Below, piece by piece: positions 1 through 64,000 of a stretch of 64,000 nucleotides of DNA. The stretch's first letter is position 1; each line of letters begins with the position of its first letter. The notes beneath the pieces were generated by a model. The model searched no databases, was not told the origin of the DNA, and saw nothing but the letters and a program-made list of their open reading frames with translations. The translations under genes and the position numbers were made by a program. The DNA is from Rhodoferax sp. (lineage in GTDB: Bacteria > Pseudomonadota > Gammaproteobacteria > Burkholderiales > Burkholderiaceae_C). The stretch covers positions 1 to 64,000 of the forward strand of contig NZ_JAGPBB010000006.1 of the NCBI RefSeq assembly GCF_018063565.1. The letters run 5' to 3'.

Positions 1-667
1 GCATGCCATAAACGGCGCGAACGTAAGCCATGCCAAGCACGTTGAATTGCCCACGGCGCACGCCACGTTGACGAGCCGCCGCGCAAACAGCGACGACAAA
101 GTCTCGCACTGCAATGCCGAGAGGAACAGCGAATTGCATCGGGCCAAGTAGCCCGCCCAGGGTTGACTGCGCAGCGCCCGGCGCCGCCAGTGGCGTGACA
201 ACGCGCCCGACAAAACTGCCAAATGCTGGCCCCAAGCGCATACCGATAGCAATCCAGGCGGCACGGCTTGGCCCGAAAGACAAGGTGCACGTCGAATTCG
301 AAGTCGCGGTCTGCGAGCCGACTCGCCCCTCAACATAAAAGCCAGGTGGCACCGCAATCGTCACATTGAAGAAGCAGAAGTCGACGTCCAACACCACGCC
401 CAGCGTTGCCCAATCATTGACTCGCAATGTGTGGCGTGGGCTCGCGAAGTCAAAAAGAGCTGATGCAAAGCCACGGCTGTCGGGTTGCGCGAGCAGCCGT
501 GCCACGTCACCTGGCTGGATCGTCGGGCTATCCGTAAATCCCGTGGAGAACTGATCGGCCGTGGCGACAACATTCAGCTGTTGCGCAAAGCTCACTTTGA
601 AGCGGACATAACCAATTTCACGAACGGGCGTCTCATACTGCAGTTCAGCGGCGACGGGCATACTCAT
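1..667 (-). CDS. Unrecognised protein, partial (C-terminus beyond left edge)
   Basis: An open frame of 222 codons runs from an ATG at 667 leftwards to the window edge without a stop. The start is well supported: AAAGGAGAA lies directly upstream of the ATG. The N-terminal part (starting MSMPVAAELQYETPVREIGY) is polar; residues around 140-200 are rich in Gly, Ala, Val and Phe and could hold one or two hydrophobic segments or amphipathic helices. There is no signal peptide and no motif I can assign to a family. It stands alone, transcribed away from the decayed region at 668-1732. It could be an accessory gene, but the sequence does not prove transfer. The reading frame is convincing; the function is unknown. 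Confidence 0.7.
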   Translation of the reverse strand, partial: MSMPVAAELQYETPVREIGYVRFKVSFAQQLNVVATADQFSTGFTDSPTIQPGDVARLLAQPDSRGFASALFDFASPRHTLRVNDWATLGVVLDVDFCFFNVTIAVPPGFYVEGRVGSQTATSNSTCTLSFGPSRAAWIAIGMRLGPAFGSFVGRVVTPLAAPGAAQSTLGGLLGPMQFAVPLGIAVRDFVVAVCAAARQRGVRRGQFNVLGMAYVRAVYGM

Positions 668-1129
668 TTCTCCTTTGGGTTGGGCTACCTGCGCAGTGGA
701 GCCTTGGGAAAGCGGATTAGCATTTCAACCGCCGCAAAATCAGTATCACACCTTTGATTGAATACTAACCCACGTAGAAACCCTTGTGATTTTCGCAACA
801 TCGATATTCTTGGGCGAGCCAGCATCGAAACGCGCCTGGCGGTTTGGCCAACCGCGGTGGACCAGCTACGCCTGCTGTCGTCCAATCAACAGCAGCGGCA
901 AACAAACCCAAGCCCTACAAACCCGGTCGCGCGCGGCCCACCTCAAATGACCCTGCCGACTGGTGAATTCGGGTGAGGCCTCGCCAAGGAGGCCCTCTTC
1001 GCCCGGGGTATAGGTGGTTTGCTGGCTGTTCAGGGGTACGATACTGGACTTGATGGGGTTGAAGTGCTTATCCGTGATTTTGCGGTTTGCCACGACCGAT
1101 TTCTACGCCCTCTTTTTTGTTTCTGATGG
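668..1129. other. Stretch without a recognisable gene
   Basis: Between the left partial gene and the transporter remnant there are only short frames in both strands, none with a convincing ribosome site or recognisable protein. A minus-strand frame at 866-1093 starts MANRKITDKHFNPIK but matches no family I know. The 700-780 part is AT-richer and probably holds the promoter of the left gene. Confidence 0.5.
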
Positions 1130-1468
1130 GTGGCGGCAAAAGGTGTGGACTTCATCTTTACAGCTGTCGGCGCTGCTGCTGTGCGTGCCGATCAAAAAGT
1201 GGTGCTTGGTGTGCGCCCTGAGTATCTGAAAATTGGCGCCGGCGGAAAGATCAGGGCTCTTGTTTATTCCACGCTGCCATCTGGCATGGAAACGGTGGTC
1301 AAGCTGTTGCTGAAAGAGCACATGCTGACGTCGGTGGTGTTTGGCGCCATTGATTTTGCCGTTGACACGGAAATTGAGTTTGACTTCATTGAAGATCGCT
1401 GCATTCTTTTCGATGGCGACTCCATGGTCAATCTTCAACAAGGAAAAATCCGGGTCGATCAAAGCTAA
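1130..1468 (+). pseudogene. C-terminal remnant of a sugar-type ABC transporter ATPase
   Basis: The translated frame contains VLGVRPEYLKI followed by a region ending FIEDRCILFDGDSMVNL. This is the layout of the C-terminal TOBE-type domain of MalK/UgpC-class ATPases (typically 'lGVRPEh...', then a beta-rich segment, then '...lFD..tg..l'). The ATPase core of about 240 residues (Walker A, LSGGQ, Walker B) is absent: an in-frame TGA at 1124 precedes the fragment, and nothing upstream restores it. The GTG at 1130 has no ribosome site. I read it as a decayed gene end, not an expressed small protein. The link to MalK/UgpC is by pattern recognition only. Confidence 0.6.
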
Positions 1469-1631
1469 CCGCAATGGCCGAGTTTTGGTCAGAATTTAGG
1501 CTTTGATTTTGAGCGGACCGGCAGACTGCCTGTGTTTCAGCCTTGACGGTTTGCGGCAAATGGCCCGGAACCTCGCCTGCCAGCCACACCTTAAGCACAC
1601 CACTCGGTCTCTGAGATATGCTCCCGATTAG

Positions 1632-1675
1632 ATAGCTATCTACCTATAAAGTAAAAGCGCTTGATGCCATTTTGG
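1632..1675 (+). repeat. Dispersed 40-50 bp repeat, copy 1 (intergenic)
   Basis: The segment starts ATAGC and ends AAGCGCTTGATGCC-ATTTTGG. This fits the family core ATAGC, then about 20-25 nt, then (G/A)GCGCT or GGGCT-AGAGGC, then TTTT, seen elsewhere in the window. It lies about 60 bp before the hrpA start. Confidence 0.5.
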
Positions 1676-1732
1676 CTAAGAAATTAGCACCGTTCAGCCG
1701 CGCGCGGACGCAGCCTCGATAATGGCGACCCC

Positions 1733-4700
1733 ATGTCTGCACCTCTGAAAATCGAATTTCCCGAATCGCTGCCGGTCTCTGCCAAACGGCAAGAGATCAT
1801 GGCGGCAATGGACCAGCACCAGGTCATCATCGTCTGTGGTGAAACCGGTTCGGGCAAAACGACCCAGTTGCCCAAAATCGCCCTCGCGATGGGGCGCGGC
1901 CTGTGCCACTATCCCAGGATCCTGTCCGATGGCCGACCCGCTCCGCGTGGCAAATTGATTGGCCACACGCAGCCACGGCGAATTGCTGCCAGCAGTGTGG
2001 CCAAACGGATTGCCGAAGAACTCCACACCACGCCGGGTGACGTGGTCGGTTTCAAGGTGCGCTTTCAGGACCGGCTGGGCCGCGATGCATCCGTCAAGCT
2101 GATGACCGACGGCATTTTGCTGGCCGAGACACAAACCGATCCGCTGTTGCAAGCCTACGACACCATCATCATCGACGAGGCGCATGAACGCAGCCTGAAC
2201 ATCGACTTTTTGCTTGGCTACCTGCGCCAGATCCTGCCGCGCCGCCCGGACCTCAAAGTGGTGGTGACCTCAGCCACCATTGACGCCCAGCGTTTTGCCG
2301 ACCACTTCGCTTCAAAAAAGGGGCCAGCGCCCATCATCATGGTCTCCGGGCGCATGTTCCCGGTGGAGCAGCGTTACCGCCCGTTTGAAGAAGCGCGCGA
2401 CTACGACCTGAACCACGCGATTGCCGATGCGGTGGACGAGCTTTGGCGTGACATCCATAACAGTGGCGATATTCTGGTTTTCTTACCGGGTGAGCGTGAA
2501 ATCCGCGAGGCCGCCGATCACCTGCGCGGCCATCTGAGTCATCAGCCGGTGTTGCGGGGTACCGAGGTGTTGCCGCTGTTTGCCCGGCTGAGTCAGGCCG
2601 AGCAGGACCGTATTTTTGACGGCCACAGCGGTCGGCGTATTGTGCTGGCCACCAATGTGGCTGAAACCTCACTCACCGTACCCGGTATCCGATACGTCAT
2701 TGACGCAGGCACCGCGCGCATGAAGCGCTACAGTTTCAGAAGCAAGGTGGAGCAACTGCTGGTTGAACCCATCAGCCAGAGCTCGGCCAACCAGCGCGCC
2801 GGGCGTTGTGGCCGGGTGGCCAACGGCATTTGCATCCGGCTGTATGACGAGAAAGACTTTGTCGGTCGCCCCAAGTTCACGGATCCTGAAATCCTGCGCT
2901 CGTCACTGGCCGGGGTGATTTTGCGCATGAAGTCGCTGCGCCTGGGCGTGGTGGAGGACTTCCCGTTTCTTGAAAAACCTTCCGGCCGTGCCATTGCCGA
3001 CGGTTACCAGTTGCTCAATGAACTGGGCGCAGTCGACGATGCCAATGAACTGACTGCGATGGGCGCCGAATTGGCCAGGCTGCCGCTGGACCCCCGCGTG
3101 GGACGCATGATTCTGGAGGCGAGGTCGCGCCAGGCGCTGGATGAGGTGCTGGTGATTGCCTCAGCGCTGAGCGTTCAGGACGTGCGCGACCGCCCGATGG
3201 AAGCGCAACAACAGGCCGATCAGGCGCATGCCAAATTTGATGATGAGAAGAGCGAGTTCAGTGGCTACCTGAAGCTCTGGAAATGGCTCTCTGAGGCCAA
3301 AGGTGGGGAAGGGCAGCACAAACTCAGCAACCGCCAATACGAGCAACTGCTGCGGCAGAATTTTGTCAGCATCCGTCGGGTGCGCGAGTGGCGCGACATT
3401 TACAGCCAGCTGCACACGGTGGTGGCCGAGCACAAGTGGCGCATCAACACCACGCCTGCCAGCTATGAACAGTTGCACCTTGCCATGCTGGCTGGGCTGC
3501 TGGGCAACATCGGTTGCAAACTCGAAACCGAAGGCTCTGGCGGCGAATACCTTGGTGCGCGAAGCATCAAGTTTTATCCGCATCCGGGCGCGCACCTGGT
3601 CAAAAAGCCGGGACGCTGGATTGTGGCCGCGGAGCTGGTGGAAACCACGCGCCTGTTTGGCCGTGGCATCGCCGCCATAGAGCCGCAGTGGCTGGAACAG
3701 GTCGGCGCGCACCTGTTGAAAAAACAGCTGCTGGACCCGCACTGGGAAAAGAAGGTGGCCGAGGTGAACGCGCTGGAGCGCGCCACGCTGTACGGCATCG
3801 TCATCTACAGCGGCCGGCGCGTCAACTACAGCCGGGTGGATCTGGCGGGCGCGCGGGAGATTTTCATCCGTGAGGCGCTGGTAGGCGGCCAGTGGGAGAC
3901 CAAGCTGCCTTTTCTGGCGGCCAATCACAAGCTGATCCAGCAGGTTGAAGACCTGGAACACAAGGCGCGCCGTCAGGATGTGCTGGTGGACGACGAGCTG
4001 ATTTACGCTTTTTACGACCAGCAACTGCCCGCAGACGTCTGTAGCGGTTTCAGTTTTGAGGCCTGGTACCGCGATGCGGCCCGCATCAACCCCAAACTCT
4101 TGTTGTTGACGCGTGAGGAGCTGATGCGCCATGAGGCGGCGGGCATCACCACCCAGTCCTTCCCCAAAACCGTGCGACTGGGCGGGGTGGATTGTGTCGC
4201 CACCTACCTGCACGAGCCGGGTGATCCCAAGGATGGCTTGACAGTGACGGTACCGATTTTTGTATTGAATCAGGTCAATGAAGAGCGTTGTGAGTGGCTG
4301 GTGCCCGGCATGCTGAAGGACAAGATCCAGGCGCTGATCAAGACCCTGCACCAGCGCCCGCGCTCGCGCCTGGTGCCTCTGCCCGAGTCGGCCAGCAAGA
4401 TGGCAGCCCAGCTCAACGAGCCTGCGCTGTTTGGCCATGGCTCATTGATTGAAGCCGTGCTGAAACTGGTGCGCCTGGCCACCGCTGTGGACGTGGTGCG
4501 TGCCGACATCAAGGTGGACATGCTGCAGCCCCATTTCTTCATGAACTTCCGGGTGGTGGATGATCATGGCCGCCAGCTGGGGCATGGTCGCAATCTGGGT
4601 GCATTGAAGGCCGAGCTAGGCGCGCAGGCGCGCGGCGCATTTCAGGCGCTGGCAGGGCTAAAAATGGCAAAAACGACGGCACATCCTTCCAGGGAGCTTA

Positions 4701-5665
4701 AGCAAAACAAGCTGCCAGTCCGTGAAGTACCTGCATCAGCAGCGACAGAAAAGATCATGCGTGACGTGACACCCCAGGTTCGCCCGGCGGGTATCCCACA
4801 CACCAGCTGGACCTTTGGCGAGCTGCCCGAGCTGCTGGAGATACAAAAAGGCGGACAAACGTTGATCGGTTACCCGGCGCTGCTGGACATGGGTGACGCG
4901 GTCACGATCGAGGTATTTGATGAACCAGATGTGGCCGCCGCCAAACATCGTGCCGGCCTGCGCCGCCTGTTTTCGTTGCAGATCAAAGATGCGCTCAAGT
5001 ACCTTGAAAAAAATATTCCCGACCTGCAGAAAATGGCGGTGACCTATATGCAGGTTGGCAAAAACCCGGATGGCAGCGGCACCGGCGGGACGTTGGAAGA
5101 ATTGCGCGAGCAGATCATCAGCGTGGCGCTGGAGCGTGCCTTTTTGCTCGACCCGCTGCCGACCGATGAATTCGCGTTCAAAAAGCGCGTGGACGAGGGG
5201 CGAGGGCGGCTGACGCTCATCTGCACCGAAGTCGCCCGCCTGGCCGCGACGATTCTGAGCGAATACCATGTGGCCGCGCGCAAGATCAAGGACACCAAAA
5301 ATGCCTCTGACGCCACGGCGGATGCTGCCCAGCAGCTATCACGATTGATATCGAAGAAGTTTCTCAGCGTAACCCCGTGGGGCAGTTTGCAGCACCTGGT
5401 GCGCTACCAGAGGGCCATTGCCGCACGGCTCGACAAATACCGAACCGACCCGGCACGCGACAGCGCGCGTTTGAAAGAGCTGCAACCAGTGGAACAGCGC
5501 TACTGGCGTCTGGTGGCTGAGCGCAAAGGCGTGGTCGATGAGAGGTTGCAAGAGTTCCGATGGCTGCTGGAAGAACTGCGCGTGAGCTTCTTCGCCCAGG
5601 AACTGCGCACCCCGCAGCCGGTGAGCATCAAGCGGCTGGACAAGGCATGGTCACAGTTGATGTGA
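1733..5665 (+). CDS. hrpA: ATP-dependent RNA helicase HrpA (DEAH box)
   Basis: This 1310-residue protein has the full DEAH-helicase set: GETGSGKT at 36-43, DEAH at 148-151, SAT at 180-182 and QRAGRCGR near 354. The helicase-associated and OB-like domains follow, then the long C-terminal domain typical of HrpA (about 1300 residues in the family). HrpA acts on RNA and is linked to mRNA processing and rescue of stalled ribosomes. Compared with the E. coli protein as I remember it, there is an insertion of about 15 residues (57-74) between the Walker A helix and the LIGHTQPRR motif. A low-complexity linker lies around residues 975-1010. The ATG at 1733 fits the family N-terminus but lacks a clear ribosome site. 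It is a single gene, not part of an evident operon. Confidence 0.95.
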   Translation: MSAPLKIEFPESLPVSAKRQEIMAAMDQHQVIIVCGETGSGKTTQLPKIALAMGRGLCHYPRILSDGRPAPRGKLIGHTQPRRIAASSVAKRIAEELHTTPGDVVGFKVRFQDRLGRDASVKLMTDGILLAETQTDPLLQAYDTIIIDEAHERSLNIDFLLGYLRQILPRRPDLKVVVTSATIDAQRFADHFASKKGPAPIIMVSGRMFPVEQRYRPFEEARDYDLNHAIADAVDELWRDIHNSGDILVFLPGEREIREAADHLRGHLSHQPVLRGTEVLPLFARLSQAEQDRIFDGHSGRRIVLATNVAETSLTVPGIRYVIDAGTARMKRYSFRSKVEQLLVEPISQSSANQRAGRCGRVANGICIRLYDEKDFVGRPKFTDPEILRSSLAGVILRMKSLRLGVVEDFPFLEKPSGRAIADGYQLLNELGAVDDANELTAMGAELARLPLDPRVGRMILEARSRQALDEVLVIASALSVQDVRDRPMEAQQQADQAHAKFDDEKSEFSGYLKLWKWLSEAKGGEGQHKLSNRQYEQLLRQNFVSIRRVREWRDIYSQLHTVVAEHKWRINTTPASYEQLHLAMLAGLLGNIGCKLETEGSGGEYLGARSIKFYPHPGAHLVKKPGRWIVAAELVETTRLFGRGIAAIEPQWLEQVGAHLLKKQLLDPHWEKKVAEVNALERATLYGIVIYSGRRVNYSRVDLAGAREIFIREALVGGQWETKLPFLAANHKLIQQVEDLEHKARRQDVLVDDELIYAFYDQQLPADVCSGFSFEAWYRDAARINPKLLLLTREELMRHEAAGITTQSFPKTVRLGGVDCVATYLHEPGDPKDGLTVTVPIFVLNQVNEERCEWLVPGMLKDKIQALIKTLHQRPRSRLVPLPESASKMAAQLNEPALFGHGSLIEAVLKLVRLATAVDVVRADIKVDMLQPHFFMNFRVVDDHGRQLGHGRNLGALKAELGAQARGAFQALAGLKMAKTTAHPSRELKQNKLPVREVPASAATEKIMRDVTPQVRPAGIPHTSWTFGELPELLEIQKGGQTLIGYPALLDMGDAVTIEVFDEPDVAAAKHRAGLRRLFSLQIKDALKYLEKNIPDLQKMAVTYMQVGKNPDGSGTGGTLEELREQIISVALERAFLLDPLPTDEFAFKKRVDEGRGRLTLICTEVARLAATILSEYHVAARKIKDTKNASDATADAAQQLSRLISKKFLSVTPWGSLQHLVRYQRAIAARLDKYRTDPARDSARLKELQPVEQRYWRLVAERKGVVDERLQEFRWLLEELRVSFFAQELRTPQPVSIKRLDKAWSQLM

Positions 5666-5923
5666 GATGGGGCGCTGTGTTGGATGTTGTCAGGGTAGGA
5701 AAACCTCAGTGAGCCGACCCGCAGGCCACCAATCCGGTTTGGCCGGGCGGGGTGCTTCTTCGGACCGCACCGGTCGGGCACCAGGGTTGGGGACGCCGAG
5801 GCTCTCAGTCCAAGTGCCAGCGCGCGCTTGGGGTCCACAGGTTCACGCCACGATTTTGTCAGGTTGCTGAATTCATGGATGCGGACAATGTGGTCTCGGA
5901 TGTGAAATGTTGAAAGACGTCTT

Positions 5924-7117
5924 ATGACTCAAGTGCTGATTGCCGGCGGCGGTATTGGTGGACTGTCGGCTGCGCTGGCATGTGCTCGTGCCGGCGTGAG
6001 GGTGTCGTTGTTCGAACGTGCCGAGGCTTTTTCCGAGGTGGGTGCCGGCATTCAGCTCGGTCCCAATGCCATGCGGGTGTTGTATGGCTGGGACCTTCAA
6101 CAGGCGCTGGATCAGATTGTGGCTTTTCCGCAGCGTTTGCAGGTGCGCAGCGCGTTGTCGGGGCGTGTGCTGGGCACATTGTCGCTGGGGGATGTCGTGC
6201 GCCAGCGCTACGGCGCGCCGTACGTCACCGTCCACCGCGCTGATTTGCACGGTTTGTTGGTGAAAACGCTGCAGGATCGTGGTCAAGCGCAGTTGCATCT
6301 TGGGGCAACCGTGCAGGGTGTGCAACAGAATGAGGACGGGGTGGTGCTGCGACTGACTGGCGAACCAGACATCGCGGGCGACCTGCTGGTAGCGGCAGAT
6401 GGTGGATTTAGCGCCATCCGCCAACAGGTTCTGGCCGACGGTCTGCCGCAACCTACCGGTCACCTGGCTTACCGGGCCATGGTTCAGCAAAGCGACTTGC
6501 CGCTGGCGCTGCGGAGTCAACAGGTCACGGCCTGGTTGGGGCCGCGCCTGCATGTGGTGCAGTATCCGGTGCGGGGTGGCGAATGGCTCAATGTGGTGGC
6601 CATTGTGCATGGCAAGGCGCAGGGGGATATGTCGTGCTGGGACCATAGCGCGAACGCACAGGACTTGCAGCGCGCCATGAACGCCACGTTTACCGATCTG
6701 TCCGACCTGATCAAGGCCATTGGCCATTGGCGACTGTGGCCCTTGAGCATTCGGCCACCCATGGCGGGTGCTCACCAGCTGGCAAAGGGCAGGGTGGCTC
6801 TGTTGGGGGATGCAGCCCATCCGATGGTGCCGTATCTGGCGCAGGGTGCTGCCATGGCGATCGAGGACGCCGCCTGCCTGGCGCAGCTGCTGTCGACTGG
6901 GCCCAAAGAGAATCTGACGTTGCCTCAGGTGTTGCAAGTTTACGCGACGCAACGCTGGCCGCGCAACGCACAGGTGCAGGCGCGGGCCATTCGCAACGGA
7001 GACATTTTTCATGCCACCGGTGTGCTGCGCTTTGGCCGCGATGCGGCGATGCGTTTGCTGGGTGCCCGCTTGCTGGATCAGCCCTGGCTGTATGCCGGGG
7101 GGCCAGTCGCAGTTTGA
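5924..7117 (+). CDS. FAD-dependent aromatic-ring monooxygenase family protein
   Basis: The 397-residue protein belongs to the class A flavoprotein monooxygenases (UbiH / salicylate hydroxylase / 3-hydroxybenzoate 6-hydroxylase type). It begins with the dinucleotide-binding motif GGGIGG (residues 8-13) and a glutamate at the end of the second strand (VSLFERA). It carries the central DG motif (LLVAADGGFSAIR) and the GD motif (VALLGDAAHPMVPYLAQGAA) that contacts FAD. Such enzymes hydroxylate aromatic substrates using NAD(P)H and oxygen. No ring-cleavage or ubiquinone genes are adjacent, so the substrate cannot be deduced. The ATG at 5924 matches the usual start a few residues before the FAD motif. 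It reads alone between hrpA and feoA. Confidence 0.88.
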   Translation: MTQVLIAGGGIGGLSAALACARAGVRVSLFERAEAFSEVGAGIQLGPNAMRVLYGWDLQQALDQIVAFPQRLQVRSALSGRVLGTLSLGDVVRQRYGAPYVTVHRADLHGLLVKTLQDRGQAQLHLGATVQGVQQNEDGVVLRLTGEPDIAGDLLVAADGGFSAIRQQVLADGLPQPTGHLAYRAMVQQSDLPLALRSQQVTAWLGPRLHVVQYPVRGGEWLNVVAIVHGKAQGDMSCWDHSANAQDLQRAMNATFTDLSDLIKAIGHWRLWPLSIRPPMAGAHQLAKGRVALLGDAAHPMVPYLAQGAAMAIEDAACLAQLLSTGPKENLTLPQVLQVYATQRWPRNAQVQARAIRNGDIFHATGVLRFGRDAAMRLLGARLLDQPWLYAGGPVAV

Positions 7118-7234
7118 CGGATTGAGCTGCCTCTGGCGTTGGCTTGTGCGATTTGGTCCGGATGGCCGGGTTGACGCGATTTCCGGCTAAAGTGCGAGCT
7201 TTACTGTCGCCCGATCGCCATTGGGTTGGTTTAC

Positions 7235-7253
7235 AATAAGAATTATTCTCATC
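7235..7253. promoter_or_regulatory. Fur-box-like operator upstream of feoA
   Basis: The 19-mer AATAAGAATTATTCTCATC contains the perfect inverted repeat AGAAT-T-ATTCT with further matching outer bases, as in Fur boxes of proteobacteria (GATAAT-type repeats). It ends 12 bp before the feoA start, so Fe(II)-Fur binding would block the feo promoter when iron is plentiful. The assignment rests on the motif plus the iron-transport operon behind it. Confidence 0.75.
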
Positions 7254-7265
7254 TAAACGGCATGT

Positions 7266-7574
7266 ATGTCTTCTCCCATTCGGGCCCGTTCAAGCGCCGG
7301 CCAACCCATCGGACTACACCAGCTGGCGTGTCACATTCAGGCCGAGGTGGTTGGCATGAACAGCTGTGAAGACGATCAGGACCGGCAAGTTGCCTTGCGC
7401 TTGCTGGAAATCGGCTTCTTGCCGGGTGAATCGGTGCGGGTGATCGGACATGGAGTTCCTGGCCATGATCCGTTGGCGGTACGCATTGGCCATTCGACCT
7501 TCGCCTTGCGCCGGCACGAGGCTGCGCTGGTGCAGGTATGCCCGCTAGGCGACTGCGCAGGTGTCAAGGCGTGA
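7266..7574 (+). CDS. feoA: Ferrous iron transport protein A
   Basis: This 102-residue cytoplasmic SH3-like protein has the FeoA core: LLEIGFLPGESVRVIGHG in the middle, then LAVRIGHSTFALRRHEAALVQV near the C-terminus. About 35 extra N-terminal residues precede the core. FeoA is thought to assist the FeoB channel. The stop at 7574 is followed by the feoB ATG at 7576, so the two are translationally linked. The gene sits directly behind a Fur-box-like palindrome, which suggests iron-repressed expression. Confidence 0.92.
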   Translation: MSSPIRARSSAGQPIGLHQLACHIQAEVVGMNSCEDDQDRQVALRLLEIGFLPGESVRVIGHGVPGHDPLAVRIGHSTFALRRHEAALVQVCPLGDCAGVKA

Positions 7575-7575
7575 C

Positions 7576-9456
7576 ATGAAGTCTTCCTCTGCGGACGCGC
7601 CACTTCGGGTGACCTTGCTGGGCAACCCAAACTGCGGCAAGACCGCATTATTCAATTTGCTGACCGGAAGCCATCAGAAAGTGGCTAACTATGCCGGAGT
7701 GACAGTCGAGCGCAAGGAGGGGCAACTTCACACTGCCTCAGGACGCCGAGTCACCGTGCTGGATTTGCCCGGTGCCTATAGTCTCAATGCGATGAGCGCC
7801 GACGAGCAGATCACCCGTGACGTGGTCACCGGGCAAGGGGCGCGTGAGCCCCAGCCAGACTTGATCGTGTGTGTGGTGGATGCGACTAACCTGCGGCTGA
7901 ACTTGCGCCTTGTGCTGGAGGCACGCGCCTTGCGACTGCCCATGGTGCTGGCACTCAATATGTGTGATTCGGCCTGGCGTGAGGGCATTCTGGTGGATCG
8001 CAAGGCCTTGTCACGTGAATTGGCAATGCCGGTCATCGAGACGGTGGGTATCCGCCATGATGGCGCACATGATCTTTTGGCTTACCTGGATCAGGTGACA
8101 CCGCAAGTTCTGGCTGCGCCTGCCAGTGCCTGGCACGGCTCGAGCGTGGCTGAGGTCATGGTGACACAGCAGGAGGTCAGGCGCATCATCGCGCTGACGG
8201 TGCAAGAGCCGCGCGACAGTTTGCATACGGACGATGCCATTGATGCAGTGGCGCTGCACCCCCTGTGGGGCATGATGCTGTTGTGCCTGACGCTGTTTCT
8301 GATGTTTCAGGCGGTGTTCAGTTGGGCCGTGTGGCCAATGGACGGCATCAAAGCATTGATTGAATGGCTTGGAGGGTTGCTGGGTACCCATCTGGCAGAG
8401 GGTCCACTTAAAAGCCTGCTGGTTGACGGTGTCTTGGCCGGGGCCGGTGGTGTGCTGGTGTTCCTGCCGCAAATTCTGATTCTGTTTTTTTTCATTCTGG
8501 TGCTGGAGGACTCTGGCTATCTGCCGCGCGCCGCGTTCTTGCTCGACCGGGTGATGGGTACCGTCGGTTTGTCTGGCCGGTCGTTCATCCCTTTGTTATC
8601 GAGCTTTGCCTGTGCAGTGCCCGGGATCATGGCGACACGAACCATCACCCATTGGCGGGACCGACTGATCACGATCTTGATTGCTCCGCTGATGACCTGC
8701 TCAGCTCGTCTGCCGGTTTATGCCTTGCTAATTGGCGCATTCATTCCGCAACGCAGTGTGTTGGGCGTCTTCAATCTGCAGGGATTGGTGATGTTCGCCT
8801 TGTACATGGGGGGGATTCTGTCGGCAATGGCGGTGGCCGGTGTGGCCATGAGCTGGCGCAACCTGGCACGCCCGACACCCCTGGTGATGGAATTGCCTTC
8901 TTACCGTTTGCCAAGCCTTCGCAGCTTGGCGCACGGGCTTTATGAACGGGCCGCCATCTTCATTCGGCGGGTCGGGGGCATCATTCTGGCGTTGATGGTG
9001 CTGTTGTGGTTCTTGTCCAGTTATCCAGCGCCGCCTGATGGGGCCACTAGTGCGGCCATCCAATATAGTTTTGCCGGACGTTTGGGGCACGCGCTGGAAT
9101 GGCTGGTTTCGCCAATCGGTTTCAATTGGCAGATTGCCATTGCGTTGGTTCCGGGCATGGCGGCAAGAGAAGTCGCGGTGGGTGCACTAGGCACCGTGTA
9201 TGCGCTGGCGGCCACCGGTGAAGATGTGGCAACGCAACTGGTTCCACTGATCAGTCACAGTTGGTCACTGGCAACCGCGTTGTCCTTGCTGGTTTGGTAT
9301 GTGTTTGCGCCACAGTGCATTTCAACCCTGGTGGCGGTCAAACGCGAAACCAACGGCTGGCGCTACCCCTTGTTGATGGCGTCGTATCTATTTGGTCTCG
9401 CCTATCTGGCCAGTTTTGTGACTTACCGGGTAACTCTGGCGTTCAGTGGCGGATGA
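7576..9456 (+). CDS. feoB: Ferrous iron transport protein B (GTPase/permease)
   Basis: The 626-residue protein has an N-terminal G domain: GNPNCGKT at 16-23, DLPG near 63 and LNMCD near 125 in place of NKxD. A helical spacer follows, then a membrane domain with two Gate segments (the long hydrophobic runs from about residue 225). FeoB imports Fe(II) across the inner membrane under low-oxygen or reducing conditions. The ATG at 7576 is preferred because it lies one base after the feoA stop; a GTG at 7561 would add five residues inside feoA. The protein is shorter than E. coli FeoB (773 aa), which is common in this class. Regulation is presumably through the Fur box ahead of feoA. Confidence 0.95.
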   Translation: MKSSSADAPLRVTLLGNPNCGKTALFNLLTGSHQKVANYAGVTVERKEGQLHTASGRRVTVLDLPGAYSLNAMSADEQITRDVVTGQGAREPQPDLIVCVVDATNLRLNLRLVLEARALRLPMVLALNMCDSAWREGILVDRKALSRELAMPVIETVGIRHDGAHDLLAYLDQVTPQVLAAPASAWHGSSVAEVMVTQQEVRRIIALTVQEPRDSLHTDDAIDAVALHPLWGMMLLCLTLFLMFQAVFSWAVWPMDGIKALIEWLGGLLGTHLAEGPLKSLLVDGVLAGAGGVLVFLPQILILFFFILVLEDSGYLPRAAFLLDRVMGTVGLSGRSFIPLLSSFACAVPGIMATRTITHWRDRLITILIAPLMTCSARLPVYALLIGAFIPQRSVLGVFNLQGLVMFALYMGGILSAMAVAGVAMSWRNLARPTPLVMELPSYRLPSLRSLAHGLYERAAIFIRRVGGIILALMVLLWFLSSYPAPPDGATSAAIQYSFAGRLGHALEWLVSPIGFNWQIAIALVPGMAAREVAVGALGTVYALAATGEDVATQLVPLISHSWSLATALSLLVWYVFAPQCISTLVAVKRETNGWRYPLLMASYLFGLAYLASFVTYRVTLAFSGG

Positions 9457-9457
9457 G

Positions 9458-9703
9458 ATGAAGGAGAACTGGCAAACCTGGCTGGTGCTGTTGATCGTTG
9501 TTGTGGCGGTGCTTTACAGCGTGTGGTACGTATTACCCAGGCACTATCGACAGCGCTTGGGCTGGCTTCACCGCCGTCTGGCATTGCCACCGGCTTGTCA
9601 TGCCTGTGATCAATGTGGCAAATGTGATGATGCCGCTCTGAAAAAAACGCCTGAGTCGACTTCGGGTGGCGAACACCCCATCCATTTCTGGCGAAAACCC
9701 TGA
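9458..9703 (+). CDS. Small Cys-rich membrane protein linked to FeoB
   Basis: The 81-residue protein starts at an ATG two bases after the feoB stop (a GTG at 9446 is an overlapping alternative). It has one N-terminal transmembrane helix (WLVLLIVVVAVLYSVWYVLP), a basic stretch, and then a cysteine cluster CHACDQCGKC that could bind iron or form disulfides. Placement as the third gene of the feo operon recalls the FeoB-associated Cys-rich membrane proteins (or FeoC) of other bacteria. Sequence similarity to those is limited to helix plus cysteines, so a role in Feo function is inferred from position. Confidence 0.75.
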   Translation: MKENWQTWLVLLIVVVAVLYSVWYVLPRHYRQRLGWLHRRLALPPACHACDQCGKCDDAALKKTPESTSGGEHPIHFWRKP

Positions 9704-9725
9704 GTTTTCTTTTGGTCCGATGTGT

Positions 9726-9917
9726 TCAGCGGTTGCTGCGAATCGGTGAGTCCTTGCTAATACCCCACTGCGGACTGGAATCCTCGACCTTCGGGTCATA
9801 AGTGCTGTACTTGGCGGAGTAATACAGCCCCAAGCCCACCAGCACGATGATGACCAGCGCCCCTGCTGCGAGTTTGAGCGCGGTAAGCCACAGTTTGGGT
9901 GATTTTTTGTCGTCCAT
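9726..9917 (-). CDS. Small single-pass membrane protein, unknown function
   Basis: The 63-residue protein has a lysine-rich start (MDDKKSPK), one clear transmembrane helix (ALKLAAGALVIIVLVGLGLYY, residues about 14-34) and a polar tail. It lies 24 bp downstream of the argF stop on the same strand, so it may be read with argD-argF. The stop faces the end of the feo operon. No family is recognised and no function is claimed. Confidence 0.6.
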   Translation of the reverse strand: MDDKKSPKLWLTALKLAAGALVIIVLVGLGLYYSAKYSTYDPKVEDSSPQWGISKDSPIRSNR

Positions 9918-9941
9918 CCGAGGGCCTTTGAGTCAAAAAAT

Positions 9942-10912
<971 letters not shown>

Positions 10913-10916
<4 letters not shown>

Positions 10917-12133
10917 GTTGTTTCCTTTAACAGGGCTGAGATCATCGGGCACAACACAGCGACGATCTCGTCGGCTTCGGCACGCGTCAGGATCAACGGT
11001 GGCACCAGTCGTACCACAGTGTCGGCCGTAACGCTGATGAGCAAACCCGCATCCGCCGCACGCTGGGTGAGGGCGCCACAAGGTTTGGCCAGGTCAATGC
11101 CAAGCATCAAACCCTGACCACGTATCTCCTTGACGCTGCCGTCTGCCAATTCGGTCGCCAGCGCGGCACTCAGACCTGCTTTCAGGTGCACACCCACGTC
11201 GGCGGCGTTGGCCAGTAAATCGTCTGTCTCCATGATGCGGATGGTTTCGACGCCCGCGCGCATGGCCAGCGGGTTGCCACCAAAGGTGGTGCCGTGGTTG
11301 CCAGGCTTGAAAATATGGGCGGCTTTTGGCCCGGCCACGACGGCCCCCACCGGCACACCTGAGCCCAGCCCCTTGGCCAGCGGCATCACGTCGGGGACGA
11401 TGCCTGCCCACTGATGGGCAAACCATTTGCCGGTGCGGCCCATGCCACATTGCACCTCGTCAATCATCATCAGCCAGTTGCGTTCATTGCAGAGTGCGCG
11501 CAACTCACGAAGATAGTCCAGGTGCATCGGATGGATGCCGCCCTCACCCTGAATGGCTTCAAAAAATACGGCTACCACGTTCGGGTTGCCGTCGGTCGCG
11601 GTGATGAGCGACGCCATATCGTTGATCGGAACACGGATGAAGCCCTCGACCAGTGGCTCAAACCCGGCCTGAATTTTGGGGTTACCGGTGGCACTCAGTG
11701 TGGCGATGCTCCGGCCATGAAAGGCTTTCTCGTAGACCACAATTTCAGGTCGGTCAATGCCCTTGTCGTGGCCGAATTTGCGCGCTAGTTTCAGTGCGGC
11801 TTCGTTGGCCTCCAGCCCGGTTGAGCAGAAAAAAACCTTGCTCATGCCAGAGAGTTCGACCAGCTTTTTGGCGAGCACCTCCTGATGGGGCACATGGTAG
11901 TAGTTGCAACTGTGGATGATCTTGGTCAGCTGGTCCTGCAAGGCAGGTACCAATCTCGGGTGGTTGTGTCCCAGCGTATTGACGGCGATCCCTGCCAGCG
12001 CATCCAGGTATTGCTTGCCATTGACGTCCCAGACGCGACAACCCTGACCGTGTGACAACGCGATGGGCAGACGCCCGTAGGTGTCCATGACGTGGGGCGA
12101 AGCGGCTTCAATGAAGGGACTGTCTGGTGGCAT
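10913..12133 (-). CDS. argD: Acetylornithine / succinylornithine aminotransferase
   Basis: The 406-residue class-III PLP aminotransferase makes N-acetylornithine from N-acetylglutamate semialdehyde and glutamate. Visible features are the N-terminal RVWDVNGKQYLDALAGIAVNTLGHNHP, the cofactor region FCSTGLEANEAALKLAR, the aspartate motif MIDEVQCGMGRTG, and the PLP lysine in PLAKGLGSGVPVGA with HGTTFGGNPLA after it. The ATG at 12133 gives the usual length; the longer frame to 12226 lacks a site. It is first in the argD-argF pair and overlaps argF by four bases. Its promoter lies in the gap to DUF3579, where a GTCTTGTATAAGAC palindrome is seen. Confidence 0.93.
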
Positions 12134-12254
12134 GTCAACACTCTGGTTAAAAAAGCAAAGCGGCCCAACGCGAGCATGCAGGTTGAGCCGAAGTGCTTGT
12201 ATTTTAGACTGCTGCGCTGCGGTCAAGTCCGCGCAGGCTTAGTCTGACATCTAA

Positions 12255-12286
12255 GTCTTGTATAAGACATAAGATTGCGCTACACT
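12255..12286. promoter_or_regulatory. Palindrome and promoter-like elements between argD and DUF3579 gene
   Basis: GTCTTGTATAAGAC (12255-12268) is an inverted repeat with 5-bp arms. On the plus strand it overlaps a possible -35 TTGTAT (12259-12264), followed after 16 bp by TACACT (12281-12286). It could be an operator for one or both divergent genes. The binding protein is not known from the sequence. Confidence 0.4.
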
Positions 12287-12336
12287 CATGACGCGTTGCA
12301 ACATCGCGCCAGCGCCTATTGACGGACCTCTACAAG

Positions 12337-12642
12337 ATGGTTTCACACTCTGCAAAAAAAGTCTACATTCTGGGCCTTACCCAACAGGGGCGTGCCTTTC
12401 GGCCCAGCGATTGGGCAGAGCGACTGGCCGGTGTGATGAGTCAGTTTCGTCCGGGTCGACATCGACCCGGTAGCCACATTGCCTATTCACCTTGGTGCAT
12501 TCCGTCGAGTGTGCATGGCGTCAAATGTGTCATCGTTGACGAAAAACTCAAAGGTCACGAGGTGATGGCCTGGGATTTTTGCATGAACTTTGCCAAGGAC
12601 AACGAACTACAGGTGTCGCACGGAATGCCCCCAAAGCCCTGA
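12337..12642 (+). CDS. DUF3579 family protein
   Basis: The 101-residue protein carries the pattern of the betaproteobacterial DUF3579 family: RAFRPSDWAERLAGVMSQF, then YSPWCIPSSVHGVKCVIVD, then MAWDFCMNFAKDNELQV. The function is unknown. I place the start at ATG 12337, which gives MVSHSAKKVYILGLT; a TTG at 12319 would add six residues. It ends just before a symmetric terminator shared with rpsT, and it is divergent from argD. Confidence 0.8.
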   Translation: MVSHSAKKVYILGLTQQGRAFRPSDWAERLAGVMSQFRPGRHRPGSHIAYSPWCIPSSVHGVKCVIVDEKLKGHEVMAWDFCMNFAKDNELQVSHGMPPKP

Positions 12643-12660
12643 GTTCAGGGCATTCACCCA

Positions 12661-12694
12661 AGAAAAAAGCCGTTCAACTGAACGGCTTTTTTCT
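12661..12694. terminator. Bidirectional rho-independent terminator (DUF3579 gene / rpsT)
   Basis: A perfectly symmetric hairpin: GCCGTTC / GAACGGC stem with loop AACT, flanked by AGAAAAAA on the left and TTTTTTCT on the right. Each strand therefore reads stem then T-run. It would end the plus-strand DUF3579 transcript and the minus-strand rpsT transcript. Confidence 0.9.
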
Positions 12695-12765
12695 TTGCTG
12701 ACAGCGCACCCGTTACAAACGGCGAAATCCAGATCCCTCAGGATTTCGTGCGGTTTGCCTGAAAA

Positions 12766-13065
12766 TCAGGCAGCGACGGCCAAGGCTTTTACCTTGGTAG
12801 ACAGGCGGCTCTTGTCGCGCGCAGCCTTGTTTTTGTGGAAGATGCCCTTGTCAGCGACGGTGTCAACCACCGCCTGCATCTTGCCAAAGAGTTCGGTGGC
12901 TTTGGCTTTGTCGCCAGCCAGAACGGCTTTCTCAACGCTCTTGACGGCGGTGCGGTATTGCGAGCGCAGCGATGTATTCGCGGCATTGATTTTGATGTCC
13001 TGGCGGACGCGTTTCCGTCCCGACGCCAGGCGCGGGTTCTTTTTCTTGGGTTTTCCAGATGCCAT
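12766..13065 (-). CDS. rpsT: 30S ribosomal protein S20
   Basis: The 99-residue, lysine- and arginine-rich protein starts [32 protein letters not shown]-type, has the S20 central [14 protein letters not shown], and ends with the helix [24 protein letters not shown]20 binds 16S rRNA early in 30S assembly. It is a single gene transcribed away from murJ and ended by the symmetric terminator at 12661-12694. Confidence 0.97.
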
Positions 13066-13173
13066 GATAAATAGTCCTTAAAGTCTGTGGATGTTGTCAG
13101 CAAAGCCCATGATTCTAGCAGTTACAGACTTGTCTAAGCGCGATGACGGTACGACGCAGCTACACTTTGCGAC

Positions 13174-14733
13174 GTGAGTCTCTTCAAATCTGCCTCCACC
13201 ATCTCTTTGCTGACCCTGTTGTCGCGTATCACCGGGCTGATACGTGACTTGCTGATGGCGTCGACGTTTGGTGTCAGTGTTATGACCGATGCATTCTGGG
13301 TGGCGTTCCGCATTCCCAATATGTTGCGCCGGATGTTTGCCGAGGGTGCCTTCAGCCAGGCCTTTGTGCCAGTGCTGGCCGCCTGCAAAGAGAAGGAAGG
13401 TGACGCCGCCACACACGTCTTGATTGACGCGGTGGCCACGCTGTTGACGGCTGTTTTGCTGTTGGTTGGGTTGGTGGGTGTCGTGGGCGCACCGATTCTG
13501 GTGTACCTGATGGCCAGCGGGTTGCCGCCGCAGGGATTTGAAGCCGCTGTCATCATGACCCGCTGGATGTTCCCCTACATTGTCTGTATGTCGCTGGTGG
13601 CATTGGGGGCGGGGGTGTTGAATACCTGGCGAAGCTATGCCGTGCCGGCGGCCACACCGGTGCTGCTTAACCTGGCCATGATCACGGCCGCTTGGCTGGG
13701 TGCCCCCTGGTTTGCTCGCCTAGGTATTGAGCCGATCTATGCCATGGCCGGTGGGGTAATGTTGGGTGGCATCCTCCAGTTGGGGGCCGTCGCCTGGGCG
13801 CTCAAGCGCCTGGGTCTGTTGCCACGGGTGCGTCTTGGCCTGGGGCCGGCCCGCGCCGCGTGGTCGCTCGAGCCGACAAAGAGGATAGCAAGTTTGATGT
13901 TGCCGGCGCTTCTGGGTGTCAGCGTTTCGCAAATTTCCTTGTTGATCAATACCCAGATTGCTTCACATTTGGCCATCGGATCGGTCAGCTGGCTCAACAG
14001 CGCCAGTCTGCTGATGGAATTTCCCACCGCGATGATCGGGGTGGCTTTGGGTGTTGTGCTGATGCCGCAGCTGGCGGCGGCCAAGGCGGCCAACGATAGC
14101 GTCCGGTTTTCCAACATGATCGATTGGGGGCTGCGGCTGGTGGTATTGCTGGCCGTGCCAGCCTCTGTGGCCTTGTTGACCTTTGCCTTGCCGCTGGTGT
14201 CGGTACTTTTTCACAATGGCGCCATCACGGCGCGAGATGTGACGCAGACCACTGCGGCGCTGGTGGGGTACGGGGTTGGACTGCTGGGCTTGGTCGCGAT
14301 CAAGGTGTTGGCACCGGGTTACTTTGCCAGCCAGGACATCAAAACCCCCGCACTGATTGGAATTGCCGTGTTGCTGGCCACGCAGGGACTCAACCTTGTG
14401 TTTGTGCCACTTTTGTCACATGCCGGGTTGGCCTTGGCCATTGGCGTGGGTGCACTCATCAATGCTCTTTGGTTATTGTTTGGCTTGATGCGCCGGCGTA
14501 CGTTTGTCCCAGCGCCTGGCTGGGGCGTCTTTTTGCTGCAGGTACTGGCGGCCTCCGCCTTGATGGCGCTGTTCCTGATGTGGGCCAATGGCCACTTTGC
14601 CTGGATCGAGTTGCGGGCCGAGCGTTTCAAGAGAGTTTGGCTTCTGGCGCTTATTTTGATTGGATCTGTTGCTATATATTTTGTTTCAATCTGGGCGGCC
14701 GGCCTGAAACTGCACCAACTTGTTCGGCGTTAG
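13174..14733 (+). CDS. murJ: Lipid II flippase MurJ (MviN family)
   Basis: The 519-residue polytopic membrane protein of the MOP superfamily moves lipid II across the inner membrane for peptidoglycan synthesis. The family start is seen in SLFKSASTISLLTLLSRITGLIRD, with the charged FRIPNMLRRMFAEGAFSQAFVPV segment around residues 45-70. About 14 hydrophobic helices follow. The start is GTG at 13174. Near the 3' end (14639-14675) an AT-rich stretch resembling the window's dispersed repeat encodes part of the last helix region. The stop at 14733 is five bases before the next gene. Confidence 0.96.
   Translation: MSLFKSASTISLLTLLSRITGLIRDLLMASTFGVSVMTDAFWVAFRIPNMLRRMFAEGAFSQAFVPVLAACKEKEGDAATHVLIDAVATLLTAVLLLVGLVGVVGAPILVYLMASGLPPQGFEAAVIMTRWMFPYIVCMSLVALGAGVLNTWRSYAVPAATPVLLNLAMITAAWLGAPWFARLGIEPIYAMAGGVMLGGILQLGAVAWALKRLGLLPRVRLGLGPARAAWSLEPTKRIASLMLPALLGVSVSQISLLINTQIASHLAIGSVSWLNSASLLMEFPTAMIGVALGVVLMPQLAAAKAANDSVRFSNMIDWGLRLVVLLAVPASVALLTFALPLVSVLFHNGAITARDVTQTTAALVGYGVGLLGLVAIKVLAPGYFASQDIKTPALIGIAVLLATQGLNLVFVPLLSHAGLALAIGVGALINALWLLFGLMRRRTFVPAPGWGVFLLQVLAASALMALFLMWANGHFAWIELRAERFKRVWLLALILIGSVAIYFVSIWAAGLKLHQLVRR
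14639..14675 (-). repeat. Dispersed repeat, degenerate copy 3 (in frame inside murJ)
   Basis: On the minus strand it reads ATAGC at 14675-14671, about 20 bases, then AAGCGCCAGAAGCC, matching the family layout with several changes. It stays in frame in the last transmembrane region of MurJ. This is a weaker case than the argF or carB-leader copies. Confidence 0.35.
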
Positions 14734-14738
14734 ACATA

Positions 14739-15599
14739 ATGCCGATCATGAATCTCTCGCTCAACGTCCCAACACCACTGGAGTACTTCTCGTCGCTTGT
14801 TCATAGCGATGCTGACTTTGCGCTGCTGGAGGCCGCTGTCAGTTTGGGTCAGGACGAGTACCCCGAGATGAGTGTGCAACTGGTTTTGGGTGAAGTGGAC
14901 CAATTGCTGGCGCGTCTGAAACGTCGCCTGCCGGCGGATGCCGGTGCCCTGCACAGGCTGCGTGTCCTGAATCAGTTTGTCTATCGCGATCTGAACTTTG
15001 CGGGCAACTTCAACCATTTCAGTGATCCAGACAACAGTTATATTCATATCGTCTTGCGCAGACGCCTGGCAATCCCTATTTCCATGGCGGTGATCTGGCT
15101 GGAACTGGCCCAGGGTTTGGGTCTGAATGCGCGTGGAGTTTCTTTTCCAGGCTATTTTTTGGTCAAAGTGAATCTGAAGGAAGGTCAGGTCATCATCGAT
15201 CCGCTGACAGGCCAGTCTTTGGGGCGGGAGGACCTTGCCGAGCGGCTCGAGCCCTACCGTCAGGCCGACGGCTGGTTGGAGGCGCGGGATGTGCCATTGG
15301 GTTTGTATCTCCAGGCTGCGTCGCCACGCGAGATCATTGCACGCATGTTGCGTAACCTGAAGGAGATTCATGCGGCACAGGAAGATTGGTCGCGTTTGAT
15401 TGCAGTGCAGGACCGGCTGGTGGTGCTGTTGCCACAAATGTGGTCCGAGTACCGAGATCGTGGCTTGGCCCACGCAGAGGCAGGGCGCGCCGGGCACGCG
15501 CTGGAAGATCTCGAAACTTATCTTGCCAATACGGGTGAAACCGCCGACCGGACCGCATTGTCAGCCCGGGTGGCGCAATTGCGTCGGGCCCTGCATTGA
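14739..15599 (+). CDS. SirB1 family protein (transglutaminase-like fold, TPR tail)
   Basis: The 286-residue protein matches the SirB1/transglutaminase-like family: LRVLNQFVYRDLNFAGN, then HIVLRRRLAIPISMAVIWLELAQGLGL, then GVSFPGYFLVKV and IIDPLTGQSL. These are where the Cys-His-Asp-type site of related proteins would lie; the cysteine is replaced by serine here. Residues from about 195 (ARMLRNLKEIHAAQEDW) form TPR-like helices. The biochemical role is not established. It follows murJ by five bases, so it is probably co-transcribed. ATG 14748 is an alternative start. Confidence 0.85.
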   Translation: MPIMNLSLNVPTPLEYFSSLVHSDADFALLEAAVSLGQDEYPEMSVQLVLGEVDQLLARLKRRLPADAGALHRLRVLNQFVYRDLNFAGNFNHFSDPDNSYIHIVLRRRLAIPISMAVIWLELAQGLGLNARGVSFPGYFLVKVNLKEGQVIIDPLTGQSLGREDLAERLEPYRQADGWLEARDVPLGLYLQAASPREIIARMLRNLKEIHAAQEDWSRLIAVQDRLVVLLPQMWSEYRDRGLAHAEAGRAGHALEDLETYLANTGETADRTALSARVAQLRRALH

Positions 15600-15667
15600 G
15601 CCTGTCAATACCGTTGGGCGGGTTTGCAACGAGGCAATTGCTTTGGCTGCTTGAAGCGGCACCCTGA

Positions 15668-16585
15668 TCAGCTGGCCGTTTTGCTGGCTTGAACCATCTT
15701 CATGGCCGAAGAGATGAGTGCCGATACTTCGGTCATATTGCTCGGTACGATCAGTGTGGTGCTGGCATCCGCGGCCACGCGGCCATAGGCGTCCATGGCG
15801 CGCTCGGCCACCTTCAATTGCACGGCCTGCTCCCCCCCCGGTTGGCGTATCGCGGCTGCCACCCGCTCAATCGCCTGGGCATTGGCTTCAGCCACCGCCA
15901 GAATCGAAGCCGCCTCACCTTGTGCGTTGTTGATCGCCGCCTGCTTTTCACCCTCCGAGCGGGCAATGAAGGCTTCACGCTCACCGGTGGCAATGTTGAT
16001 TTGCTCTTGCCTGCGCCCTTCGGATGCGGCAATCAGCGCCCGTTTTTCGCGCTCGGCGGTGATTTGCTGTTGCATGGCATGCAAAATTTCTTTGGGTGGC
16101 GTCAAGTCCTTGATCTCGTAGCGCAGCACCTTCACGCCCCAATTCAGTGCGGCTTCATCTATGGCTTGCACCACCTGCGCGTTGATGATGTCACGCTCCT
16201 CAAAGGTCTTGTCGAGTTCCAGCTTGCCGATCACTGAGCGCAACGTGGTTTGTGCCAATTGGGAAATCGCCGTGATGTAGTTGCTGGACCCATAGCTGGC
16301 CCGCATCGCGTCGGTCACCTGAAAATAAAGAATGCCGTCGACCTGTAGCTGGGTATTGTCGCGGGTGATGCAAACCTGGCTCGGGATGTCGAGCGGAATC
16401 TCCTTGAGCAGGTGCTTGTAGGCCACCTTGTCGACAAAAGGCATCAAAAAGTTCAACCCAGGGGTGAGGGTGCCGTTGTATTTTCCCAAGCGCTCCACCA
16501 CCCAGGCATGTTGCTGCGGCACCACCTTGACGGCGCGAGTGACAAAAATCACCGCAATCACAAAAAGAACCAGTGCAATTTCCAT
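15668..16585 (-). CDS. qmcA: SPFH/band-7 membrane protein (QmcA-like, stomatin family)
   Basis: The 305-residue protein has one N-terminal membrane helix (IALVLFVIAVIFVTRAV), a band-7 domain (VVPQQHAWVVERLGKYNGTL, later ITRDNTQLQVDGILYFQV) and a long alanine/glutamate-rich coiled coil (EREKRALIAASEGRRQEQ). This is the QmcA (YbbK) type that forms large membrane microdomain assemblies and associates with the FtsH system. It lies 15 bp downstream of the nfeD gene on the same strand; SPFH and NfeD proteins commonly work as pairs. Gene symbol by similarity. Confidence 0.88.
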   Translation of the reverse strand: MEIALVLFVIAVIFVTRAVKVVPQQHAWVVERLGKYNGTLTPGLNFLMPFVDKVAYKHLLKEIPLDIPSQVCITRDNTQLQVDGILYFQVTDAMRASYGSSNYITAISQLAQTTLRSVIGKLELDKTFEERDIINAQVVQAIDEAALNWGVKVLRYEIKDLTPPKEILHAMQQQITAEREKRALIAASEGRRQEQINIATGEREAFIARSEGEKQAAINNAQGEAASILAVAEANAQAIERVAAAIRQPGGEQAVQLKVAERAMDAYGRVAADASTTLIVPSNMTEVSALISSAMKMVQASKTAS

Positions 16586-16600
16586 GTTTTTCTCCAGGGG

Positions 16601-17035
16601 TTACGAGGTGGTGTGTTGCTTGAGGATCAGGCGACTACCAATGACCTCAGCCACGATGAAGCTGCCGGTGGCCGCCACTTCACCGGCGGCCAGTTCGGCG
16701 TCCCACTGAGCACCGCGGTACTTGACGCTACAGGTACCATCCTTGCGCCAGGCAGTCACATGCACGGCAGCGCCAACGTCCATATTGACATCGTGGTTGG
16801 CCGAGGCAGGGGCGGGGCCGGGGCGACTGCGTTTGATGCGCCACCACACCAACACAGAGCTGCCTCCCACGACCGCGGCCACGACCCACTGCCAGCTTGC
16901 GGTCAGTCCCAAATGCGCCGAGATCGCCGCAGCCACCAGCCCGGTTGAGAGCATCAGCAGGTAAAAGGTGCCAGTGACAAGCTCCACGGCGATCAGCGCA
17001 CCAGCAGCCAGCCACCAAAGGGTCGAATCTCCCAT
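16601..17035 (-). CDS. NfeD family membrane protein
   Basis: The 144-residue protein has about three N-terminal helices (LWWLAAGALIAVELVTGTFYLLMLSTGLVAA and a following one). A C-terminal OB-fold-like domain follows, from about residue 75, with VGAAVHVTAWRKDGTCSVKYRGAQWDAELA and the end SFIVAEVIGSRLILKQ. It is the YbbJ-type short NfeD that accompanies QmcA/stomatin proteins and is thought to help their assembly. It is first in the two-gene operon and divergent from the decarboxylase gene. Confidence 0.88.
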   Translation of the reverse strand: MGDSTLWWLAAGALIAVELVTGTFYLLMLSTGLVAAAISAHLGLTASWQWVVAAVVGGSSVLVWWRIKRSRPGPAPASANHDVNMDVGAAVHVTAWRKDGTCSVKYRGAQWDAELAAGEVAATGSFIVAEVIGSRLILKQHTTS

Positions 17036-17166
17036 GTCAAAAATTCCTTAACACTCGATGCGTTGTATTTTCAGACCAATCCGAGTCGTATGGCGCAACT
17101 ATGCTCCTTTAGTCCTTACACTTCGCGCCAATTTTCCAGATTTAACCAGCACTGTTGGAGCTGTTT

Positions 17167-19455
17167 ATGAAATTTCGCTTTCCCATCATCATTATTGACG
17201 AAGATTTCCGCTCCGAAAATGCCTCCGGTCTGAGCATCCGTGCACTGGCACAGGCCATTGAGTCCGAGGGTTTTGAAGTATTGGGCGTCACCAGTTATGG
17301 TGATTTGAGCCAGTTTGCCCAGCAGCAGAGCCGTGCCAGTGCTTTCATTTTGTCGATTGACGATGAAGAGTTCACACCTGGCCCTGATCTGGATCCGGCG
17401 GTGCTGAACCTGCGCCACTTTATTGAAGAAGTGCGGCGCAAGAACCTGGACGTGCCGATTTATGTCTATGGTGAGACCAAAACCTCACGTCACCTGCCCA
17501 ACGACATCCTGCGTGAGTTGCATGGTTTTATCCATATGTTTGAGGACACGCCCGAGTTTGTCTCGCGCCACATCATTCGTGAAGCCAAGAGTTACCTCGA
17601 AGGTGTGCAGCCCCCGTTCTTCAAGGCACTGTTGGACTATGCAGAGGATGGCTCGTACTCCTGGCACTGCCCGGGACACTCAGGGGGGGTGGCCTTCCTG
17701 AAAAGTCCGGTGGGGCAGATGTACCACCAGTTTTACGGCGAAAACATGCTGCGGGCCGACGTCTGCAATGCCGTGGAGGAGTTGGGCCAGTTGCTCGACC
17801 ACGACGGCGCGATTGGCAAGAGTGAGCGCAACGCGGCGCGCATCTTCAACGCCGACCATTGCTTTTTTGTCACCAACGGCACCTCCACCAGCAACAAGAT
17901 GGTCTGGCACCACACGGTGGCACCCAACGACGTGGTGGTGGTGGATCGCAACTGCCACAAGTCCATCCTGCACGCCATCATCATGACCGGCGCAATTCCG
18001 GTGTTCTTGAAGCCCACGCGCAACCACTTTGGCATCATTGGCCCGATTCCCAAGCACGAGTTTGAGCCTGCCGCCATCAAGGCCAAAATTGCCAATAACC
18101 CGCTGGTCAAGACGCATCTGCCAAACGTCGATGTGGCGCAAATCAAGCCCCGGGTGATGACGCTGACCCAGTCCACCTACGACGGCGTGCTCTACAACAC
18201 GCAAACCATCAAGACCATGCTTGATGGTTATGTGGACAACCTGCATTTTGACGAGGCCTGGCTGCCTCACGCTGCCTTTCACCCGTTTTATGGCACCTAC
18301 CACGCCATGGGCAAGCACCGGGTGCGCCCCAAAGAGGCGGTGGTGTACAGCACCCAGTCCATCCACAAACTACTCGCCGGTATCAGCCAGGCCAGCCATG
18401 TGCTGGTGCAGGACTCGCAAACCGTCAAGCTGGACAAGCACTTGTTCAACGAGGCGTACCTGATGCACACCAGCACCAGCCCGCAGTACAGCATCATTGC
18501 CAGCTGTGATGTGGCGGCAGCGATGATGGAGCCCCCTGGGGGCACCGCGCTGGTCGAAGAAAGCATCGCCGAAGCGCTGGACTTTCGCCGCGCCATGCGC
18601 AAGGTGGACGACGAATACGGCGCCGACTGGTGGTTCAAGGTTTGGGGCCCCGACAGCCTGGCCGAAGAGGGCATTGGCCGCGCCAACGACTGGATCCTGC
18701 GTGGCGAGTCGCGTAGCAACAAGGGTGGTGGTAACTGGCACGGCTTTGGCAAGATGGCCACCGGCTTCAACATGCTCGACCCCATCAAGTCGACCATCGT
18801 CACGCCGGGGCTGGATCTGAACGGCAAGTTTGCCAAGACCGGCATTCCGGCCTCGGTGGTCACCAAGTTTTTGGCTGAGCACGGCGTGGTGGTCGAAAAA
18901 ACCGGCCTTTACAGCTTTTTCATCATGTTCACCATCGGCATCACCAAGGGCCGCTGGAACACCATGCTCACCGCCTTGCAACAGTTCAAGGACGACTACG
19001 ACAAAAACCAGCCGATGTGGCGGGTGTTGCCCGAGTTTTGCCAGAAGTATCCGCGCTACGAAAACATGGGCCTGGCCGACCTGTGCCAGCATGTGCACCA
19101 ACTCTACGCCAAGTATGACATTGCGCGCCTGACCACTGAAATGTATTTAAGTGACCTGTCGCCCGCCATGAAGCCCAGTGATGCTTATGCTCACATCGCC
19201 CTCAGGAAAACCGAACGCGTCGAAATAGACCATCTCGAAGGTCGCGTTACTGTGGGTTTGGTTACGCCTTACCCGCCAGGTATACCGTTGCTGATTCCTG
19301 GCGAGGTATTCAACCGGAAAATTGTGGATTACCTGAAGTTTTCACGAGAGTTCAACGCACAGTGCCCTGGCTTTGAAACCGATATCCATGGTCTGGTTGA
19401 AGAAGTTTCAGTGGATGGCAAGGTGCGTTACTTTGCCGATTGTGTCAAGCCGTGA
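17167..19455 (+). CDS. Arginine/lysine/ornithine decarboxylase (fold-type I)
   Basis: The 762-residue PLP enzyme has three parts: an N-terminal response-regulator-like wing (FPIIIIDEDF...), the PLP core with WHCPGHSGG, DNLHFDEAWLPHAAFHPFY and the cofactor lysine in STQSIHKLLAGISQASH, and the C-terminal domain ending in VTPYPPGIPLLIPGE. This is the family of inducible acid-stress and biosynthetic basic amino-acid decarboxylases. Which of the three substrates is used cannot be decided by reading. The ATG at 17167 has GGAG seven bases upstream; the frame extends to a TTG at 17155 that is less likely. It is monocistronic and converges on fabI. Confidence 0.92.
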   Translation: MKFRFPIIIIDEDFRSENASGLSIRALAQAIESEGFEVLGVTSYGDLSQFAQQQSRASAFILSIDDEEFTPGPDLDPAVLNLRHFIEEVRRKNLDVPIYVYGETKTSRHLPNDILRELHGFIHMFEDTPEFVSRHIIREAKSYLEGVQPPFFKALLDYAEDGSYSWHCPGHSGGVAFLKSPVGQMYHQFYGENMLRADVCNAVEELGQLLDHDGAIGKSERNAARIFNADHCFFVTNGTSTSNKMVWHHTVAPNDVVVVDRNCHKSILHAIIMTGAIPVFLKPTRNHFGIIGPIPKHEFEPAAIKAKIANNPLVKTHLPNVDVAQIKPRVMTLTQSTYDGVLYNTQTIKTMLDGYVDNLHFDEAWLPHAAFHPFYGTYHAMGKHRVRPKEAVVYSTQSIHKLLAGISQASHVLVQDSQTVKLDKHLFNEAYLMHTSTSPQYSIIASCDVAAAMMEPPGGTALVEESIAEALDFRRAMRKVDDEYGADWWFKVWGPDSLAEEGIGRANDWILRGESRSNKGGGNWHGFGKMATGFNMLDPIKSTIVTPGLDLNGKFAKTGIPASVVTKFLAEHGVVVEKTGLYSFFIMFTIGITKGRWNTMLTALQQFKDDYDKNQPMWRVLPEFCQKYPRYENMGLADLCQHVHQLYAKYDIARLTTEMYLSDLSPAMKPSDAYAHIALRKTERVEIDHLEGRVTVGLVTPYPPGIPLLIPGEVFNRKIVDYLKFSREFNAQCPGFETDIHGLVEEVSVDGKVRYFADCVKP

Positions 19456-19468
19456 AGAAACGCTCATT

Positions 19469-19509
19469 GCTATATAGTAGTGAGCAACCATCCATTTTAA
19501 AGCAAGGGG
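19469..19509 (+). repeat. Possible degenerate repeat copy 4 (ldc-fabI gap)
   Basis: GCTATATAGTAGTGAGCAACC followed by AAGCAAGGGG and TTGAGGC loosely follows the layout of the dispersed repeat. This copy is poorly preserved and could be chance AT-rich sequence. Confidence 0.3.
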
Positions 19510-19529
19510 TTGAGGCATTTATGCCTCAA
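19510..19529. terminator. Hairpin between convergent decarboxylase gene and fabI
   Basis: TTGAGGCAT-TT-ATGCCTCAA is a perfect 9-bp inverted repeat. It overlaps the fabI stop codon and lies 55 bp after the decarboxylase stop. Short T-rich stretches on both sides suggest a weak two-way terminator; a long T-run is missing. Confidence 0.5.
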
Positions 19530-20317
19530 TTTCCGGTCTCGACGACGGCCACGGCCGTTTGGCTGACGCCGCAATCAACATAGGAGATCTGCCCGGTCAT
19601 GCCGGACGCCAGATCGCTGAGCAGAAAGGCGGCCACATTGCCGACCTCGTCAATGGTGACATTGCGCTTGAGGGGTGAGGCTGCTGCCGAAATACCGAGC
19701 AACTTACCGAAATCCTTGATGCCACTGGCCGCGAGTGTCTTGATGGCACCGGCGCTGAGTCCATTGACCCGAATGCCCCTCGCACCCACGGCGTCCGCCA
19801 AGTATCGTACTGATGACTCCAGTGACGCCTTGGCCAATCCCATGGTGTTGTAACTTGGTACCACCCGCACGCCGCCCAGGTAGGTGAGGGTCAGCAGCGA
19901 CGCGGTGCTGCTCAGGTAGGGCAGGGCGGCCTTGGCCATGGCGGGAAAACTGTAGGCGCTGATGTCGTGCGCAATGCGGAAATTCTCTCGCGTCAGACCA
20001 TCCAAAAAATTGCCGGCAATGGCTTCGCGGGGGGCAAAGCCGATACTGTGAACAAAACCGTCGAACTGTGGCCAATGAACCGACAACTCCTTGAATAGGT
20101 TGTCTATCTGAGCATCGTCGGCGACATCGCAATCAAAGATCAAGGTCGACCCGAAATCCGCTGCAAACTCGGTAATGCGGTCTTTAAACCGTTCACCGAC
20201 ATAGCTGAAAGCCAATTCAGCGCCCTGAGCGTGGCATGCCTTAGCGATCCCATAGGCAATGGATCGATTGGACAAGACGCCAGTGATCAGAAGTTTTTTC
20301 CCTGTCAGAAAACCCAT
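19526..20317 (-). CDS. fabI: Enoyl-[acyl-carrier-protein] reductase [NADH]
   Basis: The 263-residue short-chain dehydrogenase performs the last reduction in each fatty-acid elongation cycle. Its cofactor region is LLITGVLSNRSIAYGIAKA. The catalytic pair falls at the E. coli positions, Tyr156 and Lys163, in SYNTMGLAKASLE. GFAPREAI and the SAGAIKTLAASGI substrate loop are also present. The ATG at 20317 has GAGG seven bases upstream; the longer frame to 20329 is unlikely. It is separated by 193 bp from the upstream NAD(P)HX-repair gene and likely has its own promoter there. Confidence 0.95.
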   Translation of the reverse strand: MGFLTGKKLLITGVLSNRSIAYGIAKACHAQGAELAFSYVGERFKDRITEFAADFGSTLIFDCDVADDAQIDNLFKELSVHWPQFDGFVHSIGFAPREAIAGNFLDGLTRENFRIAHDISAYSFPAMAKAALPYLSSTASLLTLTYLGGVRVVPSYNTMGLAKASLESSVRYLADAVGARGIRVNGLSAGAIKTLAASGIKDFGKLLGISAAASPLKRNVTIDEVGNVAAFLLSDLASGMTGQISYVDCGVSQTAVAVVETGN

Positions 20318-20510
20318 ATACAACCTCAATAATTTTCAACTGTCAAATGCTCAGCGGCCACAAGTCGCATTTCGCACGAAAAAATGGACACTTGATGGTG
20401 GGGACACGCAACCAGGTCGCCACCAAAGCAGGAACTGCAGAATTGTCTCACGCGTCGGCGTTGTGAAACTGCGTCGGTGTACGGCCCAATGATCGGTTGG
20501 CACGAATTCT

Positions 20511-22001
20511 TTACCTCTCGATCGCGCACAAAACCCGACCTGCACCGCCCGAATCGACCCCGTGCCCAAGGCGTGCCAAAGCATTGGCAGTCAAGGGACA
20601 ATGTGCAGGCCATTGATCAGCGAGCGCTCCATGCCGGTAGACGCTGTGGCAGGCCGCATCAAAGGCATTCAGGCCACCAGCCAAGCTAGCCCCTACCATA
20701 CCGGCCAGCACATCGCCGGTGCCCGCTGTTGCCAGTCGGCCATTGCCCGTGGGATTAATGGCCATCTGCCCGGCAGTATCGGCAATCACCGTGCCAGACC
20801 CTTTCAGGACAACAACACATCCGGTTTTCTCGGTCAGGGCTTTTGCTGCGGCCAATCGATCTGCTTGTATCTGCGCTGCCGAGCATCCCAAGAGTCTGGC
20901 CGCCTCGAGCGGGTGAGGTGTCAGCACGGTTGGTGCAGCAGTGGCGGCTCGGCGTTGCAATGAATCCAGCAACTGAGCGTCACCGACCAATGCGTTGATG
21001 CCGTCGGCATCAATCACCAATCTCGCCGCTGTCGTGATCAGCGATGCCAGTTGAGACTTGATCGAATCGCCGGCACCACAACCACATACCACGGTCATCC
21101 CGGAGAAATCCAGTGCTGGTGAAGACCGAAACATCAGCTCCGGCAGAGTCATGTCTACCGGGAAGACTGGCTCGTCGAGCAAGCAGACAAAGACGCGTCC
21201 TGCGCCGCCATGCAGGGCTGCGCTCGCCGCAAGAATCGCTGCGCCAGACATGCCTTTGGCACCACCAACCACGGCAACATCACCAAAACAACCTTTGTGG
21301 GACTGGTGTCGCCTCTGCGGTGGTGCGGGCACCGCGAGCAGTTTCGCGCAAGGGGGACTGTTGGATCCAGAAACGTCCAGATCGTCGAACCAGACTTCAC
21401 CGCTGGCATCTCGACCCGCACCCATGAACAACCCAGGTTTCAGTGTCAACAAGCTCAGCGTATAGCTGGCCTGTACAGGCCGGTAAGGTGCAGCGCCGGT
21501 GTCCGAGTGCAGTCCGCTCGGCACATCAATGGCCAGTACCGGACATTGCGCGCCATTGAGATGTTCGATCAACTCGACCATCCGCGAAGGAGGCTGACGT
21601 GCCATGCCACCAATGCCCAGCAGCGCATCAACGCACAAATCACAGTCACTGGTTGGTCCGGCAACAAACTGCACACCCGCAGCCACAGCACGCTGGTGGG
21701 CCAGCGCACTGTCAGGCGGCAAATGCGTTGGATCACCCAGCCATGTGACTGTCGCGAATTTGCCCAAGCGCGCCAACTGGACAGCGGTCTCCAGTCCGTC
21801 TCCGCCATTGTTGCCTGGCCCACAGGCAATCCAGATGTGATGGGCATGCGGCGCGACGGCCATCGCCAGCCGGGCACACGCTGCACCGGCACGCTGCATC
21901 AGAGTATTGACCGGCAACAGACGGATCGCCAGATCTTCAATATGGCGAGTTTGCGCCGTTGTGTAGAGTGGCCATGCAGTGCCAGGCGTGACGCGAATCA
22001 C
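20511..22001 (-). CDS. nnr: Bifunctional NAD(P)H-hydrate epimerase / ADP-dependent dehydratase
   Basis: The 496-residue protein fuses two repair activities for hydrated, damaged NAD(P)H. The N-terminal YjeF_N epimerase has LMQRAGAACARLA and GPGNNGGDGLETA. The C-terminal ribokinase-like dehydratase has KGCFGDVAVVGGAKGMSGAA, VVLKGSGTVIADTAG and NPTGNGRLATAGTGDVLAGM. The start is GTG at 22001, three bases after the stop of the metallo-hydrolase gene, so translation is probably coupled. The length matches the E. coli fused protein (about 515 aa). Confidence 0.94.
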   Translation of the reverse strand: MIRVTPGTAWPLYTTAQTRHIEDLAIRLLPVNTLMQRAGAACARLAMAVAPHAHHIWIACGPGNNGGDGLETAVQLARLGKFATVTWLGDPTHLPPDSALAHQRAVAAGVQFVAGPTSDCDLCVDALLGIGGMARQPPSRMVELIEHLNGAQCPVLAIDVPSGLHSDTGAAPYRPVQASYTLSLLTLKPGLFMGAGRDASGEVWFDDLDVSGSNSPPCAKLLAVPAPPQRRHQSHKGCFGDVAVVGGAKGMSGAAILAASAALHGGAGRVFVCLLDEPVFPVDMTLPELMFRSSPALDFSGMTVVCGCGAGDSIKSQLASLITTAARLVIDADGINALVGDAQLLDSLQRRAATAAPTVLTPHPLEAARLLGCSAAQIQADRLAAAKALTEKTGCVVVLKGSGTVIADTAGQMAINPTGNGRLATAGTGDVLAGMVGASLAGGLNAFDAACHSVYRHGALADQWPAHCPLTANALARLGHGVDSGGAGRVLCAIER

Positions 22002-22004
22002 GTT

Positions 22005-22892
22005 TCAAAACTCAAAACTGTCACCTTCTTTGGCGAGACGAATTTCCGGGTCGCCGCTTCGGCGCGGATTCTCCAGCAGCGCCTGACTGAAGACGGCCTC
22101 CAGGGCACCGTCGCTTCGGGTGGGTTCGTGGTGTGTGCAAAACAGCATTTTGGCGCCCGCGCGTCTGGCATATTGAATGCTCGAGTCAAAAGTGCCGTGC
22201 CCCCAGCCTTTCTTTGCCGGGTATTCGGTTCTTGTGTAGGAGCAATCGGCGATCAGCACATCCACACCGGCCATGGCACCTGAGATCTCTGCTGACTTTT
22301 CGTCCAGAAACGTCTGATACTCGGCAAACTCCGGATCCGTCTGTTCGTAGATATTCAGCGGCGGCTCGTGATCGCCGGTAAAAAAAAGCGATTTTCCGTT
22401 GGCCTCGATTCGGTAGCCTAAGTTTATGACCGGATGATTCATCAGGTAAGCAGTGATCCGGGCTGACCCGATCTGTACGCTCTCGCCGGGCTTTAGGGTG
22501 CAGTATTCAATGCTGGCCTTCATTTCCGCCTCGCGGACCGGGAAATAGCTGTACTGAAGCTGGACCGACATCACATGCTCCACGCCTTTGCCGGTGACTG
22601 GGTCAAAGGCGCCGTACAGCCTGAGCGTATTTCCTGGAATGAAGTTGGGTACAAAAAATGGCAAACCCTGAATGTGATCCCAATGTGAGTGGGTGATCAG
22701 CACATGCGCCGTCACCGGCAACTCTGCCAGCAAAGACTGCGACAAAGGAAAAATACCTGTGCCGGCATCCAAAATGATCAGTTCATTGCTGTCGGTACGA
22801 ACTTCGATGCAGGTCGTGTTTCCGCCATACTTCGTTGTGGCTGGACCCGGCGAAGCAATTGATCCCCGTACTCCCCAAAACTTGACTTTCAT
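22005..22892 (-). CDS. MBL-fold metallo-hydrolase
   Basis: The 295-residue metallo-beta-lactamase-fold enzyme begins VKFWGVRGSIASPGPATTKYGGNTTCIEV, as in PhnP/RNase Z-like and cyclic-nucleotide phosphodiesterase-like hydrolases. Metal ligands are visible in HSHWDH (HxHxDH), in the histidine of YLMNHPVINLGY, in FTGDHEP and in FCTHHEPTR. The substrate is not determined; a phosphodiester is plausible. The ATG at 22892 gives the family N-terminus. It lies 10 bp after the HDOD gene and 3 bp before nnr, forming a three-gene operon. Confidence 0.85.
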   Translation of the reverse strand: MKVKFWGVRGSIASPGPATTKYGGNTTCIEVRTDSNELIILDAGTGIFPLSQSLLAELPVTAHVLITHSHWDHIQGLPFFVPNFIPGNTLRLYGAFDPVTGKGVEHVMSVQLQYSYFPVREAEMKASIEYCTLKPGESVQIGSARITAYLMNHPVINLGYRIEANGKSLFFTGDHEPPLNIYEQTDPEFAEYQTFLDEKSAEISGAMAGVDVLIADCSYTRTEYPAKKGWGHGTFDSSIQYARRAGAKMLFCTHHEPTRSDGALEAVFSQALLENPRRSGDPEIRLAKEGDSFEF

Positions 22893-22902
22893 TTGTTGCC
22901 TG

Positions 22903-23754
22903 TTAGATTCGAGCGAACAGCTTGGCGCTCTCAAAGACCGTATTCAGATCGCCCAATGAGGCAATCACCTCTTCAAGCGATCCATCCATTTTTTTGCTTA
23001 TTTCCGGCGGTAGCACATGGATACACGGGTTGCCACCAAATCCGAATCGCAGCTGTTTGCTGATCTGGTTTGCCGTGTAGACGCAGGCCAGCAAATCCGA
23101 ATTCTGGCGCTCGGTGTCGTATTGATGCGCGATGGTGTCAATCAGCGTTGGCGCAAACCGCCATTTTTCAACCAGCATGGCGCCGACCACGGCGTGATCT
23201 GCACCAATGATCTCGCGCAACGCCATGTGTAGCGACGAGCCATCCCGTTGGCTTTGGTCGAGTGCCCGTTTGAATTCAATTGGCAGGAATTGCGCAAGCA
23301 CAACCTTGCCAAAATCGTGCAACAGACCGCCGATGAAGCAGTCCATTGGATCGGCGTCGTCCAGTCGACTGGCCAACTGTTTGGCAATTCCTGCCGTCGA
23401 CAGTGAATGCAACAAGTACTGATCAACGTCGAATCCAGCAGCGTTGTGCTTGGGCAGCATGCCAATGGCTGCAATACTCAATGCAAGATTCTTGATGGTG
23501 TTAAAACCCAGATACACCACGGCATGACTGATGGATGTAATCTGCTTGGGCAAACTGTAATAGGCGGAGTTCACCACCTTGAGAATCTTGACCGTTACAA
23601 CCGGATCCTTGTCAATCACTTGAACCAGATCCCGCGGCGTACAACTCACATCACGTGTGAGTTCCAGAATTTTTTCCACACTTTTCGGAAACGCAGGCAT
23701 CCCATCGACCGCGCTGGCGAGTTTGAGTGAGAGTTCGGGAGACAACGCGGACAT
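22903..23754 (-). CDS. HDOD domain signalling protein
   Basis: The 283-residue protein is an HDOD domain almost from end to end: GMPAFPKSVEKILELT, VIDKDPVVTVKILKVVNSAYYSLP, ISHAVVYLGFNTIKNLAL and GGLLHDFGKVVLAQ. HDOD proteins are HD-related domains usually without catalytic activity that act in signalling and stress pathways. I chose the ATG at 23754, close to the start of the domain; the frame continues upstream to 23868. It is first in the operon with the metallo-hydrolase and nnr genes. No adjacent sensor domain is present. Confidence 0.85.
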   Translation of the reverse strand: MSALSPELSLKLASAVDGMPAFPKSVEKILELTRDVSCTPRDLVQVIDKDPVVTVKILKVVNSAYYSLPKQITSISHAVVYLGFNTIKNLALSIAAIGMLPKHNAAGFDVDQYLLHSLSTAGIAKQLASRLDDADPMDCFIGGLLHDFGKVVLAQFLPIEFKRALDQSQRDGSSLHMALREIIGADHAVVGAMLVEKWRFAPTLIDTIAHQYDTERQNSDLLACVYTANQISKQLRFGFGGNPCIHVLPPEISKKMDGSLEEVIASLGDLNTVFESAKLFARI

Positions 23755-23880
23755 GTTGGTTCTTGGTCTCTGCAGCTTGAAGTTCTCAGTATTCCCTATT
23801 TCTCGAACGAAAAAAAGTTGCCAATTGCTGGACGGTCCCGAGCGCATGGTAAACCACTCTGTTGGCATTGCCCAAGCCTA

Positions 23881-23908
23881 TTGGGTTTGGGGCGGGACCT
23901 GTTATACT
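23881..23908 (+). promoter_or_regulatory. Probable promoter of rpsB-tsf
   Basis: TTGGGT (23881-23886) and TATACT (23903-23908) with a 16-bp spacer form a good sigma-70-like promoter. Transcription would start about 150 bases before rpsB, at the foot of the hairpin at 23910-23960. Confidence 0.55.
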
Positions 23909-23909
23909 T

Positions 23910-23960
23910 GATTGGCTTTGTTGGACTCAATCGCAGGAATGACGCCTAACAAAGTCAATC
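23910..23960 (+). promoter_or_regulatory. Hairpin in the rpsB leader (candidate S2 autoregulatory element)
   Basis: The left arm 23910-23924 pairs over 15 bp with the right arm 23946-23960, including two G-U pairs and no mismatch. The loop is 21 nt. It sits just after the probable promoter and about 100 nt before rpsB. In E. coli, S2 represses rpsB-tsf through the 5' leader; this structure is in the right place for such control, but I cannot verify the fold class. Confidence 0.5.
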
Positions 23961-24061
23961 GCAAACCAGTTTCCTCAAGGTGTTGGGTTTGACAGTGGCC
24001 GGATGGCAATTGCTCAAACACAAAACGAACTGGATTTTAGACATAACCTTTGGAGTTAGAT

Positions 24062-24814
24062 ATGGCAATTACCATGCGCGAAATGCTGGAAGCCGGTGTC
24101 CATTTTGGGCATCAGACACGCTTCTGGAATCCCAAGATGGCCCCTTTCATTTTTGGGCATCGCAACAAAATTCACATCATCAACCTGGAAAAATCGCTGC
24201 CGATGTTCCAGGATGCCGCCAAGTTTGTGCGCCAGATTTCGGCCAAGCGCGGCACGGTCCTGATGGTCGGTACCAAACGCCAGGCGCGCGAGACAGTTGC
24301 CGCCGAGGCACAGCGTGCCGGCGTTCCTTATGTGGATCAGCGCTGGCTCGGTGGCATGTTGACCAACTTCAAGACGGTCAAGACATCCATCAAACGTCTG
24401 AAGGACATGAAGACTCAGCAAGAAGCTGGTCTGGACAGCATGAGCAAAAAAGAGCAGTTGATGTTTGCACGTGAGTTGGAAAAACTCGAAAAAGACATCG
24501 GCGGCATTCAGGACATGAGTGTCTTGCCGGACGCGATTTTTCTGATTGATGTGGGCTATCACAAGATTGCCGTGGCCGAAGCCAAGAAGCTTGGTATTCC
24601 GTTGATTGCCGTGGTGGATTCGAATCACTCGCCGGAAGGAATTGATTACGTGATTCCTGGCAATGATGACTCTTCCAAGGCTGTGACGCTGTATGCCCGA
24701 GGCATCGCCGACGCCATTCTTGAAGGTCGCGCCAACGCCATCGACGATGTTGTCAAGGCTGTTGCCGCTGACAGTGCTGACGAATTTGTCGAAGTGGATG
24801 AGGCCACTGCCTAA
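24062..24814 (+). CDS. rpsB: 30S ribosomal protein S2
   Basis: The 250-residue protein has the standard S2 features: [22 protein letters not shown] at the start, [31 protein letters not shown], and [21 protein letters not shown] near the end. S2 joins the 30S subunit late, at the back of the head-body junction. The ATG at 24062 has GGAGTT upstream. It heads the rpsB-tsf-pyrH-frr-uppS series; a hairpin with T-run separates it from tsf. Confidence 0.98.
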
Positions 24815-24832
24815 GCAGTTTTCAACCCCACC

Positions 24833-24860
24833 AAAGGGGGCTTCGTTGCCCCTTTTTTTT
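24833..24860 (+). terminator. Terminator-like hairpin between rpsB and tsf
   Basis: GGGGC-TTCGTT-GCCCC preceded by AAAG and followed by eight T residues is a classic intrinsic terminator shape. Since tsf follows in the same direction, it probably acts as a partial terminator that lowers tsf relative to rpsB. Confidence 0.8.
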
Positions 24861-24901
24861 AGTTTTATTTTTACCAACTGTACTGAATTCGGAGATTTGA
24901 A

Positions 24902-25822
24902 ATGGCTGCAATTACCGCAAGCATGGTGGCTGAACTGCGTGGCAAGACTGATGCGCCCATGATGGAGTGCAAACGGGCCCTGACCGAGGCCGACGGCGAT
25001 ATGGCCAAGGCTGAAGAAATTCTGCGGGTCAAATTGGGTAGCAAGGCGGGCAAGGCAGCCAGCCGTGTGACGGCAGAAGGTGTTGTGACCTACAGCTTTG
25101 ATGCTGGTGTTGGTGCGCTGCTGGAAGTGAATTGTGAAACTGATTTTGTCACCAAGAACGACAGCTTTCTTGCTCTGGCCAATGCCGCAGCGTCTCTGGT
25201 GGCCAAGTACAACCCGGCCGATGTGGCGGCATTGGGCGCGTGTGAGTACAGCCAGGAGGGTTTTGGCCCGACACTGGAAGACGTGCGCAAGGGCCTGATT
25301 GGCAAAATTGGTGAGAACATGAGCTTTCGCCGCTTCAAGCGGTTTTCCGGAGGTCAGTTGGCTTCTTACTTGCATGGGACACGCATCGGCGTCGTAGTGG
25401 AGTATGCGGGCGACGAGATCGCTGCCAAGGACGTCGCGATGCATGTTGCCGCCATGAAGCCGGTGGCCTTGTCAAGCGACGACGTGCCGGCTGAACTGGT
25501 GGCGCGCGAGCGCTCGGTCGCCGCCGCCAAAGCCGCGGAAGATGCCGCCGTCGCAACAGCGGCTGGCAAACCGGTGCAATCCGCAGAGATTGTGGCCAAA
25601 CGTGTGGAAGGCGGCGTGCAAAAGTACCTCAAAGAAGTCTCTTTGCTGAACCAGTCATTCGTCAAAAATGACAAACAAACGGTCGAGCAGATGCTCAAGG
25701 CGGCCAATACGACCGTGAAGGCGTTCACTCTGTACGTGGTGGGTGAAGGCATTGAGAAGAAAGTGGACGACTTTGCCGCTGAAGTTGCCGCTCAGGTTGC
25801 CGCCGCGCAAAAGGCCAGCTGA
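24902..25822 (+). CDS. tsf: Elongation factor Ts
   Basis: The 306-residue guanine-nucleotide exchange factor for EF-Tu has the N-terminal UBA-like part [30 protein letters not shown] with the TDF-type core motif CETDFVTKN at about residues 78-86. Two dimerisation subdomains follow. The gene is preceded by GGAG and by the terminator-like hairpin after rpsB, and followed by pyrH 58 bases later. Confidence 0.97.
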
Positions 25823-25879
25823 AAGGCTGCCTGGCGCCGCGTCGAAATCACTCAATTGGCATCATCTCAGGAGAATTAC

Positions 25880-26602
25880 ATGACCGAAGCCACACCAGCG
25901 TACCAGCGAATTCTGCTCAAGCTGTCGGGTGAGGCCCTGATGGGGGATGACAGTTTTGGCATCAACCGTGACACCATTGTTCGTATGGTCAACGAGATCG
26001 TTGATGTGACGCAGTTGGGTGTCGAGGTGGCCGTGGTGATAGGCGGTGGCAATATCTTCCGAGGCGTCGCGGGTGGATCTGTCGGTATGGATCGAGCAAC
26101 TGCGGACTACATGGGAATGCTTGCCACCGTGATGAACGCGCTGGCATTGGGAGATACCATGAACAAGGCAGGTCTGACCGCCCGTGTCATGTCGGCCATC
26201 GCCATCGAGCAGGTGGTTGAGCCATATGTGCGCCCCAAGGCTTTGCAGTATCTGGAAGAAGGAAAGGTCGTGATTTTTGCTGCCGGTACTGGAAACCCGT
26301 TTTTCACCACGGACACCGCGGCCGCGCTGCGCGGTGCGGAGATCGGGGCTCAGGTGGTCTTGAAAGCCACGAAGGTGGATGGCGTTTATAGCGCGGACCC
26401 AAAGAAAGACCTGTCTGCAACCCGTTACAGCAAAATTTCGTTTGATGAGGCCATGGCCAAGAACCTGGGCATCATGGATGCGACGGCCTTTGCCTTGTGT
26501 CGCGACCAGAAACTTCCGGTCAAGGTTTTTTCGATTTTTAAGCACGGCGCGCTGAAGCGGGTGGTGATGGGTGAGGACGAGGGCACCTTGGTCTACGCCT
26601 GA
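25880..26602 (+). CDS. pyrH: Uridylate kinase (UMP kinase)
   Basis: The 240-residue amino-acid-kinase-fold enzyme phosphorylates UMP to UDP. It shows [13 protein letters not shown] at the start, [31 protein letters not shown] and [14 protein letters not shown]. The ATG at 25880 has GGAG eight bases upstream and gives the usual length; the frame reaches upstream to a TTG at 25856. Its place between tsf and frr is conserved in bacteria. Confidence 0.97.
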
Positions 26603-26658
26603 GCGTGTCAAAATCGATCCTGTCACGAGCGCATTGAACCCGGATTGAGGAGAGAAAA

Positions 26659-27219
26659 ATGCCAATCACAGATGTCAGAAAAACCGCCGAGACCAAAATG
26701 GACCAGTCCATCGCCGCGTTTCAGCACAACTTGACCAAGATTCGTACTGGTCGTGCCAACCCCGCTTTGCTGGATTCGGTGCACGTTGATTACTATGGTT
26801 CGATGCTACCCATCAGTCAGGTCGCCAATGTGTCGTTGCTGGATTCTCGAACCGTGAGTGTTCAGCCCTGGGAGAAGGGCATGGGCGCAAAGATTGAGAA
26901 GGCGATTCGGGACAGTGATTTGGGTCTGAACCCGTCATCCATGGGTGACTTGATCCGCGTTCCGATGCCACCCATGTCGGAAGAGCGTCGCAAGGAACTT
27001 ACCAAAGTGGTGCGTTCGGAAGGTGAGAACGCCAAAATTGCCGTGCGTAACCTGCGCCGCGACGCTAACGAAGCCATCAAAAAGCTGGTCAAGGACAAGC
27101 TTGCCTCTGAAGATGAGCAAAAGCGGTGCGAGACCGATATTCAAAAGGTCACCGACAAACACATTATTGCGATCGATCAGTTGGTGGTTGCCAAAGAACA
27201 CGACATCATGGCGGTTTGA
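26659..27219 (+). CDS. frr: Ribosome recycling factor
   Basis: The 186-residue L-shaped protein splits post-termination ribosomes together with EF-G. It shows the conserved [27 protein letters not shown] and [15 protein letters not shown] segments, and ends in a helix with the family's hinge. It is preceded by GAGGAGAG and followed seven bases later by uppS. Confidence 0.98.
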
Positions 27220-27226
27220 TCTGGCC

Positions 27227-27955
27227 ATGTTGCAGCAATCGGTACCCCGGCACATTGCCATTGTGATGGATGGCAATGGCCGGTGGGCCAGCAAGCGTTT
27301 TTTGCCACGTATTGCAGGGCATCGACAAGGCGTTGAATCCCTGAAGCGCTGCGCCAAAGCCTGTGATAGCCGGGGTGTGAAGGTTTTGACCGTGTTTGCC
27401 TTTTCGTCCGAAAACTGGCAGCGTCCGTCCGATGAGGTGTCGGGCTTGATGGATCTGTTTGCACTGGCATTGGGACGGGAAGTGTCACAACTGAATGCCG
27501 ATGGTGTGCAATTGCATTTTGTCGGAGAGCGCGATGGCCTATCGACGCGGGTGTTGCGCGGCATTGAAGACGCTGTGGCGGCAACTGCCGGGAACAAGCG
27601 CTTGGTCCTGAACATCTGCTTCAATTATGGTGGTCGCTGGGACATTGTCCAGGCTGCTGCCCAGTTGGCACGAGACGGTGCCTTGCCAACCGAAGAGCGC
27701 TTGAGCCAGGCGATGGCACTGGCCCATGTGCCTGATCCGGACTTGGTGATTCGCACGGGTGGCGAGTTGCGGGTCAGCAATTTCCTGCTGTGGCAATCTG
27801 CCTATGCCGAGTTCTTTTTTTCTGATGTGCTTTGGCCTGATTTTGATGAAGGCGCGCTGGACCTCGCCATCGGCGACTACGCGAGTCGGCAGCGACGTTT
27901 TGGCAAAACCTCAGAGCAGATCATGGTTGCGTCCGCCTCGAGCGACTTGGCTTAA
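27227..27955 (+). CDS. uppS: Undecaprenyl (isoprenyl) diphosphate synthase
   Basis: The 242-residue cis-prenyltransferase makes the C55 lipid carrier for peptidoglycan and O-antigen. It shows HIAIVMDGNGRWA at residues 9-21 with the catalytic aspartate, then FAFSSENWQRP, and DLVIRTGGELRVSNFLLWQ-type and FGKTSEQ near the end. The ATG at 27227 lies eight bases after frr; the frame upstream overlaps frr in another phase and is not coding. Its isoprenoid precursors depend on dxr three genes downstream. Confidence 0.97.
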   Translation: MLQQSVPRHIAIVMDGNGRWASKRFLPRIAGHRQGVESLKRCAKACDSRGVKVLTVFAFSSENWQRPSDEVSGLMDLFALALGREVSQLNADGVQLHFVGERDGLSTRVLRGIEDAVAATAGNKRLVLNICFNYGGRWDIVQAAAQLARDGALPTEERLSQAMALAHVPDPDLVIRTGGELRVSNFLLWQSAYAEFFFSDVLWPDFDEGALDLAIGDYASRQRRFGKTSEQIMVASASSDLA

Positions 27956-27964
27956 AGGCGCCAA

Positions 27965-28822
27965 ATGCTCAAACAACGCGTGATCACCGCATTGGCGCTG
28001 CTGCTGGTGTTGATACCGGCGGTACTGTATCCTGACGCCAGGGTCTTTTCTGCGCTGATGCTGCTCGTCATCGCTGCAGCCGGGTGGGAATGGGCCAGGA
28101 TGAATGACGCGCCGGCTATCGGGACCCTGGCAGGACCGGTGTTGTGTCTAGGGGTTTGTGGCGGTGTCTGGTGGTCTGGCTTTTTGCAGCAAACCATGGT
28201 GGCCTTGTGGCTTACCGCCGGTGCCCTATGGGTGCTGACAGGTGCCTGGGTACTCAGAACCGGTGTCGCCGCATGGTCGGGACATTCGAGATCGCTGCGA
28301 CTCGGTCTGGGTTGGTTGGCCCTTTGCCTGACCTGGCTGGCGGTAGTTCAGGCGCGATTGGTGGGAGTCAATTTTTTGATGTCGGTCTTGGCGCTGGTTT
28401 GGGTGGCTGACATTGGGGCCTATTTTTCTGGTCGGGCGTTTGGCGGAAAGTTCACCCGCAGCAAGTTGGCAGCGTCAATCAGCCCGGGGAAAAGCTGGGA
28501 AGGTGTTTGGGGCGGCATGTTGGGCGTTGTCGTGCTGGCGTTTGGCTGGCAATATGCCGATGCCGTGAACATGGCGCAGGTACCCAGTCTTTATACGGTG
28601 GTGGGACAGCATGGTTGGGGGTTGCTGTTGCTCGTGGCTGTGTTCTTGTCGCTGATGAGTGTCGTGGGGGACTTGGTTGAGTCTTTGGTCAAACGCAGCG
28701 CCGGTGTCAAAGACAGCAGCGGTCTGTTACCCGGACACGGTGGTGTACTGGATCGCATCGATGCCTTGCTGCCTACATTACCGCTGGCCATGATGCTTTA
28801 CGTTTATGCAAACCTGCCATGA
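27965..28822 (+). CDS. cdsA: Phosphatidate cytidylyltransferase
   Basis: The 285-residue integral membrane enzyme makes CDP-diacylglycerol, the branch point for all phospholipids. It has about eight hydrophobic segments. The CDS signature appears as ASISPGKSWEGVWGGMLG and, near the C-terminus, DLVESLVKRSAGVKDSSGLLPGHGG-VLDRIDAL. It starts ten bases after uppS and overlaps dxr by four bases (ATGA). Confidence 0.97.
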   Translation: MLKQRVITALALLLVLIPAVLYPDARVFSALMLLVIAAAGWEWARMNDAPAIGTLAGPVLCLGVCGGVWWSGFLQQTMVALWLTAGALWVLTGAWVLRTGVAAWSGHSRSLRLGLGWLALCLTWLAVVQARLVGVNFLMSVLALVWVADIGAYFSGRAFGGKFTRSKLAASISPGKSWEGVWGGMLGVVVLAFGWQYADAVNMAQVPSLYTVVGQHGWGLLLLVAVFLSLMSVVGDLVESLVKRSAGVKDSSGLLPGHGGVLDRIDALLPTLPLAMMLYVYANLP

Positions 28823-30030
28823 CCGATAACATCGAATCACACCGGAAGCGCGTTGCCATTTTGGGTTCCACCGGATCGATCGGTGTCAGTACCCTGGCGG
28901 TTATCGCTGCGCATCCCGAGCGTTTTGAGGTGTTTGCGCTAAGCGCTGCCACGCAAGTCGACAAGATGCTGGCGCAATGCGCCCAGTTTAAGCCCGTGTT
29001 TGCAGTGATGGCCGATGTGCAGGCAGCGGGCCAATTGACGGAAAAAATCAAGCAAAATGGGCTTTCCACCCAAGTTTTATCTGGATTAAGTGCTATTGAC
29101 TTGATATCAAGTCATGCCTTGGTGGACATCGTGATGGCGGCCATTGTTGGTGCCGCTGGCCTGGCCTCCTGTTTGGCGGCGGCCCGCAGTGGCAAGCGAT
29201 TGCTGCTGGCCAACAAAGAAGCGTTGGTGGTTGGCGGTGATTTTTTTCTTAAGGCGGTCAGTGCCGGAGGTGCCAAACTACTGCCTATTGACAGTGAGCA
29301 TTCTGCGGTGTTTCAGTCTTTGCCGGCCGACCCTCTGCTGTGGCCGGCACAAATCGACAAGATCATCTTGACGGCTTCAGGGGGCCCGTTCCGGCGAACC
29401 GATCCGGCATTGTTTGCCAGCCTCACGCCAGAGCAGGCCTGTGCACACCCCAACTGGAGCATGGGCCGGAAGATTTCTGTCGACTCGGCCACCATGATGA
29501 ACAAGGCGCTGGAGGTGATCGAGGCGCGTTATTTGTTTGGTGTCCAACCGGAGCAGATCGAGGTGGTGATCCATCCCCAGAGTGTGATCCATTCCATGGT
29601 GCAGTACCGGGACCATTCGGTGGTGGCGCAACTGGGCACTCCTGACATGAAAGTCCCCATTGCCTACGGCCTGTCGTGGCCTGATCGCATTGTTTCGGGT
29701 GCCGATGCACTGGATTTTTCGGTCATGAAGGACCTGAGCTTTGAGTCTTTGGACGCACACGGTCATCCCCAGCGTTTTCCCGGCCTGAAACTGGCCTGGG
29801 AGGTTTTGCGGGCGCCGGCCGGGTCGCCGGCAGTGCTGAATGCGGCCAATGAAGTCGCGGTGGCGGCCTTTTTGGCCGGGGTCATCCGTTTCGACCAGAT
29901 TCATACCGTCAATCATGAGACGTTGTCCGGTGTTGCTGTCTCCATGCCGGATTCACTCGAGGACCTGTTGGCCTTGGATGCGCTGGCCAGGCGCACTGCG
30001 CAACGCGTGCTGGCACGCATTGCCACCTGA
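28819..30030 (+). CDS. dxr: 1-deoxy-D-xylulose-5-phosphate reductoisomerase
   Basis: The 403-residue enzyme commits DXP to the MEP isoprenoid pathway. The NADPH site is LGSTGSIGVS (residues about 15-24). ANKEALVVGG, the acidic metal-binding PIDSEHSAVFQ, and TASGGPFRR and NWSMGRKISVDSATMMNKALE-type substrate segments follow. It starts within the cdsA stop (ATGA). The stretch 29053-29096 is AT-rich and resembles the dispersed repeat, but it does not lengthen the protein noticeably. Confidence 0.97.
   Translation: MTDNIESHRKRVAILGSTGSIGVSTLAVIAAHPERFEVFALSAATQVDKMLAQCAQFKPVFAVMADVQAAGQLTEKIKQNGLSTQVLSGLSAIDLISSHALVDIVMAAIVGAAGLASCLAAARSGKRLLLANKEALVVGGDFFLKAVSAGGAKLLPIDSEHSAVFQSLPADPLLWPAQIDKIILTASGGPFRRTDPALFASLTPEQACAHPNWSMGRKISVDSATMMNKALEVIEARYLFGVQPEQIEVVIHPQSVIHSMVQYRDHSVVAQLGTPDMKVPIAYGLSWPDRIVSGADALDFSVMKDLSFESLDAHGHPQRFPGLKLAWEVLRAPAGSPAVLNAANEVAVAAFLAGVIRFDQIHTVNHETLSGVAVSMPDSLEDLLALDALARRTAQRVLARIAT
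29053..29096 (-). repeat. Dispersed repeat, copy 5 (in frame inside dxr)
   Basis: On the minus strand it reads ATAGCACTTAATCC, then AAACTTGGGTGGAAAGCCC-ATTTTG, parallel to GGGCTAGAGGC-TTTT in other copies. It encodes the KQNGLSTQVLSGLSAI part of Dxr. A moderate match. Confidence 0.4.
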
Positions 30031-30049
30031 AGGGTTTGGGTTCTGATCC

Positions 30050-31408
30050 ATGTTGACGCTTGCGGCTTTCCTGATCGCGATATCCCTGTTGATCGCTGTT
30101 CATGAGTATGGCCATTACCGGGTAGCCGTAGCGTGCGGCGTCAGAGTTTTGCGATTCTCCATTGGTTTTGGCAGACCCTTGTTTCGTTGGCAAGCCCGCG
30201 GTTCAGCCACCGAGTTTGTTGTTGCCATGGTTCCTCTTGGGGGATACGTCAAGATGCTCGATGAGCGTGAGGGGGTGGTTGAGCTAACTGAACGACACAT
30301 GGCCTTCAACACGCAAACCCTGCCACGGCGGGCGGCGATTGTCGCTGCGGGGCCGGTGGCCAATCTTTTGCTTGCGGTGGTGTTTTATGCTTTGGTGAAC
30401 TGGGCTGGTGTGGACTTGCCGGCGGCCGTCCTGGCGCAGCCTGGCAGTGGCACGCTGGCTGCCGAGGCCGGACTTGTCGGGGGCGACAGGGTGCTGGCGG
30501 CTGCCCTGGGCGATGGTGAAGCGCAGGACCTTCAATCCTACGAGGATGTGCGCTGGTGGGTGACACGGGGGGTGTTGCAACATGAGGACTTGCAGTTGAC
30601 ACTGAAGGGTCAGTCGGGCGGCCAACGTGTAGTGCTGCTCAAGCTCTCTGACATTGACACCCGGGAGGTCGATGCCCAACTGTTTGCACGGCTGGGTTTG
30701 AGCGGACCATTCACCCGTCCCATGATTGGCGAGACGATGGCGGGTGGTGCTGCCGCGCAGGCGGGCTTGACCCAAGGTGATGTGGTACTTAGTATCAATG
30801 GTCTGAAGATCATCGATGGGCAGCAGTTGCGCCAGTTCATTCGTCAATCGGCTGTCTCTGGTGCAGTCCAAGCGCAAAACTGGCAGATTCAACGACAAGG
30901 CCGTCAGCTCGACGTCACCCTGACGCCCAGCATTGTGATGGAAGGGACACAGAGTATTGGCCGTATTGGCGCTTACATCGGTACCCCACCCGAGATGCTG
31001 ATGGTGCGTTACGGCTTGATCGAGGGCTTGTGGCGCGGGTTGGAGCAGACTTGGGACGTGTCGCTGCTGACGCTGCGCATGATGGGCAAAATGCTCATCG
31101 GCGAGGCGTCGCTCAAAAACATCAGCGGGCCGTTAACTATCGCAGACTATGCCGGCAAATCAGCGGGACTGGGTTTGACGCAGTATGTGATTTTCCTCGC
31201 CTTGATCAGTGTCAGCCTGGGGGTGTTGAACCTGCTGCCCTTGCCGGTGCTTGATGGGGGTCACCTGATGTATTATCTTTGGGAGGGCGTCACCGGCAAG
31301 CCGGTGACCGAGCGCTGGATGGAGCGCCTTCAGCGAGGCGGTATTGCCTTGTTGACGGCCATGATGTCGTTGGCTATTTTTAACGACGTCACCCGCTTGT
31401 TAGGTTAA
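30050..31408 (+). CDS. rseP: Intramembrane zinc metalloprotease RseP (site-2 protease)
   Basis: The 452-residue inner-membrane protease cleaves anti-sigma factor and signal-peptide remnants. The zinc motif HEYGH lies at residues 18-22 in the first helix. Two PDZ domains follow in the periplasmic part (the second around MAGGAAAQAGLTQGDVVLSINGL). The C-terminal LNLLPLPVLDGGHL contains the third ligand. It sits 19 bases after dxr and directly before bamA, the usual place. Confidence 0.97.
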   Translation: MLTLAAFLIAISLLIAVHEYGHYRVAVACGVRVLRFSIGFGRPLFRWQARGSATEFVVAMVPLGGYVKMLDEREGVVELTERHMAFNTQTLPRRAAIVAAGPVANLLLAVVFYALVNWAGVDLPAAVLAQPGSGTLAAEAGLVGGDRVLAAALGDGEAQDLQSYEDVRWWVTRGVLQHEDLQLTLKGQSGGQRVVLLKLSDIDTREVDAQLFARLGLSGPFTRPMIGETMAGGAAAQAGLTQGDVVLSINGLKIIDGQQLRQFIRQSAVSGAVQAQNWQIQRQGRQLDVTLTPSIVMEGTQSIGRIGAYIGTPPEMLMVRYGLIEGLWRGLEQTWDVSLLTLRMMGKMLIGEASLKNISGPLTIADYAGKSAGLGLTQYVIFLALISVSLGVLNLLPLPVLDGGHLMYYLWEGVTGKPVTERWMERLQRGGIALLTAMMSLAIFNDVTRLLG

Positions 31409-31456
31409 CCGGTGTCTTTGCAACTGACGCCACATCGTTCATTTGATCATCACAAC

Positions 31457-33757
31457 ATGCAATTTAATCGCTTTCGCCTGAGCACGCTTTCTGCTTTGGT
31501 TTCTGTTGTTCTTTGTGCCCAGCCTGCGTTGGCCGTCGAACCTTTCAAGGTGCGCGACATCCGGATCGAAGGTTTGCAACGCGTCGAGCCAGGAACCATT
31601 TTTGTTTCCTTGCCGGTACAGGTGGGCGACACCTACAGCGACGACAAGGGTTCGGCCGCCATTCGCAGCCTGTTTAGCCTGGGTTTGTTCAAAGACGTTC
31701 GCATCGAGGTCAACGGCGATGTGCTGGTGGTGGTGGTGGAAGAGCGGCCTACCGTGGCAGAAGTCGAGTTTGTGGGTACCAAAGAGTTTGACAAAGATGT
31801 TCTGATCAAATCGATGCGTGATGTGGGATTGGGCGATGGCAAACCGTTTGACAAGGCACAACTGGACCGTGCCGAGCAAGAACTCAAGCGTCAGTACATC
31901 AATCGCAGTCTGTACGCTGCCCAGGTGATCACCACCGTGACGCCGATCGAGCGCAACCGCGTCAATCTGACTTTCACCGTGGTCGAGGGCGAGCCCGCCA
32001 ACATCAGTGACATCCGCATTGTTGGAAACAAAGTATTTGATGAGTCCACATTGCGCGACTTGTTTGACCTTGACACGGGCAACTGGATGTCCTGGTACAC
32101 CAAGTCCAATCGGTATTCGCGTGCCAAACTCAATGCGGACATTGAAACACTGCGCTCTTACTATCTATCACGTGGCTACCTGGAATTCAAGGTGGATTCC
32201 ACCCAGGTCGCCATTGCACCGAACAAAACAGACATTGGCATCACCGTCAATGTGACCGAAGGTGAGCGTTTTGTCGTCAGTAGCGTCAAACTTGAAGGTG
32301 ACTACCTTGGCAAGAACGACGAATTCAAGACTTTGGTCACCATTCGCCCGGGTGAAGCCTACAACGCTGATGAGGTTGCCAAGACCACCAAAGCGTTTAC
32401 CGACTATTTTGGCGATTTTGGTTATGCGTTTGCACGTGTCGAGGCCAGGCCAGAGGTAGATCGCGTCACCAATCAGGTGGTGCTGTATCTCAGTGCCAAC
32501 CCGTCGCGTCGCGCCTATGTGCGGCGTATCAATGTCGCGGGCAATACCCGAACCCGTGACGTGGTGGTGCGTCGCGAGTTCCGGCAACTCGAGTCATCGT
32601 GGTACGACGGCGACAAGATTCGCCGCTCGCGGGACCGGGTTGATCGTCTCGGGTATTTTGGCGAAGTATCGGTGGAGACCCAGGAGGTTCCCGGGGCACC
32701 TGATCAGGTCGACCTGACCTTGAATGTGGTGGAAAAACCAACCGGCAGTCTGACACTTGGGGCGGGATATTCCAGCGGAGACGGGCTGGGTTTGTCGTTT
32801 GGACTGAAGCAGGACAACGCTTTTGGTTCCGGCAACTCGCTGGGTATTCAGGTCAACACCAGCAAGATCAATCGGGTATTGGTGCTCAATACCACCGACC
32901 CTTACTTTACCGAGGATGGGGTTTCCCGAACCATCGACGTCTATCACAAGACCACCAGCCCCTACGAAGATCCTGATTACTACAAATTGATCACCACCGG
33001 TGGCGCGTTGCGTTTTGGCGTTCCGTTTACCGAGATCGATACCGTATTCTTCGGTGCCGGCGTTGAGCAGATCACCATCAAGCCGGGGACTCTTTTGCCC
33101 ACTTCGTATCAGGACTACATTGACGAATACGGCGAAAAAAGTATCGGCGTGCCTTTCACCGTTGGGTGGTCACGCGACAGTCGTGACAGCGCTTTGGCAC
33201 CCACCAGCGGCACGATGCAACGCGTCAATGCCGAATGGTCTTTTGCGGGCGACGCACGTTACCTGCGCACCACTTATCAGTACCAGCAATACCTGCCTTT
33301 GAGCAAGAAGTTCACCGCCGCTTTCAACGGCGAGATTGGTTGGGGCAAATCTTTTGGCGGGCGCTCTTACCCGGTGTTCAAGAATTTTTACGGTGGCGGT
33401 TTGGGTTCGGTGCGCGGGTTTGAGCAGGGCAGTCTGGGTCCGCGTGACGTCAGTGGCAGCGCCGTGGGTGGCTCGCGCAAGTTCAATATCAACGCCGAGG
33501 TATTGGCGCCGTTCCCCGGCGCCGGTAACGACCGCAGCTTGCGCATGTACGGATTTTTCGACATGGGCATGGTGGGCGGCGACGATGACGGACTGGCCAT
33601 CAACCAGGATGCGGACAAGGTGCGTGCGTCGGTGGGGGTTGGCCTGAGCTGGATTTCGCCGGTCGGTCCACTGCGTCTGGCGTTTGCCAAACCGATTCGC
33701 AAGTACGACAACGATAGAATCCAGAGCATGCAATTTCAGATTGGGACCAGTTTCTAA
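31457..33757 (+). CDS. bamA: Outer membrane assembly factor BamA
   Basis: The 766-residue Omp85 protein has a signal peptide (about residues 1-25, ending AQPALA). Five POTRA domains follow (the first begins FKVRDIRIEGLQRVEPGTIF), then a 16-strand beta barrel with the VRGFE motif in GGGLGSVRGFEQGSLGPRD and the C-terminal MQFQIGTSF ending in phenylalanine. It is the core of the BAM machinery. I start at ATG 31457, where the signal peptide begins; an upstream frame to 31412 would bury it. The stop overlaps the skp start (TAATG). Confidence 0.97.
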   Translation: MQFNRFRLSTLSALVSVVLCAQPALAVEPFKVRDIRIEGLQRVEPGTIFVSLPVQVGDTYSDDKGSAAIRSLFSLGLFKDVRIEVNGDVLVVVVEERPTVAEVEFVGTKEFDKDVLIKSMRDVGLGDGKPFDKAQLDRAEQELKRQYINRSLYAAQVITTVTPIERNRVNLTFTVVEGEPANISDIRIVGNKVFDESTLRDLFDLDTGNWMSWYTKSNRYSRAKLNADIETLRSYYLSRGYLEFKVDSTQVAIAPNKTDIGITVNVTEGERFVVSSVKLEGDYLGKNDEFKTLVTIRPGEAYNADEVAKTTKAFTDYFGDFGYAFARVEARPEVDRVTNQVVLYLSANPSRRAYVRRINVAGNTRTRDVVVRREFRQLESSWYDGDKIRRSRDRVDRLGYFGEVSVETQEVPGAPDQVDLTLNVVEKPTGSLTLGAGYSSGDGLGLSFGLKQDNAFGSGNSLGIQVNTSKINRVLVLNTTDPYFTEDGVSRTIDVYHKTTSPYEDPDYYKLITTGGALRFGVPFTEIDTVFFGAGVEQITIKPGTLLPTSYQDYIDEYGEKSIGVPFTVGWSRDSRDSALAPTSGTMQRVNAEWSFAGDARYLRTTYQYQQYLPLSKKFTAAFNGEIGWGKSFGGRSYPVFKNFYGGGLGSVRGFEQGSLGPRDVSGSAVGGSRKFNINAEVLAPFPGAGNDRSLRMYGFFDMGMVGGDDDGLAINQDADKVRASVGVGLSWISPVGPLRLAFAKPIRKYDNDRIQSMQFQIGTSF

Positions 33758-34275
33758 TGAACTATTTTCTTCGCCAGTGCGCGGTTGCGCTTCTCGGTGG
33801 CTGTTTGGCAGTGTCGGCGCAAGCACAGGATCAGGCGGTCAAGCTAGGGTTTGTCAGCACCGATCGCGTCCTCAAGGAGGCCAGCACCGCCAAGGCAGCA
33901 CAAACCAAGCTGGAGCAGGAGTTCTCCAAGCGTGAAAAAGAACTGACCGAACTCGGGGCCAACGTCAAGGCGATGGCCGAAAAGTTCGAGAAAGATGCAC
34001 CCACCTTGCCTGAGGCGCAACGTTTGAGCAAGCAAAAACAGCTTGTCGATCAGGACCGCGAGTTTCAGCGCAAGCGCCGTGAGTTTCAGGAAGACCTCAA
34101 TTCCCGCAAAAATGAAGAGTTGCAGTTGGTGATTCAGCGCGCCAACAAGGTCATCAAGGAAATTGCCGTGGCTGAAAAGTACGACTTTATTTTCCAGGAC
34201 GCGGTGTATGTCAACCCCAAACATGACATGACCGACAAGGTGATCAAGGCCTTGAACTCCACCAACGGCAAATGA
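33757..34275 (+). CDS. skp: Periplasmic chaperone Skp/OmpH
   Basis: The 172-residue protein has a signal peptide (RQCAVALLGGCLAVSAQAQ, cleaved near residue 23) and a long charged coiled coil (EQEFSKREKELTELGANV to QEDLNSRKNEEL). This is the arrangement of the jellyfish-shaped trimer that carries unfolded outer-membrane proteins to BamA. The C-terminal part AVAEKYDFIFQDAVYVNPKHDMT is typical. The start codon overlaps the bamA stop, so expression is coupled. Confidence 0.95.
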   Translation: MNYFLRQCAVALLGGCLAVSAQAQDQAVKLGFVSTDRVLKEASTAKAAQTKLEQEFSKREKELTELGANVKAMAEKFEKDAPTLPEAQRLSKQKQLVDQDREFQRKRREFQEDLNSRKNEELQLVIQRANKVIKEIAVAEKYDFIFQDAVYVNPKHDMTDKVIKALNSTNGK

Positions 34276-34295
34276 GCCGAGCCGGCTGATCGCGC

Positions 34296-35294
34296 GTGCC
34301 GCTGCGTTTAGGCGCCATTGTTGAAGCTCTGGGTGGTGACCTGTATGGTGATGCCGAGCAACTGATTGTTGGATTGGCGCCGCTGCAATCCGCCAGTGCG
34401 CAGCACATCAGCTTTTTGAGCCATCCCAAGTATCAGAGCCAGCTGGCCAGCAGTGCGGCAGCTTGCGTGATTGTCCATCCCGAGTTTGAGGCATCGGCCC
34501 GGGTCAGGGGCGCGTGTATTGTCACCGACCAACCCTACCTGTATTTCGCCCGTCTGACCCAGCTGTGGAAGCGCTCGATAGCGATGCCCATGGGGCCGGC
34601 CCGGCACCCGAGCGCGGTGGTCGATCCGTCTGCCCGGATTGAGCCCAGTGCCAGAATTGGCCCCTTGTGTGTGATTGAACGCGGTGCGCGCATTGGTGCC
34701 GACACTGTGCTCAAGTCGCGCGTCACGATCGGCGAGGACTGCATCATCGGGGCGCGCTGCCTGCTGCACAGCGGCGTGGTGATCGGTGCCGATGGCTTCG
34801 GCTTTGCCCCCAACCAGGGTCAATGGGAAAAGATCGAGCAGCTTGGCGCGGTGGTCATTGGCAACGATGTTGAGATCGGTGCCAATACCTGCATCGACCG
34901 TGGCGCATTGGACAACACAGTGATTGAAGACGGCGTCAAGCTCGACAACCTGATTCAGATCGGCCACAACGTGCGCGTCGGGGCACACAGCGCCATGGCG
35001 GGCTGCGCCGGCGTGGCAGGAAGCGCCGATATTGGTGCGCATTGCACGGTGGGTGGCGGGGCAATTGTGCTGGGGCATCTGAGTCTGGCCGACGGAGTCA
35101 GCATCTCGGCGGCCAGTGTGGTGACCCGCTCCATCCGCAAACCCGGCCATTACACCGGCATGTTCCCGATTGACGACAACGCCAACTGGGAAAAAAACGC
35201 CGCCGTGGTCAAGCAACTGGCCAGTCTGCGTGAGCGCATCCGCATGCTGGAGTCCCAATTCAAAGCGCAGAACCACACCCATCCTCCCGAATGA
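34296..35294 (+). CDS. lpxD: UDP-3-O-(3-hydroxyacyl)glucosamine N-acyltransferase
   Basis: The 332-residue acyltransferase adds the second acyl chain in lipid A synthesis. An N-terminal uridine-binding domain ([16 protein letters not shown] to about residue 100) precedes a left-handed beta helix built of hexapeptide repeats, with the family motif [19 protein letters not shown] and [30 protein letters not shown] including the catalytic histidine. The start is GTG at 34296. It overlaps fabZ by four bases. Confidence 0.96.
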
Positions 35295-35737
35295 GTACCA
35301 TGGATATCCACAAAATACTTAAAAAACTGCCGCACCGTTACCCGTTTTTGCTGGTGGACCGGGTCTTGAGTATTGACAAGGGCAAATCGATTCGGGCGCT
35401 GAAAAACGTCACCATCAACGAGCCTTTTTTTGAGGGCCATTTTCCGCATCGCCCGGTCATGCCCGGCGTCCTGATGCTCGAGGCGCTGGCGCAGGCGGCT
35501 GCCTTGCTGTCGTTTGACGCGCTGGATGCCCAGCCCACGGACGACATGGTGTATTACTTTGCTGGCATCGAAGCCGCACGCTTCAAGCGCCCGGTGGAGC
35601 CGGGTGACCAGTTGATCCTGGAGGCCGAGTTGCTGCGCATGAAGGCGGGCATCTTCAAGTTCAAGGTGCGTGCGCTGGTCGATGGCGACCTGGCGGTCGA
35701 GGCAGAGCTCACCTGCGCCATGCGCAAAGTGAGTTGA
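35291..35737 (+). CDS. fabZ: 3-hydroxyacyl-[ACP] dehydratase FabZ
   Basis: The 148-residue hot-dog-fold dehydratase acts in fatty-acid elongation. [11 protein letters not shown], then [26 protein letters not shown] with the catalytic histidine and glutamate are present, and [18 protein letters not shown] follows. The ATG at 35291 overlaps the lpxD stop; ATG 35300 ([12 protein letters not shown]) is equally good by family length. Its placement between lpxD and lpxA couples fatty-acid and lipid A supply. Confidence 0.97.
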
Positions 35738-35748
35738 TGGGCCACGCC

Positions 35749-36543
35749 ATGAGTGCCATCCACCCCACCGCCATCGTCGATCCGGGCGCCGAACTTGACA
35801 GCAATGTCAGCGTTGGTCCCTACAGCCTGATCGGCCCGCACGTCAAGATTGGCGCTGGCACCACGGTCGGCCCGCATGTGGTGATCGAGGGCCACACGAC
35901 CATCGGTTGCGACAACCGAATTTTTCAGTTCACCTCATTGGGTGCCATTCCGCAAGACAAAAAATACGCCGGTGAGCCGTGTGAACTGGTGATTGGAGAC
36001 CGCAACACCATCCGCGAGTTCTGCAGTTTCAACATCGGCTCGCCAGGCGATGCCGGGGTTACGCGACTCGGTGACGACAACTGGATCATGGCCTATGTCC
36101 ATCTGGCGCACGACTGCCAGGTCGGTAATCACACGATCTTTGCCAACAATGCCACGCTGGCCGGCCATGTGCATGTGGGTGACTGGGCCATTCTGGGTGG
36201 CTTTACCGGCGTGCATCAGTTCGTGCGTATTGGCGCACACTGCATGACGGCCATCAGTTCGGTTCTGCTTGCTGACCTTCCGCCCTTTGTGATGTGCCAG
36301 GGCCAACCCGCCTCGGCGCGGTCGATGAACTACGAGGGCTTGCGCCGGCGCGGCTTCTCGCCAGAGCGTCTGGCCGGCGTCAAGGCCATGCACAAAGCCT
36401 TGTACCGCGAAGACCTGACCCTACAGGCGGCCCGCGAGCGCATCGCAGAGCTTGATAAAAGTGAGCCCCAGCGCACGCCTGACGTGCAGATGATGCTCTC
36501 ATTTTTGGATCAGGTCTCGGCGCAGCGCGGGATCGTGCGCTAG
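35749..36543 (+). CDS. lpxA: Acyl-ACP--UDP-N-acetylglucosamine O-acyltransferase
   Basis: The 264-residue first enzyme of lipid A synthesis is a hexapeptide-repeat beta helix beginning [20 protein letters not shown]. The catalytic histidine lies in [27 protein letters not shown]. The C-terminal helical domain contains [10 protein letters not shown] and ends in the helix [16 protein letters not shown] 35749 matches the family start; ATG 35737, overlapping the fabZ stop (TGATG), would add four residues and may be used through coupling. Confidence 0.96.
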
Positions 36544-36566
36544 CGCCTGTTTCTCCGGCCTGCCTT

Positions 36567-37715
36567 GTGTCTGCCGCGCTGAACACCGCCCTGGTTGCCG
36601 GTGAAACCTCGGGCGACCTGCTGGCGGGCTTGCTGCTCGACGGCATGCGCCAGCGCTGGCCTGATCTGCATAGCTTTGGCATCGGCGGACCGCAGATGGC
36701 CCGGCGCGGCTTCGAGGCCTGGTGGCCGCACGACAAACTGGCCGTGCACGGCTTCGGCTGGGAGGTGCTGCGCCGCTACCGGGAGATCCTGGGCATTCGC
36801 AATCAGCTCAAACAGCGCCTGCTGGCTAACCCGCCTGGCATTTTTATTGGTGTCGATGCACCCGATTTCAACCTTGACCTTGAAGCCGCGCTGCGCCAGC
36901 AGGGCATCAAGACCGTGCACTTTGTCTGCCCCTCGGTCTGGGCCTGGCGCGCGGAGCGGCTGGAGAAAATCAAGCGCAGCGTCGATCATGTGCTGTGCAT
37001 CTTCCCTTTTGAGCCGGCGCTGCTGGCGCAGCATGGCATTGCCGCCACCTATGTCGGCCATCCACTGGCCAACGTGATCCCCATGGTGTCCGACCGTGTT
37101 TTGGCGCGCACGCAGCTCGGGCTAAGCGCCGACGCGCCGGTGCTGGCGATTTTGCCGGGCAGCCGCGAGTCCGAGGTGCGCCATCTCGCGAACACGTTTT
37201 TTCAGGCTGCAGCGCTGATCCGACAAGCACTTCCAGCTATTCAATGCATAGTTCCTGCGGTGCCCTTGTTGCGTGATCGCATCGTGGCCGCGGCAGCAGC
37301 CTGTGGACTGCAAGACCGGGTGCGGGTGGTGGTGGGTCAGTCACACGCGGTGCTGGCGGCGTGTGATGTCACGCTGATTGCCAGTGGCACCGCCACGCTG
37401 GAAGCCGCCTTGTTCAAACGGCCTATGGTGATCGCCTACCGCATGGGCAGCCTGTCGTGGCAGATCATGCGCCGTAAACGGCTGCAGCCCTGGGTGGGGC
37501 TGCCCAATATTCTGAGTGGCGAATTTGTCGTGCCGGAACTGCTGCAGGACGCGGCTACACCGCGGGCGCTGGCACATGAGGTGCTGGCCTGGCTGATCGC
37601 GCCTGCTGCGAAAATAACGCAACTTGAACAACGTTTTACCGCGCTGCACCATCAATTGCAACGCAACACTCCGCAACTTGCCGCTCATGCCATCGCCCAA
37701 GTCATCCAGCCTTAA
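36567..37715 (+). CDS. lpxB: Lipid-A-disaccharide synthase
   Basis: The 382-residue GT-B glycosyltransferase joins UDP-diacylglucosamine and lipid X. Family motifs are [12 protein letters not shown] at the start, [61 protein letters not shown] and [21 protein letters not shown]. The start is GTG at 36567. It follows lpxA by 23 bases and overlaps rnhB by 29 bases. Confidence 0.96.
37203..37240 (-). repeat. Possible degenerate repeat copy 6 (inside lpxB)
   Basis: On the minus strand it reads ATAGCTGGAAGTGCTTG, then ATCAGCGCTGCAGCC, similar in layout to the dispersed repeat. The encoded protein segment aligns normally with LpxB, so this may be coincidence. Confidence 0.25.
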
Positions 37716-38367
37716 ACGCAAGAAACCCCGCGCCCTGCGTCAACCCAATATGCGACAGCTGGCGCTGACCTGGGGCACGAACGGTCTGATCGCCGGTGTG
37801 GACGAGGCTGGACGCGGTCCGCTGGCTGGGCCGGTGGTGGCAGCAGCGGTGATTCTGGACGATTTGAAACCCATTGCCGGGCTGGCTGACTCAAAAATGC
37901 TGACGGAGAAAAAGCGCGAGCGCCTGTTTGACGAGATCCGCGCCCGTGCCCTGTGTTTTTCCGTGGCGCAAGCCAGTGTGGATGAAATTGACAAGCTCAA
38001 TATCCTGCAAGCCACGCTGATGGCCATGCGCCGCGCTGTGGAGGGTCTTCGCCTGGCACCCAAACTGGTGCTGGTCGATGGCAATCGACTGCCGAGCTTG
38101 CCGATGCGCGGCGAGGCGGTGGTCAAGGGTGATGCCCTGGTGGCGGCGATCTCGGCCGCATCCATCCTGGCCAAAGTCACACGCGACCGCCTGTGCCTGG
38201 AGCTTGACCAGCAATACCCTGCCTATGGTTTTGCCCGGCACAAGGGCTATGGGACGGCACAGCATCTGGCGGCACTGAAGGAGCAGGGTGCTTGCCCGCA
38301 ACACCGCAGGAGCTTTCGGCCAGTGAGCGAAGCGCTGGCGTCGGCCACAGCCATGGCGACAGCATGA
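37687..38367 (+). CDS. rnhB: Ribonuclease HII
   Basis: The 226-residue enzyme nicks RNA in RNA-DNA duplexes and removes misinserted ribonucleotides. It has [19 protein letters not shown] with the paired Asp-Glu, the [16 protein letters not shown] segment, LVDGNRLP, and [21 protein letters not shown] with the further aspartates. ATG 37687 overlaps lpxB by 29 bases. ATG 37750, which would remove 21 basic residues, is an alternative. The stop overlaps the methyltransferase start (ATGA). Confidence 0.95.
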
Positions 38368-39167
38368 ACGCGCCGACCCACATCAGCTCGCGCGACAACG
38401 CCTGGCTCAAAGAACTGCGCCGTCTGGCCACCGGCAACACCGATTACCGCAAGCAGGGCCGTTTCTGGGCCGAGGGCGACCACTTGCTGCGCGCGGCACT
38501 GGCGCGTGGGGTGACGCCTCAATTTGGCGTATTTTCAGAGTCATTCTGGCCACTAGCGCAAAGCCAGTATCAGAAAGCTGCTACAAAAAATGTGGTGATT
38601 TCTGACAGCGAGTACGCCGGGCTGAGTGCGCTGGAGTCACCCTCCCGTATGGGTTTTGTGTTTGATCTGCCCGCCACACCGCCGCTGCAGCCGCACGCTG
38701 CCAGTGTCATTCTGGACCGGGTGCAGGACGCCGGCAATGTTGGCGCCATCCTGCGCAGTGCCTCGGCCTTTGGTTTCAGGCAGATCATTGCGCTCAAGGG
38801 GACGGCAGCCTTGTGGAGCCCCAAGGTGCTGCGCGCCGGTATGGGGGCGCATTGGGGTCTGCAGTTGATCGAAGGCACAGATCTGGCGCTGCTGGGGTCA
38901 ATGCAACTGCCACTGCTGGTCACCAGCTCGCATCAAGGACGTTTTTTGCACGATTTGCTTCAAGCAAGAGAGCTTCCAGCGCAATGTTCATGGGCGCTTG
39001 GACATGAAGGGCAGGGTGTAAGTGACGCCTTGCAGACGCTGGCCAGTCAGTGGGTGCGCATCGCCCAGCCGGGTGGCGAAGAATCATTGAATGTGGCCAG
39101 TGCGGCGGCGATTTGCCTGCACGCCAGCGCCAGTGCAGGACTGTTGGGGCTTGCGGGTAAACCCTGA
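38364..39167 (+). CDS. SpoU/TrmH-family RNA 2'-O-methyltransferase
   Basis: The 267-residue protein has an N-terminal substrate-binding domain ([29 protein letters not shown]) and a SPOUT domain. The three trefoil-knot motifs are [33 protein letters not shown] and [21 protein letters not shown]. It is most like RlmB/TsnR-type rRNA methyltransferases, but the exact nucleotide is not known. It starts in the rnhB stop. Residues about 60-76 ([17 protein letters not shown]) are encoded by a copy of the dispersed repeat, in frame between the two domains. Confidence 0.9.
38546..38590 (-). repeat. Dispersed repeat, copy 7 (in frame inside rRNA methyltransferase gene)
   Basis: On the minus strand GTAGCAGCTTTCTG is followed after a short spacer by TTGCGCTAGTGGCC-AGAAT, close to AGCTGCTTGCGC and GCGCTAGAGGCC of other copies. 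It lies in the linker between the two protein domains. Confidence 0.6.
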
Positions 39168-39280
39168 TGCTAGTGGCGGTGTAGCGCGATGCGGCACCAC
39201 CCCTCGGCTATACTCACCGCCTGTTTTGCAGTCCGCGTACGCTCTTTCGCAGCCCAAGCCCCATCCCCTTATCGTTCCCC

Positions 39281-39296
39281 CAAGAGGCAACTCTTG
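39281..39296 (+). promoter_or_regulatory. Small hairpin in carA leader
   Basis: CAAGAG-GCAA-CTCTTG forms a 6-bp stem closed by a GNRA-type tetraloop, 40 bases before the carA start. A TATACT at 39209-39214 could be the -10 box. No leader peptide or terminator was identified. Confidence 0.35.
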
Positions 39297-39336
39297 AGCA
39301 GGCATGGGCGTACCCGTAACCTATTCGGAGATCCCA

Positions 39337-40524
39337 GTGCTTTTGTCCCTTCAGGGAAACACCCCACCCGCCATCCTGGCGCTCGCAGACGGCACGGTCT
39401 ATATCGGCAATTCCATCGGGGCAGCAGGCTCCACGGTCGGTGAAGTGGTGTTCAACACCTCCATGACCGGTTACCAGGAAATCCTCACCGACCCCAGTTA
39501 TTGCCAGCAGATCGTCACGCTGACTTACCCGCACATTGGCAATACCGGCACCAATGCACAGGACGTGGAGGCTGACAAGGTTCACGCCGCCGGCTTGATC
39601 ATCAAGGATCTGCCGCTGCTGGCCTCCAATTTCCGCTCAACCCAGAGCCTGAGTGACTACCTGGTGACCGAAGGCACGGTGGCCATTGCCAATATCGACA
39701 CACGCCAATTGACGCGCCAGTTGCGCAGCGGTGGCGCACAAAACGGCTGCATTCTGGCGCTGGCAGCCGGTGCGGCAGTGACGTCCCAAGCCATTGCCAA
39801 AGCCCAGGCGCTGGCCAAGACTGCCCCAGCAATGGCAGGTACGGATCTGGCCAAGGTGGTGTCCAGCCCCGAGCGATACACCTGGACCGAGACCGAGTGG
39901 GCCTTGTTCAACCCGGCATTGAATGGTCAGCCCGGCTATGGTGAGCAAGCCAATGCACGGTTTCATGTCGTGGCGTACGACTTTGGCGTGAAGAAAAATA
40001 TCTTGCGCATGTTGGCGCAGCGTGGCTGCCGCGTCACCGTAGTTCCGGCGCAAACTTCCGCGCCAGCGGCAAAGCAACTCCAGCCCGATGGCATCTTTTT
40101 GAGCAACGGCCCGGGTGACCCAGAGCCGTGTGACTACGCCATTGCCGCTGCCGCGGAGTTGATCGACGCCGGCATCCCCACCTTTGGCATCTGCCTGGGG
40201 CATCAGATCATGGCGTTGGCCAGTGGTGCCAAAACCTTCAAGATGAAGTTTGGCCACCATGGCGCCAACCATCCGGTCAAAGACCTGGACAGCGGCCGTG
40301 TGTCCATCACCAGCCAGAACCATGGTTTTGCGGTGGACGAAAAAACCTTGCCCGCCAATCTGCGCCCCACCCATGTCAGCCTGTTTGATGGCACCTTGCA
40401 GGGTCTGGAGCGCACCGACCAACCGGCATTCTGTTTTCAAGGCCACCCCGAGGCGTCACCCGGCCCGCACGATATTGGCTACCTGTTTGACCGCTTCATT
40501 GCTTCGATGGAGGCGCGTGCGTGA
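39337..40524 (+). CDS. carA: Carbamoyl-phosphate synthase small subunit
   Basis: The 395-residue glutaminase subunit supplies ammonia to CarB for carbamoyl phosphate, used in arginine and pyrimidine synthesis. The N-terminal domain starts [19 protein letters not shown] and has [25 protein letters not shown]. The class-I amidotransferase domain has the nucleophile in FGICLGHQ and the His-Glu in [13 protein letters not shown] choose GTG 39337, which has GGAG seven bases upstream; an in-frame ATG at 39304 would add 11 residues. The stop overlaps the exporter gene (GTGA). Confidence 0.95.
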
Positions 40525-41198
40525 GCTTTTATGGCGTGACTGACCTGTGGACCTACGTGGTGGGTGCCTTTGGCATCATCCTGCTGCCCGGTCCCAATTC
40601 GTTGTACGTGCTGAGTGTGGCCACTGCACGCGGCGTGCGTGCCGGGTTTCAGGGGGCTTATGGCGTTTTTGTCGGCGACACGGTGTTGCTGCTATGTACT
40701 GCCCTGGGCGCGGCCAGCCTGTTGCGCACGCATCCGGCGCTGTTCATGGTGGTGAAGTATGTTGGTGCGGCCTATCTGTTCTGGATCGGGCTGAATTTGC
40801 TGTCGGGCGCGCTCAAGGGGCTGCGCCGCCCGGCTGATGCACCGGTAGTGGTCAGCGCTGAGGCCGCTTCCCCGGTGGCCACAGCAGCCCATCTACAGCG
40901 GCCGTTTCGTCGCGCGCTGGTCATCAGCCTGCTCAACCCCAAGGCGATTTTGTTTTTGCTGTCGTTTTTTGTGCAGTTTATTGATCCGGCCTACGCCCAG
41001 CCCGAGGTGCCGTTTCTGATTTTGAGCGTCATTTTGATGGGCTTCAGCGCGGCCTACCTCACGGTGCTGATTTTTGCAGGCGCCCGATTGGCACAAACCT
41101 TCAGCCAGCGCAAACGACTGTCGGGTGGCCTGTCGAGCCTGGTGGGTGGCCTGTTTGTGTGGTTTGGCAGCAAACTGGCCACGGCCAGCCTCAGTTGA
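40521..41198 (+). CDS. LysE/RhtB-family amino-acid exporter (LeuE-like)
   Basis: The 225-residue membrane protein has six hydrophobic segments and the LysE-family hallmarks [26 protein letters not shown] near the N-terminus, [11 protein letters not shown], and [18 protein letters not shown] in the middle. Overall it most resembles the leucine exporter LeuE. It is inserted between carA and carB and overlaps the carA stop by four bases, so it is read with the car genes. Why an exporter sits there is unclear. Confidence 0.9.
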
Positions 41199-41209
41199 TT
41201 AGTTATAAA

Positions 41210-41256
41210 TAAAGGAGCTGCTTGCGCTTATAAAGATTGGGCTAGAGGCAGTTTTA
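41210..41256 (+). repeat. Dispersed repeat, copy 8 (best preserved; fills carB leader)
   Basis: GGAGCTGCTTGCGCTTATA, then GATTGGGCTAGAGGC, then AGTTTT. This is the clearest copy in the window and the one I used as reference. It starts about 10 bp after the leuE-like stop and ends 11 bp before the carB start codon. Confidence 0.7.
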
Positions 41257-41266
41257 ATACAAAATT

Positions 41267-44566
<3,300 letters not shown>

Positions 44567-44640
44567 ACGCATGGGGCGTCATGAGATTCTGAGCAGCGAA
44601 TCTGGTTGAAGTCGAGGCTTTCGCGGCATAATCCGCGTTC

Positions 44641-44675
44641 ACCGCCGCACGGTAACGTTCGGCGGTTTCATTTTG
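44641..44675 (+). promoter_or_regulatory. Hairpin plus T-rich tail in greA leader
   Basis: ACCGCCG (44641-44647) pairs with CGGCGGT (44660-44666), followed by TTCATTTTG. A CATAAT at 44627-44632 could be a -10 box whose transcript would start at the foot of this hairpin. It could be the carB terminator or an attenuating leader structure of greA. Confidence 0.45.
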
Positions 44676-44703
44676 TAGCATTTGATTTTTCACGGAGTTG
44701 ACA

Positions 44704-45180
44704 GTGGCGACCCTTCCCATCACCAAGCGCGGCGCAGAGGCGCTCAAAGCCGAATTGCATCGGCTCAAGACGATCGAGCGTCCCACCGTCATCAACGCCA
44801 TTTCGGAAGCCCGCGCGCAAGGCGACCTGAGTGAAAACGCCGAGTACGACGCTGCCAAAGACAAACAGGCCTTTGTCGAAGGCCGCATTCAGGAGCTTGA
44901 AGGCAAGCTGTCGGCGGCCCAGATCATTGACCCTGCAGCGCTTGATGCGGGCGGGCGCGTGGTGTTTGGTGCCACCGTTGAGCTGGAGGATGAGAACAGC
45001 GGTGACAAGGTCACCTATCAGATCGTCGGCGAAGACGAGGCCGATATCAAACTGGGTCGGCTCAACATCAACAGCCCGATTGCCCGGGCACTCATCAGCA
45101 AGGAAGAGGGCGATGTGGCTGAATTTCAGGCACCCGGCGGTTTGCGTCGCTACGAGGTCGTCAGCGTCAGCTACATCTAA
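44704..45180 (+). CDS. greA: Transcription elongation factor GreA
   Basis: The 158-residue factor rescues backtracked RNA polymerase. The N-terminal coiled coil ITKRGAEALKAELHRLKTIERP to GDLSENAEYDAAKDKQAFVE carries the tip acidic residues (DLSENAEYDAAK). The C-terminal FKBP-like domain ends DVAEFQAPGGLRRYEVVSVSYI. The start is GTG 44704, with GGAG upstream at good spacing; it gives the usual MATLPITKRG start. It lies 137 bases after carB. Confidence 0.96.
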   Translation: MATLPITKRGAEALKAELHRLKTIERPTVINAISEARAQGDLSENAEYDAAKDKQAFVEGRIQELEGKLSAAQIIDPAALDAGGRVVFGATVELEDENSGDKVTYQIVGEDEADIKLGRLNINSPIARALISKEEGDVAEFQAPGGLRRYEVVSVSYI

Positions 45181-45195
45181 GCCGGTAGTCCCAAG

Positions 45196-45633
45196 TTGAG
45201 GCAGGTGCTGGCTCGCGGCTCGGTCTGGATTGCTGCGCTGTGGTGGGGCAGTCTGAGCACGGTTGGTTTCTATGTGGTGCCCATGCTGTTTGCGCACCTG
45301 CCGTCACCCGCATTGGCCGGGAACATGGCGGCCAAGCTGTTTGCAGCGCAAACCTGGGTGGCGGTGGTGTGCGGCCTCTTGCTGCTGCTGAATGACAGGG
45401 AAAATCAACCTCTAGCCCAATCAGGACGTACACATAGCGCTACTGTTTTTATTATCCTCGGGATGCTGCTTGCGTTGCTGTCAGAGTTTGCGGTGGCACC
45501 GCGCATCATCGCCCGCGACAACCTGCGCCTGTGGCACAGCGTGGGCACCGGTTTATATGTGCTGCAGTGGGTTTGCGCCGGTGTGGTATTTGCGCGTTTG
45601 CAGCGGCAAAACGGCGCAGTGGCTCAATCCTGA
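45196..45633 (+). CDS. DUF4149 domain membrane protein
   Basis: The 145-residue protein has four hydrophobic segments and the DUF4149 look: SVWIAALWWGSLSTVGFYVVPMLFAHLPSPALAGNMAAKLF, ending FAVAPRIIARDNLRLWHSVGTGLYVLQ. The function is unknown. It follows greA by 15 bases. A TTG at 45196 or a GTG at 45205 are the possible starts, neither with a strong site. Residues about 69-86 (ENQPLAQSGRTHSATVFI) come from a repeat copy in frame, between two helices. The 3' end overlaps yhbY by ten bases. Confidence 0.8.
   Translation: MRQVLARGSVWIAALWWGSLSTVGFYVVPMLFAHLPSPALAGNMAAKLFAAQTWVAVVCGLLLLLNDRENQPLAQSGRTHSATVFIILGMLLALLSEFAVAPRIIARDNLRLWHSVGTGLYVLQWVCAGVVFARLQRQNGAVAQS
45401..45455 (-). repeat. 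Dispersed repeat, copy 9 (in frame inside DUF4149 gene)
   Basis: On the minus strand it reads GTAGCGCTATGTG, then CCTGATTGGGCTAGAGG, then TTGATTTT, carrying the exact GGGCTAGAGG core. It codes for the loop between helices 2 and 3 of the protein. Confidence 0.65.
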
Positions 45634-46097
45634 TTGCGTTTCTTGATGCTGACGGGCTTCTTTTTCGCGCGCTTGATCTGGCCACCAGTGGTCAGCCGCT
45701 GGTTGCCCAGCACGCGCAGGGTTTTCACCTCGGGGCGCTGGCCACCGCGCTTGCTGAATTTGAGCACTTTGACGTCGCGCGGACCCGGCATGCGGTCTTC
45801 GTCCAGCACTTTCTCGCGCTCGGGCATGGGACGCCACAGCACCAGCAATTTGCCGATATGCTGGATCGGTGCCGCGTTAAGCTCATCGGCCAGGGTGGCC
45901 AGCATCGCGTCGCGGGCTGCGCGCTCGTCTGAAAACACGCGTACCTTGATCAGGCCATGCGCCTTGAGGGCAGCATCGGTTTCTTTCTTGACCGCGTCGG
46001 TCAGGCCGTCGCCGCCGATCATGACAACCGGGTCCAGGTGATGGGCATCGGCGCGGTGCACTTTGCGCTGCGCAGGGGTAAGTTGAATTTGGGGCAT
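45624..46097 (-). CDS. yhbY: YhbY-type CRS1/CRM RNA-binding protein
   Basis: The 157-residue protein has the CRM domain at the N-terminus: LTPAQRKVHRADAHHLDPVVMIGGDGLTDAVKKE, then KVRVFSDERAARDAMLATLADELNAAPIQHIGKLLVLWRP. A basic tail of about 60 residues follows (ending IKRAKKKPVSIKKRNQD), longer than in E. coli YhbY (97 aa). The family binds pre-50S particles. The ATG at 46097 is divergent from rlmE with 38 bases between them. Confidence 0.92.
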   Translation of the reverse strand: MPQIQLTPAQRKVHRADAHHLDPVVMIGGDGLTDAVKKETDAALKAHGLIKVRVFSDERAARDAMLATLADELNAAPIQHIGKLLVLWRPMPEREKVLDEDRMPGPRDVKVLKFSKRGGQRPEVKTLRVLGNQRLTTGGQIKRAKKKPVSIKKRNQD

Positions 46098-46135
46098 GGC
46101 CGTATTATCGGTGACGCCAAACTCTTTGGAATTCC

Positions 46136-46804
46136 ATGAAATCAGCAGTGAAAAGCAGCAAGGTGAATCGGGCATGGCTGAACGACCATGTCAACGACAC
46201 CTACGTCAAACTGGCGCAAAAGGACGGCTATCGTGCTCGGGCCGCCTACAAGCTCAAGGAGATTGACGAAACTCTGCGCCTGATCGAACCTGGCCATCTG
46301 GTGGTGGACCTGGGTTCTGCCCCTGGAGCCTGGAGTCAGTACGCACGGCGCAAACTCTCACCCAGAACGGCAACCGGCGGTGGTGCCGCAGCTGGCGCAT
46401 TGAATGGTCGGATCATCGCGCTGGACATCTTGCCCATGGAGCCAATCGAAGACGTACTGTTCATTCAAGGCGACATCCACGACGATGCAGTGCTGGCGCA
46501 ACTGGCCAACCAGATGCAGGGGCAACGGGCCGATGTGGTGCTGTCGGACATGGCGCCCAATCTCTCGGGTATCGCGTCGAGCGACGCTGCGCGCATTGAG
46601 TTATTGGTGGAACTGGCGTTGGCGTTTGCTCAGGACCATTTGAAGCCGCAGGGTGCGCTGGTGGCCAAGGTCTTTCATGGCGCGAGTTACGAACCGTTGT
46701 TCAAACGCTTCAATGACGTGTTTGCCAGCGTCAAGCGCATCAAGCCCAAAGCCTCGCGCGACAAGTCGGCTGAGACTTTTTTTGTGGGCAAGACGCTCAG
46801 ATAA
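46136..46804 (+). CDS. rlmE: 23S rRNA (U2552-2'-O)-methyltransferase RlmE
   Basis: The 222-residue Rossmann methyltransferase has the K-D-K-E tetrad in place: lysine in [12 protein letters not shown], aspartate in [13 protein letters not shown], lysine in [10 protein letters not shown] and glutamate in AETFFVGK. The SAM motif is [15 protein letters not shown]. It modifies U2552 late in 50S assembly. The gene pair rlmE-ftsH is the same as in E. coli (rrmJ-ftsH). A Gly/Ala-rich loop after [12 protein letters not shown] is a small insertion typical of beta-proteobacterial versions. Confidence 0.96.
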
Positions 46805-46928
46805 TGTGCATTTCCATGCAAAGGCTGTGGCTGATACGTCAAAACCACGGTGCGTGTTTGAGTGAACCGCCTAAAATCCCGGCCTAGATTCGGTGTGAAT
46901 CTGTCATGAGTCCCTATTGGAGTTTCGC

Positions 46929-48851
46929 TTGAACAATCCGTGGTTTTCCAAAATTGCTGTCTGGCTGGTTATTGCGATGGTATTGTTCACTGTTTTCAAG
47001 CAGTTTGACACCCGTCCCAGCGTGGGCGCCGGTTATCTGGGCTACTCTGATTTTCTGGATGAAGTACGCAACAACCGGATCAAAAGCGCCGTCATTCAGG
47101 AAGGCCAAAGCGGCACCGAAATCATCGCTGTGACCACCGATGATCGTAAAGTGCGCACCACTGCGACCTACCTGGATCGGGGGTTGGTGGGTGACCTGAT
47201 CGCCAATGATGTGAAGTTTGATGTGCGCCCGCGCGAAGAAGGCTCGTTGCTGATGACGCTGCTGGTGAGCTGGGGCCCGATGCTGCTGCTGATCGGGGTG
47301 TGGATTTATTTCATGCGCCAGATGCAGGGCGGTGGCAAGGGCGGGGCCTTCAGTTTTGGCAAGAGCAAGGCGCGTCTGCTCGACGAGAACACCAACACCG
47401 TGACCTTCGCCGACGTGGCAGGGTGCGACGAGGCCAAGGAAGAGGTCAAGGAGGTGGTTGACTTCTTGAAAGATCCGGCCAAATTCCAGAAACTCGGCGG
47501 TCGCATTCCGCGCGGTTTGCTGTTGGTTGGCCCCCCCGGTACCGGCAAGACCTTGCTGGCCAAGAGCATTGCCGGCGAAGCCAAAGTGCCATTCTTTTCC
47601 ATCTCTGGATCGGACTTTGTCGAAATGTTTGTGGGCGTCGGTGCCAGCCGTGTGCGCGATATGTTCGAGAACGCCAAGAAAAATGCGCCCTGCATCATTT
47701 TTATCGACGAAATCGACGCGGTCGGTCGCCAGCGGGGCGCAGGCCTTGGGGGGGGCAATGACGAACGTGAACAGACCCTCAACCAGATGCTGGTCGAGAT
47801 GGACGGCTTCGAGACCAATCTGGGGGTGATTGTGGTGGCGGCCACCAACCGTCCTGACATTCTGGATGCAGCCCTGCTGCGCCCCGGTCGTTTTGACCGC
47901 CAGGTGTACGTGACACTCCCCGACATTCGTGGTCGTGAGCAGATTCTGAATGTGCACATGCGCAAAATTCCCCTGAACCAGGATGTCAATGCCGGGGTGA
48001 TTGCCCGTGGCACGCCCGGCATGAGTGGTGCTGATCTGGCCAACCTGTGCAACGAAGCCGCGTTGATGGCGGCACGGCGCAATGCCCGCACGGTGGAAAT
48101 GCAGGACTTCGAGAAGGCCAAGGACAAAATCCTGATGGGACCCGAGCGCAAGAGCATGGTCATGCCCGAAGAGGAGCGCCGCAACACCGCTTACCACGAA
48201 TCCGGTCACGCCCTGATTGGCAAACTGCTGCCCAAGTGTGACCCGGTGCACAAGGTCACGATCATCCCGCGCGGGCGTGCGCTGGGTGTGACCATGAGTC
48301 TGCCCGCGCAAGACCGCTACAGCTACGACAAGGACTACATGCTGAACCAGATCAGCATGCTGTTTGGCGGGCGCATCGCCGAAGAAGTGTTCATGAACCA
48401 GATGACCACCGGTGCCAGCAATGATTTTGAACGTGCCACGCACATCGCCCGTGACATGGTGATGCGCTATGGCATGACCGCCGCCCTGGGGCCGATGGTT
48501 TATGCTGAAAACGAAGGTGAAGTATTTTTGGGTCGATCTGTGACCAAAACCACCAACATGAGTGAAGACACCATGCAAAAGGTCGATGCCGAAGTGCGCC
48601 GCATCATCGACGAGCAGTACGCCCTGGCGCGTCGCCTGATCGAAGAGCATAGCGACAACATGCACGCCATGGCGAAGGCATTGCTGGAATGGGAAACCAT
48701 CGACAGCGACCAGCTCGACGACATCATGGCCGGCAAAGAACCAAGACCGCCGAAAGACTGGAGTCCTCGTCTGCCGCCCACTGGCTCTGAGGGTGGCACT
48801 GGCGGCGGCACCCCAGCGGTGAAGACTGACACGGCGCCACACGCCGCCTGA
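46929..48851 (+). CDS. ftsH: ATP-dependent zinc metalloprotease FtsH
   Basis: The 640-residue membrane AAA protease has an N-terminal helix ([17 protein letters not shown]), a periplasmic domain and a second helix ([18 protein letters not shown]). The AAA core follows ([25 protein letters not shown], second region of homology [20 protein letters not shown]), then the M41 protease with HESGH at about residue 423. It degrades unassembled membrane proteins and regulators such as LpxC. The start is TTG 46929 with TTGGAG six bases upstream, giving the family start [11 protein letters not shown]. Confidence 0.96.
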
Positions 48852-48871
48852 CCGTTTTAACCACATTGAAG

Positions 48872-48892
48872 CGGGGCTGCGGCCCCGTTTTT
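48872..48892 (+). terminator. Rho-independent terminator after ftsH
   Basis: CGGGGC-TGCG-GCCCCG followed by five T residues, 20 bases after the ftsH stop. The T-run ends only three bases before the folP start codon. Confidence 0.85.
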
Positions 48893-48895
48893 CGT

Positions 48896-49756
48896 ATGTA
48901 CTGGCAAACCACCCGATTTCGCGTTGACCTGAGCACCCCGAAAGTGATGGGGATTGTGAATGTCACGCCCGACTCATTTTCCGACGGTGGTGCGCACTAC
49001 TCTGCTGCTGCGTCGCTGCGGCATTGTGAGCAGCTGGTTCTGGAGGGTGCCGATTTACTGGACATCGGCGGTGAGTCGACCCGTCCTGGTGCCACACCGC
49101 TTGCGCTGGAGGACGAACTGGCACGGGTGCTGCCGGTGGTGCGTGAGGCAGTGCGTCTGGGAGTACCGGTGTCGGTTGATACCTACAAACCGCAGGTCAT
49201 GCAGGCGGTGCTCGATCTGGGTGCTGACATCATCAACGATGTTTGGGCTTTGCGTTGGTCTCCTGATTCTGCGGCGCCGAGCGCAGCACAGGCCATTGCG
49301 GGTCATCCCAACTGTGGCGTCTGTCTGATGCATATGCATCTGGAGCCACAAACCATGCAGGTCTCACCGATGCACGGGGATGTGGTGCCACAAGTACTCT
49401 GTTTTCTAGAGCGTTCAGCAAATACAGTTATTGGGCTAGGGATCGATAAGACCCGAATTTTGTTGGACCCCGGCATTGGTTTTGGAAAGACCGTGGCGCA
49501 GAACTTCGCCTTGTTGTCGCGGCAACGTGAACTGCTGGCTGCCGGCTACCCGCTGTTGCTCGGGTGGTCGCGCAAGTCATCCTTGGCGGGTATGACCGTG
49601 AGCGGCGCTGCGGCTACGGGTCTTGATGTCCATCAACGCTTGGTGCCAAGTCTTGCGGCAGCCTTGCTGGCAGTGCAGCGCGGAGCCTCGGTAGTGCGGG
49701 TACACGATGTGAAAGAAACCGTTCAGATGCTTCGGGTGCTGGAGGCGGCCCGATAA
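48896..49756 (+). CDS. folP: Dihydropteroate synthase
   Basis: The 286-residue TIM-barrel enzyme joins pterin and p-aminobenzoate in folate synthesis. It has [18 protein letters not shown] at residues about 15-32, [48 protein letters not shown] and [12 protein letters not shown]. The ATG at 48896 is set by the family start, but it has no ribosome site: the ftsH terminator ends three bases before it. A repeat-like AT-rich stretch (49407-49447) encodes the [13 protein letters not shown] part. Confidence 0.94.
49407..49447 (+). repeat. Dispersed repeat, copy 10 (in frame inside folP)
   Basis: TAGAGCGTTCAGCAAATACAG, then TTATTGGGCTAGGGATC keeps the GGGCTAG core and the spacing of the family. It encodes a short segment before [12 protein letters not shown]. 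Confidence 0.45.
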
Positions 49757-49800
49757 TTGCGCTGCACGAGGCACAGATTGAACAAGGGATGGAACACAAC

Positions 49801-51141
49801 ATGAGCAGACAGTATTTTGGAACCGATGGCATCCGCGGCACCGTGGGTAAAAGGCCGATCACGCCCGATTTTGTATTGCATCTGGCCCACGCCGTGGGGC
49901 AAGTACTCAAACGAACCGAGTCACGCCCCACGGTGCTGATCGGCAAGGACACGCGTATTTCGGGCTATATGCTCGAGAGCGCACTGGAGAGTGGTTTCAA
50001 TTCGGCTGGTGTCGATGTGGTGTTGTTGGGTCCCTTGCCAACCCCCGGTGTTGCGTATCTGACGCGGGCGCAACGTGCCTCGCTGGGGGTGGTCATCAGT
50101 GCGAGCCATAACCCGTTTGATGACAACGGGATCAAGTTTTTCAGTGCGCAAGGAACCAAGTTGCCTGATGAGTGGGAGGTCGAGGTCGAAGCGGCGCTGG
50201 CCCAGGATCCGGTGTGGGCGGATTCAGCCAACTTGGGCAAGGCCAGACGACTGGACGATGCAGCAGGCCGCTACATTGAGTTCTGCAAAAGTACGTTTGC
50301 CAACAACCTGACCTTGCGGGGTCTGCGCATTGTGGTGGATGCAGCGCACGGTGCCGCTTACCACATTGCCCCCAAGGTGTTCCACGAGCTGGGTGCCGAG
50401 GTGATCGCGATCGGGTGCGCGCCGGACGGCCTGAACATCAATCAGGGCTTTGGTGCCACCCACCCACAAGCCCTGGTTGAGGCCATCAAGACACATCGTG
50501 CCGATCTGGGTGTCGCGCTGGACGGTGACGCAGACCGGCTGCAGCTGGTTGATGCTCAGGGTCGTTTGTTCAATGGCGATGAACTGCTTTACCTGATGGT
50601 CGATGACCGATTGCGTCGGGGTGAGGCCGTGCCAGGAGCGGTCGGAACACTGATGACCAACATGGCCGTGGAGGTGGCGCTCAGAGCGCGCGGTGTGGCA
50701 TTTGTGCGCGCCAAGGTGGGCGACCGCTATGTACTCGAAGAACTGGAAAAACGTGGCTGGCTGCTTGGCGGCGAAGGCTCGGGGCATCTGCTGGCACTGG
50801 ATAAACACACCACCGGTGACGGCCTGATCTCGACCTTGCAGGTGCTGCAAACCATGGTGCGCAGCGGCAAACAGCTCGCTGAACTGCTGTCTGATGTGCA
50901 GTTGTTTCCGCAAACCCTGCTCAATGTGCGGCTGCAACCGGGCCAGGATTGGCGGGCCAACACCGAGATGGCCGCAGCGCAGCGAGCAGTCGAGGCTGAA
51001 CTGGGTGACAACGGGCGGGTGCTGATTCGCGCCAGTGGCACTGAACCATTGCTACGGGTGATGGTTGAGGCGCGCAGTGCGGAGCTGGCACGCCACTGTG
51101 CCCAGCGCATCGCGCAGACGCTGATGCAGCCGAAGGCCTGA
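49801..51141 (+). CDS. glmM: Phosphoglucosamine mutase
   Basis: The 446-residue enzyme converts glucosamine-6-phosphate to the 1-phosphate for UDP-GlcNAc, which feeds peptidoglycan and, via LpxA, lipid [13 protein letters not shown] opens the protein. The phosphoserine falls at residue 102 in [12 protein letters not shown], the metal loop is [10 protein letters not shown], and the phosphate-binding loop [15 protein letters not shown] is near the end. ATG 49801 gives the family start; the frame extends four codons to 49789. It follows folP by 44 bases as in most proteobacteria. Confidence 0.97.
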
Positions 51142-51146
51142 TCAGC

Positions 51147-51656
51147 ATGTCAATGGCCCCTGCTGACCTGCTGATTGCCCAGGCAGACTATTCGGATCCG
51201 GCGCATATGGATGCCGTGCTGGATTTGCTCGACGCCTATGCACGCGACCCAGCCGGTGGTGGCGAGGGCTTGTCTGCGTACGCCAAGACAAACCTGGCGG
51301 ATGCCCTGCGCCAACGACCCACCTTGTTCAGCGTGCTGGCCTTTGACCGGCGTGCGCAGATGCTGCCGGTGGGACTGGTGAACTGTGTGGAAGGTTTCTC
51401 CACCTTTGCCTGCAAACCGCTGGTCAATGTGCACGACGTGGTGGTCGCCGGGTCACACCGCGGTCTTGGTATTGGCGCGCAGATGCTGGCGACAGTTGAA
51501 CACATTGCGCGCCAACGGGGTGCTTGCAAGTTGACGCTGGAGGTGTTGTCGGGCAATCGGTCGGCGGTTGCACTCTATCAGCGCATCGGTTTCGCCAATT
51601 ACCAGCTTGATCCGGCCATGGGCCACGCCAATTTCATGCAGAAATGGCTCGATTGA
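51147..51656 (+). CDS. GNAT family N-acetyltransferase
   Basis: The 169-residue protein has the GNAT acetyl-CoA fold: VHDVVVAGSHRGLGIGAQMLATVEHIARQRGACKLTLEVL, with the P-loop-like R-G-L-G-I-G, and the end NRSAVALYQRIGF. The substrate is unknown. It begins five bases after the glmM stop, so it is probably read with glmM. In many Burkholderiales the pst genes are expected here. Confidence 0.88.
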   Translation: MSMAPADLLIAQADYSDPAHMDAVLDLLDAYARDPAGGGEGLSAYAKTNLADALRQRPTLFSVLAFDRRAQMLPVGLVNCVEGFSTFACKPLVNVHDVVVAGSHRGLGIGAQMLATVEHIARQRGACKLTLEVLSGNRSAVALYQRIGFANYQLDPAMGHANFMQKWLD

Positions 51657-51713
51657 GCGCAGGCAAAGGCCTGGGTTGCCCAGCACCTTGGGTGTGCTTC
51701 CTACAATGGGTTG

Positions 51714-52046
51714 ATGAACTGGCTCACCAAGCTCCCCGGTTATCGGCGTACACCCTACGGTTTTGAGTTGCGCCTGTTGCGCATGATGCCCAACACTTTG
51801 CTGGCAGGGACACTTTTGCCGGCGCTGGCAGCTTGGGCGGCTCGACGCTGGTGGACGGATGGCAGTCTTGCCGAAATTGAGCGCCAGGTGCAGACTTTTG
51901 ACTTTGTGATGATCGGTCTGGTGGTTTTTGTCTGGACGGCCGTGCTAACCGTCGGCATTGGCTGCTTGATCGTCTGGCTCATGAAGGGACCTGCCTACGT
52001 GGCGGATGCGTACCCTCTGCCACACAGCGAAGAGCCCAAACGCTGA
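51714..52046 (+). CDS. Small two-helix membrane protein, unknown function
   Basis: The 110-residue protein begins MNWLTKLPGYRRTPYGFELRLLRMMP, then has two hydrophobic segments (TLLAGTLLPALAAWAA; FVMIGLVVFVWTAVLTVGIGCLIVWLM) and a short polar tail. No family motif is recognised. It lies 57 bases after the GNAT gene and converges on ppx. Confidence 0.7.
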   Translation: MNWLTKLPGYRRTPYGFELRLLRMMPNTLLAGTLLPALAAWAARRWWTDGSLAEIERQVQTFDFVMIGLVVFVWTAVLTVGIGCLIVWLMKGPAYVADAYPLPHSEEPKR

Positions 52047-52064
52047 GCTGGGCGTTGGCTCACT

Positions 52065-53573
52065 TCAGACTTCCAACAGCCGCAACGACCAGGGAGTCTT
52101 TTGCCAGGCAATCACTTCCTCGTGGAGCAAATGCGCAGACTGCGGGTATCGGCTGGCCCAGTCACCGCGCACGTTGATGATAAAAATGGCAGCATTTCGC
52201 CGGTCGCGGCTGATGGAAAGACCCGACAGATCCGGGTCGCGCCGGGCGTGGCACAGAACAACCGCCAGTCGCAATGCCAGCAGCAGTTGCATCAAAAGCG
52301 GGTCTTCAAGATCCACTTCGAGCTTGCGCAATTTTCCCCGCTGGCCCAAAACCAGCAGACTCAAGCGGTGCAACTCGGTCAATGCAAACCCCATTGCATC
52401 GGTGTTGTCCAGAATATAGGCGCCGTGCTTGTGATAGTCACTGTGGGAAATATGACTGCCGATCTCGTGCAGTTGTCCGGCCCACAATAGCTTGTCACGC
52501 AGCCGTGTCATGGCCTGTTGGTCTGCAGCCGGTTGACCTGCGCACAGTTGGTCGAGCAAATGGGTGGCGACTTGCCCCACGCGTGTGCCATGGACCGGAT
52601 CGGCGCCAAACTTTGCAGCCAGGCGTTCAACCGAATGTGCTCGCAAATCGGTGTGCGTCTGGCGTTGTCCAAGAATATCCATCAACAGGCCGTGCCGCAA
52701 ACCCCCGGTGGTTTGCTCCAGCTTCTGGATGCCCAGTAAATCGAACAGCGCGCGCAAAATGCTCAAACCGCCACCAATGATGGCTTTGCGATCGTCTTTC
52801 ATGCCGAGCAGGCGCACCCGATCAGCGTTTTGTGCGGCAATCAGCCGCTCAAGCAGCCAGTCCAGGCCGTCCGGGGTAATCGATCCGGCGGGCCAGCCTG
52901 CCGCTGCCAGCACCTCACCCACCGCATTGACGGTACCGGCAGACCCATAAGCAACTTCCCACTGACTCGGGGCATAGAGGGTGAGTGCCTCGTCAAGCAC
53001 CGCTTTGGCGGCAACTTCGGCGGTCTGGAAGTTTCTCTTGCTGAACTGCCCGTTTGGAAAATAGCGCATCGACCAGGCGATACTGCCCACCCGGTACGAT
53101 TCCATCTCGATTGGTTCCAGGCCGCTACCAAGAATCAGCTCGGTGGAACGCCCGCCAATATCGATGACCAAGCGACGCTCTTCTTTTCGTCCCAGTGCCT
53201 GCGCCACACCCTGGTAGATCAGACGCGCTTCCTCACGCCCGGAAATCACGTCAATAGGAAAACCCAGCAAGTGGCCGCCCGGCCGTAAAAAATCATCGCG
53301 ATTGCGTGCTTCGCGCAGGGTCTGGGTTGCCACCGCCCGAACCTCATCAGCAGAAAACCCCGCCAGGCGCTCGCCAAAGCGCGCCAGGCAATCCCAGCCG
53401 CGCTGCATCGCCTCAGGGGTCAAGTTGCGCATCTCGTCGAGCCCGCCGCCCTGTCGAACGGTCTCCTTGAGGTATTCGGTACGGTAAAACTGGCCACCCT
53501 CGATGCGGCCAATTTCCAGGCGGAAGCTGTTGGACCCCAGGTCCACCGCGGCCAGGCGCGTGATGTTATGCAT
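52065..53573 (-). CDS. ppx: Exopolyphosphatase (Ppx/GppA family)
   Basis: The 502-residue ASKHA-fold phosphatase removes phosphate from polyphosphate chains or hydrolyses pppGpp. It has LAAVDLGSNSFRLEIGRIEGG at the start with the catalytic region, the second phosphate loop VIDIGGRSTELILG, and a C-terminal HD-like part (LHEIGSHISHSDYHKHGAYIL). Exopolyphosphatase rather than GppA is favoured by length and by its usual link to phosphate genes. It follows the pyruvate-kinase-like gene by 18 bases on the same strand. ATG 53573. Confidence 0.9.
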   Translation of the reverse strand: MHNITRLAAVDLGSNSFRLEIGRIEGGQFYRTEYLKETVRQGGGLDEMRNLTPEAMQRGWDCLARFGERLAGFSADEVRAVATQTLREARNRDDFLRPGGHLLGFPIDVISGREEARLIYQGVAQALGRKEERRLVIDIGGRSTELILGSGLEPIEMESYRVGSIAWSMRYFPNGQFSKRNFQTAEVAAKAVLDEALTLYAPSQWEVAYGSAGTVNAVGEVLAAAGWPAGSITPDGLDWLLERLIAAQNADRVRLLGMKDDRKAIIGGGLSILRALFDLLGIQKLEQTTGGLRHGLLMDILGQRQTHTDLRAHSVERLAAKFGADPVHGTRVGQVATHLLDQLCAGQPAADQQAMTRLRDKLLWAGQLHEIGSHISHSDYHKHGAYILDNTDAMGFALTELHRLSLLVLGQRGKLRKLEVDLEDPLLMQLLLALRLAVVLCHARRDPDLSGLSISRDRRNAAIFIINVRGDWASRYPQSAHLLHEEVIAWQKTPWSLRLLEV

Positions 53574-53591
53574 GGTGAGATCAATTTCGAA

Positions 53592-55529
53592 TCAAGGGGG
53601 CAGCATAGCATTGGAGCCAAAACCGCCCCAGGCCCGCAAGGCGCGCAGCAGTGGGCGCTTTTTGGTTTGATGTCCGCCCATGCGTTGCAGGATGTCATCC
53701 AGGGTACGAATCGCGTCGGTGATGAATGGCCCCTTGTTGAGCATCACACATTCGGCACGCACCCCCAGACCGGCATCGGAAATCTCCGCACGCGAGGGCA
53801 GGCCGGTCTTGGCCAGGGACTCCAGCACCTGCGTGGCCCAGATCACCGGCATGTGTGCAGCCTCGGCACACCAGAGGATTTCCTCCTGGACCTCGGCCAG
53901 GCGCTCATAACCACACTCCACCGCCAGATCGCCACGGGCAATCATGACGCCAGCCGCGTTGGCTGCCATTGCCGACAGCATCAGGTCAGGCAGGCTTTCA
54001 AAACCCTGCAGTGTTTCAATCTTGAGCACAATGCCCATGTCTTCGCGACCCAGGCGACGCAGGTGCTCCCGCAACTCGGTCACATCCGCAGGCTTTTGCA
54101 CAAACGAGAGGCCAACCATGTCCGCCAGCGTGGCCACGGTGGTCAAGTCGTCGATGTCTTTGGTGCTGAGGGCGGGCAAATCAAGTTGACTGTCGGGCAG
54201 GTTGATGCCCTTGTCACTGCCGAGTTTCTCGCCGCCGGGACGTGCTTGAGTGATCTCAACTTCAACCCAGTTCGGCGCGGTCTTTCGGATCACGCCCCCG
54301 ATACGACCATCGTCGAACCAGATCCTTTCACCCACCTTGACCTGATCAATCACCTGGGGCAGTGTGCATGGAACTTGTGAGTACCCGTTGGGGTCTTCGT
54401 CACTGTTTTCATCTTCGTCGTTGGTGACATGGACCATGTCGTCCCTGGTCAGCCGCAAGCTATCGCCTGACTGCAGGTGCAAAACGCCAGGCTGGCGGTC
54501 AATATGGCACACCAAGGTGGTGTGCTTCTTCTTGACGTCTGAAACCAGGGTGAAGACAGTCTCGGGGGTAATGTAAGCAGTTTGCAGGCATTCCACGATG
54601 ACTGCCTGGTGATCGCAGCGTACGACCAGCAGATGGCGCCGGGCACCGCGGGCATCGCAAAAATCCAGCGTGCTCCCGACTTTGAGACGTGATAACCACA
54701 CCTCCCAGACACCGACGCTGGCATCCACGCCGGGCAGCAGGTCGTGTTGATCGATGGGGCGAAGCTGCATTCGGGCGGGGCGGTAAACCCGACCAAACTG
54801 GTCTTTGCCGGGTTTGAGTTTTAGCACCGGTGTTTGTGGTGCGATGTCGCCGGTTCTGATTTTCGGCCCCCCCAGGTCCATGAGAATTTTGATGGGGCGT
54901 TTCACCATTTGCGCGGCACGACGCACATGGTTCGTCATCAACTGCCAATCTGCAGCACTGTCATGGGCGCAGTTGATGCGGGCAATGTCCATGCCGGCCT
55001 GCGCCAGATCCAGGACCATGGCGGCATCGTGTGCCGCCTCAGAGGGCAGGGTAACCATGATGCGCACCGGTCGGTTGCCTGGCACCTGGCCGAGCAGGTT
55101 GACCGTGTTGGCCGTGAGTCTTGCACGGCTGCTGACGCTGCCGGCCGGCTCTTCGTCTGAATGGTCCTGCCAGCTCTGGCTCGTCAATCGGTGCAGCAGC
55201 CCGAGCACCTTGTCGAGACTGGCCAGCACATGTGACTCGGAGCGCCCCAGCGACGACAGACCCAGCCAGGCCAGTTGGTTTTGCAGCTCACGCAAGTCAA
55301 CGCTGCGCAGCGCCAGGTAGTGAATCAGGTTGCGTGCACTTTCCCGGTGCTGGCCCAGCACTTGTGACAGCGGCTGTTGCAGTTCGTCCTCGCGTTCCAG
55401 CATGGCGCTCCGCAAGGCCCAAAGCTGATCAATGAGCTTCAGGCAGACTCCCTGGATCCACGGACTGCTGCTGGTCGGTGGCGCAGCCGTGGTCAACAGG
55501 GTTTTAGGGACTGGTTTTTGTTTGCGCAT
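53592..55529 (-). CDS. Pyruvate-kinase-like protein with N-terminal extension
   Basis: The 645-residue protein has a helical N-terminal domain (about 1-165; NLIHYLALRSVDLRELQNQLAWLGLSSLGRSE), then a pyruvate-kinase barrel split by a long insertion. Barrel motifs are RIMVTLPSEA, DIARINCAHD, ILMDLGGPKIRTG, GIVLKIETLQGFESLPDLM with the catalytic lysine, MIARGDLAVECG, and VIWATQVLESLAKTGLPSRAEISDAGL. The C-terminal allosteric domain of ordinary pyruvate kinase is missing. It is therefore a divergent subfamily whose activity is uncertain. ATG 55529 is chosen because further upstream the frame only shadows the NUDIX gene. The gene is first of a pair with ppx. Confidence 0.85.
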   Translation of the reverse strand: MRKQKPVPKTLLTTAAPPTSSSPWIQGVCLKLIDQLWALRSAMLEREDELQQPLSQVLGQHRESARNLIHYLALRSVDLRELQNQLAWLGLSSLGRSESHVLASLDKVLGLLHRLTSQSWQDHSDEEPAGSVSSRARLTANTVNLLGQVPGNRPVRIMVTLPSEAAHDAAMVLDLAQAGMDIARINCAHDSAADWQLMTNHVRRAAQMVKRPIKILMDLGGPKIRTGDIAPQTPVLKLKPGKDQFGRVYRPARMQLRPIDQHDLLPGVDASVGVWEVWLSRLKVGSTLDFCDARGARRHLLVVRCDHQAVIVECLQTAYITPETVFTLVSDVKKKHTTLVCHIDRQPGVLHLQSGDSLRLTRDDMVHVTNDEDENSDEDPNGYSQVPCTLPQVIDQVKVGERIWFDDGRIGGVIRKTAPNWVEVEITQARPGGEKLGSDKGINLPDSQLDLPALSTKDIDDLTTVATLADMVGLSFVQKPADVTELREHLRRLGREDMGIVLKIETLQGFESLPDLMLSAMAANAAGVMIARGDLAVECGYERLAEVQEEILWCAEAAHMPVIWATQVLESLAKTGLPSRAEISDAGLGVRAECVMLNKGPFITDAIRTLDDILQRMGGHQTKKRPLLRALRAWGGFGSNAMLPP

Positions 55530-55676
55530 CTTGACGTTATAGATGATTTTTGTGACAAATGTGTGAAAACCGGTGGAGCCAGGTCCGTGCGCCGTTCGAC
55601 AATTGGCTCCCATCGTCGGTGATGCGAGCCTTCGGCCGGTGCGGCGTGCGTCCGACATGGCGACAATGCAGGGCCA

Positions 55677-56510
55677 ATGAAGCAAAGTCTTTCCGAATGG
55701 CTGGTGGATCAGCAAGCAAGCGTCAATCGGTCCCCGATAACGCCCCGGGTGCCATTGTTTTTTGACGGGCACGAGCTTGGATCGGTGGAGGCCGAAGGAT
55801 TTGCCAATTTTGCTGATGAAGTCGGTCTTTCTGACCTGGTTGGACGGTTGGAGGGGCACGGCACACAGGAACCTGGCTGGTTTCTGGTCAATCCCTCTGC
55901 GGTCAGTTTGAATCGACTGGCTCATGCCATGCGGCTTCACCATTACGCGCAGGTGGCACATCTTTGGCGCGGTGAACAACTGGCCGTGCGCAGCCACAAG
56001 GGCGAACCGCTGGTGACGGTGGAGCGTGGTGCGGTCAGGGCGTTGGGCATCACCACCCAGGGTGTGCATCTGCACGGCTGCACGGCTGACCGGCAGGTCT
56101 GGATTCAGCAGCGCGCGCAAGACAAGAAAACGCATCCGGGTCGCTGGGACACGCTGATGGGCGGCATGGTGTCTGCTGCCGACACCTTGGAGCACGCGTT
56201 GGCCCGTGAGACCGCAGAAGAGGCGGGTTTGGCACTGGCGCAGCTCAATGGCCTGCGCAGGGTAAGCCACTTCACCATGCGTTGCCCCAATGCGACGGAC
56301 AGTGGTCTGGAATACGTGGTGGAGCGCATAGACTGGTTTGAGGGTGTCGTGCCTGAGGGGGTGGTTCCGGTGAACACCGATGGCGAAGTGCAGCAGTTCC
56401 GGTTGGTGTCGCCAGCGGTACTGACGCGGATGCTGTTGGAGGGCGTCTTTACTCCGGAGGCGGGGTTGATCCTGGGGCAGTGGCTGCTGTCATTGGCAAA
56501 GATGGCTTGA
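55677..56510 (+). CDS. NUDIX hydrolase (Tnr3-like, DUF4743 plus NUDIX)
   Basis: The 277-residue protein has an N-terminal DUF4743-like half (FADEVGLSDLVGRLEGHG...GWFLVNPSAVSLNRLAHAMRLHHYAQ) and a C-terminal NUDIX half with GVHLHGCTADRQVWIQQRAQDK, GRWDTLMGGMVSAADTLEHALARETAEEAGL. The box departs from GX5E: aspartate takes the first glutamate's place, while RExxEE is intact. This architecture matches the NUDIX part of yeast Tnr3 and bacterial relatives that hydrolyse oxidised thiamine diphosphates. That activity here is inference. Divergent from the pyruvate-kinase-like gene. Confidence 0.85.
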   Translation: MKQSLSEWLVDQQASVNRSPITPRVPLFFDGHELGSVEAEGFANFADEVGLSDLVGRLEGHGTQEPGWFLVNPSAVSLNRLAHAMRLHHYAQVAHLWRGEQLAVRSHKGEPLVTVERGAVRALGITTQGVHLHGCTADRQVWIQQRAQDKKTHPGRWDTLMGGMVSAADTLEHALARETAEEAGLALAQLNGLRRVSHFTMRCPNATDSGLEYVVERIDWFEGVVPEGVVPVNTDGEVQQFRLVSPAVLTRMLLEGVFTPEAGLILGQWLLSLAKMA

Positions 56511-56542
56511 AAGACCCCATACGATGAACGACAAGTTTGCAT

Positions 56543-56575
56543 ATTGTTAACAATGTACTAAAAATTGTTGACAAT
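56543..56575. promoter_or_regulatory. Paired palindromic operators in front of phnX
   Basis: ATTGTTAACAAT (56543-56554, perfect) and ATTGTTGACAAT (56564-56575, 5+2+5) are spaced 21 bp centre to centre, two helical turns. The second overlaps the TTGACA -35 box. They resemble operators of GntR/FadR-type regulators, one of which is encoded 1 kb downstream. Confidence 0.7.
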
Positions 56576-56596
56576 CTGAATGATCTTTGGCATGAT
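56568..56596 (+). promoter_or_regulatory. Promoter of phnX
   Basis: TTGACA (56568-56573) followed after 17 bp by CATGAT (56591-56596). Transcription would begin about 45 bases before the phnX start codon. Confidence 0.6.
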
Positions 56597-56648
56597 ACAA
56601 ACCTGTTGAAGCGCCAACCCGACAACCCACTTTTTCCGGAGAAACCTC

Positions 56649-57572
56649 ATGGCTGATTCCCTTACCGCCCAACTCTCACCCGTGGGCCGTGTGCCCGACG
56701 ACATCCGTCATGCGGCCGCACAGCAGAAAAAGTTTGACAGCGAAAACATCGAACGCAGCGTGGCCTACGTGATGCTCGACTGCTCGGGCACCACCATGGA
56801 CCGCTATGTGGACGCGCCAGCCATCGTGTTTGTCGAGGTGTTCAAAAAGTATGGTCTGGAAATCACCATGCCCGAGGCTCGCGAGCCAATGGGGCTGCGC
56901 AAAGACCTGCATATCAAGGCCATCACTGAGATCCCTGCGGTACGCCAGCGTTTTACCGCCAAGTTTGGCCGCGCGCCCGATCAATCCGATGTTGATGCGA
57001 TGTTTGCCGACTTTGTGCCGACCCAGCTTGACCTCCTGCGCAAGGGCAGTTACCACGACCTGTTGCCTGGTGTGGCGGAGGTGGTCAAGGGTCTGCAGCA
57101 GCAGAGCATCAAGCTCGGTGTCACCACCGGCTTTACCCGCGACATGCTCGACCTGCTGCTGGCAGGCGCGGCACCCCAAGGGTTTGTGCCCGACACCTCC
57201 TGTGCGGGTGACGAGGTAGAAATGCCGCGCCCCACCGCCTATATGGTGATCAAGAATCTGGAGCGCATGGGTGTCTACAACCTGACGAACGCCATGCGCC
57301 GCACCGTCAAGGTGGACGACACCGTGTCAGGTGCGGGTGAAGGTGCGCCGATGTGCTGGCGTGTCGGAGTCTCCAAATGGAGCAACTATGTGGCCGACAG
57401 CTGGGATGCCGTCAAGGCCATGAGCCCGACCGAACTGGCTGCCAAAGAACAGGCTTCCAAGGAAAAGATCATTCGTGAGAGTGGTGCGCACTATGTGATT
57501 GATGATTTGCGCGACCTGCCTGCGGTCATTGCCGACATCAACGCCCGCCTGGCTGCGGGTGAAAACCCCTGA
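56649..57572 (+). CDS. phnX: Phosphonoacetaldehyde hydrolase-like HAD enzyme
   Basis: The 307-residue HAD enzyme would split phosphonoacetaldehyde into acetaldehyde and phosphate. It carries the nucleophile Asp44 in MLDCSGTTMD, the Schiff-base lysine (Lys85) in EAREPMGLRKDLHIKAITEIP, the TTGFTRDMLD phosphate motif, and VKVDDTVSGAGEG. Compared with the Bacillus cereus enzyme (DWAGTT, LLKIDH, GDTVSD) several active-site neighbours differ, and there is a 35-residue N-terminal extension. It is clearly the same superfamily branch, but divergent. GGAG precedes ATG 56649. Neighbouring phnW makes its substrate. Paired TTGT/ACAA operators lie in the promoter. Confidence 0.82.
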   Translation: MADSLTAQLSPVGRVPDDIRHAAAQQKKFDSENIERSVAYVMLDCSGTTMDRYVDAPAIVFVEVFKKYGLEITMPEAREPMGLRKDLHIKAITEIPAVRQRFTAKFGRAPDQSDVDAMFADFVPTQLDLLRKGSYHDLLPGVAEVVKGLQQQSIKLGVTTGFTRDMLDLLLAGAAPQGFVPDTSCAGDEVEMPRPTAYMVIKNLERMGVYNLTNAMRRTVKVDDTVSGAGEGAPMCWRVGVSKWSNYVADSWDAVKAMSPTELAAKEQASKEKIIRESGAHYVIDDLRDLPAVIADINARLAAGENP

Positions 57573-57627
57573 GTGACCCAAGGCAAAAGGTCGCTGGGCA
57601 CCTTTGACCCTGCGCCCGGCCAGGTGC

Positions 57628-58359
57628 TTAATTTGCGCCTGCGCTGGCCGTTTTGGCTCCTGTCGCGGCCCTGCCATCGGCGCGCTGGCGTGCATCGTTG
57701 TCAAGGGTGCGCTGCTTGCTTTGCATCACATGGTCCACCATGGCACGCCCTGCAGCCTCGACATCGCCCGAGGCAATGGCTTTGACTATCAGCTTGTGTT
57801 CGGCTAGAAAGGTCTTCATCAGCACCGTGTCGGTCAGGTTTTGCCGGCGAAAGAGCGACAACTCCTTGATCAGCTTGCGGTAGGTGTCGGTGAGCTTGCG
57901 GTTGCCAGTGATCTCGACCATGCGGTCGTGAAACTTCAGGTTCAACACATGGTATTGATGGGCATCCTGCGCCCTGACGGCGATCTCCATGTCGGCCACC
58001 AGCGTTTTGATTTCCTGAAGTTGCGCTGGCATGATGCTGGCCGCCAGGCGTTTTCCGACCCATTCGTCCATGGCGGCACGCAGGTCAAAAATTTCCAGCG
58101 CCTCGTCAATCGGAATGTCGCGCACGAAAACGCCACGGTTCTTTTCGGTGCGCACCAGCCCGGCTTCGTCGAGCATCAGAAATGCTTCACGAATCGGCCC
58201 ACGCGACACACCAAGCTTTTCAGCCAGAGCCGCTTCATTAAGTTTGGCACCGGGCAGATACTCGCCTGACAAAATGGCGCGCTCAATTTCCTGTTGCACA
58301 ACGACCGACAGTGAACTGTTCTGCAGCAGGGCGATGGTGGGGTGGATCGAAGCTGTCAT
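57628..58359 (-). CDS. GntR family regulator (FadR/FCD type)
   Basis: The 243-residue regulator has an N-terminal winged helix (VVQQEIERAILSGEYLPGAKLNEAALAEKLGVSRGPIREAFLMLDEAGLV) and an FCD ligand domain from about residue 85 (ALEIFDLRAAMDEWVGKRLA, FHDRMVEITGNRKL, EHKLIVKAIASGDVEAAGRAMVDHV). It is the last gene of the phosphonate operon and most likely controls the locus in response to a phosphonate intermediate. Candidate operators precede phnX and the divergent promoter. ATG 58359, 26 bases after phnW. Confidence 0.9.
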   Translation of the reverse strand: MTASIHPTIALLQNSSLSVVVQQEIERAILSGEYLPGAKLNEAALAEKLGVSRGPIREAFLMLDEAGLVRTEKNRGVFVRDIPIDEALEIFDLRAAMDEWVGKRLAASIMPAQLQEIKTLVADMEIAVRAQDAHQYHVLNLKFHDRMVEITGNRKLTDTYRKLIKELSLFRRQNLTDTVLMKTFLAEHKLIVKAIASGDVEAAGRAMVDHVMQSKQRTLDNDARQRADGRAATGAKTASAGAN

Positions 58360-58385
58360 GGTCAGATTTGATCACAAGCCGGGCT

Positions 58386-59489
58386 TCAGCTGGCAATACC
58401 CAGATCCTGCAACGCCAGCGCCACGGCGTGCACCGCCTGTTCCATGTCATGCGGACCGATGGCGCCAATGCAGCCGACCCGGAAGGTCTCGATCTGGGTC
58501 AGTTTGCCGGGGTAGAGCAAAAAGCCATGAGCACGCACCGCCGCATAAAACGACTTGAATTCGTAGTGGTGGTGGGTTGGCGCATGAAAAGTGACGATGA
58601 TCGGTGACTGGAAGGTCGGGTCAAGAAACGGCTTGAAACCCAGGCGCGCCATGCCAGCCATCAGCGCCTCAAAATTGCGCGTATAACGCGCCAGCCGCGC
58701 CGGCTGCCCACCCTCGGCTTCAAATTGTGCAATCGCCTCGTGCAAGGCCACCACCACATGCGTGGGCGGGGTAAAGCGCCACTGCCCGGTCTTTTCCATG
58801 TAAACGTATTGGTCGTGCAGGTCCATGGCGAGTGATTGGCTCTGGCCGGCACAGCTGTCGAGCACCGCCTTGCGGATAAACACAAAGCCCATGCCTGGCA
58901 CCCCCTCCAGGCATTTGCCGCTGGCGGCTATCAGCGCGTCAAAGCGGGTTTTGCGCGCGTCAATTTCCAGCGCACCAAAGGAACTCATCGCATCGACGAT
59001 CAGGCCCTTGCCGTGCACGGCGCAAACATCGGCCACCGCTTGTAAGGGGTTCAGCACGCCGGCTCCGGTTTCGCAGTGGATCAGCACCACATGGGTGATC
59101 GAAGCGTCGGCCTTCAGGTGCTCCGCCAACACCGCGGCCGACACCGGCTGCGCCTCGTCAAAGTCGAGAACGGTGACGCGGCGCCCCATGAGCTGCGTCA
59201 GGCGCGCGGCGCGTTTGCAGTAGGCACCGTTGTCGAGCACCAGCACATGGCCATCCCGCGGCACCAGCGTGGCGACCGCGGCTTCAACGCTGAAGGTGCC
59301 ACTCCCCTGCAGCGGCACCACCACATGGCTGTCGCTGCCGTGAATGATCTTGAGCAGGCTGGCGCGCACGCTGGCCGTGACGGCGTTGAAATCGGCGTCC
59401 CACGAACCCCAGTCTTTCAACATCGCCAGCTTGGTGCGCAGCGTGGTGGTCAGGGGGCCGGGGGTCAGCAGGATCTTGTCTCTGTCCAT
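58386..59489 (-). CDS. phnW: 2-aminoethylphosphonate--pyruvate transaminase
   Basis: The 367-residue fold-type-I PLP enzyme transfers the amino group of 2-aminoethylphosphonate to pyruvate, giving phosphonoacetaldehyde and alanine. It has the family start [27 protein letters not shown], the phosphate-contact [34 protein letters not shown], the PLP lysine in [17 protein letters not shown], and the end [15 protein letters not shown] 59489 has GGAG nine bases upstream. It lies 18 bases after the permease gene. Confidence 0.94.
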
Positions 59490-59507
59490 GGTTTTGGTCT
59501 CCAATTG

Positions 59508-61208
59508 TCAAACTCGCCAGGCCTGGGTGCGCCGATGCACCCACCAGGCCAGCATCATGAAAAACAGCGTCGCCAGCGTGCTGGCGACACCAATCAAAAC
59601 GGCCATGGCTGCCGCTGCGCCCATTTCGCCCGCCTCATCGAGGTTCAGGATGGCGATGGACGCGACCTTGGTTTCCGGCGAGTACAGGAATACCACGGCA
59701 GAGATGGTGGTCATGGCATTGATAAAAAAGTAGCGCGCCATGTCCACCAGCGCCGGCGTGCACACCGGCAGCGTCACGCGCCAGAAAGTCTTGTAAAACG
59801 GTACCTTTAGCGAGGCGCTCACCGCTTCAAACTCGCTGTCCAGTGCCTTCAATGCCGTCACGGCGGTCAGATGACCGGTGGTGTAGAAGTGCACGATGGT
59901 GCACAGCGTCAGCAATGTTAGCGTGTGGTAGAGGCCATTCAAAGGGTTGGTTGTGGCATTGAAGAAAAAGATATAACCCAGGCCCAGCACCAGTCCCGGT
60001 ACTGCCATCGGTACCACCGCTAGCAGACGCACCAGACCACGCAGACCATCCATGCCCTTGGTTTTTTCCAGCAGATAGGCGCCTACAAATACCAGCGCCG
60101 TGCCAAACAGCGCGGTGCCACCGGCCATCTTGATGCTGTTGAAAAAAGCCACACCGACTTCGGCATCGAGCAGCCCCAGGGTGTAATGGCGCAGGCTCGG
60201 CGTCAGGTTATACGGCCAGAAGGTGGCAAACGAGGCAAACACTGCCATGCCCAGCATGGCGAGCACCAGCAGCGCCATGCTGGCGCAAAACAGCGTCATC
60301 AGCCGGTCAAACACGGGCGATGGTTTGGCACGGTAAGGAATGGCGCGTGCCGTGAGCATGGCAGTCTGGCGCCGGCTGACATAGTTGTCGACACCAAAAC
60401 TCAACACGGCCGGCGTCAGCAGCAGAATGGCCACCACTGCGCCCTTGGCAAAGTCCTGCTGGCCGATCACCAGCTTGAATACGTCAGTGGCGAGGACGTT
60501 GAAGTTGCCGCCAATCACCTTGGGAATGCCAAAGTCGGTGATCACCAGGGTGAAGGTCACCATGGCAGCAGAGATCAGCCCGTATTTGGCCCCTGGCAAG
60601 GTAATAGTGAAAAACTTGCGCATGGCAGTGGTGCCCATGGCGTCGGCGGCCTCGAACAGACGCGCATCTGACATCGACAAGGCTGTCACCAGAATCATCA
60701 GCGTGTGCGGAAACACCGCAATACACTCGGCCAGCACCACGCCGGGGGCACCGTAAATCTCATCAATGCCGATGCTTTGCAACCAGGCCTTGAGCACGCC
60801 CTGGTTGCCAAACCAGTAAATCAGCGAAATCGCTGACAGCAGTGAGGGTGCCAGCAGCGGCACCAGCGTGATGCCTCGAAACAGTGCCTTGTAGGGCATG
60901 CAAGAGCGGGTCAACGCGTAGGCAAAGGTAAACGCCAGCGGCAACACAATCAGCGTCACCAGCCCCGACACCCACAGACTGTTCCACAGGCTGCCCAGCA
61001 GCGCCGGGGTTTTGGCGTAAGCGACAAAATTGGCCAGCCAGACAAATTCTCCACTGTCAGACTGCAAGGCCTGAATCAGGATGGCGCCCAGTGGTAGCGC
61101 CAAAAAATACAACAAAATAATAGCTACCAGAGCAAGCAGGACATGCGCTAGACGGTCAATCCAGTGGTGATCCTGCTTGACCGGCGGCCTCTGCAGCACT
61201 GCGGCCAT
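59508..61208 (-). CDS. phnU: 2-aminoethylphosphonate ABC transporter permease (fused)
   Basis: The 566-residue protein contains two binding-protein-dependent permease modules in one chain, each with about six helices. The first EAA-like loop is EAADAMGTTAMRKFFTITLPGAKYGL (about 200-225) and the second is EAVSASLKVPFYKTFWRVTLP. This fused layout is the type called PhnU2 in 2-aminoethylphosphonate transporters. ATG 61208 overlaps the ATPase stop by one base (TGATG). The DNA for the first helix (61119-61160) matches the dispersed repeat. Gene symbol by cluster context. Confidence 0.88.
   Translation of the reverse strand: MAAVLQRPPVKQDHHWIDRLAHVLLALVAIILLYFLALPLGAILIQALQSDSGEFVWLANFVAYAKTPALLGSLWNSLWVSGLVTLIVLPLAFTFAYALTRSCMPYKALFRGITLVPLLAPSLLSAISLIYWFGNQGVLKAWLQSIGIDEIYGAPGVVLAECIAVFPHTLMILVTALSMSDARLFEAADAMGTTAMRKFFTITLPGAKYGLISAAMVTFTLVITDFGIPKVIGGNFNVLATDVFKLVIGQQDFAKGAVVAILLLTPAVLSFGVDNYVSRRQTAMLTARAIPYRAKPSPVFDRLMTLFCASMALLVLAMLGMAVFASFATFWPYNLTPSLRHYTLGLLDAEVGVAFFNSIKMAGGTALFGTALVFVGAYLLEKTKGMDGLRGLVRLLAVVPMAVPGLVLGLGYIFFFNATTNPLNGLYHTLTLLTLCTIVHFYTTGHLTAVTALKALDSEFEAVSASLKVPFYKTFWRVTLPVCTPALVDMARYFFINAMTTISAVVFLYSPETKVASIAILNLDEAGEMGAAAAMAVLIGVASTLATLFFMMLAWWVHRRTQAWRV
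61119..61160 (+). repeat. Dispersed repeat, copy 11 (in frame inside permease gene)
   Basis: AATAATAGCTACCAGAGC, then ATGCGCTAGACGG-TCAAT, parallel to ATAGC and GCGCTAGAGGC of other copies. On the minus strand it codes for the entry of the first transmembrane helix (DRLAHVLLALVAIILL). Confidence 0.55.
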
Positions 61209-62269
61209 CAAAACACCTTCAGGCGCTCGGGCAGGAGCTTGAGGATGAGTGGCGAGCCCACCTGCAGCGACTGCTCGGACAAAAAGTTGAGCGACAGGTA
61301 GACCGTGAGTTTGTGGCTGCCCAGCATCGGTGAGCCCACATGCACATGGCAATACGAGCCCAGAAAGTCAATGCCTTCGATCTGCGACTCAAACACATGG
61401 GCATCACCCGGTGCAATCGGACGCGTCAGTACATCTTCGGGCCGCAAATAGACCTTGACGGTGCCATCCGCCCCTTCTGAAGGCAGGGCCATGCCACCAA
61501 GTTGCAGGCGACCGCCCACGCGCTGGGCCGGCAGCACATTGACCTTGCCGACAAAGTCCGCCACAAACGGTGAGGCCGGCTCACGGTAGACATCCAGCGG
61601 CGTACCGACCTGTTCGATCACGCCGTGGTTCATCACCACAATGCGGTCGGCCACACTCAGCGCCTCTTCCTGGTCGTGCGTCACCATGATGGTGGTCACG
61701 CCCAGCTTTTGCTGCAGGCCACGGATTTCCTGGCGCAGTCGCACGCGCTCCAGCGCGTCCAAAGCCGACAGGGGTTCATCGAGCAGCAACAGGCCTGGCG
61801 ACGTGGCCAACGCGCGTGCCAGTGCGATGCGTTGTTGCTGGCCACCCGAGAGTTGGCCCGGAAACTTGGCCTCGCTGCCCGGCAGCCCGACCAGTTTGAC
61901 CAGGTCGGTGACGCGCTGGCGCACCTCGGCGCGCGGCGCCTTGCGGTTCACCAGCCCATACGACACGTTGTCAAACACACTCAGATTGGGAAACAACGCG
62001 TAACTCTGGAACACGATGCCGTAGTCGCGCAGTGCCGGTGGCAGGCGCGAGATGTCACGCCCACCCTGAAAAATCTGACCCGAGGTCTGCACCTCCAGGC
62101 CAGCAATGATACGCAGCAAGGTGGTTTTGCCACAGCCGGATGGCCCCAGAAAACAGACAAACTCACTCTTTTGAATGACGAGGTTGATGTCTTGCAGGGC
62201 CGTGAAGCTGCCAAATTCCTTGCGGATGTGGCGCAGGTCGAGAAAAGGCATGGGAGGTGTCACGATCAT
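61208..62269 (-). CDS. phnT: 2-aminoethylphosphonate ABC transporter ATPase
   Basis: The 353-residue ATPase of the PotA/FbpC class has GPSGCGKT at residues 42-49, the Q-loop IVFQSYALFPNL, signature LSGGQQQR, Walker B GLLLLDEPLSALDA and the switch histidine in VTHDQEEAL. A C-terminal TOBE domain follows from about residue 250 (TVKVYLRPEDVL). ATG 62269 is chosen by length; ATG 62251 is also possible. It lies between the binding-protein gene and the permease gene and overlaps the latter. Confidence 0.92.
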   Translation of the reverse strand: MIVTPPMPFLDLRHIRKEFGSFTALQDINLVIQKSEFVCFLGPSGCGKTTLLRIIAGLEVQTSGQIFQGGRDISRLPPALRDYGIVFQSYALFPNLSVFDNVSYGLVNRKAPRAEVRQRVTDLVKLVGLPGSEAKFPGQLSGGQQQRIALARALATSPGLLLLDEPLSALDALERVRLRQEIRGLQQKLGVTTIMVTHDQEEALSVADRIVVMNHGVIEQVGTPLDVYREPASPFVADFVGKVNVLPAQRVGGRLQLGGMALPSEGADGTVKVYLRPEDVLTRPIAPGDAHVFESQIEGIDFLGSYCHVHVGSPMLGSHKLTVYLSLNFLSEQSLQVGSPLILKLLPERLKVF

Positions 62270-62339
62270 CCAGAAATCAGTACGGTGGCCGCAAGTGCAC
62301 CGGGCCACCCCAAACGCAACACGTCATCAACAGCGTGTG

Positions 62340-63377
62340 CTACTTCTTCTCGGTCTTGCCGTCGTAACGACGGGTCCACTCGGCCAGAATGCGCTCGCGC
62401 TGCTCGGCTGCGTAATTGAAGTCGAGCTTGACCAGACGCTGCTCGTAGTCCTTGGGCACATTGGCCAAAGGTGCAGCCACTCCAGGCTGCGCGGTGATGG
62501 CAAAGTTCTTGCCGTACAGCATCATCGCGTCCTTGCTGGAGGCCCAGTCGGCCAGTTTCTTGGCGGCGTCAAGTTTTTTCGTGCCCTTGTGGATGGCAAA
62601 GGCCTCCAGGTCCCAGCCCAGGCCTTCTTTCGGGAACACCAGGTCGATCGGTGCGCCCTTGGCCTTGTTGGCGTTGGCGCGGTACTCGAAAGAGATGCCC
62701 ACCACAAACTCGCCACTGGCGGCCATGTTGCAGGGTTTGGAGCCCGAATGGGTGTATTGGGCGATATTGGCGTGCAGTCCGTCCATGTATTTCCAGCCAC
62801 CACCCTTGCCGGCCTGATCGCCAAACAGAGTCAGCCAGGCGACCACATCAAAGTAGCCGGTACCGCTGGAGGCGGGGTTGGGCATGACGATCTGACCTTT
62901 ATAGGCGGGCTTGGTCAGATCCTGCCAGCTTTCGGGCTTGGGGATGTTCTTTTTCTGCGCCTCGACCGTGTTGAAGCACACGGTGGCACCCCACACGTCC
63001 ATGCCAAACCACGCCGGCGGTGCTTTCTTGTCGCGGTACTGGGCCATGATGGCGTCCAGATTGAGCGGCGCGTAGGGAATCAGCATGCCTTGCTTGTCCA
63101 ACAGCGCCAGGCTGCTGGCGGCCACGCCCATCACCGCATCGGCTTGCGGGTTGGCCTTTTCGGCCAGCAGTTTGGCAGTGATGACGCCTGTCGAGTCACG
63201 CACCCATTTGATCTCGATATCGGGGTTGACCTTGTTGAAACCTTCCTGGTAGGCCTTGAGCTGGTCGGTCTCCAGCGCGGTATAAACCAGCAATTGGGTT
63301 TTCTGGGCGAAGGCAGTGCTGGTGGCGGCCAGTAAACCCGTCAAAGCAAGTAATTTGGCAATTCTGGACAAACGCAT
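62340..63377 (-). CDS. phnS: 2-aminoethylphosphonate-binding periplasmic protein
   Basis: The 345-residue extracellular solute-binding protein has a signal peptide (RIAKLLALTGLLAATSTAFA, cut near residue 24). The fold is that of iron/phosphonate-type binding proteins: LLVYTALETDQLKAYQEGFNK, WVRDSTGVITAKLLAEKANPQADAV, MPNPASSGTGYFDVVAWL. This set is characteristic of the PhnS2-type 2-aminoethylphosphonate transporter. ATG 63377 has GGAG at good spacing. It is the first gene of the operon running left. Confidence 0.9.
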   Translation of the reverse strand: MRLSRIAKLLALTGLLAATSTAFAQKTQLLVYTALETDQLKAYQEGFNKVNPDIEIKWVRDSTGVITAKLLAEKANPQADAVMGVAASSLALLDKQGMLIPYAPLNLDAIMAQYRDKKAPPAWFGMDVWGATVCFNTVEAQKKNIPKPESWQDLTKPAYKGQIVMPNPASSGTGYFDVVAWLTLFGDQAGKGGGWKYMDGLHANIAQYTHSGSKPCNMAASGEFVVGISFEYRANANKAKGAPIDLVFPKEGLGWDLEAFAIHKGTKKLDAAKKLADWASSKDAMMLYGKNFAITAQPGVAAPLANVPKDYEQRLVKLDFNYAAEQRERILAEWTRRYDGKTEKK

Positions 63378-63507
63378 CAAAGGCTCCTAGTGGTAAAAGT
63401 GGCAATGCTGTGACCTGATCGTGACAGGGTGATGACAGAAATCTGCTGTGGTTTTAAAGCAAGTCCTGTACCACCGGCCCGGCATGATTTGACTGAGGAT
63501 CGATATG

Positions 63508-63540
63508 TTTGTCAATTGTTATTTGTAAATTGTTGAGCAT
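63508..63540. promoter_or_regulatory. Candidate paired operators between phnS and the PbfA-like gene
   Basis: TTTGTCAATTGT (63508-63519) and ATTGTTGAGCAT (63529-63540) resemble the phnX-promoter palindromes (8 of 12 and 10 of 12 bases, best orientation) and again lie 21 bp apart. They sit in the 190-bp divergent promoter region. No clear -10 box could be fixed. Confidence 0.55.
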
Positions 63541-63567
63541 TTGTGATTTTGTGTTTCAATGTGCTGC

Positions 63568-64000
63568 ATGAGCGAGCCCACCAACCGAACTCACCAGAAC
63601 GCACCCTCGCAAAGCGAAGGTGATGTGAATTCTTCTCCCCGACGCAAAGCCTGGCAAGCAGGTGCGTTAGACGTGTCCGCACGCACCTTGCTGGTGCGCG
63701 ACAGCGCAGCGTTTTTGCACCAGTCGGTTTCCACACCCTGCCTCAACGGCATTGCCAAAGCCCAGGGGATCTGGATAGAAGACACAGCCGGGCGACGCTA
63801 CATGGATTTTCATGGCAACAACGTGCACCATGTAGGGTACGCCAACCCTCGGGTGATTTCTGCCATCAAGACGCAGCTCGATGCCTTGAGTTTTGCGCCG
63901 CGACGGTTTGCCAATGACCGGTCGGTGGAGTTGGCGGAGGTTTTGAATGCGCGCTTTCAATCCTTAACCGGCACACCCGGCAAAGTGTTGTTCACCACCG
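63568..64000 (+). CDS. pbfA: Class-III PLP enzyme, PbfA-like (phosphonate), partial at right edge
   Basis: An open frame from ATG 63568 runs off the right edge after 144 codons. The visible part has a polar 40-residue lead, then VSTPCLNGIAKAQGIWIEDTAGRRYMDFHGNNVHHVGYANPRVI, QLDALSFAPRRFAND and the beginning of the cofactor region (GKVLFTT). This is the N-terminus of a class-III aminotransferase-fold protein. Position next to phnS/phnW and the FHGNNVHxVG motif point to PbfA, the lyase that turns (R)-1-hydroxy-2-aminoethylphosphonate into phosphonoacetaldehyde and ammonia. The PLP lysine lies beyond the window, so a transaminase cannot be excluded. Confidence 0.7.
   Translation, partial: MSEPTNRTHQNAPSQSEGDVNSSPRRKAWQAGALDVSARTLLVRDSAAFLHQSVSTPCLNGIAKAQGIWIEDTAGRRYMDFHGNNVHHVGYANPRVISAIKTQLDALSFAPRRFANDRSVELAEVLNARFQSLTGTPGKVLFTT

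What the first reader, a model, noticed from the sequence alone, without database searches (positions are those of the whole stretch)
1632..61160. A short degenerate repeat in about ten places, often in frame inside essential genes
Reading the AT-rich patches together shows a shared layout: ATAGC, about 20-25 nt (often TGCTTGCGCTT...), GGGCTAGAGGC or GCGCTAGAGGCC, then TTTT. Best copies: 41210-41256, 45401-45455, 10257-10298, 38546-38590, 61119-61160, 1632-1675. Weaker: 49407-49447, 29053-29096, 14639-14675, 37203-37240, 19469-19509. Both orientations occur, and the coding copies keep the frame. I recall similar elements in other Comamonadaceae genomes but know of no mechanism. The pattern suggests a mobile or gene-converted miniature element tolerated in protein linkers.
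Basis: partly seen in the sequence, partly recalled or inferred. Interest (0 to 1): 0.75.

Follow-up and report, generated by a model that had tools for sequence, protein, structure and literature searches.

The report
Genome-wide 70-base signal inside genes
Many Comamonadaceae-type bacteria carry over a hundred copies of a roughly 70-base DNA pattern between and inside genes, and at several sites it was written into conserved genes by base changes rather than inserted, so it looks like an undescribed DNA signal that the cell keeps rather than a jumping element.

Summary
The repeat is real and far more numerous than reported. A 75-column profile gives 149 matches at E<0.006 in the 4.13 Mb genome (only 150 candidates scored) and seven in the window at E<0.03, six of them below 0.001. 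Of 60 genomes of the genus 34 have strong copies; one relative has about one per 9 kb. Of 184 genomes across the class only this one matches at E<=1e-6. The unit is about 70 nt, AT-rich, with sharp ends.

A mobile insertion does not explain the copies in lpxB, rlmB and DUF4149: element-free relatives have homologous residues, nearly always without a gap. Carriers spell the motif with AT-ending codons. The lpxB site recurs in 19 of 20 carriers of 14 other genera and in 0 of 10 element-free genomes. Close relatives share 41 of 44 mapped copies. The copy before carB changed at 1 of 68 bases while 32% of four-fold carB sites changed. Genomes without the element form two separate groups.

Best reading: a maintained chromosomal DNA signal, reader unknown, with uptake-sequence-like behaviour. 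Two copies lie in extra protein linkers.

The parts
1616..1685 (+). element copy, between genes, upstream of ORF 1733-5665+
   Evidence: R1 20.3 bits, not in the profile; whole-genome E 0.0013
10240..10306 (+). element copy inside argF (ornithine carbamoyltransferase, ORF 9942-11081-), antisense
   Evidence: R1 47.7 bits, copy used in the profile; gene identity from PDB 4f2g, E 1e-143; orthologues
37211..37253 (-). element copy (model columns 7-49) inside lpxB (ORF 36567-37715+), antisense
   Evidence: R1 18.0 bits, not in the profile; gene identity and gapless alignment with LpxB 5w8s; site kept in other genera
38533..38601 (-). element copy inside an rRNA methyltransferase-like ORF (38292-39167+; called rlmB here from recall), antisense
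   Evidence: R1 30.0 bits, copy used in the profile; orthologues
41198..41267 (+). element copy filling the gap between ORF 40521-41198+ and carB (41267-44566+; gene name recalled)
   Evidence: R1 43.3 bits, copy used in the profile as L008; 1 of 68 bases differs from G021
45390..45454 (-). element copy inside a small membrane-protein ORF (45196-45633+; DUF4149 from recall), antisense
   Evidence: R1 15.8 bits, copy used in the profile; orthologous copy in G032 48.4 bits
61113..61152 (+). marginal element copy inside ORF 59508-61352-, antisense
   Evidence: R1 10.3 bits, E 0.028
14625..14655 (-). marginal copy inside ORF 13174-14733+, antisense
   Evidence: R1 7.7 bits, E 0.17
49394..49450 (+). 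possible remnant inside ORF 48866-49756+
   Evidence: 8.5 bits, E 0.16 with the first profile; no R1 match at E<=10; orthologous place in G021 13.1 bits

Best explanation
It is a chromosome-wide DNA signal, about 70 bp long, that is maintained, not a mobile insertion now at work. Shown: at least 149 matches in the own genome; stable positions between close species; sites written into conserved genes by base substitution at lpxB, rlmB and DUF4149; constraint on the copy before carB; absence or near absence from two groups nested among carriers.
For: Substitution at lpxB, rlmB and DUF4149. Using every carrier that has the gene, whether or not it has the motif there, third-position AT inside the site is 0.61, 0.67, 0.68 and 0.51 against 0.29, 0.30, 0.28 and 0.24 outside (lpxB, rlmB, DUF4149, argF); in element-free genomes 0.22, 0.28, 0.22 and 0.23 against 0.25, 0.20, 0.19 and 0.19. 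Synonymous identity of the site ranks 8 of 352, 3 of 236 and 1 of 123 windows for the first three genes. lpxB site in 19 of 20 and rlmB site in 17 of 20 carriers of 14 other genera, 0 of 10 element-free for both. Copy before carB, own against G021: 1 of 68 bases changed against 172 of 543 four-fold carB sites. Shared intergenic copies in close pairs: high-information columns 21/270 changed, low-information 23/142 (Fisher p 0.011; each pair counted in both directions). Two element-poor groups nested among carriers. Between-gene preference: 24 of 46 places, with 84% of the sequence called coding. Top 150 G009 copies: strands 70/80, random gaps. One strong copy as BLAST query met 3 of 72,556 plasmid and 0 of 50,697 phage records (BLAST is insensitive to degenerate copies). 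Clade-specific centres. ComEC domain in 34 of 36 carriers.
Against: No reader protein is identified. ComEC is as common in non-carriers (23 of 25), and carriers G022 and G046 show none, so it does not support uptake. About 70 bp is far longer than the 29-bp Haemophilus consensus, and copies are about 9 kb apart in G009, not about 1 kb. Two copies sit in extra linkers. argF shows no raised synonymous identity when all carriers are used (229 of 299). In own/G021 coding copies the high-information columns changed as much as the others (38/120 against 20/69). In the nine genomes with the copy before carB, high-information columns changed least (249/898), but mid (349/795) exceeded low (189/524).
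Confidence: 0.42

Rival explanations
1. An old REPIN-like palindromic mobile element. A RAYT-like single-strand transposase once spread it; copies now persist by descent, with gene conversion among copies, and coding copies were trimmed to fit the protein.
For: The unit is an imperfect palindrome with AT-rich ends. A Y1_Tnp (PF01797) match occurs in 28 of 29 genomes, mostly one protein of roughly 240 aa; an element lies at its 3' end in 7 of 12 carriers examined and also at its 5' end in G043 and G055. Extra linkers in two G009 proteins. Within-genome variants look concerted.
Against: The same gene is present in element-free genomes. Base rate of an element within 80 bp 3' of a gene is already 19 of 313, and the 7 are orthologues, not independent. 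41 of 44 mapped copies are shared in close pairs and none shows a ~70-nt gap. The lpxB site leaves no room for an insertion.
Confidence: 0.27
2. An intracellular signpost: a nucleoid or chromosome-organising protein binds the sites, as MatP binds matS or Noc its sites (recalled), so position on the chromosome matters.
For: Deep conservation of position, few plasmid and no phage matches, loss in whole lineages.
Against: The top 150 copies in G009 are near uniform (KS p 0.057) with random gaps and mixed strands, so no clear terminus or origin bias. No factor found.
Confidence: 0.2
3. An RNA element acting in transcripts (terminator, antisense or processing signal).
For: Copies in 6 of 31 convergent, 11 of 123 tandem and 1 of 38 divergent gaps. 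Left stem 68.8% paired (no control for that stem alone).
Against: RNAalifold finds only 3 pairs, none with two-sided change. The centre pair 31-45 covaries (134 GC, 11 CG) but 38 copies are GG. Coding copies occur in both orientations (14 antisense, 8 sense). No Rfam match reaches a gathering score in 10 loci (one weak match away from the element).
Confidence: 0.05

Closest known systems
USS/DUS uptake sequences (Pasteurellaceae, Neisseriaceae)
   Same: Arise in genes by substitution with few gaps, prefer non-coding DNA, show no strand bias, have AT-rich flanks (Haemophilus) and clade dialects; genetically stable (passages and section 7 of PMC1626085; passages of PMC1939737).
   Different: About 70 bp instead of a 9-10 bp core or 29-bp consensus; about 9 kb apart in the densest genome counted instead of about 1 kb; no uptake data; two copies in extra linkers.
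REPIN/REP elements with RAYT transposase
   Same: Palindromic, many copies, sometimes beside a Y1_Tnp gene (passages of PMC3116915).
   Different: Many copies inside genes, some written by substitution; the Y1_Tnp gene does not track the element.
BRE, Beta-proteobacterial repeat element (PMC3110155)
   Same: Dispersed repeat listed in Bordetella, Polaromonas, Rhodoferax, Acidovorax and others; some copies inside genes (section 14 read).
   Different: BRE in Bordetella averages 69% GC, is about 90 bp and may be in tandem; the window copies here are 31-47% GC (matches at E<0.03). Sequences not compared: the BRE alignment is a figure that is not held.
Rickettsia palindromic elements (RPE)
   Same: Palindromic elements found in frame inside proteins (recalled; only search listings seen).
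   Different: RPEs are described as insertions (recalled); lpxB, rlmB and DUF4149 copies here are not.

Membership tests
Mobile miniature element (MITE/RPE type) | clean insertion relative to empty orthologous sites | tested here: not met
   lpxB, rlmB, DUF4149 nearly always without a gap; argF 3-residue clade difference; no ~70-nt gap in 44 mapped copies. Two G009 proteins do have extra linkers.
Mobile miniature element (MITE/RPE type) | target-site duplication | not tested
   no empty/occupied pair with a clean gap was found to read it from
REPIN with RAYT | dependence on a RAYT gene | tested here: inconclusive
   PF01797 in 28 of 29 genomes, carriers and non-carriers alike; element at the 3' end in 7 of 12 carriers
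REPIN with RAYT | conserved hairpin | tested here: inconclusive
   left stem 68.8% paired; centre partly covarying, 38 copies mismatched; RNAalifold 3 pairs only
USS/DUS uptake sequence | arises by substitution inside genes | tested here: met
   lpxB, rlmB, DUF4149; exceptions
USS/DUS uptake sequence | preferential uptake of DNA carrying the motif | not testable with these tools
   needs a competence assay
USS/DUS uptake sequence | competence machinery | tested here: inconclusive
   ComEC domain in 34 of 36 carriers and 23 of 25 others; other competence genes not tested
BRE | GC-rich (about 69% in Bordetella), ~90 bp | tested here: not met
   window copies 31-47% GC, about 70 nt
BRE | sequence identity with the BRE alignment | not tested
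   alignment figure not held

The most novel reading that the evidence does not exclude
A family-wide, codon-embedded chromosomal signal of about 70 bp, longer than any uptake or signpost motif I know of, kept at the same places inside conserved genes such as lpxB across many genera by selection or biased recombination, read by a factor that has been lost at least twice.
Probability: 0.45. Interest if true: 0.88.

Novelty: new variant of a known kind. Interest (0 to 1): 0.75.

Why it matters
A signal that biases the codons of conserved genes across a bacterial family would mean an unknown DNA-reading system in these bacteria, and natural carrier/non-carrier pairs make it testable. It also warns that apparent in-frame repeats in genes can be substitutions, not insertions.

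Tried and rejected
Rejected: chance (reversed controls). Recent transposition. RAYT presence as what decides element presence; RAYT is kept only as a rival. ComEC as a discriminating gene. A fixed RNA fold. In one search my columns for helices 2 and 3 were out of register, so only helix 1 is used, and that call's whole-structure controls say nothing for it. One search's strongest column couplings (62/65, 57/61, 67/70) are near neighbours at the right end and look like register variation, not pairing. mis-called the ORF in G002, G055 and own; G055 is read. Searches used only carriers picked for a copy at the gene and left out some that have one (G031 and G036 for rlmB; G009, G046, G055 and G031 for DUF4149; G044 and G009 for argF); one search repeats the test with every carrier, and there argF's synonymous identity is not raised. 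My earlier thought that the element replaces the spacer before carB is dropped: spacers are 57-70 nt with the copy and 19, 25, 55, 83, 88 and 143 nt without. uvrC of G009 was uninformative: no solved structure covers the element.

Literature: no paper describing this motif was seen in the listings; each lists only the best few (15 of 511, 15 of 87, 15 of 37, 12 of 25, 12 of 144, 2 of 2), and the library holds open-licence PubMed Central papers only. PMC2755013: passages only (its 'palindromic' is about CRISPR). PMC3733652: listing only.
Full report
What was checked. The layout is one real family. A pattern drawn from the copies gives 10 matches in the own genome and none when read backwards. 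A scan of the 84,980-species collection for the strict centre gave 57 stretches; their titles name Acidovorax, Rhodoferax, Comamonas, Giesbergeria and Simplicispira, or MAGs labelled only Comamonadaceae, Burkholderiaceae or (OSS_A.mb.6) Gammaproteobacteria. Column counts over 59 copies show a unit of about 70 nt, roughly [68 protein letters not shown], with information near zero outside it. These 59 share an exact centre by construction.

Copy number. Profile R1 (64 copies, 75 columns, no structure) gives 150 matches at E<=1 in the own genome, 149 below 0.006; two of these overlap on opposite strands of one place, and only 150 candidates were scored, so the number is a lower bound. Only four of the window's seven copies are in that list. 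In 400 kb of one complete relative, G009, there are 49 hits at E<0.01, in 46 places, and none at E<=10 in the reversed sequence. With my own gene caller 22 are inside genes (14 antisense, 8 sense) and 24 outside, although 84% of the sequence is called coding. In the wider family 58 of 250 genomes, 35 of 126 genera, have a match at E<=1e-9; of 184 genomes across the class only the own genome has one at E<=1e-6.

Insertion or not. I compared the region around carB in 20 relatives (the stretches of G002 and G024 do not reach lpxB). At E<=0.5, read by position, copies lie in lpxB of 9 of 11 carriers that show the gene, in rlmB of 11 of 11, in DUF4149 of 12 of 13 and before carB in 9 of 15; six genomes (G002, G020, G027, G029, G038, G053) have none in the stretch. 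Inside the genes the element-free genomes carry homologous residues without a gap, except DUF4149 of G038; among carriers G055 has six extra residues in rlmB and G031 a gap in DUF4149 (G003's lpxB row is a wrong match and was set aside). The solved LpxB 5w8s (E. coli, recalled) aligns without a gap across the site. argF: the own clade is 3 residues longer than the sister clade, G002 and G020 share the longer form without the motif, and the OTCase 4f2g lacks 3 residues there. FolC of G009 aligns with 1w78 (E. coli, recalled) with a 5-residue gap at the element's edge. Against this, a GluQ-like and a CobU-like protein of G009 have about 51 and 31 extra residues around their copies. So both modes exist.

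Constraint. With every carrier that has the gene, AT-ending codons make up 0.51-0.68 of the site against 0.24-0.30 of the rest; in element-free genomes 0.22-0.28 against 0.19-0.25. Synonymous identity of the site ranks 8 of 352 (lpxB), 3 of 236 (rlmB) and 1 of 123 (DUF4149) windows in carriers, but 229 of 299 for argF, whose copy many carriers lack; in element-free genomes the ranks are 280, 168, 5 and 272, so DUF4149 is conserved there too. The copy before carB changed at 1 of 68 bases between own and G021 while 172 of 543 four-fold carB sites changed. In shared ungapped intergenic copies of close pairs, high-information columns changed less than low-information ones (21/270 against 23/142). 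Across the nine genomes with the copy before carB the figures are 249/898 high, 349/795 mid and 189/524 low. In own/G021 coding copies the difference is absent (38/120 against 20/69), which counts against constraint there.

Stability and history. In four close pairs, counted in both directions, 41 of 44 mapped copies have a counterpart; 14 of 58 hits could not be mapped, and counterparts were accepted down to weak scores (E<=5). Spans agree within one base except at two sites, each seen from both sides, that differ by 18 and 45 nt; none shows a ~70-nt gap. A carB tree of 21 genomes puts the six genomes with 0-1 strong copies (G020 has one) in two groups among 15 carriers; two changes are needed, 2-3 in bootstraps. 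To test depth I gave 20 of the 56 other-genus carriers, those with many strong copies, and 10 element-free genomes (nine other genera and G005). The lpxB site is present in 19 of 20 (18 at 13-29 bits, G124 at 9; G230 lacks it), the rlmB site in 17 of 20 (12-41 bits), and neither in any of the 10.

Variants. Genome consensuses differ: GCGCTT...AAGCGC in OSS_A.mb.6 and G009, GCCCTT...AAGGGC in G003 and G054 and, less clearly, G023, and AAGCGC, AAGGGC and TTGGGC mixed in own (5 to 62 copies for the genomes named; G021 and G022 gave too few). This could be co-evolution with a dimeric reader, or conversion.

Mechanism. The gap test is the one used for Haemophilus USS. Random spacing, mixed strands, preference for non-coding DNA, few plasmid and no phage matches, dialects and loss in lineages fit an uptake-type drive or an intracellular signpost. 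ComEC is nearly universal and decides nothing. A REPIN-like origin remains open: a conserved Y1_Tnp gene has an element at its 3' end in 7 of 12 carriers, but that gene is also in element-free genomes and the base rate is 19 of 313 genes. The reader protein is not known. Gene names other than argF, lpxB, folC and the GluQ-like and CobU-like proteins are recalled, not from calls.

Noticed in passing
L216 and L218 (G043, G055), about 1345-1409 and 2161-2222: A conserved Y1_Tnp (RAYT-like) gene has an element on both sides; in G022, G032, G009, G031 and G054 only on the 3' side.
   Followed up: partly
just before carB in L100, L109, L110, L112 (G002, G009, G046, G055): These genomes, without the element there, share a GAGAGCAGT stretch (a possible ribosome site) that the copies before carB lack; G020 and G045 lack both.
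   Followed up: no
L043:6704-6780 and L047:1364-1440 (OSS_A.mb.6): Two copies are nearly symmetrical palindromes and match the strict centre on both strands.
   Followed up: no
L159:11908-13048 (G009): Two element places, each matching on both strands, lie about 1.1 kb apart around a stretch with possible uncalled ORFs.
   Followed up: partly
window 12654-12701: Strong inverted repeat with A and T runs, probably an ordinary bidirectional terminator.
   Followed up: no
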